Assembly (NCBI RefSeq): GCF_017811175.1 | Contig: NZ_JACWIJ010000002.1 | Coordinates: 2,852,001-2,916,000 of the forward strand | DNA: 64,000 nucleotides | Direction of reading: 5' to 3' | DNA from: Melaminivora jejuensis | GTDB taxonomy: Bacteria > Pseudomonadota > Gammaproteobacteria > Burkholderiales > Burkholderiaceae_C | Part shown: positions 1-64,000 of the stretch, piece after piece | Layout: every line of letters begins with the position of its first letter | Position numbering within the stretch: position 1 is the first letter of the stretch | Made by a program: the position numbers and the translations under genes | Notes under the pieces: model-generated | The model's database searches: none | Seen by the model: only the letters and a program-made list of their open reading frames with translations | Told to the model about the DNA's origin: nothing

Positions 1-37
1 CGGTGACGATAGCGGTCATTCCCTGTTGCAGTTTCAT
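1..37 (-). CDS. short-chain dehydrogenase/reductase, first 12 codons only
   Basis: On the minus strand an ATG at 37 follows an AGGAAA ribosome-binding site and opens a frame starting MKLQQGMTAIVT before the window ends. This matches the beta-1 strand leading into the TGxxxGxG cofactor motif of short-chain dehydrogenases, such as HSD17B10-like 3-hydroxyacyl-CoA dehydrogenases that neighbour thiolases in beta-oxidation operons. It lies just downstream of the thiolase tail on the same strand, which supports a fatty-acid degradation context. Only 12 residues are visible, so the family call is tentative. Confidence 0.45.
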   Translation of the reverse strand, partial: MKLQQGMTAIVT

Positions 38-101
38 GGTGTTTCCTGGCGTTTTTGGTGTTGCCTCCTTCCCCAGAGGGAGGAAGCAAGAGAGAGAGGA
101 A

Positions 102-221
102 TCAGAGGCGCTCGATGATGGTGGCGTTGGCCATGCCGCCGGCCTCGCACATGGACTGCAGGCCAAAGCGCTGGCCGTTGTCTTCGAGCGCGTGCAGCAT
201 GGTGGTCATCAAGCGGATGCC
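102..221 (-). pseudogene. acetyl-CoA acyltransferase (thiolase), C-terminal remnant
   Basis: The last 39 codons of a thiolase are intact on the minus strand, ending ...CEAGGMANATIIERL. The catalytic-cysteine motif CEAGGMA of the thiolase C-terminal domain is present, as is the preceding RLMTTMLHALE helix. Upstream (higher coordinates) the similarity stops abruptly near 221 and is replaced by an unrelated gene tail in the opposite orientation. About 350 residues, including the nucleophilic cysteine domain, are missing, so no active enzyme can be made from this copy. Confidence 0.7.
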
Positions 222-507
222 CGGCGCGTGCCGGTGGGCAATCTTCTGGGCCAGGAGAACCAGGGCTTCCAGTACCTGATGCAAGAGCTGGCGCAGGAGC
301 GCCTGGTGGTGGCCGTGCGCGCCGCCGCCTCCATCGAAACCTTTCTGCAAAAGACCATCGACTACACGCGCGAACGCAAGGCCTTCGGCCAGAGCGTGTT
401 CGAGCTCCAGAACACCCGCTTCAAACTGGCCGAGGCCAAGGCGCGTGGGCCGCATCTATGGCGGCAGCGACGAAATCATGAAGGAAATCATCGCCCGCAC
501 GCTGTGA
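222..507 (+). pseudogene. acyl-CoA dehydrogenase, C-terminal remnant with internal deletion
   Basis: From 222 the plus strand encodes RRVPVGNLLGQENQGFQYLM, a typical acyl-CoA dehydrogenase segment, and continues through YTRERKAFGQSVFELQNTRF to about 446. At 448 the frame jumps to the extreme C-terminus, GRIYGGSDEIMKEIIARTL, stop at 505-507. Roughly 70-90 residues are missing at 447/448, and everything N-terminal to 222 is absent. The gene is therefore broken twice. It lies head to head with a thiolase tail, which a single deletion cannot explain. Confidence 0.75.
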
Positions 508-546
508 GCGCTGTGAGCGCGCCGCCGCATCGCGGCGCGTCCAGGC

Positions 547-1017
547 TCATGGCACCGGCTGGCGCGGCAGCAGCTTGAAGGTGCCGGTGGCCAGCGCCAC
601 CAGCGTGCCGTCCTCGGCGCGCACCTCGCCACGGGCAAAGCTGATGGAGCGCCCGCGCCGCTCACAGTGCGCGCTGGCGATCAGGTCGCCGCTGGCGGTG
701 GCCACGAAATGCAGCGTCAGGTCGATGGTGGCCACGCCGTGGCCCGCCGGGTCGTGCGCACGCACCGCCGAGGCCAGTGCGCAGTCCAGCAGCGCGGCGA
801 TGGCGCCGCCGTGCGCCTGCAGACGGCTGTTGCCGAACTGCGGCTGGAAGGCCATGCGCACCTGGGCGCGGTCGGCGCCGATGCACTCGCCGCGCAGCGC
901 CAGCGCGCCGGCCATGGGCATGGGCAGGCCGAACAGCACGCCGGCAGGCTCGCCGGCGAATGGGTTGTCGCAGGATGGGGCTGGAGTGTCGGATGGATGC
1001 TGCATGGGCGCCATCAT
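547..1017 (-). CDS. PaaI-family hotdog thioesterase
   Basis: A 156-residue protein with the hotdog-fold signature of PaaI/YbgC-like acyl-CoA thioesterases. Residues 57-90 contain [23 protein letters not shown], where the HGG turn opens the central hotdog helix, followed by beta strands ([19 protein letters not shown]). The family hydrolyses acyl- or aryl-acyl-CoA thioesters in the cytoplasm; the substrate here cannot be read. The start overlaps the stop of the chemoreceptor gene upstream by ATGA, so the two are probably co-translated. The second codon is also ATG and is an equally plausible start. Confidence 0.8.
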
Positions 1018-2945
1018 CGCCCCTGCAGCCGAAACACCGCCACCGCCTGCGCCAGCTCGCGCGCCTGGCTGTCCAGGTTGGCCGCCGCCGCCGCCATCTG
1101 CTCGACCAGGGCGGCGTTTTGCTGGGTCGAGCGATCCATGTGGACGACCGCCTCGCCGACCTGGGCCACGCCCTGGGCCTGCTCGCGGCTGGCCGAGCTG
1201 ATCTCGCCCACGATGGCGCTGACCCGCTGCACCGCCTGCACCACCTGCTGCATGGTGGCGCCGGCGCGCTCGACCTGGTCGTTGCCCTGCTCGACGCTGC
1301 GCACGCTCTCGGAGATCAGCTCCTTGATTTCGCGCGCGGCCTGGGCGCTGCGCTGCGCCAGGCTGCGCACCTCGCCGGCGACCACGGCAAAGCCGCGCCC
1401 GGACTCGCCGGCGCGCGCGGCCTCGACAGCCGCGTTGAGCGCCAGGATGTTGGTCTGGAAGGCGATCGAGTCGATCACGCCGATGATGTCGGCGATGCGC
1501 CCGGACGAGGCGTGGATGCCGGCCATGGTGCTGACCACCTGCGCCACCACCTCGCCGCCCTGGCGCGCCACGGCGCTGGCCTCGCCGGTCAACTGGCTGG
1601 CCTGGGCGGCGCTGTCGGCGTTGTGCTGCACGGTGGCGGTCATCTGCTCCATGGCCGAGGCGGTCTGCTGCAGCGCGCTGGCCTGGCTTTCGGTGCGCGC
1701 CGACAGATCCTGGTTGCCGTGGGCAATCTCGCTGCTGGCGCTGGCCAGGCCGTCGGCGCTGGCGCGCACGCGCGCCACCACCTGCGCCAGTGCGGCGCGC
1801 ATCTGCACCAGCGCCTGCACCAGGCGCCCGACCTCGTCGTTGCCGTGGGCGATCGGCGGGCCGGCCAGATCGCCCTGCGCCACGGCGTGCGCCAGCTCCA
1901 TGGCCTGGGTCAGCGGCCGGGCGATGGAGCGCACGAACAGCAGCGTCAGCACGCCGCCGCCCAGCAGCACCAGCGCCAGCACCCCGCCCTGCAGCGCCAG
2001 CACGGTCTGCAAATAGGTGATGCGCTGGTTCAGCTGCGCGTCCAGCGCCTGCATGGCCTGGGCGTTGAGGGCGTACAGCCCGTCGATGGTGCGCGTGAAG
2101 GCGTCGAAGTATTGCGTCGGCGAATACTGCAGCGCCGGCGCCTCGATGACTTCGCGCAGCACCAGCTGCAGCGCCTGATCGACCTGGGCGCGGGCAGCCT
2201 GCGCGGGCGCTTCCAGGCCCTGGCGCAACGCGGCATTGGCCTGGCTGGCGCGCCCGAAGCTGCGGAAAGCCTCGACCTGCTGCTCCTGGCCGCGCTGGTG
2301 CAGCGCCTGCAGCCGGCCCCGTGCCTGCTCGGGCAGCTCGCGCGAGGACAGAAAGCCGCTGCCCATGGCGCGCGTGACGCCCAGCGTCTCGCCCAGGCGC
2401 GGCGTCTGCACCACGGCGGCCTGGATCAGCGCCGCCAGCGCCGGGTCGGCCTCGGCCTGCAGGCCGTAGGCGTATTGCAACTCCTCGCTGATGGCAAACA
2501 GGCGCGTCACCAGCGCCGTGTGCTGCGCCGTGCTCTGCGCCTGCGCGAGTTGGCGCCCGGCCACGCCGGCTTCGAGCTGCTGCCAGGTCTGCTGCACCTG
2601 CTGCCAGGCGCCAACCTGACCCTGGGCCGGCGTGCTGGCCGACAGTTGCCGGGCCACCTCCTGCATGGCCTGGTTGATGGCATCGCGCACTGCCGGACGG
2701 CGCTGCTCCAGATTGGTATCGCCGCCCAACATGCCGGCGGACAGGCCACGGTGTTTTTGCATCTCCTGCACCACCCGGCTCAGCGCCGCCAGGGGCGCGG
2801 CGCCGCTGGCCTGCTGGCGTGCGTGGCCGATGGTGCGCAGCGCATCGCCGACGTGCAGCCAGATGGGCAGGGCGCTGGTGAGCAGGCCCACCAGCGCCAG
2901 GATGCCGAATTTATGCAGCAGCTTGAGACGGGACAGCAGGGGCAT
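1014..2945 (-). CDS. methyl-accepting chemotaxis protein with NIT sensor domain
   Basis: A 643-residue chemoreceptor. An N-terminal transmembrane segment (about residues 11-30) is followed by a periplasmic region with [19 protein letters not shown], the QxHRGLS signature of the nitrate/nitrite-sensing NIT domain. A second membrane segment near residues 310-330, a HAMP linker and a signalling domain follow, with the hairpin tip [20 protein letters not shown] and [16 protein letters not shown] domains are reported to sense nitrate and nitrite. The neighbouring norR-norB locus fits a nitrogen-oxide theme, but a ligand is inferred only from the family. It overlaps the downstream thioesterase gene by 4 bases. 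Confidence 0.9.
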
Positions 2946-3056
2946 GGCAATCTTTCTGAACTCTGGGGCGTGGACGGTGGCTGCGGGCCTGGAATGCTGG
3001 CATTGTCACGTCCCGTCCGCAGATTCGGCCAGACGTGCTTCACCTGATAACTCATC

Positions 3057-3112
3057 TTTTGATAGCTATCAACGCTTGATGGGCAAAGGCTACAGGGATT
3101 TTTTACCCTTAA
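3057..3112 (+). repeat. GATAGCT-type dispersed repeat, copy 1
   Basis: Starts with TTTTGATAGCTATCAACGCTTG and continues with a GGGCAAAGGC-like middle and a T-rich end. It is between the chemoreceptor start and the norR stop. The same core recurs at least ten more times in the window. Confidence 0.75.
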
Positions 3113-3148
3113 TGCCGGGACAGGAAGCCGCCCAGGTGCCGGATGCGC

Positions 3149-4756
3149 TCAATGCTTCAACCCCAGCCGCCGCGCCAGCTTGTGCAGATTGCTGGCATCG
3201 ACGTCCAGCGCACGCGCCGCGCCGGCCCAGTTGCCGCCCTCGCGCGCCAGCGCGGCCATGACGGCGCGGCGCTGGCAGTCGTCCACGGCGTCGCGCAGCG
3301 TGGCGGCGGCCAGGGCGGGCGCCGCCACCGAGGCAGCGCCCGGCAGGGGCAAGCCGGGCGGCGCCGGGCTGTGCAGCGCCTCCAGGTCGAGCAGCCCGGC
3401 CTCCAGCGTGACGATGGCCGTGGCATCCGCCCCGCGGCTCAGCGCCTTGAGCGCGGCGCGGCTGATGACGTGCTCCAGTTCGCGCACATTGCCCGGCCAG
3501 GGATAGCGGCGCAGCGCCGCCTGCGCCTCGGGTGACAGGCGCAGGCTGCGCAGGCCCAGGCGCGCGCGGTTCAACTCCAGAAAGCGCCCGGCCAGCAGCA
3601 GCACGTCGTTGCCGCGCTCGCGCAGCGGCGGGATCGGCACCGGATAGACCGACAGGCGGTGGTACAGGTCGGCGCGAAACGCCCCGCTGGCGACTTGCTC
3701 GCGCAGGTTGCGGTTGGTCGCCGCCACCACGCGCACATCGACGCTCTTGGGCCGGTCGGCGCCCAAGCGCTGGATCTCGCCGTTTTGCAGCGTGCGCAAG
3801 AGCTTGGCCTGCACCGACAGCGGCAACTCGCCCACCTCGTCCAGAAACAGCGTGCCGCCCTCGGCGGCCTCGAAGCGCCCGGGCCGGTCGCTCACCGCGC
3901 CGGAGAACGCCCCGCGCACGTGGCCGAACAGCTCGCTCTCGGCCAGCGACTCGGGCAGCGCCGCGCAGTTGACGTGAACCAGCGGCCTGCTGCGCCGTGC
4001 CGAGCGCTGGTGCAGCAGCCGCGCGAACAGCTCTTTGCCGACGCCGGTCTCGCCCAGCAGCAGTACCGGCAGCTCGGAGGCGGCCACCACCTGCAGCTCG
4101 TGCAGCAGCCGCGCCAGCGCCGGGCTTTCGCCGACGATCTCGACCTCGCCGCCGCCGCGCGCCAGGCCGCCGGCATCGCCCGCCAGCCCGGCGCCGGGCG
4201 TGGTGGCAGCCATGCGCAGGGTGCGCAGCTCCTGCTCCAGCCGCGCCACGCGTAGCACCGCCTCGACCAGCGGCACGCTGCGCGCCAGCCGCGCGCGCGC
4301 CGCCGCGCTGAACGTGCCGGTGACCAGCGCGTCCAGCGTCAGCACGCCCCAGGGCCGGCCCTCGACGTGCAGCGCCACGCCCATGCAGTCGTGTACCGGC
4401 AGCGGCTCGCCGACCAGGGTGTCGAGCAGACCGTCGTAGGGGTCGGGCAGCTGGCTGTCGTGCTCGAAGCAGGTCACCTCGTGGCGCGCCAGGATGGCCG
4501 CCAGGCGCGGGTGCTGGGCCACGGCAAAGCGCCGGCCCAGGGCGTCGCTGACCAGGCCGTTCACGGCCACCGGGCGCAGCCGCTCGTCCTCCAGGCGCAG
4601 CAGCGCCACCGCGCCGCAGCCGAACTGCGCGCGCAGCAAATCCACCAGGCGCTGCAGGCGCACGGCCTGCGGCAGCTCGGCCCCCAGGTCGGTACACAGC
4701 GCCAGCAGCGCGTCCTCCGCCACTGCTGCGGAGGCCTCGAATACGGTTGTATTCAC
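3149..4756 (-). CDS. norR: nitric oxide-responsive sigma-54 activator NorR
   Basis: A 535-residue enhancer-binding protein with an N-terminal GAF domain (about 20-170), an AAA+ domain with Walker A GETGVGKE (235-242) and a C-terminal Fis-type helix-turn-helix. The GAF segment SQLPDPYDG (101-109) and VHDCMG (121-126) resemble the non-heme iron site of E. coli NorR, where NO binds and releases AAA+ inhibition. The sigma-54 contact loop reads GAFSGA (282-287) rather than GAFTGA. I chose the GTG at 4756: homology begins there, and longer starts run through the regulatory region. It is divergent from norB, whose promoter it should activate; one NorR box overlaps its own start codon, hinting at autoregulation. 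Confidence 0.9.
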
Positions 4757-4802
4757 CTTTTTATAGTCCTTTTTACCATTTTTAGCGATGGTCAATTTTA
4801 CC
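4745..4802. promoter_or_regulatory. three NorR enhancer boxes
   Basis: GGT-N7-ACC occurs at 4745-4757 (GGTTGTATTCACC) and 4790-4802 (GGTCAATTTTACC), with a one-mismatch copy at 4765-4777 (AGTCCTTTTTACC). NorR of Ralstonia eutropha is known to bind three GGT-N7-ACC repeats upstream of its NO reductase gene, and E. coli NorR also uses three sites. The boxes lie 45-100 bases upstream of the sigma-54 promoter, the usual position for an enhancer. Confidence 0.75.
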
Positions 4803-4842
4803 CATACCCGTGCAAACCCTTGATTCTTGGTTGCTGCCAAGC

Positions 4843-4858
4843 TGGTACGGGCCTTGCA
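4843..4858 (+). promoter_or_regulatory. sigma-54 promoter of norB
   Basis: TGGTACG-N4-TTGCA matches the -24/-12 consensus TGGCACG-N4-TTGCA with one mismatch, and the invariant GG and GC are exactly spaced. It faces norB, which starts about 100 bases downstream. Together with the NorR boxes this predicts NO-inducible, RpoN-dependent expression. Confidence 0.85.
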
Positions 4859-4960
4859 AAGGACAGGCAACGTTTGCGGTTCGTGTTTTGCGTCGCAAAG
4901 CCATTGCAAAAGTTTCCGTTTCTTTCTCGATCCACAACCTCACGATGATGGAGGCCCTTC

Positions 4961-7264
4961 ATGGGTAAGTACGCGAAGTACTGGTACACGCTGATAGGCG
5001 TGTTGATCGTGACCTTCAGCCTGCTGGGTTATTACGGCGTGGAGGTCTATCGCACGGCACCGCCGATACCGGCCAAGGTGCTGGTCGCCGGCAGCAACGA
5101 GCCGCTCTACACCGAGGACAGCATCCTGGACGGCCAGAGCGCCTGGCAGTCCATTGGCGGGATGCAGCTGGGCTCGGTCTTCGGCCACGGCGCCTACCAG
5201 GCGCCCGACTGGACGGCCGACTGGCTGCACCGCGAGCTGCTGGCCTGGCTGGAGCTGTCGGCGCAGGAGCTGTACGGCAAGCCGTTCGACAAGCTCGACG
5301 GCGATGCCCAGGCGGCGCTGAAGGCCCGGCTGAAGAAGGAGTACCGCAGCAACACCTACGACAAGGTGACGGACACGGCGACGATTTCGCCCATCCGCGC
5401 CCAGGCCGTGGAGCAGGTCGCCAAGTACTACGACCAGCTGTTTGGCGACGCCCCGGCTCTGCAAAAGACGCGCGAGCACTTCGCCATGAAGGAAAACACC
5501 CTGCCCAGCGCCGAGCGGCGCGCGCAGATGATGGGTTTCTTCTTCTGGACTTCGTGGGTGGCTTCGACCGAGCGCCCGGCCGACCACGGCGGCACTGGCG
5601 CCACCTACACCAACAACTGGCCGCATGAGCCGCTGATAGGCAACCAGCCCACCGGCGAGAACATCATGTGGTCGATCATCAGCGTGGTCGTCATGATGGC
5701 CGGCGTGGGCTTTCTGGTCTGGGGCTGGGCCTTCCTGCGCAAGCAGGATGACGATGCGCCCAAGATCCCCGCGCACGATCCGCTGACCCGCGTGGCGCTG
5801 ACGCCCTCGCAGCGCGGCCTGGGCAAGTATCTGTTCCTGGTGGTGGTGCTGTTCACCGTACAGGTGCTGCTGGGCGGCGTCACGGCGCACTACACCGTGG
5901 AAGGCCAGCAGTTCTACGGCCTGGAGATCTCCAGGTGGTTCCCCTACTCGCTGGTGCGCACCTGGCACCTGCAGGCCGCGCTGTTCTGGATCGCCACGGG
6001 CTTTCTGGCGGCGGGATTGTTCCTGGCGCCGGTCATCAATGGCGGCAAGGATCCGAAGTTCCAGAAGATCGGCGTGGACATCCTGTTCTGGGCGCTGGTC
6101 GTGGTCACCGGCGGCACCTTCGTCGGCACGTATCTGGCCATTGCCCAGGTGCTGCCGCCCGAGCTGAACTTCTGGCTGGGCCACCAGGGCTATGAATATG
6201 TCGATATGGGCCGCCTGTGGCAGATCGGCAAGTTCGCCGGCATCGTGTTCTGGCTGGTGCTGATGGCGCGCGCCATCTTCCCCGCGCTGTTCAGGCCCAA
6301 CGGCCAGGACAAGAACCTGCTGGCCCTGCTGACCTCCTCGGTGGTGTGCATCGGCCTGTTCTACGGCGCCGGCCTGTTCTACGGCGAGCGCACGCACATC
6401 TCGGTCATGGAGTACTGGCGCTGGTGGGTCGTCCACCTGTGGGTGGAGGGCTTCTTCGAGGTCTTTGCCACCACCGCGCTGGCCTTCATTTTCTCGACCC
6501 TGGGCCTGGTGTCGTACCGCATGGCCACGGCTGCCAGCCTGGCCTCGGCGTCGCTGTTCATGCTGGGCGGCGTGCCCGGCACCTTCCACCACCTGTATTT
6601 CTCGGGCACGACCACGCCGGTCATGGCCGTCGGCGCCTCGTTCAGCGCGCTGGAAGTGGTGCCGCTCGTCGTGCTGGGCCATGAGGCCTGGGAGCACTGG
6701 AGCATGCAGCACAAGGCCGAGTGGATGCGCCGCCTGAAGTGGCCCGTGATGTGCTTCGTCGCCGTGGCCTTCTGGAACATGCTGGGCGCGGGCGTCTTCG
6801 GCTTCATGATCAATCCGCCCGTGTCGCTGTACTACATCCAGGGCCTGAACACCACGCCGGTACACGCCCACGCCGCGCTGTTCGGGGTCTACGGCTTCCT
6901 GGCCCTCGGGTTCGTGCTGCTGGTGCTGCGCTATGTGCGGCCCGAGGTGGTGCTCAACGAGCGGCTGATGAAGACGGGCTTTTGGTGGCTGAACGCCGGC
7001 CTGGTGCTGATGATCGCCACCAGCCTGCTGCCCATCGGCCTGTTCCAGTTCCACGCCAGCGTCAGCGAAGGCCTGTGGTACGCCCGCAGCGAGGAGTTCA
7101 TGCAGCAGCCCTTCCTGGTCACGCTGCGCTGGGTGCGCACCTTCGGCGACGTGGTGTTCATCACCGGCGCGCTGTGCGTGACCTGGCAGGTGGTCAGCGC
7201 CGTGCTGTTCGGCGCACGCGCCGGCGAGGCTACCGGCGGCACCCGCCTGGCAGGCGCCCGCTGA
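4961..7264 (+). CDS. norB: quinol-dependent nitric oxide reductase (qNOR)
   Basis: A 767-residue member of the heme-copper oxidase superfamily reducing 2 NO to N2O with electrons from quinol in the inner membrane. The first about 240 residues form the qNOR N-terminal extension: one membrane anchor, then a cytochrome-c-like fold without a CxxCH heme site, so no NorC subunit is needed. The rest is the multi-helix catalytic core, with histidine ligand segments RTWHLQAALFW, VVHLWVEGFFEVF, GTFHHLYFSG and TTPVHAHAALFG. No norC, norD or norQ is adjacent, as expected for the single-subunit type. Probable role: NO detoxification or denitrification under NorR control. Confidence 0.95.
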   Translation: MGKYAKYWYTLIGVLIVTFSLLGYYGVEVYRTAPPIPAKVLVAGSNEPLYTEDSILDGQSAWQSIGGMQLGSVFGHGAYQAPDWTADWLHRELLAWLELSAQELYGKPFDKLDGDAQAALKARLKKEYRSNTYDKVTDTATISPIRAQAVEQVAKYYDQLFGDAPALQKTREHFAMKENTLPSAERRAQMMGFFFWTSWVASTERPADHGGTGATYTNNWPHEPLIGNQPTGENIMWSIISVVVMMAGVGFLVWGWAFLRKQDDDAPKIPAHDPLTRVALTPSQRGLGKYLFLVVVLFTVQVLLGGVTAHYTVEGQQFYGLEISRWFPYSLVRTWHLQAALFWIATGFLAAGLFLAPVINGGKDPKFQKIGVDILFWALVVVTGGTFVGTYLAIAQVLPPELNFWLGHQGYEYVDMGRLWQIGKFAGIVFWLVLMARAIFPALFRPNGQDKNLLALLTSSVVCIGLFYGAGLFYGERTHISVMEYWRWWVVHLWVEGFFEVFATTALAFIFSTLGLVSYRMATAASLASASLFMLGGVPGTFHHLYFSGTTTPVMAVGASFSALEVVPLVVLGHEAWEHWSMQHKAEWMRRLKWPVMCFVAVAFWNMLGAGVFGFMINPPVSLYYIQGLNTTPVHAHAALFGVYGFLALGFVLLVLRYVRPEVVLNERLMKTGFWWLNAGLVLMIATSLLPIGLFQFHASVSEGLWYARSEEFMQQPFLVTLRWVRTFGDVVFITGALCVTWQVVSAVLFGARAGEATGGTRLAGAR

Positions 7265-7356
7265 GGGGCCGCACCGGGCGCAGCCCCTGCCGCACAGCGA
7301 TACCAGCCGTGTAGCAAGGTGCTGCGCCCATCCCGCCCACTTCCTGCTGAATTGCC

Positions 7357-7785
7357 ATGAACATCGACCGCTTCAAGCACGAGCACATCGACATCCTGGC
7401 GCAGATCGACAAGCTGCGCACCCTGAGCCACGCCGGCCCGGTCGAGCAGGCCGCGCAGATCGCCCGAGGCATCGTCGCCATCAGCTCGACCATCCGCCTG
7501 CACCTGGCGGTGGAAGACCGGATGCTGTATCCGGCGCTGCAGGCCGGCAGCAATGCCGAGCTGGCACGCCTGGGCGCGCAGTTCCAGCAGGAGATGGGCG
7601 AGATCGCCAGCCGCTTCATGCTGTTCGTGCGGCGCTGGAACACCGCCGAGCGCATCGCCGCCGACCCCGAGGGCTTTCGCGCCGAGGCCAACGTCGAGCT
7701 GCGCAGCGTCTATGACCGGATGCGCCGCGAAGACCGCGACTTCTACCCGCGCATCGAGGCCGAGGAGGCGCTGGCGCTGCGCTGA
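7357..7785 (+). CDS. hemerythrin-like HHE-domain protein
   Basis: A 142-residue all-helical protein encoded 92 bases after norB. It starts with KHEH (residues 7-10) and has HLAVEDRMLYPAL (49-61), the first H-HxxxE half of a hemerythrin-like di-iron site. The second half should carry another HxxxE, but the matching stretch reads RMRREDRDFYPRIEAEE (121-137), with glutamate kept and the histidine replaced. Related di-iron proteins (NorA of Ralstonia, YtfE/RIC) are co-regulated with NO reductases and bind NO or repair iron centres. A role in NO stress is likely from position; intact di-iron binding is uncertain. Confidence 0.75.
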   Translation: MNIDRFKHEHIDILAQIDKLRTLSHAGPVEQAAQIARGIVAISSTIRLHLAVEDRMLYPALQAGSNAELARLGAQFQQEMGEIASRFMLFVRRWNTAERIAADPEGFRAEANVELRSVYDRMRREDRDFYPRIEAEEALALR

Positions 7786-7804
7786 TGCTGCACCGGGCGA
7801 ATCA

Positions 7805-7848
7805 TTTTTGATAGCTGCCAGCGCTTGCTGAACAAGGGCTGGAGGCCA
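7805..7848 (+). repeat. GATAGCT-type dispersed repeat, copy 2
   Basis: TTTTGATAGCTGCCAGCGCTTG followed by CTGAACAAGGGCTGGAGGCC, the fullest form of the family. It lies between the hemerythrin gene and its terminator. Confidence 0.8.
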
Positions 7849-7899
7849 AAAACACTCGCATATTCCATCGGCAAGGGCATAGGGGCACCTTGCTTTTAC

Positions 7900-7927
7900 A
7901 GCCGGCTTTCACAGGCCGGCTTTTTTT
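7900..7927 (+). terminator. rho-independent terminator after norB-hemerythrin
   Basis: AGCCGGC (7900-7906) pairs with GCCGGCT (7915-7921) across an 8-base loop and is followed by seven T residues. It sits about 115 bases after the hemerythrin gene and faces the right way to end that transcript. Confidence 0.85.
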
Positions 7928-7929
7928 GT

Positions 7930-8901
7930 TCACCCGCCGGCGTCCGGGCGCTCGCTGTCCGGCTCGGACAGCCCATCCCCGAGCGCGCCCAGCCGGCTTT
8001 GCGCCGGCTCGCCCCCGGGCGCTAGGGGTGTCGCCCTGCACAGCGCCATCCAGACATCGAACGGCAGCGTGCAGCGCACGTGCCGCGCGGGGCGCGCCAG
8101 CTCGAAGCGTGCGCCCTGGCCGTCCTCATCGGGCGTGCCGTGCATCAGCCAGACGCCGAACTCGGGCGGCAGCTCCTGCGGCTGGGCAATGCCGGCGGGC
8201 AGGACGTAGTGGCACTCCTCGCACAGCCACTGGTAGGCGCGGCGCTTGGCGGCGTGGCGCAAGTCGGACAGCAAATCGGCGCGGCTGGCCTTGACCTCAT
8301 GCACCATGGGCCGCAGGTAGGCCGCCACGCTGGTGTTGCGAATCGAAAACAGATCGGGCCGGGCCACGCGCCAGATGCGGGCGGCGCGGCGGGCGGGCGG
8401 CGCGGGCAGTTCCTGCTCGTCCCACAGCGTGGGCAGCAGCGCTGCAGATGGCTGTGGGGCCGGGGGCGGTGGTGCGCCCGGTGCCCTTGCTTGCCCTGCC
8501 GCCTCGGCGCCTGGCGGCAGGGCCGGCGCCGCGACCGCGCCACCGGGCGCCAGTTCTTCATCGGGCGCCAGTGCCGCACGCAGCGACAGCTCGCGCCAGA
8601 CGATGCGCCCAGCCGGCAGCAGTTGCTGGCGCGCAAAGGCCAGCGCCATGCGGTCGTGCAGGCTGATGCGCCGCTGCCCGGCACGGCGCGCCTCGGCCAG
8701 CCAGGCGATGCCGGCATCGGTCACGCGCAGCAGCGTATGGCCGGCGGCGCTGGTCTGGCGCTCCAGCAGGCCGGCGGCCAGCAGGTCGATCTCCAGTCCG
8801 TCTTGGCACGGCCAGCCGGCCGAGCGCCAGATGGCCATCAGGCGGGTGCGGTGTTGGCGGGCGAGTGGGGGTGGCGGCATGGGCTGTTGCGCGCAAAACA
8901 C
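7930..8901 (-). CDS. winged-helix plus PD-(D/E)XK nuclease-like protein
   Basis: A 323-residue protein of unknown role. Residues about 18-75 look like a winged helix (DLLAAGLLERQTSAAGHTLLRVTDAGIAWL). A proline/alanine-rich linker covers about 115-170. The C-terminal part has RPDLFSIR (181-188), then VHEVKASRADLLSDLR (200-215): the P-D and E-x-K spacing and the following basic helix fit the PD-(D/E)XK fold, especially MmcB-like DNA repair proteins. A cysteine pair follows in CEECHYVLP. Function is inferred from fold only. The start may instead be the ATG near residue 8. It stands alone, convergent with the norB operon. Confidence 0.6.
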   Translation of the reverse strand: MFCAQQPMPPPPLARQHRTRLMAIWRSAGWPCQDGLEIDLLAAGLLERQTSAAGHTLLRVTDAGIAWLAEARRAGQRRISLHDRMALAFARQQLLPAGRIVWRELSLRAALAPDEELAPGGAVAAPALPPGAEAAGQARAPGAPPPPAPQPSAALLPTLWDEQELPAPPARRAARIWRVARPDLFSIRNTSVAAYLRPMVHEVKASRADLLSDLRHAAKRRAYQWLCEECHYVLPAGIAQPQELPPEFGVWLMHGTPDEDGQGARFELARPARHVRCTLPFDVWMALCRATPLAPGGEPAQSRLGALGDGLSEPDSERPDAGG

Positions 8902-9094
8902 TGATTATAAAAACAGTGGCAAAGCCCTTGCGTATCATGCCGCGCCACGTGGCGCGGCAGTCCGGCACCGGTCGGTGTACGCCCGGGGTGGCCAGCCCCG
9001 GCGCTTTGCTCCAGCATCGTCCGGCGCGGCTGCTTTTTCGTGCACACACCTGCTCGCCGCGTCCTTTTTCTCCGCCAAGCCTGCCCTCCAATCC

Positions 9095-10072
9095 ATGCCA
9101 TCCCTGACCCAAGCCTTCGGGCGCGCCGCCGTCGCCGCCCTGCTGCTCGCCAGTGCCTCCTTCGCCCGCGCCGAGACGCTCAAGCTCGGCCACATCACGC
9201 CGCCCTCGCACGTGTGGCACCAGGTGTCCGAGAAAATCGCGACCGACCTGGAGCACGCCTCGGGCGGCAAGACAAAGGTCGCCGTCAGCCCGCTGCAGAA
9301 GCTGGGCAACGAGGCGCAGATGATCCAGCTGATGCAGTCCGGCGCGCAGCAGCTTGGGGTGTTCACCGTGGGTGCGCTGTCCAACCGCGAGGAGTCGCTG
9401 CTGGGCTGGTCGCTGCCCTATGCCTTCAAGGACGTGGCGCACGCCAGCCGGGCCGCGGCCACGCCGGCGGCGCAGGAGATGCTCAAGCGCCTGGACCAGC
9501 ATGGCCTGGTCGGCTTAGGCTATGCCTTTGCCGGCATGCGCCACGTGCTGTCGGTGCAGCCGGTGGCCAGCGCGCGCGACCTGGCCGGCAAGAAGCTGCG
9601 CTCCTTTCCCAGCCCGATCTACAACGACTGGTGGACGGCCAACGGCGCCGCGCCCACGGCCATGACGCTGTCGGAGATCGGGCCGTCGCTGGTCACCCGG
9701 CTGCTGGACGCGGTGGATGTGGATCTGGACGCGCTGGTCGGCATGAAATTCCACCATCAGGCGCCGAACCTGACGCTGACCGGGCACATGGCCTTTCCGG
9801 CGGTCATCGTGGCGTCCAAGAAGTGGTGGGACCAGCTGGGCCAGGCCGAGCGCAGCACCATCGAGCAGGCCGTCCGGGGCGCCGAGCAGTGGGGCTGGCG
9901 CGCGGCCATCGAGGCCGACGCCGGCAACCTGGCCAAGGCCCGCGCCGATGGCGCCAAGGTGGTCGATGCCGACATCGAGAGCTTTCGCAAGATGGGCGGG
10001 CAAGTGCGCGACAAATACATCGCGAAGAACCCGCTGATCGGTGACTTCTACCGCCAGGTCCAGGGGCTCTGA
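9095..10072 (+). CDS. dctP: TRAP transporter solute-binding protein (DctP family)
   Basis: A 325-residue periplasmic binding protein with a Sec signal peptide (AAVAALLLASASFARAE, cleavage near residue 26) and the DctP fold starting LKLGHITPPSHVWHQVSEKIA. TRAP binding proteins capture organic acids and pass them to the QM permease. A segment FPSPIYNDWWTANGAAPTAM occupies the usual ligand-binding region. The substrate cannot be predicted. The chosen ATG precedes a normal signal sequence. The permease genes follow after 15 bases, forming a three-gene operon. Confidence 0.9.
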   Translation: MPSLTQAFGRAAVAALLLASASFARAETLKLGHITPPSHVWHQVSEKIATDLEHASGGKTKVAVSPLQKLGNEAQMIQLMQSGAQQLGVFTVGALSNREESLLGWSLPYAFKDVAHASRAAATPAAQEMLKRLDQHGLVGLGYAFAGMRHVLSVQPVASARDLAGKKLRSFPSPIYNDWWTANGAAPTAMTLSEIGPSLVTRLLDAVDVDLDALVGMKFHHQAPNLTLTGHMAFPAVIVASKKWWDQLGQAERSTIEQAVRGAEQWGWRAAIEADAGNLAKARADGAKVVDADIESFRKMGGQVRDKYIAKNPLIGDFYRQVQGL

Positions 10073-10087
10073 GGCGCACCGCAGGCC

Positions 10088-10603
10088 ATGCTGCTCGTCC
10101 TGGTAGAGGCCGTCGACGCGCGCCTGGCGCGGCTCGAAGCGCTGCTGGCGATCGCTCTCACCGGCGCGCTGGCGGCCATCATGATGGCGCAGGTCGTGCT
10201 GCGCTATTGCTTCAGCGCCCCGCTGTTCTGGGCCGAGGAGATCTCGGTGCAGCTGCTGGTGTTCATCACGCTGGTGGGCATGTCGCTGCTGGTGCGTGCC
10301 AGGCAGCTGGTGGCCATCGACGTCCTCGCCGGCCTGCTGCCCGGGCTGCCCAGGCGCATCGTGCAGACGCTGCTGGCGGCGCTGATGCTGGCGCTGCTGG
10401 CGTACCTCGCCTGGCTGGGCTGGCAGTGGGTGAGCCGCGCGGACGTGCGCCTGGAGCTGGGCGCCACCACCCGCGTGCCGCGCTGGTACAGCTACAGCGC
10501 CTTTCCCGTGGCCTTCGCGCTGATGGCCTGGCACCAGATGGCGGTGCTGCTGGGCCCGCTGCGGCCCGGGGCGCGCACGGTTGAAGGCGCGGTGCGCACG
10601 TGA
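10088..10603 (+). CDS. dctQ: TRAP transporter small permease (DctQ family)
   Basis: A 171-residue inner membrane protein with four predicted helices. It carries the family pattern VLRYCFSAPLFWAEEISVQLLVFITLVG, where the WAEE stretch after the first periplasmic loop is characteristic. It pairs with DctM to form the proton- or sodium-driven translocator. Its TGA overlaps the GTG start of dctM, so translation is coupled. Confidence 0.9.
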   Translation: MLLVLVEAVDARLARLEALLAIALTGALAAIMMAQVVLRYCFSAPLFWAEEISVQLLVFITLVGMSLLVRARQLVAIDVLAGLLPGLPRRIVQTLLAALMLALLAYLAWLGWQWVSRADVRLELGATTRVPRWYSYSAFPVAFALMAWHQMAVLLGPLRPGARTVEGAVRT

Positions 10604-11877
10604 TCGCGCTGATCGTCTTTCTCGGCCTGCTGTTCGCGGGCCTGCCCATCGTCGGCGCCATCCTGGCGGCGGTCATCGCCTTCATGGCCAGCAACGACCT
10701 GGGCGTGCTGCTGCAGTCCATCCCCATCCAGTTCTACGGCGCACTGGAGATCAACAGCCTGCTGGCCATCCCGCTGTTCCTGCTGGTCGGCGAGATCATG
10801 AACCAGGCCGGCCTGACGCGGCGCCTGATCGCCCTGGCCGAGCTGCTGACGGGCGGCGTACGCGGCGGCATGGCCTATGCCAATCTGGTGACCAACGCCA
10901 TGGCCGCGTCCATCCTGGGCTCGGCCATGGCGCAGATCGGCGTGATGAGCAAGACCATGATGCCGGCCATGGAGCGCGCCGGCTACGACCGCGCGTTCGC
11001 CGGTGCGGTCACGGTCTCGGCCGGGCTGCTCGGCCCCATCATCCCGCCGTCCATGCTGATGATCATCTATGGCGTGGTCGCCGTGCAGCCCATCGGGCCG
11101 CTGTTCATCGCCGGCATCGTGCCCGGGCTGCTGATCGTGGCGGCGCTGGCGCTGGTCATCTTCCTGCACGGGCTGTGGGGCGCAGGCTTTCCGAAAAGCT
11201 ATCAAAACAGGAGCTGCTCGCGCTTGCTGGTACTGCGCCAGGGCCTGTTTCCGCTCATGATCCCGCTGATGGTGATCGCCGGCATCATGCTGGGCGTCAT
11301 GACGCCCACCGAGTCGGGCGCGGTGGCGTCCATGATCGCCCTGGCCCTGGGACTGGCCTACCGCGAGATCCGCCTGCGCGACCTGGGCGCCATCTTGCTG
11401 AACGTGGCCACCGGCACGGCCGCCATCACCGCGCTGATCGCCGCCGCTTCGGTGCTCACCTGGGTGCTGTCCTTCCAGGGCGTGCCGGACGCGCTGGTGC
11501 AGCGCATGGCGGCGTGGTCCACCTCGCCGCTCGGCTTCCTGCTGCTGGTCACCGCGCTGCTGCTGGTGCTGGGCATGTTCCTGGAGAGCATCAGCGTGCT
11601 GATCATGGTGGTGCCGCTTTTGATGCCGGTAGTGAACCGGCTGGGCATCGACCCCATCCACTTCGGCGTGGTCTGCAGCGTGGTCACCGTGGTCGGCCTG
11701 GTCACGCCGCCGGTCGGGCCGGGCCTGTACGTGGCGATGATGCAGGCACGCATCGGCATGGGCGAGCTGTTTCGGGCCACGCTGCCCTTCCTGCTGGCGG
11801 TGATCGCGGTGCTGGTGCTGATCGCCGCCGTGCCGGGGCTGTCGACGTGGCTGCCGGCCGTCGTCGCCGCGAAGTAA
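10600..11877 (+). CDS. dctM: TRAP transporter large permease (DctM family)
   Basis: A 425-residue, roughly 12-helix permease of the ion-transporter superfamily. It begins IALIVFLGLLFAGLPIVGAILA and has the GPIIPPSMLMIIYG motif in the first half and PVGPGLYVAMM in the second. A GTG start at 10600 overlaps dctQ. A cytoplasmic-loop segment PKSYQNRSCSRLL is encoded by a copy of the dispersed repeat (11194-11230), inserted without breaking the frame. The motifs on both sides are intact, so the protein may still work. It forms an operon with dctP and dctQ. Confidence 0.9.
   Translation: MIALIVFLGLLFAGLPIVGAILAAVIAFMASNDLGVLLQSIPIQFYGALEINSLLAIPLFLLVGEIMNQAGLTRRLIALAELLTGGVRGGMAYANLVTNAMAASILGSAMAQIGVMSKTMMPAMERAGYDRAFAGAVTVSAGLLGPIIPPSMLMIIYGVVAVQPIGPLFIAGIVPGLLIVAALALVIFLHGLWGAGFPKSYQNRSCSRLLVLRQGLFPLMIPLMVIAGIMLGVMTPTESGAVASMIALALGLAYREIRLRDLGAILLNVATGTAAITALIAAASVLTWVLSFQGVPDALVQRMAAWSTSPLGFLLLVTALLLVLGMFLESISVLIMVVPLLMPVVNRLGIDPIHFGVVCSVVTVVGLVTPPVGPGLYVAMMQARIGMGELFRATLPFLLAVIAVLVLIAAVPGLSTWLPAVVAAK
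11194..11230 (+). repeat. dispersed repeat, copy 3, inside dctM
   Basis: AAAAGCTATCAAAACAGGAG followed by CTGCTCGCGCTTGCTGG, the AGCTATCAAAA variant of the family. It keeps the dctM frame open and encodes about 12 extra residues between two membrane helices. Confidence 0.65.
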
Positions 11878-11955
11878 CGGTGCCTGGGCGCGGCCTGCGC
11901 CAGCGCCCGCCGCACGTATGATCGACTCCCCGTTTTCCCAGGAGCCCACACTCCC

Positions 11956-13302
11956 ATGAACGCAGTTTCTGAAAGCCCGTCGCACCCCATCGAAGAAGAG
12001 CATTGCGACGTGCTGGTGGTCGGTGGCGGGCCGGCGGGCTCCACGGTGTCCGCCCTGCTGGTCGAGCGTGGCTACAAGGTGGTGGTGCTGGACAAGGACC
12101 GCCACCCGCGCTTTCACATCGGCGAGTCGCTGCTGCCGGCCAACCTGCCGCTGTTCGAGCGCCTGGGCGTGGCCGAGGAGATGCGCGCCATCGGCATGCA
12201 CAAGGCGGGCGCGGAATTCATCTCGCCGCACCATGCGCACACGCAGACCTTCGTGTTCGCCGACGCCTGGGACAAGTCCATGCCGCACGCCTACCAGGTC
12301 AAGCGCGCGGAGTTCGACACGCTGCTGCTGAAGAACGCCGAGCGCCGCGGCGCTCAGGTGCACCAGGGCAGCAAGGCCACCGGCGTGAGCTTCGCCGACG
12401 ACGGCAGCGTGCAGGTCGACGCCAAACACGGCGACGGCACGCAGCGGCGCTGGCATGCGCGCTTCCTGGTCGATGCCTCGGGCCGCGACACCTTCCTGGC
12501 CAACCGCTTTCGCATCAAGCAGCGCAACCCGGACCACAACAGCTCGGCGGTGTACGCGCACTTCGCCCACGCGCGGCGGCACGAGGGCCTGGCCGAGGGC
12601 AACATTTCCATCTTCTGGTTCGAGCACGGCTGGTTCTGGTTCATCCCCATGAGCAACGACACCACCAGCGTCGGCATGGTGACCTGGCCGCACCACATGA
12701 AGACACGCGCCGGCCGCAGCCTGGAGCGCTTCCTGATGGACAACATCGCCACCTGCCCGGCGCTGCAGGAGCGGCTGGCGCACGCCGAGCGCATGACGCC
12801 CGTGGAGGCGACCGGTAACTTCTCCTATTCCGCCAGCCGCAACCACGGCGCCAACTACCTGATGCTGGGCGACGCCTACGCCTTCGTGGACCCGGTGTTT
12901 TCCTCCGGCGTCTGGCTGGCCATGAACAGCGGCGTGGTCGGCGCCGACACCGTGGACGCCTGCCTGCGCGACCCGGCGGCCGCCCCGGCCGCGCTGCGCC
13001 GCTTCGACCGCGTCATGCGCCACGGGCCGCGCCACTTTTCCTGGTTCATCTACCGCATGACCAACCCCATCATGCGCGACTTCTTCATGTACCCGAAGAA
13101 CGTCTTTCGCGTGAAGGAAGCGCTGCTGTCGGTGCTGGCGGGCGACATCTTCGGCAAGACGCCCATCTGGCGCTCGCTGCTGGTGTTCAAGGCGCTGTAC
13201 TACTCGGCCAACGTCCTGCAGCCGCGCCGCGCCTTCATGGCCTGGAGAAAGCGGCGCTGGAACATCCGCCCGGTCGATGACGCAGCGCAGTACCAGCCCT
13301 GA
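11956..13302 (+). CDS. flavin-dependent halogenase-like oxidoreductase of the pigment cluster
   Basis: A 448-residue FAD protein. The dinucleotide motif GGGPAGS is at 23-29, GESLLPA at 56-62, a lysine (K83) where PrnA-type halogenases keep their catalytic lysine, and WFWFIP at 226-231 fits the WxWxIP signature of flavin-dependent halogenases. Such genes occur in xanthomonadin and some other aryl-polyene clusters, where xanthomonadins are brominated. The wider family also includes plain oxidoreductases, so halogenation is an inference. A TATGAT -10-like element at 11917 and AGGAG before the ATG mark the start. It is the first of five overlapping genes. Confidence 0.75.
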   Translation: MNAVSESPSHPIEEEHCDVLVVGGGPAGSTVSALLVERGYKVVVLDKDRHPRFHIGESLLPANLPLFERLGVAEEMRAIGMHKAGAEFISPHHAHTQTFVFADAWDKSMPHAYQVKRAEFDTLLLKNAERRGAQVHQGSKATGVSFADDGSVQVDAKHGDGTQRRWHARFLVDASGRDTFLANRFRIKQRNPDHNSSAVYAHFAHARRHEGLAEGNISIFWFEHGWFWFIPMSNDTTSVGMVTWPHHMKTRAGRSLERFLMDNIATCPALQERLAHAERMTPVEATGNFSYSASRNHGANYLMLGDAYAFVDPVFSSGVWLAMNSGVVGADTVDACLRDPAAAPAALRRFDRVMRHGPRHFSWFIYRMTNPIMRDFFMYPKNVFRVKEALLSVLAGDIFGKTPIWRSLLVFKALYYSANVLQPRRAFMAWRKRRWNIRPVDDAAQYQP

Positions 13303-14062
13303 CCTGCAGCGCAGGGGCCTGGTGCGCGCGCTGTGGCACCTGTATGAGCGCCTGGCCATGTGCATCGGCCTGGGCACCCTGGCGCTGCTGTGCCTGGTGT
13401 GGCTGCCGTTCGCGGCCGTGCTGCACCCCATCGTGCCACGCGCGCAGGCGCAGTGGCTGGGGCGCCGGGTCATCACGCTGGCCTTCCGCTTCTACCTGGG
13501 CGTACTGTCGCTGCTGTGCGCCTGCCGGTTCGATCTGTCGGAGCTGGATGCGCTGCGCCACGAGCGCGCGCTGATCATCGCCGCCAACCACCCGTCGCTG
13601 CTGGACGCGGTGCTGCTGGTCTCGCGCCTGCCCAACGCCGTGTGCATCATGAAGGCCAGCCTGCTGGACAACATCCTGTTCGGCGCCGCCGCACGGATGG
13701 CGCGCTACGTGCGCAACGACGACGCCCTGCAGCTGGTGAGGCATAGCTGTCACAGCCTGGCCGAAGGCGCGCAGGTGGTGCTGTTTCCGGAAGGCTCGCG
13801 CACGCAGCACTTCCCGCTGGACCCGTTCGGACGGACGCTGGGCCTGCTGGCCCGGCGCGCCCAGGTGCCGGTGCAGACCGTACTGCTGGAGTTCTCCACG
13901 CCCTACCTGGGCAAGCACTGGCCCTTGTGGAGGCCGCCCGTGCTGCCGCTGCGCTGCACGGCGCGGCTGGGCGGGCGCTTCGAGCCGGCGGCCGATCACG
14001 TCGCCTTCACCCGGGCGCTGGAGCAGCATTTCCGCACCGAACTGGCCCACCCGACTCCATGA
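13277..14062 (+). CDS. PlsC-like lysophospholipid acyltransferase
   Basis: A 261-residue membrane-associated acyltransferase. Motif I is NHPSLLD (H105, D110; HX4D) and motif III is FPEGSR (170-175). N-terminal hydrophobic stretches at about 28-50 and 68-84 would anchor it. In aryl-polyene clusters such enzymes are thought to transfer the polyene acid onto a lipid or sugar-lipid carrier; ordinary phospholipid synthesis cannot be excluded. The start overlaps the halogenase-like gene by 26 bases and the stop overlaps the glycosyltransferase start by ATGA. Confidence 0.8.
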   Translation: MTQRSTSPDLQRRGLVRALWHLYERLAMCIGLGTLALLCLVWLPFAAVLHPIVPRAQAQWLGRRVITLAFRFYLGVLSLLCACRFDLSELDALRHERALIIAANHPSLLDAVLLVSRLPNAVCIMKASLLDNILFGAAARMARYVRNDDALQLVRHSCHSLAEGAQVVLFPEGSRTQHFPLDPFGRTLGLLARRAQVPVQTVLLEFSTPYLGKHWPLWRPPVLPLRCTARLGGRFEPAADHVAFTRALEQHFRTELAHPTP

Positions 14063-14841
14063 ATACGCCCCCTGCCGCCTCCAGCACGCACCTGGTGCTG
14101 ATCCCCAGCTACAACCCGGGGCGCACCGTCGTCGACACCGTCCGCGCGGCGCGGCGCCACTGGAACCCGGTGTGGGTGGTCGTGGACGGCAGCACCGACG
14201 GCAGCGACGCGTGGCTGCGCGAGATGGCCGGGCAAGACCCGGGCCTGCGCGTGATCGTGCAGGCCGTGAACCAGGGCAAGGGCGCCGCCGTGCTCGAAGG
14301 CATTCGCCAGGCGCGGGCAGCCGGCTTCACGCACGCGCTGACCATGGACTCGGACGGCCAGCACCCGGCCGACCGCATCCCGGCGTTCATGGCCACCTCG
14401 CAGGCGCAGCCCGCTGCCATGGTGCTGGGCAAGCCGGTGTTCGGCCCGGAAGCGCCGGCCCTGCGCGTCAACGGGCGCAAGGTGTCCAACGCCTGGGCCA
14501 ACCTGGAGACCCTGTGGGCGGGCATTGGCGACTCGCTCTATGGCTTTCGCGTCTATCCCATCGCGCCGCTGATGCAGGTCATGCGCGGCCAGCGCTTCAT
14601 GCGCCGCTTCGATTTCGACCCCGAGGCCGTGGTGCGGCTGTGCTGGGCAGGAGTGCCGCCGGTGAACCTGGACGCGCCCGTGCGCTACCTGGACGCCAGC
14701 GAAGGCGGCGTCTCGCACTTTCGCTATCTGCGCGACAACACCCTGCTGACCTGGATGCACACGCGCCTGTTCCTGGGCTTCGTACTGCGCCTGCCCCTGC
14801 TGGCCTGGCGCCGTCTGCGGCCACCAGAGAAAAGACCATGA
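14059..14841 (+). CDS. family 2 glycosyltransferase
   Basis: A 260-residue GT-A enzyme. The start ATG overlaps the upstream stop; longer reading in frame has no homology. It begins HLVLIPSYNPGRTVVDTV, has the nucleotide-binding DGSTDGSDAWL and the metal-binding TMDSDGQHPADRIPAF (DxD). A hydrophobic C-terminus may attach it to the membrane. In aryl-polyene loci such enzymes are associated with the sugar part of the lipid-linked pigment. The sugar donor is unknown. Confidence 0.8.
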   Translation: MNTPPAASSTHLVLIPSYNPGRTVVDTVRAARRHWNPVWVVVDGSTDGSDAWLREMAGQDPGLRVIVQAVNQGKGAAVLEGIRQARAAGFTHALTMDSDGQHPADRIPAFMATSQAQPAAMVLGKPVFGPEAPALRVNGRKVSNAWANLETLWAGIGDSLYGFRVYPIAPLMQVMRGQRFMRRFDFDPEAVVRLCWAGVPPVNLDAPVRYLDASEGGVSHFRYLRDNTLLTWMHTRLFLGFVLRLPLLAWRRLRPPEKRP

Positions 14842-15608
14842 CCGAACCGAGACCCCGCGCCCAGAGCGCCATGAAAAGCGGCGACGCGCACCTGAAGGCC
14901 TATTTTTCGGACGAGGCCGAGCGGCGCCGGGTGACCCAGGTCATGTTCAACGAGGCCGCCACGGGCTACGACAGAGCCGAGGCGCTGACGGCCCTGGGCA
15001 GCGGTAGCTGGTACCGGCGCGAGGTGCTGCGCCGCGAAGGCCTCAAGCCCGGCATGCATGTGCTCGACGTGGCAGCGGGCACCGGCCTCGTCACCGCCGA
15101 GGCGCTGGCGCTGGCCGGTCCGCAGGGCCGCGTCGTGGCGCTAGACCCGTCGCCCGGCATGCTGGCCGAGCTGCGCCGCAAGCTCAGCTGCGAGACCGTC
15201 GAGGCCTATGCCGAGGCCATCCCGCTGCCCGACGCGCAGGTGGACTTTTTGTCGATGGGCTACGCGCTGCGGCATGTGGGCGACATGGACAAGGCCTTCG
15301 CCGAATACCTGCGCGTGCTCAAGCCCGGCGGCAAGGCCTGCATCATGGAAATCAGTCGGCCCGCGAGCTGGCTGGGCCGCATACTGCTGAAACTGCACAT
15401 CGGCGCCATGGTGCCGCTGATGGCGCGCCTCAGCGGCCGCCACACCGACGTCAAGCGGCTGTGGGCCTATTACGGTGACACCATCGAGGCGGCGGTAGAC
15501 CCGGACACCGTGCTGGACGCGCTGCGCCGCGCCGGCTTCCAGGACGTGCGCTGCGGCGTGACGCTGGGCATCTTCCGCGAATACACCGGCACGCGGGCGC
15601 AGCCGTGA
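14838..15608 (+). CDS. UbiE-like class I SAM methyltransferase
   Basis: A 256-residue methyltransferase with VLDVAAGTGLVTAEA (SAM motif I), VVALDPSPGML (acidic residue after beta 2) and VLKPGGKACIMEIS (motif III). Similarity to UbiE/COQ5 enzymes is clear, but the location between a glycosyltransferase and an antiporter inside the pigment cluster makes polyene tailoring or a quinone-like substrate more likely than ubiquinone synthesis. It overlaps both neighbours by 4 bases. Confidence 0.75.
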   Translation: MTEPRPRAQSAMKSGDAHLKAYFSDEAERRRVTQVMFNEAATGYDRAEALTALGSGSWYRREVLRREGLKPGMHVLDVAAGTGLVTAEALALAGPQGRVVALDPSPGMLAELRRKLSCETVEAYAEAIPLPDAQVDFLSMGYALRHVGDMDKAFAEYLRVLKPGGKACIMEISRPASWLGRILLKLHIGAMVPLMARLSGRHTDVKRLWAYYGDTIEAAVDPDTVLDALRRAGFQDVRCGVTLGIFREYTGTRAQP

Positions 15609-16798
15609 GCACCGCCGAGCGCTTCCTGATCGCGCTGCTCATCATCTTCACCGTCCCCTGGCTGATCTGGCGCCTGGGCCGCACCGACCGCTGGGCGCCG
15701 CTGGTGGTGGTGCAGATCCTGCTGGGCATCGTGCTCGGCCCCGGGGTGCTGGGCCACTGGTACCCGGACTATTACAACGCCGTGTTCACCCCCGAGGTGA
15801 GCCACGCCCTCAACGGCCTGGCCTGGTGGGCCGTGACGCTGTTCGTGATGATCGCCGGCATCGAGCTGGACTTGAAAGCCGCCTGGCAGCACCGGCGCGA
15901 GAGCGGCATCACCGCCGGCCTGGCGCTGGGCACGCCCATGCTGCTGGGCTGCGGCGCGGCCCTGGCCATGCTGCACTGGCCAGGCTGGCTCACGCCCGAG
16001 GCCCGGCCCTGGCAGTTCGTGCTCGGCATGGGCATGGCCTGCGCGGTGACGGCGCTGCCGATCCTGATCCTGCTGCTGGAAAAGCTGGACATCCTGCGCG
16101 ACCCCCTGGGCCAGCGCATCCTGCGCTACGCCAGCCTGGACGACATCGCCATCTGGGGCGTGCTGGCGCTGATCGTCATGGACTGGGAGCGTGTAGGCCG
16201 GCAGGCGCTGTTCCTGCTGGCCTTTGGCCTGGCGGCCTGGTTGTGCCGCCGGCTCATGCGCCGCGTGCCCGAGCAGGACCGCTGGTACCTGGCGTTGGTG
16301 TGGCTGGCGCTGTGCGCGCTCGGTGCCGACTGGGCCGGCCTGCACTTCATGGTCGGCGCCTTCCTGGCCGGCGCCGTACTCGACGCCGAATGGTTCAACC
16401 AGCAACAGATGGACTTGCTGCGCCACCACGTGCTGCTGACGCTGATGCCGGTGTTCTTCCTCTCGACCGGCCTGCGCACCGGCTGGAGCATGGGCGGCCT
16501 GGACGTGGTGCTGGCCGCGGCCTGGCTGCTGGCAGCCGCCGTCGCCGGCAAGCTGCTCGGCGTTCACCTGGCGGGCCGGGTGCTGGGCTGGCGCCCGGGC
16601 GAAGCCAGCATGATCGGCTGGCTGCTGCAGACCAAGGCACTCATCATGATCATCTTCGCCAACGTGCTGCTGGACCGGCAGATCATCACCAGCGCCACCT
16701 TCACCGCGCTGCTGCTGATGGCGGTGGCCAGCACCATGGTGACCATACCAATCGTGGAGCCGAAGCTGGCGCGCTGGCGTCAGCATCGAAAATCATAG
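15605..16798 (+). CDS. cation:proton antiporter, CPA2-like
   Basis: A 397-residue protein of about 12 membrane helices. LLGIVLGPGVLG near residue 40 and LFVMIAGIELDLKAAW at about 78-93 are typical of Kef/NhaP-like sodium or potassium:proton exchangers. It has no C-terminal RCK/TrkA domain. The GTG start overlaps the methyltransferase stop. The last codons and the TAG come from a copy of the dispersed repeat, so the C-terminus may have been trimmed by it. Why the pigment block carries an antiporter is not evident. Confidence 0.8.
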   Translation: MSTAERFLIALLIIFTVPWLIWRLGRTDRWAPLVVVQILLGIVLGPGVLGHWYPDYYNAVFTPEVSHALNGLAWWAVTLFVMIAGIELDLKAAWQHRRESGITAGLALGTPMLLGCGAALAMLHWPGWLTPEARPWQFVLGMGMACAVTALPILILLLEKLDILRDPLGQRILRYASLDDIAIWGVLALIVMDWERVGRQALFLLAFGLAAWLCRRLMRRVPEQDRWYLALVWLALCALGADWAGLHFMVGAFLAGAVLDAEWFNQQQMDLLRHHVLLTLMPVFFLSTGLRTGWSMGGLDVVLAAAWLLAAAVAGKLLGVHLAGRVLGWRPGEASMIGWLLQTKALIMIIFANVLLDRQIITSATFTALLLMAVASTMVTIPIVEPKLARWRQHRKS

Positions 16799-16845
16799 CT
16801 GCTTGCGCTTGCTGGATAAGCGCTGGAGGCCGATTTGGCCTCAAG
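16789..16845 (+). repeat. dispersed repeat, copy 4
   Basis: AAAATCATAGCTGCTTGCGC then TTGCTGGATAAGCGCTGGAG and GCCGATTTGGCC. It supplies the stop codon of the antiporter gene and separates the two convergent pigment blocks. GCGCTT/AAGCGC and GAGGCC/GGCCTC can form small hairpins. Confidence 0.8.
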
Positions 16846-16849
16846 CCCC

Positions 16850-17590
16850 CTACGCCATGCCGCCGTTGATGGAAATCACCTGCCCCGTGATGTAGGCCGC
16901 GCGCTCGGACACGAGGAAGTCCACCAGATCCGCCACCTCGGCGGGCCGGCCGGCGCGCTGCATGGGCACCATCTGGCGCAGCGCGTCCGCGCCGAACTGG
17001 CCCTCGGCCATGCCGCTGTCGATGATGCCGGGCGCCACGACGTTCACCGTCACGCCGCGGCTGGCCAGCTCCAGCGCCAGCGAGCGGCTGGCGGCATGCA
17101 GCCCGCCCTTGGCGGCGGCATAGTTCACTTGGCCCCGGTTGCCCGCCACGGCGGTGACGGACGAGACATTGACGATGCGTCCCCAGCGCGTGCGCAGCAT
17201 GGGCAGCGTCAGCGGCTGCGTGACGTTGAAGAAGCCGTTCAGCGACACGTCCAGCACGCGATCCCATTGCGCGCCCGACATACCGGCGAACACCGCATCG
17301 TCGTGGATGCCGGCGTTGTTCACCAGCACCTGGATGGGGCCCTCTTCCAGCAGCCTTTCAAGAGCGCTTGCGCACGCCGGCCGGTCGGTGACGTCGAAGG
17401 CCACGGCCTCGGCGCTGGCGCCGCCGGCCTGCAGCTGCGCGGCCAGCGCCTGCGCCCGCGCCAGGCCCTGGTTGGCGTGCACGATGACGTGCAGGCCCGA
17501 GGCGGCCAGGCGCTCGCAGATGGCGGCGCCCAGGCCGCCACTGCCGCCGGTGACGAGCGCGCGGCGCGCAGGGGATGCAGGGGTGTTCAT
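16850..17590 (-). CDS. 3-ketoacyl-ACP reductase (FabG-like, ApeQ type)
   Basis: A 246-residue classical SDR: cofactor motif TGGSGGLG (14-21), NNAG (91-94), catalytic Ser144, Tyr157 and Lys161 (YxxxK) and a C-terminal ISINGGMA. In aryl-polyene synthesis it reduces each new 3-ketoacyl-ACP before dehydration. It is the last gene of the long minus-strand block and overlaps the dehydratase upstream by 4 bases. It could also serve fatty acid synthesis, but position argues for the pigment pathway. Confidence 0.85.
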   Translation of the reverse strand: MNTPASPARRALVTGGSGGLGAAICERLAASGLHVIVHANQGLARAQALAAQLQAGGASAEAVAFDVTDRPACASALERLLEEGPIQVLVNNAGIHDDAVFAGMSGAQWDRVLDVSLNGFFNVTQPLTLPMLRTRWGRIVNVSSVTAVAGNRGQVNYAAAKGGLHAASRSLALELASRGVTVNVVAPGIIDSGMAEGQFGADALRQMVPMQRAGRPAEVADLVDFLVSERAAYITGQVISINGGMA

Positions 17591-18051
17591 GGCGTGGCGG
17601 AAAAGGAAGCGGCGTCCAGCACGACCGATGCGCGCCCTTCGGCGAGGCAGCGGCCGGCGGTGCCAACGGTGAATGCGTAGAGGATGACGGCGTCGTCGCC
17701 CGAAAGCCGCGTGGCCTCGACCTGCAGGTCGTCCGCCATGTCGTCGATGCGCTCGGCATGCAGGCGCACGCCGCGCACGCTGGCCAAGTAGCCCGCGCCC
17801 AGCGGCCGGCCCGCACCCGCCAGCAGCGCGCCATGCACGGCCATGGCCTGGGCCGCATATTCGACGGCGTTGGCCGCGCCCAGGCGGCCCTGCTCGCGCA
17901 GCGGGTTGGCGGGGCTGCGGTGGCTGGTAGCGCTGCAGCGGATGTGCTGCGCGTCCCAGGCGAGCACGCGGTCGAGCAGGCACATTCCGCCCTGGTGCGG
18001 AATATGGGCCGCGATCCAGGCGTGGTCGGGAAGCAGGTCGGGTCTCAGCAT
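17587..18051 (-). CDS. 3-hydroxyacyl-ACP dehydratase, hotdog (ApeP type)
   Basis: A 154-residue hotdog protein with IPHQGGMCLLDRVLAWD (18-34), in which His19 is the likely catalytic histidine and GGMCLLD opens the central helix. This matches the COG4706-type dehydratases of aryl-polyene clusters, which form the trans double bonds after ketoreduction. The residue usually paired with the histidine would lie around AANAVEYAAQAMA. It overlaps the chain-length-factor gene by 7 bases and the reductase by 4. Confidence 0.8.
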   Translation of the reverse strand: MLRPDLLPDHAWIAAHIPHQGGMCLLDRVLAWDAQHIRCSATSHRSPANPLREQGRLGAANAVEYAAQAMAVHGALLAGAGRPLGAGYLASVRGVRLHAERIDDMADDLQVEATRLSGDDAVILYAFTVGTAGRCLAEGRASVVLDAASFSATP

Positions 18052-18848
18052 GGCTGCAAGCGCAGGCCCAGGCTGTGGCCGGGCAGGTAGTCGAGCGCCA
18101 CGTCGGCGGTGCTGCGGCGGGCCAGCGCATCCAGCGCGGGCAGCGCGCGCAGCGAGGGGAATTGCGCGCGCAGCGCTTCCAGCGCCCCCTCCTGCATGCG
18201 CGTGGGCGCGCCCTGCCCGCCGGGCGTCACGCTGATCTGCGCCAGCGATGCGCCGGAGCGCCGGGGCGCCAGCAGCCAGGCCATGCCCGCCGCGTCGGGC
18301 AGGGGGCGCTTGGCGTGCAGCGGCTCGGGGTACTCGCTGTCATAGCAGACCAGCAGCACGGAGCGGCCGTCGAGCGCCACCTGCGCCAGCGCATCCATCA
18401 GGCCGGCACCCAGGCTGCCGTCGTAGGCGCAGATCACCTGGCAGGGCGCCATGCTGCGCGTGGCGATGCCCCAGTAGCCGGCGGCGGCGTTGTGCACCGA
18501 GTTGTGGAAACGCGTGGGCGAGATCTGCCGGTCGTCGCCCGCCAGCTGTTCGCACAGCGCATGGCAGTTGTGACCGTCGGCGCCGGAGGCGGCGAACACG
18601 GTGGCCAGCTGCGCGAGGTCGGCGCCCGCCTGCGCGGCGGCCTGCTGGCCCAGCGCCAGCGCCAGGCGGATCACGCGGCTGGCGCGGCGGCGCTCGGCGG
18701 GCGGCAGCAGGGCGGCAGCGGGCAGCACCGAAGGCTCGCTGCGCCAGGGCTGCGCCCCGCAGAGCACGGCGGCGGCACTGGGCCAGTCGGGCAGGCCGGG
18801 CGCGATCAGGCCGATGCCGTCGATCCAGGCCGTCAATACTCGGTTCAT
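18045..18848 (-). CDS. beta-ketoacyl synthase chain-length-factor homologue (ApeC type)
   Basis: A 267-residue protein matching the short ketosynthase N-terminal-like family found in aryl-polyene loci. It lacks the C-terminal His-His half of a ketosynthase. The region where a ketosynthase would have its cysteine reads APCQVICAYDGSLGAGLMDAL, and the usual TACSS motif is absent. In the studied systems the partner forms a heterodimer with a KS and influences chain length. The start overlaps the KS stop by ATGA, as expected for stoichiometric partners. Confidence 0.8.
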   Translation of the reverse strand: MNRVLTAWIDGIGLIAPGLPDWPSAAAVLCGAQPWRSEPSVLPAAALLPPAERRRASRVIRLALALGQQAAAQAGADLAQLATVFAASGADGHNCHALCEQLAGDDRQISPTRFHNSVHNAAAGYWGIATRSMAPCQVICAYDGSLGAGLMDALAQVALDGRSVLLVCYDSEYPEPLHAKRPLPDAAGMAWLLAPRRSGASLAQISVTPGGQGAPTRMQEGALEALRAQFPSLRALPALDALARRSTADVALDYLPGHSLGLRLQPC

Positions 18849-20065
18849 GGCCGCGCCCCCAATACCAGCGCACAGTTGCTGCCGCCAAAGCCGAAGGAGT
18901 TGCTGAGCACCGTGCGCAGCGGCGCCGCGCTGACCGCGAGGCGGTAGTCGAGCGCCAGCGCCTCATCGAGCACCTGCGTGCCGGGGCTGCCGGGAATCCA
19001 GCCGTGCGTGAGCGCCAGCGCGGCGATCACCGCCTCCACCGCGCCGGCGGCGCCCAGCGTGTGGCCGGTCGCGCCCTTGGTCGAGCTGCAGGGCACGCCG
19101 GCGCCGAACAGCGCCGCCATGGCCAATCCTTCGGCTGCGTCGTTGGCGGGAGTGGCCGTGCCGTGCAGGTTCACGTAGTCCACCTGCTGCGGCGCGAGGC
19201 CGGCCGAGCGCAGCGCCGCCTCCATCGCCAGGCGTGCGCCCAGGCCCTCGGGGTGGGGAGCGGACATGTGGTGGGCGTCGCTGGATTCGCCCGTGCCCAA
19301 CAGCCAGACGCCGCCGCCCTGCGCCGCGTCGGCACGCTCCAGCAGCGCGAACGCCGCCGCTTCGCCGATGGAGATGCCATCGCGCCGCGCGTCGTAGGGC
19401 CGCGCGGGCTGCGTGGAGGTGAGCTGCAGCGAAGCGAAGCCGTACAGCGTCGTCAGGCACAGGCTGTCCACCCCGCCGACCACGGCCGCGTCGATGGTGC
19501 CCAGGGCCATCTGCCGCGCGGCGGCGGCAAACACCTTGGCGCTGGACGAACAGGCCGTGGAGATGGTCAGCGCCACACCCTCCAGCCCCAGGTACTGGCG
19601 CACGAAGTCGGTGACGGAAAAGGGGCAGTGCGCGGTGGCATAGCGCAGGGAGGCAGGCAGCGCGCCGGTGGCTGCGTCGCGGGCACGGTAGGCCAGCTCG
19701 GTTTCCAGGATGCCCGAGGTGCTGGTGCCCAGGAACACGCCCACACGCCGGCTGCCGTAGCGCTGCACGGCGGCACGCACGCGCTCGACGAAGCCGTCGG
19801 CCTCCAGGCCCGCCAGGGCCAGGCGGTTGTTGCGGCAGTCGTACTCGTGCAGGCTGGCAGGCAGTGCGGCGGCGTCAACGCCTTCCACCTCGCCGATCCA
19901 GGTGTCCAGCTGCACCGTTTCGAAATCGCAGGGGCGCAGGCCCGATTGGCCGGTGCGCAGCGCCTCGGCATGCACGGCAAGGCCTCTTCCGAGACAGGTC
20001 GTCAGCGTGGTGGCGGAAAGAAGCAGGGGAGACACGTGGACGGTATCAGGCAGCGGGAGGGGCAT
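18845..20065 (-). CDS. beta-ketoacyl-ACP synthase, second KS of the cluster
   Basis: A 406-residue thiolase-fold condensing enzyme. Nucleophile Cys172 (STACSSSAKVF), His301 (HGTATP), Lys330 and His335 (GHTLGAAG) are all present, so it should be active. It elongates the ACP-bound polyene with malonyl-ACP. I chose the ATG at 20065 (MPLPLPDTVH) over one 10 codons upstream because homology begins after it. The methyltransferase stop lies 19 bases inside the gene. Adjacency to the chain-length-factor gene suggests it is the heterodimer partner. Confidence 0.88.
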   Translation of the reverse strand: MPLPLPDTVHVSPLLLSATTLTTCLGRGLAVHAEALRTGQSGLRPCDFETVQLDTWIGEVEGVDAAALPASLHEYDCRNNRLALAGLEADGFVERVRAAVQRYGSRRVGVFLGTSTSGILETELAYRARDAATGALPASLRYATAHCPFSVTDFVRQYLGLEGVALTISTACSSSAKVFAAAARQMALGTIDAAVVGGVDSLCLTTLYGFASLQLTSTQPARPYDARRDGISIGEAAAFALLERADAAQGGGVWLLGTGESSDAHHMSAPHPEGLGARLAMEAALRSAGLAPQQVDYVNLHGTATPANDAAEGLAMAALFGAGVPCSSTKGATGHTLGAAGAVEAVIAALALTHGWIPGSPGTQVLDEALALDYRLAVSAAPLRTVLSNSFGFGGSNCALVLGARP

Positions 20066-20792
20066 TGTCCCGCACCCGGCACACCAGAAGCACATTGGCG
20101 AAAGGCAGGGCTCCGCTCATGGGCTGGCTGCTGACTTCGAACCCGATGGACAGGAGCAAGGCCCGCCAGTCGGCAAGGCTGCGGCAGTACAGCGGCGGCA
20201 TGCGGTGGCCGCGCGACCAGGTGACGATGCGGTCCACCCACTGGGAGAGCTGGAACGGCAGGCCCGCCCCCGCATCGCCGATGCGGGTGATGAACAGGCC
20301 GCCGGGTGCCAGTGCCGCATGGATGCGCTGCAGCACCCGGCGCTGGCTTTCATGGTCGAAATAGTGCAGCGCGTCGAAGATCGTGACCACGTCGCACCGC
20401 CCGAAATCCGTCTGGTTCATGTCGCCTTGCTCGATGCGCACGACGGGGTGGCCGGCGCCGAAGGCCTGCGCCGCGCGCTGCACATCGCGCGGCATCAGCT
20501 CCACGCCGCGCATGTGCAGCGGCTGAGGCGGCGCGGGCCAGTCTGGCGGCCATTGGCCGTTCGCATGCTGCTCCTGGGCCGCCAGCACCAGGGCGAACAG
20601 GCTGCCCTGGCCACAGCCCAAGTCCAGCCAGCGCGCACGCGCAGGCAGGATGCCCTGGTGCAGCAGGGCGGCAAACGCCGCATCGCCGCCGATCTTTCCG
20701 CGTGCGTAGTGGTAGGCAAAGCGCCCTGCCGGACGGAAGCGTGCGCTCGCCGCATCGACGAGGGCGCGGGAAAGCGCAGGAATGGAAGTCAT
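20046..20792 (-). CDS. class I SAM methyltransferase of the pigment cluster
   Basis: A 248-residue protein with RWLDLGCGQGSLFALVL (SAM motif I), a GVELMPRDVQRA segment and CDVVTIFDALHYFDH (motif II/III region). The substrate is unknown; methylated aryl head groups are known among aryl polyenes, which makes O- or C-methylation of the aryl ring a reasonable guess. It overlaps the deacetylase-like gene by ATGA and the KS downstream by 20 bases. Confidence 0.75.
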   Translation of the reverse strand: MTSIPALSRALVDAASARFRPAGRFAYHYARGKIGGDAAFAALLHQGILPARARWLDLGCGQGSLFALVLAAQEQHANGQWPPDWPAPPQPLHMRGVELMPRDVQRAAQAFGAGHPVVRIEQGDMNQTDFGRCDVVTIFDALHYFDHESQRRVLQRIHAALAPGGLFITRIGDAGAGLPFQLSQWVDRIVTWSRGHRMPPLYCRSLADWRALLLSIGFEVSSQPMSGALPFANVLLVCRVRDNAPPAA

Positions 20793-21592
20793 GCCAATGC
20801 GTCGTGCAAGGTGGTGGTGGTCAGGCCGGCCTGGGCCAGGCCCTGGGCCAGCCGGGGAATCAGATGCTCGATCACGGGCCGGCCGTCACCCGCGCGCGCC
20901 GCGTGGCCATCGTGCAGCAGCAGGATGTCGCCGTCGTCCAGCGCCCGCGTCAGGCGCTGCAGCACCCGGTCGGGGCGCGGCTCGCGCGTGTCGTAGCCGC
21001 GGCGTGTCCAGCTCGCCAGTTGCAGGCCCTGGTGGGCAAGCACCGGCTCCAGAAACAGATTGCGCAGCCCCGCCGTGGGGCGGAAGAAGCGCGGCGCCTG
21101 GCCGCTCGCATCCTGCAGCACGGCCTGGGCGCGCGCGATGTCCATGGCCAGCCGCGTCGGGCCGAACAGCGACAGCGCGTGCGAGTGGCTGTGGCCGTGG
21201 TTCTCCACCCGGTGCCCCTGCTGGACGATGGCGCGGCACAGCGCGGGATACCGCTCGGCCCGGTGACCGATGAGAAAGAAGCTGGCCTTGAGCCGGTGCT
21301 CGGCCAGCAGGTCGAGCACGAGCGGCGTGACCTGCGGGTCGGGGCCGTCGTCGATGGTCAGGGCCACGCGCCCGGCCACGCCGGCGGGCACCAGCGGCAG
21401 CCGCGTGATGTTGGGCCCGAGCGCCCGCGAACGGGGCCACAGCCCGGCGGCGGTGATGAGGGCATGGTTGGCCGCCACGGCGCCCGCGGCCCAGGGCCAC
21501 AGCGCGGGTTGGGCCAGCACGCCAAGGGCGGCGGCACCATGCAGCGCGGCCGAACCCGCCAAGAACGGTGTGGGCTTCCAGCGCCTCGCCAT
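20789..21592 (-). CDS. membrane-anchored polysaccharide deacetylase-like protein
   Basis: A 267-residue NodB-fold (CE4) protein. Two hydrophobic segments (about 8-28 and 33-52) precede the catalytic domain. LTIDDGPDPQVT carries the aspartate pair, and HRVENHGHSHSHAL the metal-binding histidines. CE4 enzymes remove N- or O-acetyl groups from sugars; in this cluster it may act on the sugar of the pigment lipid. The start codon overlaps the TGA of the hydrolase gene (TGATG). Confidence 0.78.
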   Translation of the reverse strand: MARRWKPTPFLAGSAALHGAAALGVLAQPALWPWAAGAVAANHALITAAGLWPRSRALGPNITRLPLVPAGVAGRVALTIDDGPDPQVTPLVLDLLAEHRLKASFFLIGHRAERYPALCRAIVQQGHRVENHGHSHSHALSLFGPTRLAMDIARAQAVLQDASGQAPRFFRPTAGLRNLFLEPVLAHQGLQLASWTRRGYDTREPRPDRVLQRLTRALDDGDILLLHDGHAARAGDGRPVIEHLIPRLAQGLAQAGLTTTTLHDALA

Positions 21593-22233
21593 CAGCGCTC
21601 CTGCTCCTGCAGCGCAAGCCAGTGCAGGAACTGGTCGCACAAGGGCAGCCAGGCATCCCAGCCGTGGCCGCCCGGCACTTCGTGCAGCGCGGCCCGGGGC
21701 AGCCGCCGCGCAAGCATCAGCATGGCATCGGCGAAGCGGTCCTCGCGCCCTATTCCCAGAAAGACCGGCAGATCGGGCCGCCCTTCGCGCAGGCCCTGCC
21801 AGAGCTGGAATTCCAGGTCGCCCGCCTGTGCAGGCGTCGGCAGCCAGGCGTCGAGCCCACCCGCGCGGGCGATGGCGTTGGTCGTCAGGCGGCTGCCCGG
21901 GTACGGCGCCAGCAGGCACAGCCCCGCCAGGCCAGCCGGATCGCACTGCGCCTGGGCCAACGCCAGCAAACCACCCATCGATATGCCCCCCAGCCAGAGG
22001 CGACGGTAGCGCTGGCGCAGCGGCGGCAGCACGTCCCTCGCGAGCAGCCGCACGGTGTTCTCGACATGGGCCAGGTCGATGGGCAGCTCGGGGGCGAACA
22101 GGTCCAGCCGCACGCCCGAGGCTGCCAGCACGTCCGGCAGCCCGGCCCGGGCCATATCGGCCGCGCCCATCTGGGCGCCGGGCAGCAGCACCAACGCGCC
22201 GTCGGCGCCATCGGTCCGCCACAGTGGCGTCAT
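21592..22233 (-). CDS. alpha/beta hydrolase of the pigment cluster
   Basis: A 213-residue hydrolase with nucleophile elbow GGISMGG, a likely acid in GIGREDRFADA and histidine in PGGHGWDAW. It is somewhat short and has no signal peptide, so it should be cytoplasmic. It may be an esterase or thioesterase; no separate ApeK-type hotdog thioesterase was found in the block, so product release by this protein is possible but unproven. The start overlaps the exporter fragment by ATGA. Confidence 0.7.
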   Translation of the reverse strand: MTPLWRTDGADGALVLLPGAQMGAADMARAGLPDVLAASGVRLDLFAPELPIDLAHVENTVRLLARDVLPPLRQRYRRLWLGGISMGGLLALAQAQCDPAGLAGLCLLAPYPGSRLTTNAIARAGGLDAWLPTPAQAGDLEFQLWQGLREGRPDLPVFLGIGREDRFADAMLMLARRLPRAALHEVPGGHGWDAWLPLCDQFLHWLALQEQER

Positions 22234-22883
22234 ACGGCGGCCTCCCGGCGCGGCACGATGAAGGCTGCCGACAACATCAGCGCGATCACCACGCCAGGCG
22301 CCACCGTCACGCCCATGGCCTTGAGCACCGGCACGTGCGACACCGCCAGGGCACCGAAGCCGATCACCGTGGTGACCACGGCCACGCTCATGGACGACCA
22401 GACATCGACCGCCAGCCCGCCGTCGGCGTCGATCTGGTCGAAGAACAGGGTGTAGTTGGAGCCCACGGCCACGATCAGCAGCAGCCCAATCAAGTGCAGC
22501 AGGTTCAGCTCGGTGCCCAGGGCATGCAGCGTGGCCATCACGATGGTGACCGTCATGGCCAGCGTCAGCATCATGCGCCACAGGCGCGTCCACGAGCGCA
22601 TGGCGAAGGCCAGCATGACGGTGATCGCCAGCACGCCGCCCAGCGCCAGATAGACCGCCTGCTGCAGGTAGCCTGCGTACAGCGTCTCGAACTCGGCCTT
22701 CAGGTCGATGAACACCGCGCCGGTGCCTTCGAGTGCCTGGCGCACTTGTTCGACCGGGATGTCGGTCGCGCCCGTGGCCGCCGGGCGCAGCGGCAGCACG
22801 ACGTGCCACCGGCCATCGTTGGACGACATGAGTGAATCGACCGCCAGTGCCATGGCCGTGCCGTCGAGGTCGGCGCGCGTCAT
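22230..22883 (-). CDS. MMPL/RND-type exporter, C-terminal fragment
   Basis: A 217-residue open frame holding the last membrane domain of an MMPL exporter: helices at about 75-92, 100-118, 122-144 (LLHLIGLLLIVAVGSNYTLFF), 163-183 and 189-208. The GSNYTLFFDQ stretch corresponds to the proton-relay helix. Homologues in aryl-polyene clusters are single proteins of nearly 800 residues. Here the start ATG overlaps the stop of the N-terminal fragment (TGATG). One extra G in the G5 run at 22890-22894 would join both parts in frame, giving ...AARGGPLMTRADL. Reinitiation could still make both halves. Confidence 0.75.
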   Translation of the reverse strand: MTRADLDGTAMALAVDSLMSSNDGRWHVVLPLRPAATGATDIPVEQVRQALEGTGAVFIDLKAEFETLYAGYLQQAVYLALGGVLAITVMLAFAMRSWTRLWRMMLTLAMTVTIVMATLHALGTELNLLHLIGLLLIVAVGSNYTLFFDQIDADGGLAVDVWSSMSVAVVTTVIGFGALAVSHVPVLKAMGVTVAPGVVIALMLSAAFIVPRREAAV

Positions 22884-24571
22884 CAGCGGCCCCCTCGCGC
22901 GGCGTCCACCGCGTCCAGAAAAGGCGTCAGCCGCCCCGCCGACAGCGGTGCGTCCTGCAGTGCCTGCGCCAGGTCGCGCTGCAGCGCCTGCCTCGGCGGC
23001 AGCGCCGCCAGACGCTCGCGCTGCACCTGCGCGCTGGGCAGGAAGCGGGCCGGGTTGTCGTGGCCGCCGATCAGGCCCTGCCCCGCCAGGCCGTCCAGGC
23101 GACGGCCAGCGGCTTCGGCCCCGACCAGCGCCGCCTCCTGGTCAGGTGCCGTGACCAGCACCAGGTAGCGGGCATCGGGGGCGCCGATGTCGGCGCGCAG
23201 CCGCGCATCGGCATCGGCATCGGCTTCGCTCACCGTGGACAGGGCCGACAGGTTGGTGCTCCACAGGCTGTCGTGGTGCTGCACCAGGTACGCCAGCGCC
23301 ACCGCCGTCACGATCCACGCCGGCCAGCGCAGGCGCCACGCCTGGCCCAGCCAGCCCAGCGTCGTGTTGCCCAGCACGCCGGGGGACGGGATCTCGTGCC
23401 GGTCGCCCGCCACCACCGGCAGGATGAAGCGCGTCACCAGCGCCGCCACGGCAATGCCCGAGAGCGCGTACACGCCCAGTTGCGCCAGGCCCGGGAAGCC
23501 CGCCAGCAGCATCACGCCGAAGCCGGCGATGGACGTGATCACACCCAGGCGAATCGTGGGCCAGAAGGTCTCGCGCCAGGATTGCAGGCCCACGCGCCCG
23601 GACTGCACGAAGAAATAGATCGCATAGTCCACCGCCTCGCCCACCAGCGCCGCGCCGAAGCCCACCGTGATGCCATGCACCATGCCGAATATCAGGTCGA
23701 CGCAGACGATGGCCGCCACCGTGCCCGCCACCACGGGCAGCAGGCCCAGCGCCATCATGCGCGGCGAGCGGTAGATCCACAGCAGCAGCAGGCCGATGCC
23801 GATCGAGCTGACCAGCGAAATGCGCTCGATCTCCGAGCGGATGGCCTCGCGCGCCTGGACCGCGAACTGCCCCGGCCCCGACATCGTCAGCGAGAGCGGG
23901 GCCAGCGACGGTTCTGCCTGCAGGGCCGCGAACTGCGCGCGCACTGCCTCTATGGCCTTCTCCTGACCATCGGTATCGCTGCCCGGCGCCAGGGTCTGGG
24001 CCAGCAGCAGGGCGCGCTGCCCGTCGCGCGACGCCCAGACGCCGCCGCGGGTGTCGGGCTCGGTGCCCGGGTGCAATTGCGAGAGGATTTCGATCATCTC
24101 GCCGGTCGGATCCTGCAGCAGGTAGGGCTTGAACAGGAAGCCCACCGGCGAAGTCGCCACGTCGATGGTGCGACCCACCGCCTCGCGCAGGCTCTCGGGC
24201 GAGAAGCGCTCGGGCGTGAGCGCCGGGCTCAGGTGGTAGCGAAAGCCCAGCAGGAAGTCGCGCTCGGCCTCCAGGCCGCCGGGTTCGCCGTTCTGCACCG
24301 AGACGAACAGGCCGCTGTCGGTCATGGCCTGGCGCAGCGCGACGGAGGCGCGCGCGCGCTCTGCCTCGGCGCCGCCCCCGATGCCGATCATCAGCAGGCG
24401 CGAGACGGCGCCCTCTTTCATCTGATCGACCAGCACCCGCTGCTCCGGGCTCGGGTCGGATGGCAGAAAAAAGGACATATCCGCCGTGAAGCGGGCCTGG
24501 AAGATCCAGGCCACGCCCGCAGCCACGGCGACCAGCCACAGCAGGAAAGCCTTCAGGGGCGTGAGCTTCAT
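22883..24571 (-). CDS. MMPL/RND-type exporter, N-terminal fragment
   Basis: A 562-residue open frame: first helix at about 6-23, a large periplasmic domain (25-260), five helices around 265-400 including VGFGAALVGEAVDYAIYFF, and the second periplasmic domain. The C-terminal membrane half is on the next frame. These proteins are proposed to move aryl-polyene lipids across or out of the inner membrane. The stop codon lies 6 bases beyond a G5 run, consistent with a one-base loss. The gene overlaps the LolA-like gene upstream by ATGA. Confidence 0.8.
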   Translation of the reverse strand: MKLTPLKAFLLWLVAVAAGVAWIFQARFTADMSFFLPSDPSPEQRVLVDQMKEGAVSRLLMIGIGGGAEAERARASVALRQAMTDSGLFVSVQNGEPGGLEAERDFLLGFRYHLSPALTPERFSPESLREAVGRTIDVATSPVGFLFKPYLLQDPTGEMIEILSQLHPGTEPDTRGGVWASRDGQRALLLAQTLAPGSDTDGQEKAIEAVRAQFAALQAEPSLAPLSLTMSGPGQFAVQAREAIRSEIERISLVSSIGIGLLLLWIYRSPRMMALGLLPVVAGTVAAIVCVDLIFGMVHGITVGFGAALVGEAVDYAIYFFVQSGRVGLQSWRETFWPTIRLGVITSIAGFGVMLLAGFPGLAQLGVYALSGIAVAALVTRFILPVVAGDRHEIPSPGVLGNTTLGWLGQAWRLRWPAWIVTAVALAYLVQHHDSLWSTNLSALSTVSEADADADARLRADIGAPDARYLVLVTAPDQEAALVGAEAAGRRLDGLAGQGLIGGHDNPARFLPSAQVQRERLAALPPRQALQRDLAQALQDAPLSAGRLTPFLDAVDAARGGR

Positions 24572-25134
24572 TCGCCGGAGAGGGGTTCGATGGCCAGCTC
24601 GACGCGGTCACCGTCGGCTTGGCTGTACTCGATGCGGCGCACCTCGCGGCCGCGCCCGCCCACCGTGATGCGCGTGACCAGCGCCTGCACTTCGGCGTTC
24701 GCGGGCAGCAGGATCAACTTCCAGTCCTTCTCGCTGCCCTGCAGTTCCAGCCGGTAGTACTTTTCGAGCTGCGCGCGGTTGCCGGCCAGTGTGCTGCGCA
24801 CGCTCTCAATGAAGGCCATGGCCTCGGGGCGGCCGCCGACGTGCCAGGTCATGCTGCGCCCGCCCTGCTCCACGGTGAGCGTGTTCTTGTCCAGCACCAG
24901 GCTTTCTCGCCGGGGCTTGAGGGTTTCCTTTTCCAGCCGGTCGGGCGGGGCGAAGCGCAGCTCGCCGCTGGAGACCACGGGCGCGTCCAGCAGGGTAGCG
25001 TGGCGCGTCTCGACGAAGCGGGCGCGACCGCCCTTGAATTGGGCCAGCTCACCCATGAGCTGGCCCACGTCGAAAGCGTGCGCGGCAAGCGATGCGCAGG
25101 CCAGCATCACGGTGAACAGGGTGCGCAGGATCAT
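24568..25134 (-). CDS. LolA-like outer membrane lipoprotein carrier
   Basis: A 188-residue periplasmic protein with a signal peptide (ILRTLFTVMLACASLAAHA, cleavage near 20) and the LolA-like half-barrel pattern RFVETRHATLLDAPVVSSGELRF and LVLDKNTLTVEQGGRSM. In aryl-polyene clusters this homologue is thought to ferry the pigment lipid through the periplasm, taking over from the MMPL exporter encoded next to it. The start ATG at 25134 overlaps the acyltransferase stop. Confidence 0.82.
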   Translation of the reverse strand: MILRTLFTVMLACASLAAHAFDVGQLMGELAQFKGGRARFVETRHATLLDAPVVSSGELRFAPPDRLEKETLKPRRESLVLDKNTLTVEQGGRSMTWHVGGRPEAMAFIESVRSTLAGNRAQLEKYYRLELQGSEKDWKLILLPANAEVQALVTRITVGGRGREVRRIEYSQADGDRVELAIEPLSGE

Positions 25135-26033
25135 GGGGCTTGCCAGAAGTCGTAGAAGTTGAACCAGTTCAGGGGTGCATCGCGCAGCGTGCGCTCCAGC
25201 ACCGCCACGTAGGCCTGCTGCGCCTCGGCCATCGCCGCCGGGCGCAGCGCGCGCGGCGTGGCATGGAAATCGGCGACGGGCTCGAAACGGATCTCGTAGC
25301 AGTTGCCGCCCAGGTAGAGCCCGGCCATGAAGAACACCGGGCGCTGCAGCATGGCGGCGAGCCGCCAGGGGCCGAGGGGAAAGGCAGCCTCCTCGCCCAG
25401 GAACGGCAGGCGGGCGCAAGCATCATCGGCGGCGAGCGTGCGGTCGGCAAGCAGTCCGACGAGGCAGCCGTCGTCGAGCCGATCGCGCACTGCGAGCATA
25501 GATTCCATCCGGCCCAGCGCGATCACGTCCTGGATCGCATCGGGCGCGATGGCCGCGAGCGTGGCGTTGAGCTGGCGCGCATTGTCCTCGTACATGGCCA
25601 TGGCCACGCGCAGGCCGCCGCGCTTCTGGCCCACGGTGCGCAACACCTCGAAGCTGCCCAGGTGCGCGCCCATCAGCAGCGCGCCGCGCCCGCCGCGCAA
25701 CGCGGCGTGCAGAGCATCCGCACCATGCACGTCGACCTGCAGCCCGGCGCCTCGGTTGCGCAGCAGGAACACCCGGTCGTGGATGGTGGTGGCAAACCAC
25801 AACACATGCTTGTAGCGCTCGCGCCAGCGCGGCGGGCGGCCCAGCATGCGTGCCAGGTAGGCGCGGCTGGCGCGCTGCGCTTTGGGCGCGAAGAGCACGA
25901 AGTACAGGGCGATGCCGTGCAGCACGACCCGGCCCAGGCTGCGTCCCGCCGTCAGCGAGATCCAGACCATCAGGCGCAGCAGCCACATGTGGCTGCGCTC
26001 GCCCTCTCGCGCCCAGGCGGCGGCCTGGCTCAC
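25131..26033 (-). CDS. LpxL/HtrB-like acyltransferase
   Basis: A 300-residue inner-membrane acyltransferase of the lipid A late-acyltransferase family. An N-terminal helix (about 15-40) precedes LLMGAHLGSFEVLRTVG, an HX4E/D catalytic motif, and DGCLVGLLADRTL. In aryl-polyene loci this family is the candidate for esterifying the polyene acid to its lipid or glycan acceptor. I chose the GTG at 26033, which overlaps the dehydratase stop (GTGA), because no homology lies upstream. Confidence 0.8.
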   Translation of the reverse strand: MSQAAAWAREGERSHMWLLRLMVWISLTAGRSLGRVVLHGIALYFVLFAPKAQRASRAYLARMLGRPPRWRERYKHVLWFATTIHDRVFLLRNRGAGLQVDVHGADALHAALRGGRGALLMGAHLGSFEVLRTVGQKRGGLRVAMAMYEDNARQLNATLAAIAPDAIQDVIALGRMESMLAVRDRLDDGCLVGLLADRTLAADDACARLPFLGEEAAFPLGPWRLAAMLQRPVFFMAGLYLGGNCYEIRFEPVADFHATPRALRPAAMAEAQQAYVAVLERTLRDAPLNWFNFYDFWQAP

Positions 26034-26323
26034 GCCGCATCCTCCTGCTGCAGCACGCCGCTGGCCACCAGGGCCTCCCCGGCGTGGATGGCAAAGCGCT
26101 GCGCGCCGGGCGAGGCGGGGGTGAACGACCAGCGCAGCGTCTCGCCCGGGCCCACCGGGCGCAGGAACTTGGCCTGCGCGATGCACCAGCGCCGGCCCAC
26201 GGGCAAGGCGCCGGCGCGCAGCAGGCTGTGGTCGAGCAGCACCACGCCCGGCACGATGGGCCGGCCGGGGAAATGCCCGGCGAACGCCGGATGATCTGCC
26301 GGGACGGCCCAGTCAGCGGGCAT
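26030..26323 (-). CDS. FabZ-like hotdog dehydratase (ApeI type)
   Basis: A 97-residue short hotdog protein with HPAFAGHFPGRPIVPGVVLLD (11-31); GHFPGxPIVPG is the FabZ/FabA active-site signature with His17 catalytic. It is shorter than FabZ (about 150), normal for the ApeI class. Of two candidate starts, the ATG at 26323 has a GGTGGA site 6 bases upstream; the other (26341) would overlap the AMP ligase further. It likely shares dehydration with the ApeP-type enzyme encoded at 17587-18051. Confidence 0.75.
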   Translation of the reverse strand: MPADWAVPADHPAFAGHFPGRPIVPGVVLLDHSLLRAGALPVGRRWCIAQAKFLRPVGPGETLRWSFTPASPGAQRFAIHAGEALVASGVLQQEDAA

Positions 26324-27656
26324 TGCGTATCCACCGCTCATGCAATGCCTCCAGCGTGCTGCGCGCGATCTTGCCCGTGGCGTTGCGCGCGATCGCCTCG
26401 ACCAGCACCAGCGGACGCGGCATGAAGATGGGATCGATCCGCGTGCGCAGCGCGGCCAGCAGCGCGGCGCGCTCGCCGGCCGGCGCGACGGCGAAGGCCA
26501 CCAGCCGGCCAGCACGGGCCGCTTCCTCCTCGTCCGGCAGGAAGAAGGCCCCATCCTGCACGCCGGGGATCGTGCGCAACTGGTGGTTGAGATAGGCGAG
26601 CGAGGTGCGTTTGCCCGCCAGGTTCACCATGTCGGCATGGCGACCCTGCAGCGTGAAGCGTCCGTCTTCGTGCAAGGCAAGGATGTCGGCCAGCGCCACG
26701 CGCCCTTCCACATGGCCCCCGCTCGCCCAGGTGGTATCGCCCTGCTGCTCCAGGCGCACGCCGGGCATGAGCGTCCATTCGGCCCCAGCCGCAGTGCGTC
26801 GCGTGGCGAGCTGCGAGGATTCGGTCGAACCGTAGATCTCGTGCACCGGCGCGCCGGTGGCGGCCTCGGCCTGTGCGGCCAGGGGCACATCCAGCGGCGC
26901 GGTGGCCGAGAGCCAGCGCGCCACCGGCGGCAGCGCCACGCCCGAGGCCAGCACGCTCGCCAGGTGGTAAGGCGTGGTGACAACCATCGCCGGGTGGGGC
27001 ACCGCGGCGAGCGCGTCGGCCAGGTCCTGCGGATAGAAGGGTTTGCCACTCCAGAAACTGCAGCCGCCATGCAGCGCGAGCAGGAAGGTCGATTCAAAAC
27101 CGTAGCTATGCTGCGCCGGCACCGTGCCGACGAGCGTGTGCGGCGCGTCCAGCAGCCCCAGGGCCTGGGCCTCGGCGCGGCCGTTGGCGACCAGCTTGCC
27201 CCAGGTCTTCGCATGGGGCTGGGGCATGCCGGTGGAGCCCGATGTGAACAGGATGGCGACGAGCGTGTCCGGCGCGATGTGCGGCACGTCCGCACCGGGC
27301 TGGCCAGCCAGCTCCTGCAGTGCGGGCAGCGGATGCGCGGGCAATTCGGCGGGCAGCGGCGTGGATGCGTCGGTCACGGCCAGCGCACCGGCGTAGGTAC
27401 AGGCCAGCTGGCGCAGCGTCGCCTCGGACTGCGACGAGGGCTGCAGGCTCACGCGCCCCGACAGCGCGCAGGCGGCGAGCAGCACCGCGTAGTGGTAGCG
27501 GTCCTCGCACAGGTTGACGATATAGCGCCCCGGGGGGAGCGCAGCGGCCAGCGCAAGGGCGTCGGCGCAGTAGCGCGCAACGCTGACCGGCCCTTGCGGG
27601 CGCCAGGCAAGGATGTCGCCCGGCCCACGGCCGCCGACCAGAGGCAGGCCACTCAT
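26313..27656 (-). CDS. AMP-dependent acyl/aryl ligase (ApeH type)
   Basis: A 447-residue ANL-superfamily adenylating enzyme. The phosphate-binding loop is LFTSGSTGMPQPHAKTW, the adenine motif is EIYGSTESSQLATRR, and NATGKIARSTL carries the C-terminal catalytic lysine. It is shorter than typical acyl-CoA synthetases, as in aryl-polyene clusters, where it loads 4-hydroxybenzoate or a related starter onto ACP. No ammonia-lyase or chorismate-lyase gene is in the window, so the starter must come from elsewhere. It overlaps both neighbours by 4-11 bases. Confidence 0.85.
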   Translation of the reverse strand: MSGLPLVGGRGPGDILAWRPQGPVSVARYCADALALAAALPPGRYIVNLCEDRYHYAVLLAACALSGRVSLQPSSQSEATLRQLACTYAGALAVTDASTPLPAELPAHPLPALQELAGQPGADVPHIAPDTLVAILFTSGSTGMPQPHAKTWGKLVANGRAEAQALGLLDAPHTLVGTVPAQHSYGFESTFLLALHGGCSFWSGKPFYPQDLADALAAVPHPAMVVTTPYHLASVLASGVALPPVARWLSATAPLDVPLAAQAEAATGAPVHEIYGSTESSQLATRRTAAGAEWTLMPGVRLEQQGDTTWASGGHVEGRVALADILALHEDGRFTLQGRHADMVNLAGKRTSLAYLNHQLRTIPGVQDGAFFLPDEEEAARAGRLVAFAVAPAGERAALLAALRTRIDPIFMPRPLVLVEAIARNATGKIARSTLEALHERWIRNAR

Positions 27657-28309
27657 GCAACGCGATCCGAGGCCGGGGAGCGGCCGCGCTGGGCCTGCCA
27701 GGCGCGCGCCACGTCCTTGATGGAGGGCCGGTCCTCGGGCGGCAGCATCCGTTGGCGCACCAGCATCTCCAGCAGGAAGAACACGCCCAGCAGCGGGCCG
27801 GTGAGCAGGTTGGCATGCACCGACCAGACTTCCGCCGGCGCCCAGGCGAACAGCAGCGTGGACACCAGCGCATTGCCCGCGAGGAACAGCGCCCAGGCCA
27901 GGGTGACGCTGCGCGTGTAGCGGCGCGTGCGCGCGCTCAAGGGGCCAGCAGCGATCATGCGCGCCATGGCGCTGACCACTGGTTCGCGCCCCGCGCCAAG
28001 CGAGCGCGCGAACCATGCCGCCAGCGCCAGATGCGCGCCCAGGTGCTGCAGGTAATAAAGCCATGTGACGTGGCCGCGCAGCCAAGGCCAGGCCACCGCC
28101 AGCACAAGCGCGCTGACGCCTGCCACCAGACTGGCGGCAAGCCCCGGCCATGGCATCTGGAACGCCAGCAGCAATGCAGAGAACGCCAGCGGCGTGACCG
28201 CGACGGCGATGTGCAAGTCGATGGGGCCGACACCTGTGCTGGCCAGGTGGGCCGAAACAGCCCACAGCAGCAGCAGCGCCACGGCCAGGGCGTTGCGCCA
28301 GCAGGTCAT
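27653..28309 (-). CDS. COG4648-type inner membrane protein of aryl-polyene clusters
   Basis: A 218-residue protein with about six hydrophobic helices (first at 6-24) and the conserved tail LLEMLVRQRMLPPEDRPSIKDVARAW, where the LPPEDRPS stretch resembles the conserved C-terminus of this membrane family. Members occur almost only beside ACP and AMP-ligase genes of aryl-polyene loci; their function is unknown. It overlaps the ACP and AMP-ligase genes by 4 bases on each side. Confidence 0.72.
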   Translation of the reverse strand: MTCWRNALAVALLLLWAVSAHLASTGVGPIDLHIAVAVTPLAFSALLLAFQMPWPGLAASLVAGVSALVLAVAWPWLRGHVTWLYYLQHLGAHLALAAWFARSLGAGREPVVSAMARMIAAGPLSARTRRYTRSVTLAWALFLAGNALVSTLLFAWAPAEVWSVHANLLTGPLLGVFFLLEMLVRQRMLPPEDRPSIKDVARAWQAQRGRSPASDRVA

Positions 28310-28578
28310 TGCGTCCGGTGGGCCGCGATGTGCTCGGTCAGCGCTTGTAGCGAGGCGAATATCTGCTGGTTGTTCTCGTTGTCCGACTTGAGCTGAAAGC
28401 CGTAGCGCTTGGAGACCACGAGCGCGATCTCCAGCATGTCGATGGAGTCCAGCCCCAGGCCGTCGCCGTACAGCGGCGCCTGCGGGTCGATGCCCTGCGG
28501 CTGCACGTCCAGGTTCAGCGCCTCGACGATGAGGGCAGCGACCTCGGAGCGCAGGGTGTCGATGGAAGTGGTGGTCAT
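28306..28578 (-). CDS. acyl carrier protein 2
   Basis: A 90-residue ACP with the attachment motif GLGLDSIDMLE; Ser45 would carry 4'-phosphopantetheine. The ATG at 28578 was chosen over a GTG at 28590 that overlaps the KS stop, because the ACP fold begins with IDTLRSEVAALI. Two ACPs are usual for aryl-polyene systems: one may take the starter, the other the elongating chain. Confidence 0.88.
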   Translation of the reverse strand: MTTTSIDTLRSEVAALIVEALNLDVQPQGIDPQAPLYGDGLGLDSIDMLEIALVVSKRYGFQLKSDNENNQQIFASLQALTEHIAAHRTQ

Positions 28579-28586
28579 GCAAGAGC

Positions 28587-29846
28587 TCACTGAATGGACG
28601 CCTGGCGGAACGCGAGCACCGCGTTGCTGCCGCCAAAAGCAAAGGAGTTGGACAGGGCGGCGCGCACGCGCACGTCATGCCGCCCCCGCAGGATGTGGTC
28701 GACGCCCTCGCACGCAGGGTCGAGGCGGCCTTCGAGATGGGCCGTAGGCGGCAGCGCCTGTTCACGCACGCTCAGCACCGTGGCCAGTGCCTCCATCGCA
28801 CCGGCGGCGCCCATCAGATGGCCGTGCATGGACTTGGTGGCGCTCACGGGCAGGTGCGCGGCGTGGCCACCGAACACCTGCTGCAGCGCGTGGATCTCAA
28901 TGGGATCGCCCTCGGGCGTGGCCGTGCCGTGGGCATTGACGTAGTCCACGTCTTCGGGCGCAAGGCCGCCTTCGGCCAGCGCCGCGCGAATGGCACGCGC
29001 CTGCCCTCCGGCGTCGGGGCGCACCAGGTGGGTGTGGTCGCAGCTCACGCCATAGCCGACCATCTCGGCATGGATGGCCGCGCCGCGCGTTCTGGCGTGC
29101 TCCCAGTCTTCCAAGACCAGCGCCACGCCACCCTCGCCCAGCACTAGGCCGGCACGGTCGGCGGCGAAGGGGCGGCAGGCCTGCGCGGCGGCATCGCCCA
29201 CGTCGGGCGACATCAGGCGCATCGCCAGCCAGGCCTGGGCCACGCCGTAGGTCTGCGTGGCGTCCGATCCGCCCGTCAGCATCACGCTGGCGTGGCCCGC
29301 GCGAATGCGCCGGTAGGCCTCGCCGATCGCAATGGCCGACGAAGCGCAGGCGGCGGCATGGCTGGAGCTGACACCTCCCAGCCCCAGCTGGATGGAAATG
29401 TGCGCATTCACGGCGTTGTTCATTCCCATCACGACCGACAGCGGGGACAGACGTTCGCGCCCCTTGAGCCAGATGTCCTTGTAGCCGCGCTCGAAGGCCT
29501 GGATGCCGCCCAGTGCGGTGCCCCAGACGCAGCCCCAGTCCTCGCGCGTCTCGCTCTCGCAAGGCTGGCGCTCAAGCCCCGCGTCGGCCCAGGCGTCGAA
29601 GGCGGCGGCCAGTCCCAGGTGGGCGAAGCGCTCCATCATGGCGGCCAGCGGGCCGCCCAGTGCGGCCCTCGCATCGAAGTCGCGGCAGGTCACGAATGGC
29701 ATCGACAGCGGGCGCGGCACGTCGTCGGTCTGCAGATGGTAGACCGCGGACTCACCGTCCATGAGGCGGCTGAAAAAGTCCGGCAGGTTACCACCGTACG
29801 GGCTGACCAGTCCCAGGCCCGTGACGGCGACGCGGCGTGCCGTCAT
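28587..29846 (-). CDS. beta-ketoacyl-ACP synthase, first KS of the cluster
   Basis: A 419-residue FabF-like condensing enzyme. Cys167 (AAACASSA), His306 (NAHGTATPEGD), Lys338 and His343 (KSMHGHLMGAAG) form a complete active site. The acyl-entry region differs from FabF, with a charged segment CESETREDWGCVWGTALGG. It is encoded between the two ACPs. Together with the KS at 18845-20065 it gives two complete KSs plus a chain-length-factor homologue, the usual aryl-polyene set. The ATG at 29846 overlaps the ACP1 stop. Confidence 0.9.
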   Translation of the reverse strand: MTARRVAVTGLGLVSPYGGNLPDFFSRLMDGESAVYHLQTDDVPRPLSMPFVTCRDFDARAALGGPLAAMMERFAHLGLAAAFDAWADAGLERQPCESETREDWGCVWGTALGGIQAFERGYKDIWLKGRERLSPLSVVMGMNNAVNAHISIQLGLGGVSSSHAAACASSAIAIGEAYRRIRAGHASVMLTGGSDATQTYGVAQAWLAMRLMSPDVGDAAAQACRPFAADRAGLVLGEGGVALVLEDWEHARTRGAAIHAEMVGYGVSCDHTHLVRPDAGGQARAIRAALAEGGLAPEDVDYVNAHGTATPEGDPIEIHALQQVFGGHAAHLPVSATKSMHGHLMGAAGAMEALATVLSVREQALPPTAHLEGRLDPACEGVDHILRGRHDVRVRAALSNSFAFGGSNAVLAFRQASIQ

Positions 29847-30088
29847 GCCTGCGCGGTTTTTTGCGCGAGCAGCCGGTCGATGATGAGCTGCATGTCGGCC
29901 ACCGTGACGGGCACCGGCTGGTCGTTGTCGATGGAAATATCCAGGCGGTCTTCCGCTTCGAACATCAGCTCGGCCACCATCAGCGAATCCACGCCCAGAT
30001 CGGCGAGCACGGAATCCCTCTGGACTTTCTCGGGCTCGACACCCAGGCGTTCCTGGAGAAATTTGCGAATCAATTCGATCGAATCCAT
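29843..30088 (-). CDS. acyl carrier protein 1
   Basis: An 81-residue ACP with LGVDSLMVAELMFE; Ser35 is the phosphopantetheine site. It is the first gene of the minus-strand block that runs without real gaps to 16850. The promoter should be in 30089-30228: a TAAAAT -10-like hexamer reads on the minus strand at 30157-30152, with no convincing -35, so an activator may be needed. No regulator gene is present in the cluster. Confidence 0.9.
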   Translation of the reverse strand: MDSIELIRKFLQERLGVEPEKVQRDSVLADLGVDSLMVAELMFEAEDRLDISIDNDQPVPVTVADMQLIIDRLLAQKTAQA

Positions 30089-30228
30089 GGTGGTGAGGGA
30101 CGGAAGTGGACAGCGGCAGAGATCTCGCCAAGACCCCTGCCCGAATCGGCTATTTTAACGAGCGCTCCACTGGCCGCCCTGCCGCCACGGACGGCCGATA
30201 TGATGCCGCCTGGCCGTCGGCCCCCTCC

Positions 30229-30951
30229 ATGCACAGCGCCCCGTCACCCACCCTCCAGCCGCCGTCCTGGCGCAGCCAGCTGCGGCCGCGCCTGACCTGC
30301 CTTTGGCCCCTGAAGGCAGCCGGCACCACGCTCTTCATCACCCTCTTCTTCCAGGCGTACTTCTACGTGCTGCGCTTCCCCGGCCAGACCGTCTGGACCA
30401 TGCCTACGACGTGGATCGACGACTGGGTAGGCTTCACCCCGCTGGCGTTCCCGGTGTATGCGTCGCTGTGGGTCTATGTGTCGCTGCCGCCAGCGCTGAT
30501 CGGCAACCTGAGGGGCCTGCTGTGGCACGGCCTGTGGGCTGGGCTGATGTGCGCCGTGTGCCTGGCCGTGTTCTGGGTCTTTCCCACCAAGGTACCCGAC
30601 AACGCGCTGGACTGGGCCAGCCACCCCGGCATGTCACTGCTCAAGAGCGTGGACACCGGCGGCAACGCCTTCCCCTCGCTGCATGTGGCGGCCGCCGTGT
30701 TCGCCGCCTTCTGGCTGCGGCGGATCTTCCTGGTCATGGGCGCACCGCGCGGATGGTCCATCGCCAGCGCCCTGACCTGCGGGGCCATCGCCTGGTCCAC
30801 GCTGGCGACGCTGCAGCACGTGGCGCTGGACGCGATGGCCGGGGCGCTCGTGGGCTGGCTGTTCGCCTGGCTGTCGCTGCGGCGGCCGGGGGACGCACTG
30901 GACGCGCCGGCGGCCTACTGCCGGCACACCCGCACCACGTCCTCGCCATAG
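30229..30951 (+). CDS. PAP2-superfamily membrane phosphatase
   Basis: A 240-residue protein with about five membrane helices and the PAP2 pattern: [17 protein letters not shown] (PSxH motif) and [17 protein letters not shown] (HxxxD). The first motif, normally KxxxxxxRP, is weak ([12 protein letters not shown]), closer to the inositol-phosphate/AUR1-like branch. It dephosphorylates lipid phosphates or transfers head groups. Divergent from the pigment block; a role in lipid carrier recycling is possible. The 3' end overlaps recQ by 37 bases on the other strand. A TATGAT element near 30199 could be its -10. Confidence 0.75.
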
Positions 30952-32807
30952 GCTTCGAGCTTTTTCGCGCCCATGCCGTTGATGCCCTGCAAATCCTGCA
31001 ACGAGGCTGGGTTGCGCTCGGCAATCGCGGCCAGCGTGGCGTCGTGGAAGATGACGTAGGCCGGCAGGTTGTGCTCGCGCGCCACCTCGGCGCGCCAGGC
31101 GCGCAGGTTGATGAAGCGCACCTGCGCGTCCTGATCCAGATTGGCCGCCGCCACCGGCGGGGCGGCGGCGCGGCGCGTGCGCCGGCCTGCGGCCTGCGCC
31201 GTGGCCTCGCGCAGCAGCACCTGCTGCTCGCCGCGCAGCACCGGGCGCGAGCCTTCGGTCAGCGTCAGCGTGTCGAAGCTGTAGCTGCCCTCGAGCTGCA
31301 CGCGCTGCACGCCCACGGCGCCCAGCGCCAGCAGCTGGCGCAGCACGCCGCGCAGCTGGCGGTCTGAATACTCGCGGCCGACGCCGAAGGTGGACAGCCG
31401 CTCGTGGCCGTACTGGCGCACCTTGTCCGTGTCCTTGCCGCGCACGATGTCCAGCAGGTGCCCGGCGCCAAAGCTCAGCCCGCTGGCCTGGTGGACGCGG
31501 TAGATGGCGGACAGGAGCTTTCTGGCCGCGTCCGTGCCGTCCCATACCGCCGGAGGCTGCAGGCAGTTGTCGCAGTTGCCGCAGGTGGCGCAGGCGCCGC
31601 CGTCCGCGCGGGCCGACCGACCGTACTCCTCGCCAAAGTAGCGCAGCAGGCGCACGCGGCGGCAGTCCGTGGCCTCGGCCAGGGCCAGCAGCGCATCGAG
31701 CTTGCCGCGCAGCACGGCCTTGAATTCCTCGGCGGCGTCGCCGCCTTCGATCATGCGCCGCTGGTTCACCACGTCCTGCAAGCCATAGACCATCCAGGCG
31801 TCCGCCGGCAGGCCGTCGCGCCCGGCGCGGCCCGTCTCCTGGTAGTAGCCCTCGATGTTCTTAGGCATGTCCAGGTGGGCGACGAAGCGCACGTCGGGCT
31901 TGTCTATGCCCATGCCGAAGGCGATCGTCGCCACCATGACGATGCCGTCCTCGCGCAAAAAGCGATCCTGGTGCTGCTGGCGCACTTCGGCGCCCATGCC
32001 GGCGTGGTAGGGCAGCGCCTGGATGCCGGCGTCCTGCAGCGCCGCCGCCATCTCCTCGACGCGCTTGCGGCTTTGGCAATAGACGATGCCGGCATCGCCC
32101 GGATGCTCGTGCTCGATGAAGCGCACCAGCTGCGCCAGCGGCTCCTTTTTCTTTTCCTCGATGCGGTAGCGGATGTTGGGCCGGTCGAAGCTGCTGACGA
32201 AAAGGCGCGCCTCCTGCAGTTGCAGCCCCGCGACGATGTCGGCGCGCGTCAGCTCGTCGGCGGTGGCCGTGAGCGCGATGCGCGGCACGTCGGGGTAGCG
32301 CTCGTGCAGCAGGGACAGCTGGCGGTATTCGGGCCGGAAGTCGTGCCCCCACTGGCTCACGCAGTGCGCCTCGTCGATGGCGATGAGCGACAGCTGGCCG
32401 CGCGCGTGCAGGTCGTCGAGCAGGGCGATGAAGCGCTCGGTGGTCACGCGCTCGGGTGCGGCATACAGCAGCGTCAGCTCGCCGCGCGCCAGGCGCTGCT
32501 CGACCTCGCGCGTTTGCGGCCAGTCCAGCGTGGAGTTCAGAAAGGCCGCCTCGACGCCGGCCTCCAGCAGCGCCCCGACCTGGTCGTGCATCAGCGCGAT
32601 CAGCGGCGAGACCACCAGCGTCACGCCGCAGCCGGCCTGGCGACGCACGATGGCCGGCACCTGGTAGCACAGCGATTTGCCGCCGCCCGTGGGCATGAGC
32701 ACCAGCGCGTCGCCGCCATCGGTCACATGCTCGACGATGGCTTGCTGTGGGCCACGGAAGTGCTCGTAGCCAAAGACGGTGTGCAAAACGGTGTGCGCGG
32801 GAGACAA
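30915..32807 (-). CDS. recQ: ATP-dependent DNA helicase RecQ
   Basis: A 630-residue superfamily 2 helicase: Walker A PTGGGKS, DEAH box [19 protein letters not shown], a RecQ-type zinc site with [10 protein letters not shown], a winged-helix RQC domain and a C-terminal HRDC domain (about 545-630; [20 protein letters not shown]). It unwinds 3'-5' in recombination and fork repair. Length and domain order are normal. It is convergent with the PAP2 gene; the 37-base overlap of stops is unusual but both frames are sound. Confidence 0.95.
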
Positions 32808-32817
32808 GAAATACTCT

Positions 32818-32876
32818 CTTTTCGATAGCTATCAACGCTTGCCAGACAAGGCTTTTGGCCGTATTTGGCTTGAAAT
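32818..32876 (+). repeat. dispersed repeat, copy 5
   Basis: TTTTCGATAGCTATCAACGC then TTGCCAGACAAGGCTTTTGG and CCGTATTTGGCTTGAA. It sits immediately upstream of recQ, so it would be in or next to the recQ leader. Confidence 0.8.
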
Positions 32877-33068
32877 ACCAGAGCCTGGGGCGGAGCTGGC
32901 TGGCAGCGCAGGGCAAACGGGCATTTTGCCCCTGGGCCACGATTTTCAAATCCTATGGAGCGGTCTGGGGATTGAATTGGACGGCTGGGCGCTGCACCCC
33001 GAAGATGCCTGGCGCATCCGCTCCCCAGCGCTGCCACCCGCCCGGCAGCACGAGACACCGAAACCACC

Positions 33069-34243
33069 ATGAACTTCGCCCCCACCCCGAGCAGCAACAG
33101 ATCCAGGACGCCATCGAGCGCATCTGCGCGCCCTTCGACGCCGATTACTGGCTGGCCAAGGATCGCGAGGGCGGCTTTCCGCACGACTTCCACCAGGCGC
33201 TGGCCGAATCGGGCTGGCTGGGCATCGCCATGCCCGAGGAGTACGGCGGCGCCGGCCTGGGCATCAGCGAGGCAGCGCTGATGATGCACACCATCTCGGC
33301 CAGCGGCGCCGGGCTGTCGGGCGCCTCTGCCGTCCACATGAACATCTTCGGCCTGCATCCAGTGGTGGTGTTCGGCAGCGACGAGCAGAAAAAGCGTTGG
33401 CTGCCGCCGCTGATCCAGGGCCGCGACAAGGCCTGCTTTGGCGTGACCGAACCCAACGCCGGCCTGAACACGCTGAAGCTGCAGACGCGCGCGGTGCGCA
33501 GCGACGGTGGCCGGGGCGACCACTACGTGGTGCATGGCCAGAAGGTCTTCATCTCCACCGCCCAGGTGGCCAACAAGATCCTCCTGCTCACGCGCACCAC
33601 GCCGGTGGAGCAGGCGCGTGGCACCGAAGGCCTGACGCTGTTCTACACCGACCTCGACCGCAGCAAAATCGACGTACACGAGATCGACAAGCTGGGGCGC
33701 AAGTGCGTGGACACCAACCAGCTGTTCATCGACGGCCTGCGCATCCCGGTGGAAGATCGCGTGGGCGAGGAGGGCCAGGGCTTTTCCTACATCCTGCACG
33801 GCATGAACCCCGAGCGCATCCTGATCGCCGCCGAGGCCATCGGCCTGGGCCGTGCCGCCCTGGCGCGCGCTGCCGGCTATGCCGCCGAGCGCGAGGTCTT
33901 TGGCCGGCCCATAGGCAAGAACCAGGGCATCCAGCACCCGCTGGCCGAGGCCTGGATGGAGCTGGAGGCGGCGCACCTGATGGTACACAAGGCCGCCTGG
34001 CTGTACGACCAGGGCGCGAGCTGCGCCGCCGAGGCCAACGCCGCCAAGTACCTGGGCGCCGAGGCCGGCTGGCGCGCCTGCGAGCGCGCCATCTTCACGC
34101 ACGGCGGCATGGGCTATGCGCGGGAGTACCACGTCGAGCGCTACATGCGCGAGGCCTGGATTCCGCGCCTGGCGCCGGTGAGCCCGCAGCTCATCCTGTG
34201 CTTCATCGCCGAGAAGGTGCTGGGGCTGCCCAAGTCGTACTGA
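33069..34243 (+). pseudogene. acyl-CoA dehydrogenase with a frameshift near the start
   Basis: The body (33089-34243) is a full acyl-CoA dehydrogenase of about 385 residues, with FGVTEPNAGLNTLKL, FAD-contact stretches and the C-terminal THGGMGYAREYHVERYMREAW. Its only sensible start, ATG at 33069 (MNFAPTP), is out of frame. One extra C in CACCCCGAG (33085-33088) would give MNFAPTPEQQQIQDAIERI, a normal N-terminus. Either a base is missing in the assembly or the gene is inactive. The enzyme would dehydrogenate acyl-CoA esters and pass electrons to ETF. A LysR regulator gene follows. Confidence 0.82.
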
Positions 34244-34329
34244 GAGCGTGTTCACGATCCCCGCGCGCAGTGCGGCAGGGCGGGCAGGTGCAGCAAGGCC
34301 CCTGTCGGCCTGGGGCATCATGCGCGCCC

Positions 34330-35189
34330 ATGAAACTGCATCTGCTGCGCTACTTCGCCGTGCTGGCCGAGGAGCTGCACTTTGGCCGCGCCGCCGAGCG
34401 GCTGTGCATCACGCAGCCGCCGCTGTCCTCGGGCATCAAGGCACTGGAGCAGGGCCTGGGCGTGCGGCTGTTCGAGCGCAGCAGCAAGCACGTCGCCCTG
34501 ACCCCGGCCGGCCATGCCTACCTGGTCGAAGTGCGCGCCGTGCTCGACCACGTGGAGCGTGCCGCCGAGGCCGCGCGCGCCGTGGCCGCCGGCCTGGCCG
34601 GGCGGCTGGACATCGGCTTTACCGGCTCCATGGCGTATCGCGACATGCCGCGCATCGTCCACGCCTTTGCCGCACGCGCGCCGGGCATCGAGGTGCAGCT
34701 GCGCGAGTTGTCGTCCAGCGAGCAGCTGCTGGCGCTGGCGCCGCGCCTGGCGCACCTGCCGCTGACCGAAGACCACCTGGTGTGCTGCCTGCCGCAGGAG
34801 CATCCGCTGGCGCACACGAAGGCCGTGCCGCTGCGCGAGCTGGGGCATGAGAGCTTCGTCATGTTCGCGCGCGATGCGGCGCCGGCCAACCACGACAACG
34901 TGATTGCGCTGCTGCAGCGCGCCGGCATCCACCCGCGCACGCGCCACGCGGCGCGCCAGTGGCTGACCGTGGTGTCGCTGGTGGCGCTGCGCATGGGCGT
35001 GGCGCTGGTGCCGGCGTCGCTGGCGCGCGCCGGGCTGCAGGGCGTGCGCTTCGTGCCGATCGCCGGGCTGCGCCATCCGGCGGTGGGCGCACTGGTCTGG
35101 CACGAGGAGATCGATAGCCCTGCGCTGCAGGCCTTCATTGACTGCGCGCGCGGCTGCCTGCAGGCGGCGTTCCTACAATCGCCGCCACC

Positions 35190-35193
<4 letters not shown>
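34330..35193 (+). CDS. LysR-family transcriptional regulator
   Basis: A 287-residue LTTR with an N-terminal winged helix ([33 protein letters not shown]) and a periplasmic-binding-type effector domain (from about 90). At [20 protein letters not shown] (131-150) about 15-20 residues usual for the family, including the LDxGFV strand, are missing. The frame is open, so this looks like an in-frame deletion in the effector domain that may impair ligand response. The stop overlaps the metH-like start, yet a role in methionine control is not implied by the sequence. Confidence 0.82.
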
Positions 35194-36251
<1,058 letters not shown>

Positions 36252-36471
36252 AGGCACGCGGCTGGCCTGAAAGACCCTGCGGTTTTTGCGCGCTTGCGCC
36301 CTTGCGCAATATCCGGCAGTTCGCGCCCAGCCAGTCCCGTGCGCCCCGCCCGATGCAAACTTGTTGACAGATTGCCCCTGTCCAGACAAGCCCGCCAGGG
36401 GCGATGATTGGCAGTTTCAGGCAGCCACGGTGGCCGCCTGTCTCCCCCCTGCCCCGGAGATTCCCGTCCGC

Positions 36472-38055
36472 ATGATCGCGCTGCCCCGGCTGCTTCGGCA
36501 GTCCGCCCGTATCGTTGCAGCGCTGCTGGCGGTGGCCTGCGCCAGCGCGGCTGCAGCAGAGGCTGCGCCAGCGCCCTGCCAGGGCGCCGAGCGCATCCGC
36601 CTGATCCAGCCCGTCGAGCTGGACGCCCAGGAGCTGGCCATCCTGGGCCAGCTACCGCCGCTGAAGGTGCTGGCCGTGAGCGCGCCGCCGCTGTCGGCCC
36701 CTGACCAGGCGGGCGGCTACAGCGGCATTGCCGTCGATGTACTGTGCTTCATCACCACGCAGCTGGGCCTGGGCTATGAATTCGTGGCCGCGCCCGAGCT
36801 GACCGTGGCGCAGAAGATCCAGCAGGTGCAGGACGGCCAGGTCGATCTGTTCCTGCCCCTGAGCCATCTGCCCGAACGCGAGCGCCTGGGCACCTTCACG
36901 GCGCCGTTCTACGACAGCTATTACGTGGTCATCGCGCGCAAGGGGCGGCGCCTGGCGGTGGCGCAGACCGCCGACCTGGCACGCTACCGCGTCGGCCTGA
37001 TCGATGGCGTGGCGCTGCGCCCGGTGCTGCAGGACATCGTGCCCGCCGAGCAGCTGCTGGCCTTCAACCAGATCACCACCTCCGCCGGCCTGTTCGAGGC
37101 GCTGCGCAACGACCGCATCGACGTGGCGGTGTTCAACGCCGACTTCTTTGCCGAGCAACGCTTTCGCCATGAGCTGTTCGATCTGGAGGTGATCCACACG
37201 CTGCGCTCCTATCCGCGCCAGTACCGCTTCTACCTGACCCGCTCGGCGCAGCACCGGCACCTGGCTGCCGTCTTCGACCGCTATCTGGCCGTCATCGACA
37301 CCACGCTGTCGCTGCAGGCGCACGAGGACGGCGAGCGCCAGTTCATCGAGCGCTACGTGCGCCAGCGCAGCCAGGGCACGCTGATGCAGGCCGCCGTGGC
37401 GCTGGCCGTGCTGCTGGCGCTGGCGGCGTGCATCGCCCTGCGCAAGTACCGCCATCTGGCGCGCAGCCTGGCGCACAGCCACCAGCGCATCCTGCAGCAG
37501 CAGCACGCGCTGCAGGCCGCCAATGCCGAGCTGGAGCAGCTCAGCCATACCGATGCGCTGACCCGGCTGGCCAACCGGCGCTTGTTCGACCAGACGCTGG
37601 CGCGCGAGCATGGCCGCTGGCAGCGCACCGCCTCGCCGCTGAGCCTGCTGATGATCGACCTGGATCACTTCAAGCGCGTCAATGACCACTACGGCCACGC
37701 CACCGGCGACGACTACCTGCGCGCCGTGGCCGAGGTGCTGGCCCAGGCCGCCGCCCGGCCCACCGATCTGGCGGCGCGCTATGGCGGCGAGGAATTCGTC
37801 TGCCTGCTGCCCGACACCAGCGCCAGCGAGGCCCGTGCCGTGGCGGAACGGATGCGCGCCGGGGTGGCGGCGCTGAACCTGCCCAACACCCTGGCCGAGC
37901 CTCCCTATCTGACCATCAGCATCGGCGTGGCCACCCTGGCGGACGGGATGCACAGCGCCCAGCAGCTGCTGGAGGCTGCCGACGCCCAGCTGTATGCCGC
38001 CAAGCACGCCAGGCGCGACCAGGCCTGTGCCACCACCCTCGGGGAGGAGGGTTGA
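36472..38055 (+). CDS. diguanylate cyclase with periplasmic solute-binding sensor
   Basis: A 527-residue membrane protein: signal or anchor segment (10-30), a family 3 solute-binding-like sensor domain (about 65-290), a membrane helix (305-322), a short coiled coil (330-357) and a GGDEF domain. The active-site motif GGEEF is at 438-442, and the inhibitory I-site RPTD (429-432) is five residues upstream, so product feedback is expected. It makes cyclic di-GMP in response to a small periplasmic ligand, perhaps an amino acid. It has no EAL domain. The ATG was chosen for the signal sequence that follows. Confidence 0.88.
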
Positions 38056-38060
38056 GGAAT

Positions 38061-38118
38061 TACAGCCAAAACCGGCTCAAACCCTTATCCAGCAAGCGCT
38101 GACAGCTATCAAAAAAGA
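38061..38118 (-). repeat. dispersed repeat, copy 6, reverse orientation
   Basis: Read on the minus strand it gives TTTTTTGATAGCTGTCAGCG then CTTGCTGGATAAGGGTTTGA and GCCGGTTTTGGC. It fills the gap between the convergent cyclase and dprA genes. Confidence 0.8.
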
Positions 38119-38123
38119 TTCAA

Positions 38124-39374
38124 TCAGGCACGCGCCATGCGCTGGAACAGACCACCGGGCAGGCGCGCCACCTGGCCGTCCAGCTCCAGCTCCAGCAGCC
38201 GCACCTGCAGCCGGGCGGCGTCCAGCCCGGTGCGGGCGATGAGCGCGTCCAGCCCGGCAGGGTCATGGCCCAGCGCCTGCAGCACCTCGTCGCTGCTCTC
38301 GTCGCTGCCTTTGTCGCTGCCTTCGCTGCCGCGATCGGCAGCGCTGCCGGCGCCACTGCCGCCGTCGGCCTGCTGCCGTGCCAGCACTGGACGCAACTCG
38401 TCGAGCACGTCCTGCGCCGTCTCCACCAGCGTGGCGCCGTCGCGGATCAGCGCGTGGCAGCCGCGCGCCTGCGGGGCGTGTACCGAGCCGGGAATGGCGA
38501 ACACCTCGCGCCCCTGCTCGGCCGCCATGCGCGCCGTGATGAGCGAACCCGAGGCCGGCGCTGCCTCGACCACCAGCGTACCCAGCGCCAGGCCGGAGAT
38601 GATGCGGTTGCGCTGCGGGAAGTGCGCCGGCAGCGGCGGCGCGCCCAGCGGATATTCGCTGACCAGCACGCCGTGGCGCGCGATGCGCTGCGCCAGGCTG
38701 CGATGCGCTGCCGGATAGACGCGATCCAGCCCGGTGCCGACCACGGCAATGGTGCGGGCCGTGCGGGGAGCGCCGGGCGTGCTGGACATGCCGGGGGCAT
38801 CTGCAGCCCCGGCAGGGCCGCCCTCGGCCAGCGCCAGCGCGCCTTCGTGCGCCGCAGCGTCCACCCCCAGCGCCAGGCCGGAGACGATACACAGGCCCTG
38901 CCCGGCCAGCGCCCGGGCGAACTGCCGGGCGTTCTCGCGGCCCTGGGGCGTGGGGTTGCGGCTGCCGACCACGGCCAGGCAGGCTGTGGGCGCGAAAGGC
39001 TGGCCGGCATCGAGCAGTTCGGCAGCGCCCAGCAGGTACAGCAGCAGCGGCGGGTCGGGTGTCTCCAGCAGGGCCGGCGGATAGGCCGCATCGCCCAGGG
39101 TGACGATGGCGCGGCGCAGGCCGGCAGCCTCGGGCGCTTCGGCGCCGGCGTGCAGCCACTGCCAGGTACGCCCGATCTGCTCATCGAGCCGGGGCGGCAG
39201 TTGCGCCAGGGCTTGCGCCGGCCCCGGGGCGAGGTGCTGGCGCCAGTCGGCAGGCGTGTGCGCAAAGACCTCCTGCGGCAGGCCGTAGGCGGCCAGCAGC
39301 CGGCGCGCGCTGGTGCGTCCGACGCCCGGCGTGGTCGTCAGGCGCAGCCAGGCGGTCAGCTCGTCGCGCTCCAT
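38124..39374 (-). CDS. dprA: DNA-processing protein DprA
   Basis: A 416-residue single-strand DNA-binding protein of natural transformation that loads RecA. N-terminal helix-hairpin-helix-like segment (TTTPGVGRTSARRLL), Rossmann-like core with VVGSRNPTPQGRENARQF, SGLALGVDAAAHEGAL, FPQRNRIISGLALGTLVVEA and AIPGSVHAPQARGCHALI, then a C-terminal winged helix (about 355-416). The linker at about 325-350 contains degenerate GS-E/D repeats (GSEGSDKGSDESSDE), a low-complexity insert. Downstream on the same strand of the LysM gene, as commonly seen beside def-fmt. Confidence 0.93.
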   Translation of the reverse strand: MERDELTAWLRLTTTPGVGRTSARRLLAAYGLPQEVFAHTPADWRQHLAPGPAQALAQLPPRLDEQIGRTWQWLHAGAEAPEAAGLRRAIVTLGDAAYPPALLETPDPPLLLYLLGAAELLDAGQPFAPTACLAVVGSRNPTPQGRENARQFARALAGQGLCIVSGLALGVDAAAHEGALALAEGGPAGAADAPGMSSTPGAPRTARTIAVVGTGLDRVYPAAHRSLAQRIARHGVLVSEYPLGAPPLPAHFPQRNRIISGLALGTLVVEAAPASGSLITARMAAEQGREVFAIPGSVHAPQARGCHALIRDGATLVETAQDVLDELRPVLARQQADGGSGAGSAADRGSEGSDKGSDESSDEVLQALGHDPAGLDALIARTGLDAARLQVRLLELELDGQVARLPGGLFQRMARA

Positions 39375-39421
39375 GGGGCTTGGGGCAGTCGGGGTCGCTG
39401 GGACGGCAGCGCTGGCGCTGC

Positions 39422-40627
39422 TCAGTCGGGGTTGGTCAGGCGGTCGCCCACCACCACTGGCTGCTGCGCCTGCAGCACCAGCGCGTAGGACACGCGCTCG
39501 AAGGTGCGGAACACCATGGCCAGGCCGTTGGTCTCGTGCGGCAGGCGCACGCTGGCCCGGTCTTCATCGGTCTTGTCCACCAGGGTGCGCCCGCGCGTGA
39601 TCAGGCGCAGCACGTGGCCGGCCTGCAGGCCGTCGTCGCTGCCCCGGTTGATGGCGATGACGGCGTTCTGGCCAGCGTAGCGCATGGCCGTGCCGCCATA
39701 CAGCGAGACCACGGCGGCCTCGACATCCTCGCGCGGGGCGTGCGGGGCGTAGTTGCTGAAGGTGCGCTCGGGCGCGGGCAGCAGGCGGTCGCCGATGCGC
39801 ACCTCCTCGACCGTGCGGCTGAGCTGCACCGTGGCCGGCACGATCTCGCTGAAGGCCTCGCCCTTGGCGTTGACAGCCTGCTCGACGGACTCGCCGCGCA
39901 CCAGCGTGGCTTGGCCGACGAAGTGCGCCTCGTAGCCCAGCACCTGGCCGGTCACGGGATCCTTGAGCGGCGTGGCGTTGCGGAAGATGCGCCACTTGCG
40001 CGGCGAGCCGGTCTCCAGCTCCAGCGGGCTGCTCTGCGGGCCGCGTGCATAGACGCGGTCGCCGCTGCCCAGCACGAAGCGCTCTTCCTGCGCGGCGATG
40101 ATGCGCGGCGCCAGGGCCAGCTCGCGCTCATCGACCACCAGCGGCTCGGCCAGGAAGGGCTCGATCAGATGGGCCTTGAGCGTGGGGACGGCCAGCGAGG
40201 ACAGGCTCTCGCTGCGCGTGTGCGGCGATACCCGCACCGTTTCGTTGCCCGGCGCAGCGCCGGCGCGGCTGGTGCGCAGGCGCGCGTGGCCGCCGGTGCG
40301 CTCCAGGTACAGCGTCTGGCCGGGGTAGATCAGGTGCGGGTTGGCGACGCTTTGCAGGTTCATGCCCCACAGCTCGGGCCAGCGCCAGGGACGGTTGAGG
40401 TACAGCGCCGCAATCGACCACAGGGTGTCGCCGCGCTGCACCACGTAGGTGTCGGGGGCGCCGGCAGCCAGCTCGGCCAGCGGCACGCCGCGCTCGGCCA
40501 CCTGCTGGGCGGTGGCGCGCTGGGCATCGGTGACGCTCTGGCTGTGTGCCTGGCTGGCCGGGGCCAGCAGCGCGACGACGCTGGCCAGAGCCGCCAGGGC
40601 TTTCAGGGGGTGGTGCTGATGATCCAT
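39422..40627 (-). CDS. LysM-domain periplasmic protein
   Basis: A 401-residue exported protein with a signal peptide (about 8-28) and one LysM domain: [30 protein letters not shown] (about 62-92) with [11 protein letters not shown]. LysM binds peptidoglycan; the rest (about 130-401) has no recognised catalytic motif. The family is conserved in beta-proteobacteria in just this place, between dprA and def. Role probably in cell wall or envelope organisation, not established. Divergent from def. Confidence 0.85.
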
Positions 40628-40779
40628 CGGAAAAATATGTCCCTCTCACTGGCCGTGCAGCGGCGCTGGCTGTGCGGCGATTCTGGTTCCAAGCCCTTGA
40701 ACGGGCAACGATTATTGCGACAGGGCGGCGCGCCGGCAGGGCAAAGTGGCGAAAATGTCGAAACACTCGCCTTGCAACC

Positions 40780-41298
40780 ATGGCCCTGCTATCCATTCTC
40801 TGCTTTCCCGATCCGCGCCTGCACAAGGTCGCCCAGCCCGTCGCCACGGTCGATGAGCGCGTGCGCGCCATCGTCCGCGACATGTTCGAAACCATGTATG
40901 ACGCCAAGGGTATCGGCCTGGCGGCCACGCAGGTGGACATCCACGAGCGCATTGTCGTGATCGACGTGTCCGAGGAGCGCAACCAGCCGCAGGTGCTGAT
41001 CAACCCCGAACTGCTCTGGGCCAGCCCCGAGACGCGCCTGGGCGAGGAGGGCTGCCTGTCCGTGCCCGGCATCTACGACGGCGTGGAGCGCGCGCTGGCC
41101 GTGCGCGTGCGCGCGCTGGACGAGCAGGGCCGCGAGCGCCTGATCGAGGCCGAGGACTTGCTGGCCGTGTGCATCCAGCACGAGATGGATCACCTGATGG
41201 GCAAGGTCTTCGTGGAATACCTCTCGCCGCTCAAGCGCGGGCGCATCAAGACCAAGCTGCTCAAGCAGCACAGGGCGCAGCCGCCAGCGCGCGCATGA
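40780..41298 (+). CDS. def: peptide deformylase
   Basis: A 172-residue metalloenzyme removing the formyl group of nascent proteins. All three motifs are present: [16 protein letters not shown] (metal cysteine) and [10 protein letters not shown] (HExxH). Length is normal. The start ATG follows a short leader, and longer in-frame reading upstream has no homology. It overlaps fmt by ATGA, the classic def-fmt operon. Confidence 0.96.
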
Positions 41299-42275
41299 AA
41301 GTCATCTTCGCCGGCACGCCGGAGTTCGCCCGCGTGGCGCTGGCCGCGCTGCTGGCCGCCGGCCACGAGGTGCCGCTGGTGCTGACCCAGCCCGACCGCC
41401 CCGCCGGGCGCGGCATGAAGCTGCAGGCCTCGCCGGTCAAGCAACTGGCCATGCAGCACGGCATCGCCGTGGCGCAGCCGCGCAGCCTGCGCCTGGACGG
41501 CAGATACCCCGAAGACGCCGCCGCCGCCCAGGCCGCCATCGCCGCAGCGCAGGCTGAGGTCATGGTGGTCGCCGCCTACGGCCTGATCCTGCCGCAGTGG
41601 GCGCTCGATGCTCCCCCGCGAGGTTGTCTGAACATCCACGCCAGCCTGCTGCCGCGCTGGCGCGGCGCCGCTCCCATCCACCGCGCCATCGAGGCCGGCG
41701 ACGCCGAGACCGGCATCACCATCATGCAGATGGACGCCGGCCTGGACACTGGCGACATGCTGCTGCGCCGCAGCGTGCCGATTGCCGCACACGACAGCAC
41801 GGCCACGCTGCACGACCGTCTGGCGCAGCTTGGCGGCCAGCTCATCGTGCAGGCCCTGGCCGACGCCCAGGCCGACCGCCTGCAGGCCACGCCGCAGCCG
41901 CCGGATGGCTCGGCGGGCATCACCTACGCCCACAAGATCGAGAAGGCCGAGGCCGCCATCGACTGGCGCGACAGCGCCGAGGTCATCGCCCGCCGGGTGC
42001 GCGCCTTCAACCCCTTCCCGGGCGCAGCAACCACGCTGCAAGGCGAGACGCTGAAAGTCTGGGACTGCAAGATTGATAGCTGTCAGCGCTTGCCAGACAA
42101 GGCTCCAGGCCAGATTTTGCTGGCAAACGATACTGGCTTGCATGTGGCCTGCGGCGATGGCACGGTGCTGGTGCTGACCGAGCTGCAGCGCCCCGGCGGC
42201 AAGCGCCTGGCGGCGCGCGACTTCCTGCGCGGCGCGGCACTCGCCCCAGGCCTGGTGCTGGGCGCCAGCGCATGA
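41295..42275 (+). CDS. fmt: methionyl-tRNA formyltransferase, with repeat-encoded insert
   Basis: A 326-residue enzyme that formylates initiator Met-tRNA. The catalytic domain (1-205) has [34 protein letters not shown] and the HxSLLP motif; the C-terminal OB-like domain follows. Residues about 260-276 ([17 protein letters not shown]) come from a dispersed-repeat copy at 42071-42127 that keeps the frame open. They lie in the tRNA-binding C-terminal domain, so effects should be tested. The gene is essential in most bacteria, hence probably functional. Confidence 0.95.
42071..42127 (+). repeat. dispersed repeat, copy 7, inside fmt
   Basis: GATTGATAGCTGTCAGCGCT then TGCCAGACAAGGCTCCAGGC and CAGATTTTGCTGGCAAA, near-identical to intergenic copies 5 and 11. 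It is translated in frame within fmt. Confidence 0.8.
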
Positions 42276-43030
42276 GCGCCGCTGCGCGCACGGCACTGCG
42301 CGCCTGGCTGGCCAATCCCTGGACGCGCCTGGGTGCGCGCGACATGCTGGGCACCGGCCTGGGCATCGCCGCCTGGGGTCTGGTCACCGGCGTGGCCATG
42401 GTCAAGACCGGCCTGCCCACGGGGCTGGCGGTCTTCATGTCGCTCCTCGTCTATGCCGGCAGCGCGCAGCTGTCGGTACTGCCGCTGCTGGCCGCCGGCG
42501 CGCCGCTGTGGGTCATCTGGCTCACCGCCGCCTGCGTGAACCTGCGCTTCGTCATCTTCAGCAGCATGTGGCGCAGCTACTTCGCCCACCTGCCGCGCTG
42601 GCACCGCATGTTGCTGGGCTATTTCAGCGGCGACGTGATCTTCGTGGCCTTTCTCAAGCGCTTCCCGCAGCCCCAGCCAGCGCCCGAGCAGGTGCCCTAT
42701 TTCTGGGGCTCGGCCGTGTCCAACTGGCTGGCCTGGCAGCTGCCGTCGCTGGCCGGCATCGCACTGGCCAACGTCATCCCGCTGTCCTGGGGCCTGGGCT
42801 TTGCCGGCGTGCTGGCGCTGCTGGGCATCCTGCTGTCCATGCTGGGCGACCGCACCAGCTGGCTGGCCACGCTGGTGGCCGGCACGGCGGCGATTGCCGC
42901 CTTCGCGCTGCCGCTCAAGCTCAACATCCTGCTGGCCATCGTCGCTGCCGTCGCCACCGGCCTGGGCGCCGAGGCCGCCAGCCGCGCCCTGCAGCGTGCG
43001 CAGCAGCGCGCGCGGGGGCCGTCGGCATGA
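42272..43030 (+). CDS. azlC: branched-chain amino acid exporter subunit AzlC
   Basis: A 252-residue membrane protein with about eight helices and the AzlC pattern: [38 protein letters not shown], then [19 protein letters not shown]. With AzlD it forms a LIV-E type exporter of branched-chain amino acids or analogues. The start overlaps fmt and the stop overlaps azlD, so it is transcribed with def and fmt. Confidence 0.9.
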
Positions 43031-43374
43031 GCGCAGACGCGCTGCAGTCCTGGCTCTGGGCGGTGCTGGCCATCGTGGGCCTGGCCATCATCACGCTCAT
43101 CACCCGGGCCTTTTTCATGCTGCCCGAACGCGAGCTGCCCCTGCCCGACTGGCTGCGCCGGGGCCTGAAATACGCGCCCCTGGCGGCGCTGGCCGGCGTC
43201 ATCGCGCCGGAAATCCTGATGACCGGCGGCGCGCTGATCCAGACCTTGGCCGACGCGCGGGTACCCGCCGTGCTGCTGGCCTGCGGCTACTACTTCTGGC
43301 GCCGGGGCATTCTGGGCACCATCGTGGTCGGCATGGCAGTCTATCTGCCGCTGCACATCGGGCTGGGCTGGTAG
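43027..43374 (+). CDS. azlD: branched-chain amino acid exporter subunit AzlD
   Basis: A 115-residue, four-helix small subunit of the AzlCD exporter. LITRAFFMLPERELPLPDWLRRGLKYAPLAALAGVIAPEIL is the diagnostic stretch. It overlaps azlC by ATGA and ends the def-fmt-azlC-azlD unit. Confidence 0.9.
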   Translation: MSADALQSWLWAVLAIVGLAIITLITRAFFMLPERELPLPDWLRRGLKYAPLAALAGVIAPEILMTGGALIQTLADARVPAVLLACGYYFWRRGILGTIVVGMAVYLPLHIGLGW

Positions 43375-43390
43375 CCGGCAGCAGGCCGCC

Positions 43391-43396
43391 TAGAAT
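43391..43396 (+). promoter_or_regulatory. candidate -10 element upstream of pgk
   Basis: TAGAAT followed by CG, a form frequently seen before genes in this window (TACAAT before metH, TATGAT before the halogenase-like gene). The hexamer 17 bases upstream, CTGGTA, is a poor -35. It lies 75 bases before the pgk ATG. Confidence 0.3.
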
Positions 43397-43470
43397 CGCG
43401 CGCCAAGTCCCCCGTCCCGTCTCCTCCCCTTGCGCCAGTCCTGCCGGCGCTCTTGCAGACTTTCCCGACC

Positions 43471-44664
<1,194 letters not shown>

Positions 44665-44840
44665 AGCTGCAGGACACCAGGGCCGAAACCTCGGCAGGCC
44701 ACGCCGACATGCCGGCAAAACAACACCGGCCCGCGCGGCGTTGGTGCGCTGCAGGCGCAAAACTTGTCATTACCCCGGTGAGCCATCAGAATCATTTGCA
44801 GACGGCACGCCGTATCCATTCATCCAATCAGGAGGGATTC

Positions 44841-45539
44841 ATGTCCTTGATCAAGGCCCTGGGCCTGTCTGCAGCCGCAGCAGCTGCACTGGCGCTGGCC
44901 GGCTGCGGCAGTGCGCCGATTCCGCTGGCCAAGAATTTCGAGCAGACCAGCCAGCACAAGGTGCGCTCCGCCGGGCACTGGGAGCTGCTGTCCAGCGATG
45001 TGGTCGAGCAAACGCGCGCCTCGCTGGCGCAGATCGGCTTCGGCCAGGACGCGCCGCTGCACGTGGCGCTGCCGCCCAACCCCAGCTCCTTCGATCTGGC
45101 GTTCCGCGACTTCCTGATCACCCAGATGGTGCAGCGCGGCGCCGTGGTGCAGCAGCAGCCCGGCGCCGGCCTGGAGGTCAGCTACACCACGCAGCTGGTA
45201 CGCCACAACAGCGACCGTCCGCACGTCATCCCCGGCCAGTACACCATGATCGCCGCCGGCCTGATGGCCGCCTACGGCCTGCGCCATGAGCACATCGATG
45301 CCAAGCTGCTGGCCACGCTGGGCCTGGCCGGCGCGGCGGACTTTGCCGCCAGCATCAACTCCGGCGGCCCGACCAACACCGAGCTGGTCTTGACCACCAC
45401 GGTGGCGCGCGGCGGGCAATACCTGGTGCGCAAGACCGACGTCTATTACCTGGAAAACGCCGACGTGCCGCTGTTTCTGCGCCCGCTGCCGCCGCCCCCG
45501 CAATACCGCCCCACTCCCATGCAGGTGGTGGCGCAATGA
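44841..45539 (+). CDS. lipoprotein upstream of a FlgO-domain protein
   Basis: A 232-residue exported lipoprotein: signal peptide then the lipobox LALAGC (Cys about 23). A strong AGGAGG site is 5 bases before the ATG. The mature part begins GSAPIPLAKNFEQTSQHKV and has no catalytic motif I recognise. It ends proline-rich (PLPPPPQYRPTPMQ). It overlaps the FlgO-domain gene by ATGA, so they are a translationally coupled pair, likely acting together at the outer membrane. Confidence 0.75.
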   Translation: MSLIKALGLSAAAAAALALAGCGSAPIPLAKNFEQTSQHKVRSAGHWELLSSDVVEQTRASLAQIGFGQDAPLHVALPPNPSSFDLAFRDFLITQMVQRGAVVQQQPGAGLEVSYTTQLVRHNSDRPHVIPGQYTMIAAGLMAAYGLRHEHIDAKLLATLGLAGAADFAASINSGGPTNTELVLTTTVARGGQYLVRKTDVYYLENADVPLFLRPLPPPPQYRPTPMQVVAQ

Positions 45540-46138
45540 GTACGAAGACGACGATGAGCAACAAGCCCCGCTCCCTGGCGCTGCTCGGCGCCCTGGCCGG
45601 TGCCGCACTGCTGTCCACTGGCTGCTCGCAGTTCCAGACGCAGCCGCCCCAGCCGCTGCGCGTCGAGCCGACCTATGCCGACGCCGCCCGCGCTCCGCTG
45701 CTGCAAAGCAGCCGCGACGCCATCGGCCAGCTGGTCGAACGCCTGGACACCAGCATCACCGGCCCCGGCCCAGTGCTGGTGGCCACCGTGGTCAACGTCA
45801 ACGACATGAGCATGTCCTCGCCGCTGGGCCGCACGCTGTCCGAGCAGTACGCCAGCGCCATGGCCATGGCCGGCTTCGATGTCAAGGAAATCAAGCTGCG
45901 CGGCGACATCTTCGTCAAGGAAGGCGCCGGCGAGCTGCTGCTGTCGCGCGAGCTCAAGGACATCGCACGCAACCACAACGCCTCGATGGTCGTGGTTGGC
46001 ACCTTCTCGCCGGCTGCCCACTACACCTACATCAGCCTGAAGCTGGTGCGTACCGAGGACAGCCGCATCATCCGCGCGCACGACTACGCCCTGCCCAACG
46101 ACCGCGACATCAACCGCCTGCTGGCACTGCCGCGCTGA
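45536..46138 (+). CDS. FlgO-domain outer membrane lipoprotein
   Basis: A 200-residue lipoprotein with lipobox LLSTGC (Cys about 30) and a FlgO-like domain: VLVATVVNVNDMSMSSPLGRTLSEQYASAMAMAGFDVKEI and MVVVGTFSPAAHYTYISLKLV. FlgO of Vibrio is an outer membrane flagellar accessory protein, but the domain is broader and this locus has no flagellar genes. ATG 45554 is an alternative start with a shorter signal sequence. A terminator follows directly. Confidence 0.8.
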   Translation: MSTKTTMSNKPRSLALLGALAGAALLSTGCSQFQTQPPQPLRVEPTYADAARAPLLQSSRDAIGQLVERLDTSITGPGPVLVATVVNVNDMSMSSPLGRTLSEQYASAMAMAGFDVKEIKLRGDIFVKEGAGELLLSRELKDIARNHNASMVVVGTFSPAAHYTYISLKLVRTEDSRIIRAHDYALPNDRDINRLLALPR

Positions 46139-46165
46139 AGCCGCGCGCAGCGCTGCCACGGCACG

Positions 46166-46192
46166 CAAGGCCGCCCTGCCCGGGCGGCCTTT
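46166..46192 (+). terminator. terminator after the lipoprotein pair
   Basis: AGGCCGCCC (46166-46174) pairs with GGGCGGCCT (46180-46188) across TGCCC, followed by TTTTT. It lies between convergent genes and ends the plus-strand transcript. Confidence 0.85.
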
Positions 46193-46193
46193 T

Positions 46194-46961
46194 TCATGGA
46201 CTGCCGCCCGTGGCCTGGGCCGCCGTGGCTGGCACGGCCAGCGGCAGGCGGTACAGCCAGACCTCGCGTCCCGGCAGGGTCTGCAGCCGGGCCTGCGCGA
46301 CCTGGCCGGGCAGCTCGAAGGCCAGGCTGACCAGCCAGCTGCCCGGCGCCATGTCCTGCTGCGCCTTGGCCGCCGCGCGCGCCATGCTCTCGGGCCGCTG
46401 GAACAGATAGACCACCTGGTAGCCGCCCCAGTCCAGCGCCCACATGTCGCCGCGCCGCACGCGCGCAAACGGGCAGCGCAGGCGGCACAGCAGCGCCAGC
46501 GGGCGGCTCCATTCGACGCCTTCCAGCCGCACCTGCGGATAGGCCGCGTGCAGGGCGCGCAGGCCGTGGCCCAGGCCGCAGCCGGCGTCCAGCACGCAGG
46601 CGCCGGGCGGCAGGGGCAGCCGCTCGGCCAGCCCAGCCAGTGCCTGGGCCGGCGTCGGAAACAGCGGCGCATCACGCCAGGACTGCACCGGGTACAGCAG
46701 CAGCAGCGCGGCCAGCGGCAGCAGCCAGGCCCAGGCCGGCAGCGTGGCCGCGCCCGACAGGGCCAGCGACAGCGGAAAGCCCAGCGCCACCAGCGCCCGG
46801 CGCCACCAGTTGCGCAGCAGCGCGCCGGCCACCAGGCCTAGCACGCTGGCCAGCAGCATGGCCGGCAGCGGCCCCAGGGCGCGCGCGCTGGCCAGGTACA
46901 ACAGCCACGCCCCGGCCCAGGCCAGCAGGGCCGGCAGCGGCCAGGGCAGCTTCAGACGCAT
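46194..46961 (-). CDS. membrane-bound class I SAM methyltransferase
   Basis: A 255-residue protein with three or four N-terminal helices (about 7-95), then a methyltransferase domain with CVLDAGCGLGHGLRALHAAYP (motif I), RLEGVEWSRPLALLC and GDMWALDWGGYQVVYLFQRPESM. The combined membrane anchor and catalytic domain is known in Burkholderiales conserved hypothetical proteins; the substrate is unknown. The chosen ATG removes an upstream stretch lacking homology. 46962-47128 upstream has no gene or clear signal. Confidence 0.75.
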   Translation of the reverse strand: MRLKLPWPLPALLAWAGAWLLYLASARALGPLPAMLLASVLGLVAGALLRNWWRRALVALGFPLSLALSGAATLPAWAWLLPLAALLLLYPVQSWRDAPLFPTPAQALAGLAERLPLPPGACVLDAGCGLGHGLRALHAAYPQVRLEGVEWSRPLALLCRLRCPFARVRRGDMWALDWGGYQVVYLFQRPESMARAAAKAQQDMAPGSWLVSLAFELPGQVAQARLQTLPGREVWLYRLPLAVPATAAQATGGSP

Positions 46962-47128
46962 GGCTGGGCGGGCACGGGGCGGTGTTTCACAGGATGCTGA
47001 AAGCGTGCCTCTGGGGCAGCAAGCAAGAGACGCGGCAACTGCGGCCCAGGAGCTGTTGCCAGGCCCGCCGAGGCGGCTGCAGGCCCGCATCCGGGCAGCC
47101 ATGCCGCGCACGGGCGCCCGGCCACGCG

Positions 47129-48073
47129 CTACTCGCCCGCGCCGCCGCGCAGGCGCTCGATCAGGCCGTTGAGCGCATCCAGCGAGCCGAACTGGATGGC
47201 CACCTCGCCCAGCTCCTCCATGCGCCCGGCGCGGCGCACGCGCTTTTTCACGCGGATCTCGACCTCGGCGGTCAACAGGTCGGACAGCTCCTCCTCCAGC
47301 CGGCGCACATCGCGCGGCTTGTCCGTGCGCGCCGCCCTGGCCGGCGCAGCCCCTTCGGCCTCGGCGCCGAGCTTCTTGACCAGGCCCTCGGCCTCGCGCA
47401 CCGACAGCTTGCGCGCGGCGATCTGGTGCCCGGCGGTGATCTGGCCGGCCTTGTCCAGCGCCAGCAGGGCGCGCGCATGGCCCATGTCCAAGTCGCCCGC
47501 CATCAGCATGGTCTGCACCGGCTCGGCCAGGTTGAGCAGGCGCAGCAGATTGCTGGCCGCGCTGCGCGAGCGGCCCACGGCCTGCGCGGCCTGCTCGTGC
47601 GTCAGGCCGAACTCGCGCACCAGGCGCTGCAGGCCCTGGGCCTCCTCCAGCGGGTTCAGATCCTCGCGCTGGATGTTCTCGATCAGCGCCATGGCGGCGG
47701 CGGCCTCGTCGGGCACGTCGCGCACCAGCACCGGCACCTCGTCCAGACCGGCCAGCCGGGCGGCCCGGAAGCGCCGCTCGCCGGCGATGATCTCGTAGCG
47801 TCCGGCGTGCTCGCCCTCGCCCAGCCGGCGCACCAGGATGGGCTGCATGATGCCCTGGGCGCGGATGCTCTCGGCCAGCTCGTACAGTGCGCCCTCGTCC
47901 ATGCGCGTGCGCGGCTGGTACTGGCCGGGCACCAGCTGCTCCAGCGCCAGGCTGGAGGGCTGGCCGGCCTGCGCCGCCTGATCGCGTTCGGCCTGCTCGG
48001 GCACCTTGGGGCCGAGCAAGGCCTCCAGCCCGCGGCCCAGGCCCTTGGGTTTCTTGGATGGCTTGGTCACCAT
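47129..48073 (-). CDS. parB: chromosome partitioning protein ParB
   Basis: A 314-residue CTP-dependent DNA clamp. It begins MVTKPSKKPKGLGRGLEALLG, the conserved N-terminal ParA-stimulating box, then the CTPase motif AGERRFRAARLAGL, the helix-turn-helix LTHEQAAQAVGRSRSAASNLLRLLNL and a C-terminal dimerisation domain. It binds parS sites, four of which are visible nearby. I preferred ATG 48073 to one nine codons upstream because it opens with the conserved box. Confidence 0.95.
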   Translation of the reverse strand: MVTKPSKKPKGLGRGLEALLGPKVPEQAERDQAAQAGQPSSLALEQLVPGQYQPRTRMDEGALYELAESIRAQGIMQPILVRRLGEGEHAGRYEIIAGERRFRAARLAGLDEVPVLVRDVPDEAAAAMALIENIQREDLNPLEEAQGLQRLVREFGLTHEQAAQAVGRSRSAASNLLRLLNLAEPVQTMLMAGDLDMGHARALLALDKAGQITAGHQIAARKLSVREAEGLVKKLGAEAEGAAPARAARTDKPRDVRRLEEELSDLLTAEVEIRVKKRVRRAGRMEELGEVAIQFGSLDALNGLIERLRGGAGE

Positions 48074-48080
48074 GTGTCCT

Positions 48081-48635
48081 TCAGTCCTCGCTTGTGCCAT
48101 TCATCAGGGGCCGCAGCAGTGCCTGGCCCTGCGGCCACAGGCCCAGGGCGGACTCGGCATTCATGTGCCCGCAGGCGCCGGCCGGGGCAAAGCGCGCCCC
48201 CCAGTGCGCCGCCAGCTCGTGGGCGCGCTCCAGGCTGCAGTACGGGTCGTCGCTGCTGGCCACCAGCGTGGCGGCAAAGGGCAGCGGCTGGCGCGCAATC
48301 GGCAGCCAGCCGGGAATCAACTCGCCCACGCCGGGCTGCTCGACATCGCCCGGCGCCACCAGCAGCGCGCCGCGCACCTTGTGCGTGTGGCGCGAATGCG
48401 CGGCCCACCAGGCCACCAGGATGCAGCCCAGGCTGTGCGCGGCCAGCACCACGGGCGCGGGCGCCTCCAGCACGGCCTCTTCCAGGCGCGCGCACCAGTC
48501 GCCGCGCCTGGGGCGCAGCCAGTCGTGCTGCTGCACGCGCTGGTAGCCCAAGGCCTGCTCCCACTCGGTCTGCCAATGGCCTTCGGTGGAGTTCTGCCAG
48601 CCGGGCAGCAAGAGAACCTGTGCTTCTTCCTGCAT
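48081..48635 (-). CDS. RBBP9/YdeN-family alpha/beta hydrolase
   Basis: A 184-residue serine hydrolase: VLLLPGWQNSTEGHWQTEWE, nucleophile AAHSLGC, acid region ASSDDPYCS and histidine GHMNAESALG, all typical of RBBP9-like hydrolases. Substrate unknown. It lies between parA and parB, a placement conserved in related genomes, with only 7 bases before parB, so the three are probably co-transcribed. Confidence 0.88.
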   Translation of the reverse strand: MQEEAQVLLLPGWQNSTEGHWQTEWEQALGYQRVQQHDWLRPRRGDWCARLEEAVLEAPAPVVLAAHSLGCILVAWWAAHSRHTHKVRGALLVAPGDVEQPGVGELIPGWLPIARQPLPFAATLVASSDDPYCSLERAHELAAHWGARFAPAGACGHMNAESALGLWPQGQALLRPLMNGTSED

Positions 48636-48648
48636 GGAGTTTTACTAT

Positions 48649-48710
48649 CTTTTTAATAGCTGCAACCGCTTGCCCAGTAAGGGTTTGCGGCTGTTTTTAC
48701 CTGAAATAAA
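48649..48710 (+). repeat. dispersed repeat, copy 8
   Basis: CTTTTTAATAGCTGCAACCG then CTTGCCCAGTAAGGGTTTGC and GGCTGTTTTTACCTGAAA. It lies between parA and the hydrolase gene. Confidence 0.75.
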
Positions 48711-48743
48711 GGCATTTTCCGCACCATGCGCACCGCTCGACGC

Positions 48744-49538
48744 TCACCCTTTCGCTCCAGGCTGCCGGCGCGGCTTGACGCGCTGCACCATCTCCTGGGC
48801 AAAGGCGATGAAGGCCTGGCTGCCGCGCGCGTTGGCATCGAACACCACGCCGGGCAGACCGTGGCTGGGCGCTTCGGCCAGGCGCACGTTGCGCGGGATC
48901 ACGGTGTCGAAGACCTTGTCGCCGAAGTGCTCCTTGAGCTGCTCGCTGACCTGTTGCTGCAGCGTGATGCGCGCGTCGAACATGACGCGCAGCAGGCCGA
49001 TGATCTGCAGATCGGGGTTCAGGTTGCCATGCACCTGGCGGATGGTGTTGAGCAGGTCGGTCACGCCTTCGAGGGCGAAATACTCGCACTGCATGGGCAC
49101 GACCACGCCGTGCGCGGCGCACAGGCCGTTGAGGGTCAGCAGGCTCAGGGACGGCGGGCAGTCGATCAGCACGAAGTCGAATTGTCGATCGACCTGCGCC
49201 AGCGCGGTTTTCAAGCGCTTTTCGCGCTGCTCCAGGCTGACCAGCTCGATCTCGGCGCCGGCCAGTTCTCGGTTGGCGCCCAGCACCTGGTAGCCGGCGG
49301 CCTGGGCAGCGGGCACTGCCGCCTCGGCCACGCTGCATTCGCCCAGCAGCACGTCATAGACGCTGCGCGCAAGCGTGCGCTTGTCCACGCCCGAGCCCAT
49401 GGTGGCGTTGCCCTGCGGATCGAGATCGACCAGCAGCACGCGCTGGCCAATCCTGGCCAGGCCGGCGGCCAGGTTGACGGTGGTGGTGGTCTTGCCGACG
49501 CCGCCCTTTTGGTTGGCGATACAGAAAATCTTGGCCAT
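48744..49538 (-). CDS. parA: chromosome partitioning ATPase ParA (Soj)
   Basis: A 264-residue Walker-type ATPase without the N-terminal HTH of plasmid ParAs. Deviant Walker A is KGGVGKTTTTVNLAAGLA (11-28), Walker A' LLVDLDPQGNAT and Walker B VLIDCPPSLSLLTLN. It forms the ATP-dependent gradient that moves ParB-parS origins. Location beside mnmG, rsmG and parB is standard for the origin-proximal region. Confidence 0.95.
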   Translation of the reverse strand: MAKIFCIANQKGGVGKTTTTVNLAAGLARIGQRVLLVDLDPQGNATMGSGVDKRTLARSVYDVLLGECSVAEAAVPAAQAAGYQVLGANRELAGAEIELVSLEQREKRLKTALAQVDRQFDFVLIDCPPSLSLLTLNGLCAAHGVVVPMQCEYFALEGVTDLLNTIRQVHGNLNPDLQIIGLLRVMFDARITLQQQVSEQLKEHFGDKVFDTVIPRNVRLAEAPSHGLPGVVFDANARGSQAFIAFAQEMVQRVKPRRQPGAKG

Positions 49539-49591
49539 GCGAGAGTGTGACGGCAACGAAATGGGAAGAAAGGGGATGGACAGGGCGGCAA

Positions 49592-50206
49592 TCAGGGCGC
49601 CAGGGCCAGCTTGATGCCAAAGCCGATCAGGAAGGTGCCGGCGGTCTTTTCCAGCACCTGGGCGATGCGCGGATTGGCCCGCATACGCTCGGCCAGATGC
49701 TGGGTCAGCAACACCACGATCAAGCTGTAGAGAAAGGTGAGCGCGGCAATGGTCGCCGCCATGACGGCAAAAGTGAGCAGGCCCTGGTGGCGCTGCGGAT
49801 CGACGAACAGCGGGAAGAAGGCCATGTAGAACACGATGGCCTTGGGGTTGAGCAGCGTGATCAGCGCGCCCTGGCGGAAATACTGCCGTGGCTGCATCCT
49901 GAGCACCGGCGCCGCGCCCGGCTTGGCAGTGAGCATCTTCCAGCCCAGCCAGGCCAGATAGGCCGCGCCCAGCCACTGCACGGCATGGAAGGCCGCCGGA
50001 TACGCCGCCAGCAGGGCCGACACGCCAGCCACCGCCGTCCACATCAGCACCTGGTCGGCAGCGATGACGCCAAAGCCCGCCGCCAGCCCGGCGCGCACGC
50101 CGCCCTTGCCGGTGGAGGTGATGAGGGCCAGATTACCCGGGCCGGGGATGGCCAGGAACAGCACGATGGCCGCGACAAAGGCGCCGTAGTCGGAAATGCC
50201 GAACAT
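49592..50206 (-). CDS. LysE/RhtB-family amino acid exporter
   Basis: A 204-residue, six-helix exporter with IPGPGNLALITSTGKGGVRAGLAAGFGVIAADQVLM near the N-terminus and LNPKAIVFYMAFFPLFVDP in the middle, the family hallmarks. Substrate is probably an amino acid or homoserine lactone, not determinable. It lies between rsmG and parA on the same strand. The chosen ATG has a helix immediately after it. Confidence 0.9.
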   Translation of the reverse strand: MFGISDYGAFVAAIVLFLAIPGPGNLALITSTGKGGVRAGLAAGFGVIAADQVLMWTAVAGVSALLAAYPAAFHAVQWLGAAYLAWLGWKMLTAKPGAAPVLRMQPRQYFRQGALITLLNPKAIVFYMAFFPLFVDPQRHQGLLTFAVMAATIAALTFLYSLIVVLLTQHLAERMRANPRIAQVLEKTAGTFLIGFGIKLALAP

Positions 50207-50344
50207 GTTTCCTGCGAGTTGGGCGTGGACAGCCGGCAAGTGTAGCCGGGGGGTGGAGCGCTTAGCCTGGGTGCGTTGTGCAGGATGTTCACGCAAAACA
50301 CTCATCGCTCAACGCGCAACGCACGAGAGGCCCGCCCACTCACC

Positions 50345-51034
50345 TCAAGACGGCTCCCCACCCGCCGGGCGCAGCCAGACAATGCAGCGCTCGGCCTGCA
50401 GTTGCGGCACAGCGAGTTGTTCCACGTGAAACACCTGCACCGTGGGCGGCAGTTGCCCGATTTCGTCGCCGGGCAGCTTGCCCTTCATGGCCAGCCAGAC
50501 GCCCTGCGGCGCCAGCGCCGCGCGTGACCAAGCGGTGAAGTCAGCCAGCGCGGCAAAGGCGCGGCTGCTGATGATGTCGTAGGGGCCGCTCAGGCTCTCC
50601 ACCCGCGCGTGGATGCCGCGCAGGTTGCCCAGGCGCAGGGTGGCCGCCGCCTGCTGGATGAAGGCCGCCTTCTTGGCCACCGTGTCCACGCAATGCACCT
50701 GCAGCTGCGGGCAGCAGATGGCAAACACTACGCCCGGCAAGCCGCCGCCCGAGCCGACATCGAGCAGTTGCAGCGCCCTGCCCTGCTCTTGCTCCCGCTC
50801 CTGCATGGATTGGAGATAGCGCAGCAGCGGCGGCACTGCCGCCAGGCTGTCAAGCAGATGATGCGTCAGCATGTCCTGCGGCGCGCGCAGCGCCGTCAGG
50901 TTATAGACCCGGTTCCACTTGTGCAGCAGCGCCAGGAAGTCCAGCAGCTGCTGCACCTGCGCGGGCTGCAGCGCCAGGCCCAGTTCTGCCGCACCGGCAC
51001 GCAGCGCGGCTTCCAGATGCTGTTCGGCACTCAT
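50345..51034 (-). CDS. rsmG: 16S rRNA (guanine-N7) methyltransferase RsmG
   Basis: A 229-residue enzyme methylating G527 of 16S r[29 protein letters not shown] (SAM site), [12 protein letters not shown] and [13 protein letters not shown] are typical. Codons for VFHVEQ contain a parS-like site at 50418-50433. It overlaps mnmG by ATGA, the normal gidA-gidB order. Mutations in this gene give low-level streptomycin resistance in other bacteria; none can be judged here. Confidence 0.95.
50418..50433 (+). promoter_or_regulatory. parS site 1, within rsmG
   Basis: TGTTCCACGTGAAACA fits the ParB consensus TGTTNCACGTGAAACA at all positions. It is inside rsmG and is read as VFHVEQ on the coding strand. 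Confidence 0.85.
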
Positions 51035-52995
51035 GCGGCGTCCTGCGCTTCGGCAGCGGCAAAGCCCTTGAAGCCGCCGCGCCTGAGGTGTACCAGCAGC
51101 AGCGAAATCGCCGCCGGCGTGACGCCCGCAATGCGTGAGGCCTGGCCCAGCGTCTCGGGGCGGTGTTTCTGCAGGGTCTGGCGTACCTCGATGGACAGGG
51201 CCGGCACCTGGCTGTAGTCCAGCTCCTCGGGCAGGCGCAGCCTTTCGTAGTGCGCAGCACGCTGCACCTCGTCCCTCTGGCGCTCGATATAGCCCGAATA
51301 CTTGGCGGCGATCTCCACCTGCAGGGCTACGCTGTCCGCCAGCGCGCCCAGCGTTTCACGTGAAACATCGGCACTGGCGTACTTGCCGCCGTCCAGGCTC
51401 ATCAGGCTGGCGTAGTCCACGTCCGGGCGGCGCAGCAGGTCGAACAGCTTGTATTCATGCTCAATGGCCTTGCCCAGCACGCGCTCGCTCTCGGTTGCCG
51501 GCAGGTTGCGCGGGTTGACCCAGGTGGCTTTCAGGCGCTCGCTCTCGCGCGCCACGGCATCGCGCTTGCGGCTGAAGCGCTCCCAGCGCGCGTCATCGAC
51601 CAGGCCCAGGCGCCGGCCGATTTCGGTCAGGCGCATGTCGGCGTTGTCCTCGCGCAGCTGCAAGCGGAACTCGGCGCGGCTGGTGAACATGCGGTACGGC
51701 TCGGTCACGCCGCGCGTGATCAGGTCGTCCACCAGCACGCCCAGGTAGGCCTCATCGCGCGCCGGCACCCAGGGCGCCTGGCCCCGGCACTGCAGCGCGG
51801 CGTTCAGGCCGGCGAACAGACCCTGCGCCGCTGCTTCCTCGTAGCCCGTCGTGCCGTTGATCTGGCCGGCAAAGAACAGGCCCTGGATCTGCCGCGTCTC
51901 GAAGCTGCTTTTGAGCGCGCGCGGGTCGAAGTAGTCGTACTCGATGGCGTAGCCCGGACGCAGGATGTGCGCGTTCTCCAGTCCGCGCATGGAGCGCACC
52001 AGGGCAATCTGGATGTCGAAGGGCAGGCTGGTCGAGATGCCGTTGGGGTAGAACTCGTGCGTGGTCAGGCCCTCGGGCTCCAGAAAGATCTGGTGGCTGT
52101 CCTTGTCGGCAAAGCGGTTGATCTTGTCCTCGACGCTGGGGCAGTAGCGCGGCCCCACGCCTTCGATCCTGCCGGTGAACATGGGGCTGCGGTCGAACCC
52201 CGAGCGGATGATGTCGTGCGTACGCTCGTTGGTGTGGGTGATCCAGCACGGCACCTGGCGCGGGTGCAGGTCGGCCGAGCCCATGAAGCTGAAGACCGGC
52301 AGGTGGCCCTCGTTGACGCCGCCAGGCATCCCGTCGCCGGGCTGCTCCTGGCATTGCGAGAAGTCGATGCTGCGCCCGTCCAGGCGCGGCGGCGTGCCGG
52401 TCTTGAGGCGCCCCTGCGGCAATTGCAGCTCCTTGAGGCGCGCCGACAGCGTGACCGCCGGCGGGTCGCCCGCACGGCCCGAGGCGTAATTCTGCAGGCC
52501 GACGTGGATGCGCCCGTCCAGAAAAGTGCCCGCCGTCAGCACCACGGCGCGGGCGCGAAACTGCAGGCCGATCTGCGTGACGGCCCCTGCCACCCGGTCG
52601 CCCTCGATCAGCAGGTCATCCACCGCCTGCTGGAACAGCCATAGGTTGGGCTGGTTTTCCAGCACACGGCGGATGGCGGCCTTGTACAGAATGCGGTCGG
52701 CCTGCGCGCGCGTGGCACGCACGGCCGGGCCCTTGGAGCTGTTGAGGGTGCGAAACTGGATGCCGGCCTCGTCGGTGGCCAGCGCCATGGCGCCGCCCAG
52801 GGCATCGACCTCCCTGACCAGATGGCCCTTGCCGATGCCGCCGATGCTGGGGTTGCAGCTCATCTGGCCCAACGTCTCGATGTTGTGCGTGAGCAGCAGC
52901 GTGGCGCAGCCCATGCGCGCGCTGGCAAGCGCCGCCTCGGTGCCGGCATGGCCACCGCCGACGACGATGACGTCAAATTCCTGGGGATACAGCAT
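51031..52995 (-). CDS. mnmG: tRNA uridine-5-carboxymethylaminomethyl synthesis enzyme MnmG
   Basis: A 654-residue FAD/NAD protein that with MnmE modifies the wobble uridine of tRNAs. [19 protein letters not shown] near the N-terminus, [20 protein letters not shown] and the C-terminal [38 protein letters not shown] helices match the family. The ATG at 52995 gives the normal N-terminus. A parS-like site lies within its codons for DVSRET. Confidence 0.96.
51352..51367 (+). promoter_or_regulatory. parS-like site 2, within mnmG
   Basis: CGTTTCACGTGAAACA matches the ParB consensus at 15 of 16 positions (first base C). It is within the C-terminal part of mnmG. Confidence 0.7.
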
Positions 52996-53102
52996 GGCGT
53001 GTGCTCGATGAAAAAAATGGCAGGCACCGGAGGATGGCTGCCGGGAAAACCCGCAATTTTCCCACCTCCACCAAAATGGCGCAGCACCGGGGTCAGCCTG
53101 CA

Positions 53103-53118
53103 TGTTTCACGTGGAACA
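53103..53118 (-). promoter_or_regulatory. parS site 3, upstream of mnmG
   Basis: On the minus strand TGTTCCACGTGAAACA, identical to site 1. It lies in the gap between mnmG and the divergent FMN reductase gene, the only one of the four sites outside coding sequence. Confidence 0.85.
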
Positions 53119-53162
53119 TGGCCGCCGCCGAGCCGCCGACGCCTGTGCTTCAATCACCCGCC

Positions 53163-53780
53163 ATGAATGCTCCCTCCATGAAACTCCTCGTCTTCGCCGG
53201 CAGCACGCGCCAGCAGTCCTTCAACCGCCGCCTGGCCGCCGTGGCCGCACAGATTGGGCGCGCTGCCGGCGCCCAGGTCACGCTGCTGGAGCTGGCCGAT
53301 TTCGACATCCCCATGTACCACGCCGACCTGGAAGCGCGCGGCACGCCGGCGGACGTCATCCACCTCAAGGAAATCATGGACGCCCACCCGGCCTGGATCA
53401 TTGCCTCGCCCGAGTACAACGGCAGCTACACCGGCCTGCTCAAGAACACGCTGGACTGGGCCTCCAGCCCGGTGGCCGGGCATCCGGTCTTCGCCGATGG
53501 CAGCCGGCCCTTTGCCGGCAAGGTGGTCGGGATGCTCAGTGCGTCCAACGGCGCCCTGGGTGGCCTGCGTGCGCAGGGCCACCTGGCGCCGCTGCTCATC
53601 AACCTGGGCTGCTGGCTGGCGCCGCGCCAGTACGCCCTGGCACGCGCCGCCAGCGCCTTCGACGAACACGGCGCGCTGCCCGATGCGGCCCAGCATGAGC
53701 AGGTGCAGGCGGTGGTGCGGCAGGTGCTGTGGGCCGCTGCACGGCTGCACGGCGCTGCCTCGGCGCCTGAATCCGCATGA
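53163..53780 (+). CDS. NADPH-dependent FMN reductase
   Basis: A 205-residue flavodoxin-fold reductase with the FMN phosphate loop FAGSTRQQSFNRRLAAVAA and the PEYN motif SPEYNGSYTGLLKNTLDW. Members reduce FMN, quinones, azo dyes or chromate using NAD(P)H. The last codons and TGA lie at the edge of a dispersed repeat. Divergent from mnmG across a parS site. Confidence 0.88.
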   Translation: MNAPSMKLLVFAGSTRQQSFNRRLAAVAAQIGRAAGAQVTLLELADFDIPMYHADLEARGTPADVIHLKEIMDAHPAWIIASPEYNGSYTGLLKNTLDWASSPVAGHPVFADGSRPFAGKVVGMLSASNGALGGLRAQGHLAPLLINLGCWLAPRQYALARAASAFDEHGALPDAAQHEQVQAVVRQVLWAAARLHGAASAPESA

Positions 53781-53835
53781 AATCCGGCTAAAACCCTTGT
53801 CTGGCAAGCGATTACAGCTACTAAAAAAGTAGCGA
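53777..53835 (-). repeat. dispersed repeat, copy 9, reverse orientation
   Basis: Minus-strand reading: TTTTTTAGTAGCTGTAATCG then CTTGCCAGACAAGGGTTTTA and GCCGGATTTCAT. It starts at the stop codon of the FMN reductase gene and ends just before the next ATG. Confidence 0.75.
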
Positions 53836-53837
53836 TC

Positions 53838-54119
53838 ATGGACTGTCGCCCGGACTGCGGCGCCTGCTGCATCGCGCCCTCCATCAGCTCGGCCATCCCG
53901 GGGATGCCGCACGGCAAGCCGGCGGGTGTGCGCTGCGTGCAGCTGGGCGAGGACAGCCGCTGCGCCATCTTCGGCCAGCCGCAGCGCCCGGCCTGCTGCG
54001 CCGGCCTGGCGCCCGCGCCCGAGATGTGCGGCGACTCGCGCGGGCAGGCGCTGGCCTGGCTGGCCCGGCTGGAGCGCGAGACTGCGCCGGTGCAGCCGGG
54101 CGGCGTCACGGGCGCATGA
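53838..54119 (+). CDS. YkgJ-type cysteine cluster protein
   Basis: A 93-residue protein with cysteines in [14 protein letters not shown] (residues 2-15), a further C33 in VRCVQ, C42 in SRCAIFG and [10 protein letters not shown]. This arrangement matches the YkgJ zinc/iron-binding family; function is unknown. The end overlaps the convergent chemoreceptor gene by 14 bases. Confidence 0.82.
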
Positions 54120-56114
54120 GCTGCGCCCCGCCGGCGGCCAGCCGAAAGACCGCCACGGTCTGCACCAGGGCCTCGGCCTGCTGATTCAGGCTGGCAGCGG
54201 CAGCCGCCATTTCCTCGACCAGCGCAGCGTTTTGCTGGGTCACCTGATCCATCTGGGTGACCGCCTCGCCGACCTGGGCGATGCCGCTGCTTTGCTCCTG
54301 GCTGGCGGCGCTGATGTCGCGCACCAGCACATTCAGCCGCTCGATGGCGCGCACCACCTGCTCGATGGTGGCCCGGGCGGCATCGACCTGTGCCGTGCCC
54401 TGCGCCACCTGCTCCACGCTGGCACCAATAAGTTGGCGGATCTCGCGCGCCGCTGCGCTGCTGCGCCCAGCCAAAGTGCGCACCTCGCCGGCCACCACGG
54501 CAAAGCCCCGGCCCTGCTCGCCGGCGCGCGCGGCTTCGACAGCGGCGTTGAGCGCCAGGATGTTGGTCTGGAAGGCGATGGAGTCGATGACCTGGATGAT
54601 GTCGGCGATGCGCTCGCTGCTGCTGCGCATATCCTGCATGGATGCCACTACCCGGGCCACCGCCGCGCCGCCCTGACTGGCGATGTCCGCCGCCTCCTGG
54701 GCCAGCCGGCTGGCGCTGCGGGCGCCGTCGGCGTTGTGCTGCACGGTGCTGCCGACCTGCTCCATGGAGGCCGCCGTCTGCTGCAGCGCGCTGGCCTGGC
54801 TTTCCGTGCGGCCCGACAGATCCTGATTGCCGCTGGCGATCTGCGCGCTTGCCGTGGCCACGCCGTGCGCACCCTCGCGCACCTGCGCCACCACGCGGCG
54901 CAGGCCCTCCTGCATGTGCTGCAGGTGGTGCATCAGGCTGAAGTCGTCGCCCGCGCGCACGGCGATCGGCTGGCTCAAATCGCCTGCAGCCACGCGCTGC
55001 GCCAGCGCTGCGGCATCGCGCGGCTCGCCGCCCAAGGGCCGCAGCACCAGGCGATTCAACCCCCAGCCCAGCACCAGGCAGGTCACAGCAATGCTGACCA
55101 GCGCCAGCGCACCGGCCAGCCACTGCAGGGCGTGCAAGTCCTTGAGCACCTCCTGCGTCGGCACGATGGTGGCCAGCGCCCAGGCCGTATCCAGACCCTC
55201 GAAGCGGATGGGCACCTGCACATAAGTGGCCCGGCTGCCCAGGCGCGGGTCATCGACCTCGGTGACGAAGGGCTTGCCGCCGTGCAAGGCCTGCTGCCAG
55301 GCGGCGAACTGGGCAGCATCCATGCCCAGGGCTGCGGCATCGGGCTGCCGGCCTACCCGCTCGGCATCGCGGTCGCCCACATAGGTGCCGCCCTGCGCGA
55401 AGAAGCTGGCATAGCCACTGTCATAGAGGCGGATGGCCTGCACCTGCTGCTGCAGCTCGGCCAGGATCAGATCGCTGCCGGCCACGCCGACGAAGCGCCC
55501 ACCGTCCAGCACCGGCACGGCCAAGGTGGTCATGAGCAGTTGCCGGCCCTCGAACTCATAGGCGTAGGGTTCGATCAGGACGCTCTTGCGGCTGGCCCGG
55601 GGCTTGAGGTAGTAGTCGCCCACGCCGGGCTGCTCGTAGCCTTCCATGAGGGCCTGGGTGACGCTGCCATTGGCGCCATTGCGCGAGAAATACGGCAGAT
55701 AGCGCCCCGTGGCGTCGTGGTGGGGGGCGCCAGCAAAGGCAGCGTCGTCGCCATCGAAGGCGTCCGGCTCCCAGCCCGACCAGGTGCCGTTCAGCCGCGG
55801 GGCCTGCTCCAGGGCGGTGCGCAGGATGGCATCGCCCAGGCCGCGCTTTTGCGCTGCCGGCAACTGCGTCTGGTGCAAGGCCTGCAGGCTGGCAGCCAGC
55901 GTCTGCGCTGTGGTCAGGGCCTGGCGTAGGCCTTGCGCCGCCGCATCTCCCTGCCTCTCGGCCAGCGTCTGGGCATGGCGCAGGGCGGCGGTCTGCTCCA
56001 GCTCTGCCGTGCGGGCCATCAGCACGGCCAGGGTCAGGCCCAGGCCAGCTGCCACCACCCCACCAGCATGAGCAGCATCTGGGCGCGCAGCGACAAGGAA
56101 CGCAATATCTGCAT
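54106..56114 (-). pseudogene. methyl-accepting chemotaxis protein, frameshifted near the N-terminus
   Basis: The start at 56114, after an AGGGG site, gives [19 protein letters not shown] and then runs to a stop in GWWQLAWA. The rest, [20 protein letters not shown] through the end at 54106, is in another frame. One more G in the run at 56058-56061 joins them. The body has a dCache-like periplasmic domain ([35 protein letters not shown]), a HAMP region and a complete signalling domain ([20 protein letters not shown]). Without the shift it would be a normal receptor of about 670 residues. Either an assembly error or recent inactivation. Confidence 0.85.
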
Positions 56115-56377
56115 GGAATCCCCTCTGTTTTTTTTGCTGTGATGATCTTGTTGCCGCCCGTGGGCCGACAGGGCCTCCGGGGGGCAGGCGGCAGCGCACC
56201 GCCGCAGCCAAATGTAGCGCCGCCGCACCCCGCCGATGGGCGGCGCATGGGCAGGCAGCGCCGGCAGACCTGCGCCATCCGGGCTAGCATCCCGGTGGCC
56301 CGGGCGCCAGCCACCCGGCACCCAGCTCCCCCTGACAACCGCAGGCCGCACGGCCCGCAAGCCAAGAAGGATCAGCC

Positions 56378-56986
56378 ATGAAGCTCTATTACTCCCCCGG
56401 CGCCTGTTCGCTGTCGCCGCACATCGTGCTGCACGAGGCCGGCCTGGCCTACACCCCGGTGCTGGCCAGCACCAAGAGCCACAAGCTGCAAGACGGCACG
56501 GATTTCTACACCATCAACCCGCTGGGCTATGTGCCAGTGCTCGAACTCGACGACGGCGCGCGCCTGCGCGAAGGCCCGGCCATCGTGCAGTACCTGGCCG
56601 ATCAGGCACCCCAAAAGAATCTGGCGCCGGCCCACGGCACGCTGGCGCGCTACCGCCTGCAGGAGTGGCTGACCTTCATCGGCACCGAGATTCACAAAGG
56701 CTTCTCGCCGCTGTTCAAGCCGGACACGCCCGAGGACTACAAGCCCATTGCGCGCAAGAACCTGCTGCAGCGCCTGGAGTGGGTCGATGGCGAGCTGGCC
56801 GGCAAGGACTATCTGATGGGCGAGCATTTCAGCGTCGCCGACGCCTACCTGTTCACCGTGACCGGCTGGCCGCAGCACGTCGGCCTGGACATCTCGGGCC
56901 TCAAGCACCTGGCCGCCTGGCGCGAGCGCATCGCCGCCCGCCCCGCCGTGCAGGCCGCCATGAAGGCCGAGGGCCTGCTCAAGTAG
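56378..56986 (+). CDS. glutathione S-transferase
   Basis: A 202-residue cytosolic GST of the beta class: N-terminal thioredoxin-fold KLYYSPGACSLSPHIVLHEAG with the catalytic cysteine/serine pair, NPLGYVPVLELDDG (cis-proline) and REGPAIVQYLAD, then the all-helical domain with FSVADAYLFTVTGW. It conjugates glutathione to electrophiles. Its own terminator follows within 15 bases. Confidence 0.93.
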   Translation: MKLYYSPGACSLSPHIVLHEAGLAYTPVLASTKSHKLQDGTDFYTINPLGYVPVLELDDGARLREGPAIVQYLADQAPQKNLAPAHGTLARYRLQEWLTFIGTEIHKGFSPLFKPDTPEDYKPIARKNLLQRLEWVDGELAGKDYLMGEHFSVADAYLFTVTGWPQHVGLDISGLKHLAAWRERIAARPAVQAAMKAEGLLK

Positions 56987-56999
56987 GCAGCGCCGCAGC

Positions 57000-57023
57000 G
57001 GGCCGCCTCGGGCGGCCCTTTTT
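57000..57023 (+). terminator. terminator after the GST gene
   Basis: GGGCCGCC (57000-57007) pairs with GGCGGCCC (57011-57018) around TCG and is followed by TTTTT. Confidence 0.88.
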
Positions 57024-57072
57024 CTGCCCACCTCCGCCCCGCTCCCCCGTCCCCCGCTTCTCCCTTCTCCCC

Positions 57073-58203
57073 ATGACCACCACCTTGTTCGACCCCCTGC
57101 AGGCCGGCGCGCTGCGCCTGGCCAACCGCATCGTCATGGCGCCGCTGACGCGCAACCGCGCCCCCAACGCCATCCCCGGCGCGCTGGCCGCCGAGTACTA
57201 CCGCCAGCGCGCCAGCGCCGGGCTGCTGATCTCCGAAGCCACGGCCATCAGCCACCAGGGCCAGGGCTATGCCGACGTGCCCGGCCTGTACGGCAGCGAG
57301 CAGCTCGATGGCTGGAAGCGCGTGACCGATGCCGTCCACGCCGCTGGCGGGCGCATCGTCTGCCAACTGTGGCACGTGGGCCGCATCTCGCACACCAGCC
57401 TACAGCCGGGCGGTGCAGCGCCGGTGTCGGCCTCGGCCCTGCCGGTCCAGGCCAAGACCTACCTGCACGACCGTGGCGATGGCCGCGCCGGCTTTGCGCC
57501 GACCTCCACGCCGCGCGCGCTGGCAGCCCAGGAGCTGCCCGGCATCGTCCACACCTTTGCCGCCGCCGCGCGCAATGCCGTCCACACGGCCGGCTTCGAC
57601 GGCGTGGAAATCCACGGCGCCAACGGCTATCTGCTGGAGCAGTTCCTCAAGAGCAGCGCCAACCAGCGCAGCGACGACTACGGCGGCAGCGTGGAAAACC
57701 GCGCCCGGCTGCTGCTGGAAGTCACGCGCGCCGTGGCCGATGCCGTGGGCGGCGGGCGCACCGGCATCCGCCTGTCGCCAGTGACGCCGGCCAACGACAT
57801 CGAGGATGCCGACCCGCAGCCGCTGTACGCCTACCTGGCGCGCCAGCTGGCGCCGCTTGATCTGGCCTATCTGCACATCATCGAAGGCGCCACCGGCGGG
57901 CCGCGCGAGGTCGAGGGCCGGCCCTTCGACTACGCCGCCTTCCAGACCGCCTACCGGGACGCCGGCGGGCGCGGCGCCTGGCTGGTCAACAACGGCTATG
58001 ACGGCGCCTTGGCCAGCCAGGCCGTGGCCAGTGGCCGGGCCGATGCCGTGGCTTTTGGCAAGGCCTTCATCGCCAACCCCGACCTGGTGGCGCGCCTGCG
58101 CAGCGGCGCGCCGCTCAACGAGTGGGATACGCGCACCTTCTACGGCGGCGATGCGCGCGGCTATACCGACTACCCGGTGCTACCGCCAGACGGCGGCCAT
58201 TGA
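57073..58203 (+). CDS. Old Yellow Enzyme family alkene reductase
   Basis: A 376-residue FMN TIM-barrel ene-reductase. NRIVMAPLTRNRA, CQLWHVGRISH, GVEIHGANGYLLEQFLKSSANQR and DDYGGSVENRARLLLEV carry the flavin and substrate-binding residues, including the HxxN pair and active-site tyrosine. NemA/XenA-like members reduce enones, maleimides and nitro compounds with NADPH. It follows the GST gene and shares a detoxification theme. Confidence 0.93.
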   Translation: MTTTLFDPLQAGALRLANRIVMAPLTRNRAPNAIPGALAAEYYRQRASAGLLISEATAISHQGQGYADVPGLYGSEQLDGWKRVTDAVHAAGGRIVCQLWHVGRISHTSLQPGGAAPVSASALPVQAKTYLHDRGDGRAGFAPTSTPRALAAQELPGIVHTFAAAARNAVHTAGFDGVEIHGANGYLLEQFLKSSANQRSDDYGGSVENRARLLLEVTRAVADAVGGGRTGIRLSPVTPANDIEDADPQPLYAYLARQLAPLDLAYLHIIEGATGGPREVEGRPFDYAAFQTAYRDAGGRGAWLVNNGYDGALASQAVASGRADAVAFGKAFIANPDLVARLRSGAPLNEWDTRTFYGGDARGYTDYPVLPPDGGH

Positions 58204-58227
58204 TCGCCCGGCAAGCCTGTGTTGGGC

Positions 58228-58285
58228 ATGAAAATATCCTGAAACCCAATACAGGCAAGCGCTGATAGCTATATTTTATGTAGCG
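58228..58285 (-). repeat. dispersed repeat, copy 10, reverse orientation
   Basis: Minus-strand reading: CGCTACATAAAATATAGCTA then TCAGCGCTTGCCTGTATTGG and GTTTCAGGATATTTTCATG. It lies between convergent genes. Confidence 0.72.
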
Positions 58286-58294
58286 ATAGAGGTG

Positions 58295-59941
58295 TCAGGC
58301 CAGCAGGCGCAGTTGCCCAGCCCCAGCCTCAGTCCCAACCGCCAGGCGCGGGGCGGTACCACCAGCCGGTGCGCCACCGTCGGCCAGGCGGAACTGCTGC
58401 ACCACCAGCGACAGGCGCTCGGCCTGCTCGCGCAGCGACTCGGCGGCGGCGGCGGACTGCTCGACCAGCGCGGCGTTTTGCTGCGTCATGCGGTCAATCT
58501 CGCCCACCGCGCCGTTGACCTGGCCGATGCCGGCGGTCTGCTCGGTGGCGGCAGCGTTGATCTCGCCCATGATGTCGGTCACGCGCTGCACGCTGCCGAC
58601 GATCTCCTGCATGGCGCTGCCGGCATCCTCGACCTGGCGCACACCGCCATCGACCGCCGCCACGCTGGCGCCAATCAACTGCTTGATCTCGCTGGCCGCC
58701 TGTGCGCTGCGCCCGGCCAGGCTGCGCACTTCGCCGGCGACCACGGCAAAGCCCCGGCCCTGCTCGCCGGCGCGCGCCGCCTCCACCGCAGCATTGAGCG
58801 CCAGGATGTTGGTCTGGAAGGCAATCGAGTCGATCAGGCCGATGATGTCGCCGATCTTGCGGCTGGAGCTAGCGATGCCGTGCATACTTTGCACCGCCTG
58901 CGCGGCGATCTGGCCGCCGCGCGTGGCGGCGTCCGAAGTCGAGCTGATCAACTGGTTGGCCACCTGCGTGGAGGCTGCCGTCTGCTGCACCGTGGCGGTG
59001 AGCTGCGACAGCGAGACCACCGCCTCCTGGGCGTTGCTGGCGGTCTGCTCGGTGCGCGCCGACAAGTCCTGGTTGCCGGTGGCGATCTGCTGGCTGGCGC
59101 TGGCGATGCTGCCGCTGGCATCGCGCACCTGCGCCACCAGGCGGCTCAGGCCACCCTGCATATCCATCAGCGCGCGCTGCAACTGCGCCACCTCGTCGCG
59201 GCCCTGCACCTGCACCCGCCCGGACAGGTCGCCCCCAGCAATCGCCTGCGCCAGCTCGCGCGCCGACGCCAGGGGCCGGCAGATGGAGACCATGTTCAGC
59301 AGCGTCAGCGGCACCACCACCACCAGCGTCAGCAGCACTGCCGCGATGAACAGCCACTGGGTCTGCTCGGCCGTGCGCTTTTGCTCGGCGACGGCGGCCT
59401 GCACTTCCTGCGCCAGCCGCTTGTCCAGCTCCTGCATCTGCTGGGCGACCGCCGCCATTTGCGTCACGGCGCGCTCGCTCATGCGGTTGGCAACGGTGGC
59501 CGAGTCATAGGCCCCCGCCTCCAACTGCCGCGCCACCAGGGAAAATTGCTGGCGATACGTTGCCAGATACTCGGCCAGCTTGCGCGGCGCGGCCTGGTCA
59601 TCCTCGGCCAGGGTCTGGCCAAAGCGCTCGGCCAGCTGCACCGAAGCATCCACCGCCTGCTCCCAGCGCGCGTGCGCGGCGCGCACCTGCTCGGTGCGCT
59701 CGTAGTGGATGATCATGTCCTTTTCTGCCTGGCGCACCTGCCCCAGGGTTTCGCGCAACTGCCCCAGCACCGTCACGGCGGCGTGCTGCTGCTCGACGAA
59801 GGACTGGCTTTGCGCATGGATGCGCAGCATCCCGCCCATGCCGGCGCCACCCAGCAAGGCCAGCAGCAGCAACACCACGGCGATGGCGCCCAGCATCCGC
59901 AGGCGAATGGAGAAGGCCCGCATGAGGGCATGGAGGTTCAT
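58295..59941 (-). CDS. methyl-accepting chemotaxis protein, four-helix-bundle type
   Basis: A 548-residue receptor: first membrane helix (17-38), a periplasmic four-helix-bundle-like sensor of about 150 residues ([19 protein letters not shown] ... [15 protein letters not shown]), second helix (about 195-217), HAMP, and a full signalling domain with [20 protein letters not shown]. The C-terminus lacks a CheR-binding pentapeptide of the NWETF kind. Third chemoreceptor in this window; ligand unknown. Confidence 0.92.
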
Positions 59942-60039
59942 GGCTTTGTCCCTGTGATTTCGGCAGCATCATGCCGTTGCCTGGCGCAACAAAACGTTGC
60001 AGTCTGCCAGACCCGGCACAATCGACAAGGACAAATTTT

Positions 60040-62265
60040 TCAACCGTGCCAGCGTTTCAATAGCAGCGCATTGGTCATGACGCTGACCGAACTGAGCGCC
60101 ATGGCCGCGCCGGCCACCACCGGGCTGAGGTAGCCCAACGCCGCCAGCGGGATGCCGGCGACGTTGTAGATGAAGGCCCAGAACAGGTTCTGGCGGATCT
60201 TGATCACGGTGCGGTGCGAGATGTCCAGCGCCGCCGCCACCAAGGCCGGATCGCCGCGCATCAGCGTGATGCCCGCAGCGTGCATGGCCACGTCCGTGCC
60301 GTTGCCCATGGCCAGGCCGACATCGGCAGCCGCCAGCGCCGGCGCGTCATTCACGCCATCGCCCACCATGGCCACCACATGCCCGCCCGACTGCAGCTGG
60401 CGCACGGCCTCGGCCTTGCCGCCCGGCAGCACCTCGGCCATGACCTCGCCGGCGTCCGGCTCCAGGCCCAGGCGGCGTGCCATGGCCTCGGCAGCGCCCC
60501 GGTTGTCGCCGGAGATCATGACGCAGCGCACGCCGTGCTCCTTCAGGCGCGCCAGCGCCTCGCGCGCGCCCGGCTTGGGCTCATCGCCAAAGGCCAGCAG
60601 GGCGCGCGCCACGGGCGGGCCGCCGTCGTGCTGCTCGGCCAGCACCGAGACGGTGGCGCCGCCTTGCTGCAACTCCTCGGCACGTGCCTGCAGCGCGCCC
60701 AGCGGTGCGCCCAGCTCCTGCATCCAGCGCTGGCTGCCGACCAGCCACTGCCGGCCCTGCACCCGGCCTTCGGTGCCGCGCCCCGGCACGGCGCGCACGC
60801 TGGCCGCCTCGGGAACGGCCAGGCCGCGCTCGTGCGCCGCCTGCAGCACGGCGCGCGCCAGCGGGTGCTCGCTGCCGCTTTGCACGCCGGCCACTGCCGC
60901 CAGCAGTGCGGCTTCGTCAGCCCCCTGTTCCACGTGAAACGCCGTGAGGCGCGGCTGGCCGACGGTCAGCGTACCGGTCTTGTCGAAGGCCACGGTATCG
61001 ACGCGGTGCGCCGTCTCCAGCGCCTCGGCGTCCTTGATCAGCACGCCGTGCTGCGCTGCCACGCCAGTGCCGGCCATGATGGCTGCGGGCGTGGCCAGGC
61101 CCAGCGCGCAGGGGCAGGCAATGACCAGCACGGCCACGGCGCGGATCAGCGCGGTTTCGGTGCCGGCGCCGGCCAGCAGCCAGCCGGCCAGGGTCAGCAC
61201 GGCAATGACCAGCACCGCCGGCACGAACACCGCCGCCACCTGATCGACCAGGCGCTGGATGGGCGCCTTGGCAGCCTGCGCGTCCTCGACCAGGCGGATG
61301 ATGCGCGAGAGCACCGTCTCGGCGCCCACCGCCGTGACCTGCATGACGATGCGGCCCTCGCCGTTGATGGAGCCGCCGGTGAGCTTGCCGCCGGCTTCGC
61401 GCGCCACCGGCAGCGGCTCGCCGGTCAGCATGGATTCGTCCACCTGGGTATGGCCCTCCAGCAGCGTGCCGTCGAGCGGGATGCGCTCGCCCGGGCGCAC
61501 CACCAGGCGGTCGCCGGCCATGATCTCGGCGATCGGCACGTCCACCTCGCCATCCCGGCCCAGCAGGTGAGCGACTTGGGGGCGCAGCGCGTGCAGCGCG
61601 CGGATGGCCGCCGTGGTCTGGCGCTTGGCACGCGCTTCGAGCCACTTGCCCAGCAGCACCAGGGTGATGACCACGGCCGAGGCCTCGAAGTACAGGTGCG
61701 GCACCTCGCCCGGCGCGGCGCTGGCCCACAGCCACAGCGACAAGCCGTAGCCGGCGCTGGTGCCCAGAGCCACCAGCAAGTCCATGTTGCCGGTCAGCGC
61801 GCGCGCGGCGTGCCAGCCGGCGCGGTAAAAGCGCGCGCCCAGGATGAATTGCACCGGCGTGGCCAGCAGGAATTGCGCCCAGGCCGGCAGCATCCAGTGC
61901 TGGCCCAGCAGGTCGCCGAACATGGGCAGCACCAGCGGCGCCGACAGCAGCAGGCCCAGCGCCACCGGGGCAAAGCCGGCCCAGGGCGCATCATCGGCAC
62001 GCTCGGCCTGCGCCTGCTCCGGATCGCGCGGCTCGTAGCCGGCATTGCGGATGGCGCGGCGTGCCAGCGCCGGCATGTCAGGCGCCTGCTGCGCGTCGTA
62101 GCTGACCTGCACCGACTCGGTGGCCAGGTTCACCGCAGCCTCCTGCACACCCGGCACCTTGCGCAAGGCACGCTCCACGCGCGCCACGCAACTGGCGCAG
62201 GTCATGCCGCCCACGCCTAGGTCGAGCGTGGCGGCAGCAAAGGGGGGGATGGGGGCAGTGCTCAT
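60040..62265 (-). CDS. copA: copper-exporting P1B-type ATPase CopA
   Basis: A 741-residue heavy-metal ATPase. One N-terminal metal-binding domain with GMTCASC, eight membrane helices, the CPC ion site ([13 protein letters not shown]), phosphorylation loop DKTGTLTVG, the actuator TGEP (MLTGEPLPV) and [23 protein letters not shown] plus the C-terminal pattern indicate Cu(I) export from the cytoplasm. A parS-like site lies in codons for AFHVEQ. Divergent from copZ; a MerR-type promoter precedes it. Confidence 0.94.
60926..60941 (+). promoter_or_regulatory. parS-like site 4, within copA
   Basis: TGTTCCACGTGAAACG matches the ParB consensus at 15 of 16 positions. It is inside copA, about 8 kb from the other sites. 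Confidence 0.6.
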
Positions 62266-62271
62266 GGCTGC

Positions 62272-62303
62272 ACCTTAAACCTTGACAGCATGGCAATGTC
62301 AAG
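62272..62303 (-). promoter_or_regulatory. MerR/CueR-type promoter of copA
   Basis: On the minus strand TTGACA (62302-62297) and TAAGGT (62277-62272) are separated by 19 bases, the over-long spacer that MerR-family activators untwist. The dyad CTTGACA-N9-TGTCAAG (62281-62303) fills the spacer, like the CueR operator of E. coli copA. No cueR gene is in the window. Confidence 0.75.
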
Positions 62304-62341
62304 CCACCTGCGGCGCCGGCGGGTCGGCACTGGCGCCCGGC

Positions 62342-62372
62342 TTGACATTGCCACCGTGTGAGGCTTCATGAT
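62342..62372 (+). promoter_or_regulatory. candidate MerR-type promoter of copZ
   Basis: TTGACA (62342-62347) and CATGAT (62367-62372) are also 19 bases apart. The left part CTTGACATTGCCA is identical to that of the copA operator on the other strand; the right half is degenerate. Confidence 0.5.
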
Positions 62373-62459
62373 GGTCATGTCGCTGGCAGTCGCCCGCACG
62401 GCCAGGGCACTGTTTTTCTGCCTGATCCGACATCAACCCCCCGAAGAAAGGAATCCGCC

Positions 62460-62657
62460 ATGCAATACCAGTTCAACGTCAAGGGCATGACCTGTGGCCA
62501 CTGCGAGCGCGCCGTCGTCCACGCCGTGCGCGAGGTGGACACCGAGGCCATCGTGCGCGTCGATCTGGCCAGCGGCCAGGTCAGCGTCGAGAGCGACAAG
62601 TCGCGCGACGCCATCGCCCAGGCCATCCGCGACGAGGGCTACGAAGTCGCCGCCTGA
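62460..62657 (+). CDS. copZ: CopZ-like copper chaperone
   Basis: A 65-residue heavy-metal-associated domain protein with GMTCGHC (7-13) binding Cu(I) by its two cysteines and the ferredoxin-like pattern ending IRDEGYEVAA. It passes Cu(I) to CopA or buffers it. It is divergent from copA and has an AAAGGAA-type site before the ATG and its own strong terminator. Confidence 0.92.
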   Translation: MQYQFNVKGMTCGHCERAVVHAVREVDTEAIVRVDLASGQVSVESDKSRDAIAQAIRDEGYEVAA

Positions 62658-62673
62658 GCGTCCAATGCCAAGG

Positions 62674-62711
62674 AAAAACCGGTGCAGGCTTGCTGCCTTG
62701 CACCGGTTTTT
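62674..62711 (+). terminator. terminator after copZ
   Basis: AAAAACCGGTGCA pairs with TGCACCGGTTTTT around a GGCTTGCTGCCT top that can pair further, followed by T residues. The A-rich 5' arm makes it usable in both directions, so it could also end soxB on the other strand. Confidence 0.9.
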
Positions 62712-62716
62712 CATTC

Positions 62717-62772
62717 AAGAATGATAGCTGTCAGCGCTTTCCAGTATTGGGTTTGATGCCGATTTGACCCCA
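62717..62772 (+). repeat. dispersed repeat, copy 11
   Basis: AAGAATGATAGCTGTCAGCG then CTTTCCAGTATTGGGTTTGA and TGCCGATTTGACCCC. It lies between the copZ terminator and the soxB stop. Confidence 0.78.
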
Positions 62773-62807
62773 AATGCAATCCATTGCCGGGCGATTTTCG
62801 GCTGCGA

Positions 62808-64000
62808 TCAGCCCGCCAGTCCCGGGTTGGGCACGGCGCCGGTCAGGCGCGGCATGTTGGCCTGGCGCGCCGTCACCTTGCCGCCCCGGCCCTTGAGCCA
62901 CTGCTCGACCAGATCCCAGACCATGGGGTTGCCGGCCTTGGCGGCTTCCTCAGACACCGGCGCCCAGCCGGCCACCTTATAGGTCTTGTTCGGGTCGATC
63001 AGCTCGCCCTTGAGGCGCATGTTGGACACGCGCTTGCCCATGCTTTCGAGCGGGTTGAAGTCATAGGTCAGGCCGCCCACGCGCACCATGTCGCCGCCCT
63101 GCTGGTAGTAGGGGTCGGGGTTGAACAGGTTGTCCGCCACGTCCTCCATGACGGTCTTGACCATCTCGCCCTTCATGTCGGTCAGCGTGGCGTAGCTGTA
63201 GGTGGTGGCGGTCATGTCCATGACCCATTCGCGCGTGATGGCCTGGCCGGGCAGCAGCGTCGTGCCCCAGCGGAAACCCGGCGAGAAGGCCAGATCGGCG
63301 CCCTGCACCTCCATCAGCGCATCGACGATGAGCTGGTCGCCCGTGCCGTTGAAGTTGCCCCGGCGGTACAGCAGGCCCTCGGTGACGGCGAGCTGCTCGG
63401 ACAGCTTGGCCTCGTACGGCGCGCGCATCCGGGTGATGAGCGCGTCCATCTCCGGGTCTGCCGGCAGCATGTTGGAAAACACCGGCAGCAGCCTGTAGCG
63501 ATAGTCCGCCACCTGGCCGTCCTTGACCTGCAGATCCAGCACCGCCAGGAACTTGCCGTTGCTGCCGGCATTGGTCACCAGCGTCTGTCCGCCGGCATTC
63601 TTCACGACGCTGGCCACCGGCATCCCGTCGTGCGTGTGCCCGCCCAGGATGGCATCGATGCCGCGCACGCGGCTGGCCATCTTCAGATCCACGTCCATGC
63701 CGTTGTGGCTGAGCACGACCACGACCTTGGCCCCCTTGGCGCGCGCCTCGTCCACCACCTGCTGCATGTGCTCGTCCTGGATGCCGAACTCCCAGTCGGC
63801 GACCATCCAGCGCGGATTGGCGATCGGGGTGTAGGGAAAGGCCTGGCCGATCACGGCGCAGGGCACACCATTGATCTCGCGCATGGCGTAGTGCTTGAAC
63901 ACCGGATCGCCGAAATCGGTGGTCTTGATGTTCTGCGCGACGAAGTCGATCTTGCCGGCAAAGTCCTTCTCGACAATCTCCTGGACGCGCTCCATGCCCA
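62808..64000 (-). CDS. soxB: thiosulfohydrolase SoxB, 5' end beyond the window
   Basis: The C-terminal 397 or so residues of a SoxB protein (usual length about 560). VVVLSHNGMDVDLKMASRV and ILGGHTHDGMPVASVV belong to the dimanganese calcineurin-like domain, and NGTGDQLIVDALMEV with MTATTYSYATLTDMKG to the C-terminal nucleotidase-type domain. SoxB releases sulfate from thiosulfate bound to SoxYZ in the periplasm. The signal peptide and first metal ligands would lie past 64000. Stop at 62808-62810. No other sox gene is visible on this side. Confidence 0.92.
   Translation of the reverse strand, partial: GMERVQEIVEKDFAGKIDFVAQNIKTTDFGDPVFKHYAMREINGVPCAVIGQAFPYTPIANPRWMVADWEFGIQDEHMQQVVDEARAKGAKVVVVLSHNGMDVDLKMASRVRGIDAILGGHTHDGMPVASVVKNAGGQTLVTNAGSNGKFLAVLDLQVKDGQVADYRYRLLPVFSNMLPADPEMDALITRMRAPYEAKLSEQLAVTEGLLYRRGNFNGTGDQLIVDALMEVQGADLAFSPGFRWGTTLLPGQAITREWVMDMTATTYSYATLTDMKGEMVKTVMEDVADNLFNPDPYYQQGGDMVRVGGLTYDFNPLESMGKRVSNMRLKGELIDPNKTYKVAGWAPVSEEAAKAGNPMVWDLVEQWLKGRGGKVTARQANMPRLTGAVPNPGLAG

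Follow-up and report, generated by a model that had tools for sequence, protein, structure and literature searches.

A probable xanthomonadin/arcuflavin-type aryl-polyene gene cluster with a divided exporter in Melaminivora jejuensis

Positions 11956-30088 of the window (the whole stretch of 64,000 nucleotides of Melaminivora jejuensis DNA that was analyzed) hold a type II polyketide synthase (PKS) locus for an aryl polyene, which raises the question of which kind of cluster this is and whether its pathway could still be served with a starter and an exporter. The initial annotation considered a new variant, mainly on account of an unusual combination of extra genes. We conclude that the locus is very probably a xanthomonadin/arcuflavin-type (arc-type) cluster of a betaproteobacterium near Hydrogenophaga. 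Its predicted product is a yellow membrane pigment of the xanthomonadin kind, probably halogenated.

Gene content and proposed route

The genes form two operons that converge, their stop codons lying 51 bp apart (Table 1). All 20 adjacent gene pairs inside the two blocks overlap; given the starts chosen here, the overlap is exactly 4 bases in 14 of them. The convergence and the overlaps within blocks described initially could be confirmed, but the blocks do not overlap each other. Every gene type listed initially was found in Pfam and NCBIfam profile searches, with the corrections that the chain-length factor (CLF) is of the half-length N-terminal type and that the MMPL exporter is present as two open reading frames instead of one gene.

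Table 1. Genes of the locus, with positions in the window.
Feature	Position	Strand	Evidence
Flavin-dependent halogenase-like protein (arcA)	11956..13302	+	Trp_halogenase 113 bits
PlsC-type acyltransferase (ApeD; arcD)	13277..14062	+	Acyltransferase 52.3 bits; 33% to ApeD
GT2 glycosyltransferase (arcE)	14059..14841	+	Glycos_transf_2 (longer ORF); 40% to ApeJ 9-241 (N-terminal half of E. coli ApeJ)
UbiE-like methyltransferase	14838..15608	+	Ubie_methyltran (within longer ORF)
CPA2-type cation:proton antiporter (arcG)	15605..16798	+	Na_H_Exchanger 113.5 bits
FabG-like ketoreductase (ApeQ)	16850..17590	-	adh_short (within longer ORF); 46% to E. coli ApeQ
Second dehydratase, ApeP-like (weak)	17587..18051	-	Pfam ApeP-like E 0.067
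Half-length chain-length factor (ApeC / arcJ / Lysobacter ORF16 type)	18045..18848	-	Ketoacyl-synt_2 93.8 bits
KS2, elongating ketosynthase (ApeO/ArcK)	18845..20065	-	NF006618 533 bits > 407 (start 20095)
SAM methyltransferase (arcM position)	20046..20792	-	Methyltransf_23
CE4 polysaccharide/sugar deacetylase (arcN)	20789..21592	-	Polysacc_deac_1 96.6 bits (within longer ORF)
Alpha/beta hydrolase, 213 aa (arcO position)	21592..22233	-	
MMPL/RND exporter, C-terminal part, 217 aa, own ORF	22230..22883	-	HpnN C-terminal match; E. coli ApeM from residue 551
MMPL/RND exporter, N-terminal part, 562 aa	22883..24571	-	MMPL 36.2 bits
LolA-like carrier	24568..25134	-	LolA_3 86.5 bits
LpxL-type acyltransferase	25131..26033	-	Lip_A_acyltrans (longer ORF); 31% to ApeJ 247-552 (C-terminal half of E. 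coli ApeJ)
Hotdog dehydratase, ApeI-like	26030..26341	-	FabA 25.9 bits (cut-off 23); ApeI-like E 0.003
AMP-dependent aryl-acid:ACP ligase, ApeH/ArcT-like	26313..27656	-	Pfam AMP-binding (within longer ORF)
COG4648-like membrane protein (ApeG / arcU position)	27653..28309	-	26% to E. coli ApeG over 135 aa, E 8e-7
ACP2, pathway carrier protein	28306..28590	-	NF006617 142 bits > 70
KS1, FabF-like ketosynthase, 419 aa	28587..29846	-	TIGR03150 398.6 bits, under cut-off 493.75
ACP1, 81 aa	29843..30088	-	Pfam PP-binding 38.5 bits; D34-S35-L36 kept in 7 aligned sequences
PAP2-family phosphatase, probable cluster gene	30106..30951	+	PAP2 27.4 bits, cut-off 27.2

Gene identity and order, catalytic residues and their conservation were observed directly. 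As claimed before, both ketosynthases retain Cys-His-His, in alignments as C167/H306/H343 of KS1 and C172/H301/H335 of KS2. KS2 and the half-length CLF found their best solved-structure matches in the same pair of entries, KS2 with PDB 7f28_B and 6qsp_A and the CLF with 6qsp_B and 7f28_A. Among the best 80 of 585 confirmed matches, the CLF was closest to two MAGs labelled Proteobacteria bacterium (79 and 81%) and then to Hydrogenophaga sp. STE_132 (73%). KS1, 38% identical to a FabF-like protein of the same genome (L001) and 31% to E. coli ApeR, is a candidate for an ApeR-type initiating role. ACP2 shares 49 and 40% identity with the two E. coli Ape ACPs, and ACP1 gave no BLAST match to either at E<=1. 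The ligase scored 106 bits with TIGR02372, under the cut-off of 334.7, and is 27% identical to ApeH.

The ApeI-like dehydratase is 39% identical to E. coli ApeI over 57 aa. For the second dehydratase neither NCBIfam nor a BLAST comparison with E. coli ApeP (E<=1) gave a match; its place and residues are kept in 91 aligned sequences. In the arcA-like protein a GGGPAG FAD motif could be identified, and GWFWFIP and K83, which we take to be the halogenase WxWxIP motif and the catalytic lysine, are kept in 45 aligned sequences. Its solved-structure matches are the PDB halogenases 8zop and 3e1t, and by its motifs the protein would qualify as a flavin-dependent halogenase. The CE4 deacetylase keeps D82, H132 and H136 in 81 aligned sequences. 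A sequence search of solved structures gave no match for GT2 at E<=0.001. The UbiE-like methyltransferase was unmatched in the clusters of both congeners (L026, L027).

Three genes had been overlooked. The alpha/beta hydrolase is a separate gene upstream of the CE4 domain and had no match in a sequence search of solved structures at E<=0.1. Its residues and fold were counted in favour of the arc-type reading. The COG4648-like protein matched neither Pfam nor NCBIfam. The PAP2 phosphatase, probably a cluster gene as well, adjoins ACP1 in both congeners and was found in 15 of the 80 named loci (the best 80 of 585 matches).

From these genes we infer each chemical step and the product. The AMP ligase would load a hydroxybenzoic acid onto ACP2, and KS2 with the half-length CLF would extend it by malonyl units. 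Reduction of each unit by the FabG-like enzyme, followed by dehydration through the dehydratases, would yield a conjugated polyene, for which KS1/ACP1 may initiate or supply the chain. The methyltransferases and the flavin halogenase would decorate the product, and the alpha/beta hydrolase might take over from ApeK in releasing the acyl chain or passing it on. A glycolipid anchor could be built by the PlsC- and LpxL-type acyltransferases, GT2, the CE4 deacetylase and PAP2, with LolA and the MMPL protein delivering the product to the outer membrane.

Relation to arc and xanthomonadin loci

By annotation, the window has nearly the same order as arcV-arcM and arcK-arcA in the arc loci for arcuflavin of Azoarcus sp. 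BH72 (PMC3949708). The annotations share the runs ACP, hypothetical protein, ligase, dehydratase, acyltransferase, LolA, exporter, hypothetical protein, deacetylase and methyltransferase, and KS, half KS, dehydratase, reductase, antiporter, glycosyltransferase, acyltransferase and halogenase. In Azoarcus the genes are divided over two unlinked loci, which also include arcB (XanB2), arcC, arcF, a two-component system and dialkylresorcinol genes. The window instead has a single locus without arcB and arcC and with additional ACP1-KS1, UbiE-like methyltransferase and PAP2 genes. Insertions in Azoarcus arcK or arcT resulted in colourless cells (PMC3949708). The yellow-pigment loci of Xanthomonas and Lysobacter enzymogenes, compared by the descriptions in PMC3691225, likewise pair a KS with a half-length CLF and have a ketoreductase, an ACP and two dehydratases, the second of which is only a weak candidate in the window. 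By these descriptions the flavin halogenase is present in Xanthomonas and Azoarcus and absent in Lysobacter, so it is not universal.

The window has the elongating KS with a half-length CLF, the AMP ligase, ACP, ketoreductase and first dehydratase, and LolA, GT2, both acyltransferases and the exporter, the last in two ORFs. Sequence, solved-structure matches and synteny agree on the aryl-polyene/xanthomonadin-like type II PKS class assigned initially. This kind of cluster is already described, and membership is kept for the polyene-making part only. The argument for novelty fails, since the extras (halogenase, methyltransferase, CE4 deacetylase, GT2 and antiporter) are found in the Azoarcus arc loci (PMC3949708 Table 1) and recur in named genomes. 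Against the arc-type reading count the second dehydratase, poorly supported by its sequence, the lack of XanB2 also in two cluster-bearing relatives, and the possibility that the exporter break is a sequencing error.

Of the named loci (the best 80 of 585 confirmed matches), 56 had full flanks. With BLAST bit thresholds set by us, KS2 and the half-length CLF were called in all 56, the ketoreductase in 55, CE4 in 54, GT2 in 47, the halogenase in 35, the antiporter in 31 and all six extras named initially together in five; low counts of KS1 and ACP1 carry no information because these genes frequently lie beyond the 10-kb flanks. The arrangement is not due to chance, as it recurs across many genomes. 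Among betaproteobacterial clusters of the xanthomonadin type, halogenase, CE4, GT2, antiporter and alpha/beta hydrolase are widespread, with CE4 present in almost all. DNA of Caballeronia NK8 matched 18 of the 22 window queries, and alongside the match on the Variovorax VAI-C plasmid no further cluster gene is annotated. A plasmid cluster of Azospirillum ramasamyi (NZ_CP029832) is very similar, with the same gene order including CE4 and the convergent GT2-PlsC-FAD block; its exporter is one gene, and its 37-kb stretch gave no match to ACP1, KS1, the alpha/beta hydrolase or the antiporter.

Starter supply and the divided exporter

A XanB2-type chorismatase is absent from the genome, even when the protein of a congener is searched at E<=1, and the UbiC family was found neither here nor in four congeners. 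The lack of a starter-forming enzyme noted for the window therefore extends genome-wide for both families, and hydroxybenzoate must come by another route or from outside. The Xanthomonas and Lysobacter clusters, unlike this genome, have a XanB2-type starter gene inside (PMC3691225). XanB2-like genes were present in eight of ten other relatives with the cluster (strong CLF match) and in none of 49 without it (p 2e-8 over these 10 + 49 genomes, own genome excluded, uncorrected for kinship). XanB2 is typical but not defining, and not indispensable everywhere: two of the ten (G045 and G057) carry the cluster and lack it. Ralstonia solanacearum is without xanB2 (PMC9542644), and the chorismatase type, XanB2 or other, is not distinguishable from sequence (PMC3949708). 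Two congeners carry cluster and chorismatase and two carry neither.

The missing chorismatase and the split exporter could indicate a silent or failing pathway. That the cluster is a decaying, non-functional relic, its starter gene gone and its exporter broken, is a possibility we hold to be rather doubtful. It would account for a type I restriction-modification block at the XanB2 locus of the two congeners and for an exporter in two frames, which is a single open frame in 75 of 78 related loci. In addition, unique changes in LpxL, LolA, MMPL, MT1 and KS1 are more numerous in the window lineage than in either congener. However, allele exchange explains these changes at least as well, because the exporter resembles that of L052 more closely than those of the congeners. 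The remaining genes are all open with intact catalytic residues, and pN/pS versus the congeners is about 0.2-0.8. For the C-terminal compared to the N-terminal exporter part, pN/pS was only slightly higher (0.73 vs 0.64 and 0.54 vs 0.52), so that purifying selection seems to act on both parts and a long decay looks disfavoured, as far as the substitution pattern, a weak basis, allows exporter decay to be judged. The break itself may be a sequencing or assembly error. Given the split, any pigment that the M. jejuensis strain makes may be scarce, short of starter or misplaced.

The cluster possibly depends on supplied hydroxybenzoate. In its strict form, that a halogenated aryl-polyene glycolipid is made only when the surroundings or neighbours supply the acid, the own starter enzyme being absent, this idea is unlikely; if true, the pigment would report an external aromatic acid. 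The locus is a natural case of a chorismatase-less cluster, and the contrast with the congeners allows feeding to test directly whether the starter is required.

Other readings of the locus

Compared with the aryl-polyene cluster of E. coli CFT073 (PMC8253772 Table 1; NC_004431), 13 of 17 Ape proteins (ApeC, D, G, H, I, J, L, M, O, Q, R and both ACPs) were credibly matched among 22 window proteins, ApeJ by two genes and both ACPs by ACP2 alone. A classical cluster of the E. coli/Xenorhabdus type, with UbiC starter and ApeK release, is nevertheless quite improbable, and this subtype is disfavoured because of gene content: GT2 and LpxL are unfused, halogenase, CE4 and antiporter are added, and UbiC is missing as described above. 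The ApeK thioesterase and the ApeN lipoprotein were unmatched among window proteins and in window DNA (tblastn E 1e-3). The initial statement that no ApeK-type thioesterase is present thus holds for the window, although it missed the alpha/beta hydrolase. ApeB, weakly matched by the UbiE-like protein (22% identity, E 6e-4), was unmatched by tblastn; ApeL, ApeP and the second ACP gave nothing in the window by tblastn at E 1e-3, ApeL and the second ACP being matched by blastp. Since CE4 and the hydrolase are so widespread in xanthomonadin-type clusters, their steps, for which the E. coli cluster showed no counterpart, merit biochemical study. A literature search on aryl-polyene lipids and glucosamine, Hydrogenophaga pigment and NaxD yielded nothing usable.

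A product like the arcuflavin of Azoarcus, in which an aryl polyene is joined with a dialkylresorcinol, would fit the polyene half, which resembles the arc genes in kind and order, but is highly unlikely: PF08541 exceeded its cut-off once in the genome, near the top ketosynthase hit, where FabH would be expected, and two further hits were weak and below cut-off, leaving no clear DarB-like KAS III. Just as improbable is a non-pigment lipid pathway that would make a specialised fatty acid or modify lipid A; LpxL, PlsC, GT2, CE4 and PAP2 are lipid or glycolipid enzyme types, but KS2 and the half-length CLF match pairs of aryl-polyene pathways (PMC3691225), and the layout is that of pigment loci shown by mutants (PMC3949708).

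An aromatic type II PKS of the actinorhodin type was rejected, the CLF being half-length and no cyclase domain occurring among the Pfam hits. A carotenoid as the yellow pigment was rejected as well; no separate phytoene synthase was found in the genome, where the two SQS_PSY matches score as HpnC and HpnD.

Gene content and class of the cluster

Pfam and NCBIfam scans confirmed every gene type that the initial annotation had named at 11956-30088, and its assignment as an aryl-polyene/xanthomonadin-like cluster was right. The genome has 3.75 Mb in two contigs, and the GC content of the window is ~70%. All 20 within-block junctions overlap, 14 of them by 4 bases; the two blocks converge 51 bp apart. 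Several ORFs were scanned at first in an over-long form, and the starts used afterwards are our choice.

Features of the cluster, its surroundings and the own-genome stretch L148 (G000:C2:3460500-3477000, outside the window); genes in operon order
Feature	Position	Content
Plus-strand block	11956-16798	flavin halogenase, PlsC, GT2, UbiE-like methyltransferase, CPA2 antiporter
UbiE-like methyltransferase	14838-15608	between GT2 and antiporter
Minus-strand operon	30088 to 16850	ACP1, KS1, ACP2, COG4648-like membrane protein, AMP ligase; ApeI-like dehydratase, LpxL acyltransferase, LolA, MMPL exporter (two ORFs), alpha/beta hydrolase; CE4 deacetylase, methyltransferase, KS2, half-length CLF, ApeP-like dehydratase (weak), FabG-like reductase
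Exporter junction	22883	two ORFs in different frames
PAP2 phosphatase	30106-30951	divergent from ACP1
Diguanylate cyclase (GGDEF)	36286-38055	N-terminal SBP_bac_3 domain
Gene taken as branched-chain dehydrogenase E2	L148:3169-4691	repeat-like linker insertion, then other frame
Type I restriction-modification block	L148:6172-14142	HsdR, ORF without Pfam match, Schlafen AlbA_2 protein, HsdM

The elongating ketosynthase KS2 matched NF006618 with 533 bits (cut-off 407). Its closest solved structures are 7f28_B and 6qsp_A, and the half-length chain-length factor (half-CLF) matched the partner chains 6qsp_B and 7f28_A; both structures, for which the search output gives generic names, are presumably aryl-polyene KS-CLF pairs. 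When the 17 Ape proteins of E. coli CFT073 (functions according to an excerpt of PMC8253772) were compared with 22 window proteins, 13 had a credible match: ApeO, C, R, Q, H, I, G, D, L, M, J and both ACPs, the latter via ACP2 only. Two separate genes, GT2 (40%) and LpxL (31%), together correspond to ApeJ. ApeB matched only weakly, to the UbiE-like protein (22%, E 6e-4), ApeN had no match in the window and ApeP no BLAST match among its proteins. An ApeK match was likewise absent from the window, as had been noted for the thioesterase.

Active-site residues, whose meaning we take from the respective families, were scored in alignments with tblastn matches covering >70% of the window protein. 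Conserved were C167/H306/H343 of the FabF-like ketosynthase KS1 (11 sequences), C172/H301/H335 of KS2 (91 sequences), the ACP serines S35 and S45 (7 and 53 sequences), D82/H132/H136 of the CE4 deacetylase (81 sequences), S85/D165/H190 of the hydrolase (48 sequences), and GGGPAG, K83 and most of GWFWFIP of the halogenase (45 sequences). Gln 156 of the half-CLF lies outside the set of 95% conserved positions; it may be the counterpart of Q166 in Lysobacter ORF16, mutation of which abolished the pigment (PMC3691225, excerpt).

The PAP2 phosphatase gene was absent from the initial list. It adjoins ACP1 in both congeners with the cluster, is present in 15 of the 80 named loci (best 80 of 585), and is a possible lipid-anchor gene. 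The diguanylate cyclase gene was observed further along the window.

Comparison with published and named clusters

The additional genes had been considered unusual in combination; they are ordinary for this branch and occur in published and named clusters, on which the claim of novelty fails. As described in an excerpt of PMC3949708, the first arcuflavin (arc) locus of Azoarcus sp. BH72 encodes a halogenase, acyltransferase, GT, Na+/H+ antiporter, reductase, dehydratase, half KS and KS, and the second a methyltransferase, PS-deacetylase, hypothetical protein, exporter, LolA, acyltransferase, dehydratase, AMP ligase, hypothetical protein and ACP. Compared by annotation with this excerpt, the arc order is that of the window except for arcB, arcC, arcF and the window's additional genes. 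Cells with a plasmid inserted in arcK or arcT were colourless (PMC3949708, same excerpt). The annotated cluster of Azospirillum ramasamyi is also closely similar, and the excerpted antiSMASH report on Hydrogenophaga sp. SL48 lists an arylpolyene region, with some regions similar to xanthomonadin I (PMC12993520). The nearest genus-named match of the half-CLF is from Hydrogenophaga (73%; among the best 80 of 585), and, judged by the nearest loci, the host is a betaproteobacterium.

Among the best 80 of 585 confirmed loci, 56 have full flanks. KS2, the half-CLF and the ApeP-like dehydratase were found in all 56, followed by the reductase (55), CE4 (54), exporter N-part (53), LolA (52), LpxL and ApeI-like proteins (50 each), AMP ligase (48), GT2 (47), PlsC (46), hydrolase (38), halogenase (35), antiporter and arcM-position methyltransferase (31 each), UbiE-like protein (18) and PAP2 (9). 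Five of these 56 combine halogenase, CE4, GT2, antiporter and both methyltransferases, and reductase and GT2 lie on opposite strands in all 47 of the 56 that carry both. What keeps the cluster of interest is the absence of its usual chorismatase, together with the split of its exporter.

Starter supply

The reported lack of a starter-forming enzyme holds for the entire genome as regards the chorismatase and UbiC families, neither of which gave a match. PF21168 (FkbO_Hyg5-like_N) had no match, and a congener chorismatase used as query returned nothing at E<=1. For PF08541 one match over the cut-off and two below it were found, so DarB is not evident. The congeners G001 and G003, both with the cluster, have one chorismatase each (mutually 86% identical); in G002 and G004 both the cluster and the chorismatase are missing. 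The G003 protein reached 215 bits with TIGR04444, under the cut-off of 325, and among solved structures it is related to 5ag3, 5a3k and FkbO (4bps). Within a set of 60 genomes, the own genome and another 10 gave strong half-CLF matches (E<1e-30), with weak matches in 5 more. The chorismatase family was found in 8 of these 10 versus none of the remaining 49 (p 2e-8, ignoring kinship), and in three of the eight (G031, G058 and G059) its gene shares a contig with the cluster, at a distance of up to ~20 kb.

In G001 and G003 the XanB2-like chorismatase gene sits between two genes that we assign, from the N-termini of their products, to lpd and glyQ. These genes are ~0.9 kb apart in G004, and in the own genome the gap of ~8 kb holds a type I restriction-modification block. 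The chorismatase was either lost from this genome or never arrived. The frame change in the E2 gene was observed on the same stretch.

Of the 60 genomes, 22 have UbiC (PF04345). It is absent from the own genome and four congeners, and therefore the genus must obtain 4-hydroxybenzoate by another route. The AMP ligase could use this compound: 3-HBA and several 4-modified benzoic acids served as substrates of ArcT (PMC3949708, excerpt). In Lysobacter without the XanB2 homologue the pigment was cut by ~90% and restored by 3-HBA (PMC3691225, excerpt), and for Ralstonia solanacearum an excerpt of PMC9542644 reports a pig-like cluster without xanB2.

Split exporter and mosaic similarity

Among 78 related loci with both exporter halves, 75 have a single frame, one (L112) is broken and two are unscorable. 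The junction presumably falls in the second periplasmic loop, going by RND topology, and therefore a functional exporter in two pieces is unlikely. The split is either a real recent break or a sequencing error. A short G run lies near the junction, and selection tests on the exporter gave no clear decay. The own genome has five further MMPL matches, distributed over four open frames.

When five loci were compared, blocks of the cluster were nearest to different relatives. The ACP2-to-LolA and KS2-to-reductase blocks are nearest to L043, the exporter to L052, the UbiE-like methyltransferase and antiporter to L045, and the halogenase, PlsC and GT2 to the congeners. This mosaic suggests gene exchange between clusters. 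The clusters of both congeners lack a match to the UbiE-like methyltransferase, which does find one in Hydrogenophaga, Azonexus and Dechloromonas loci.
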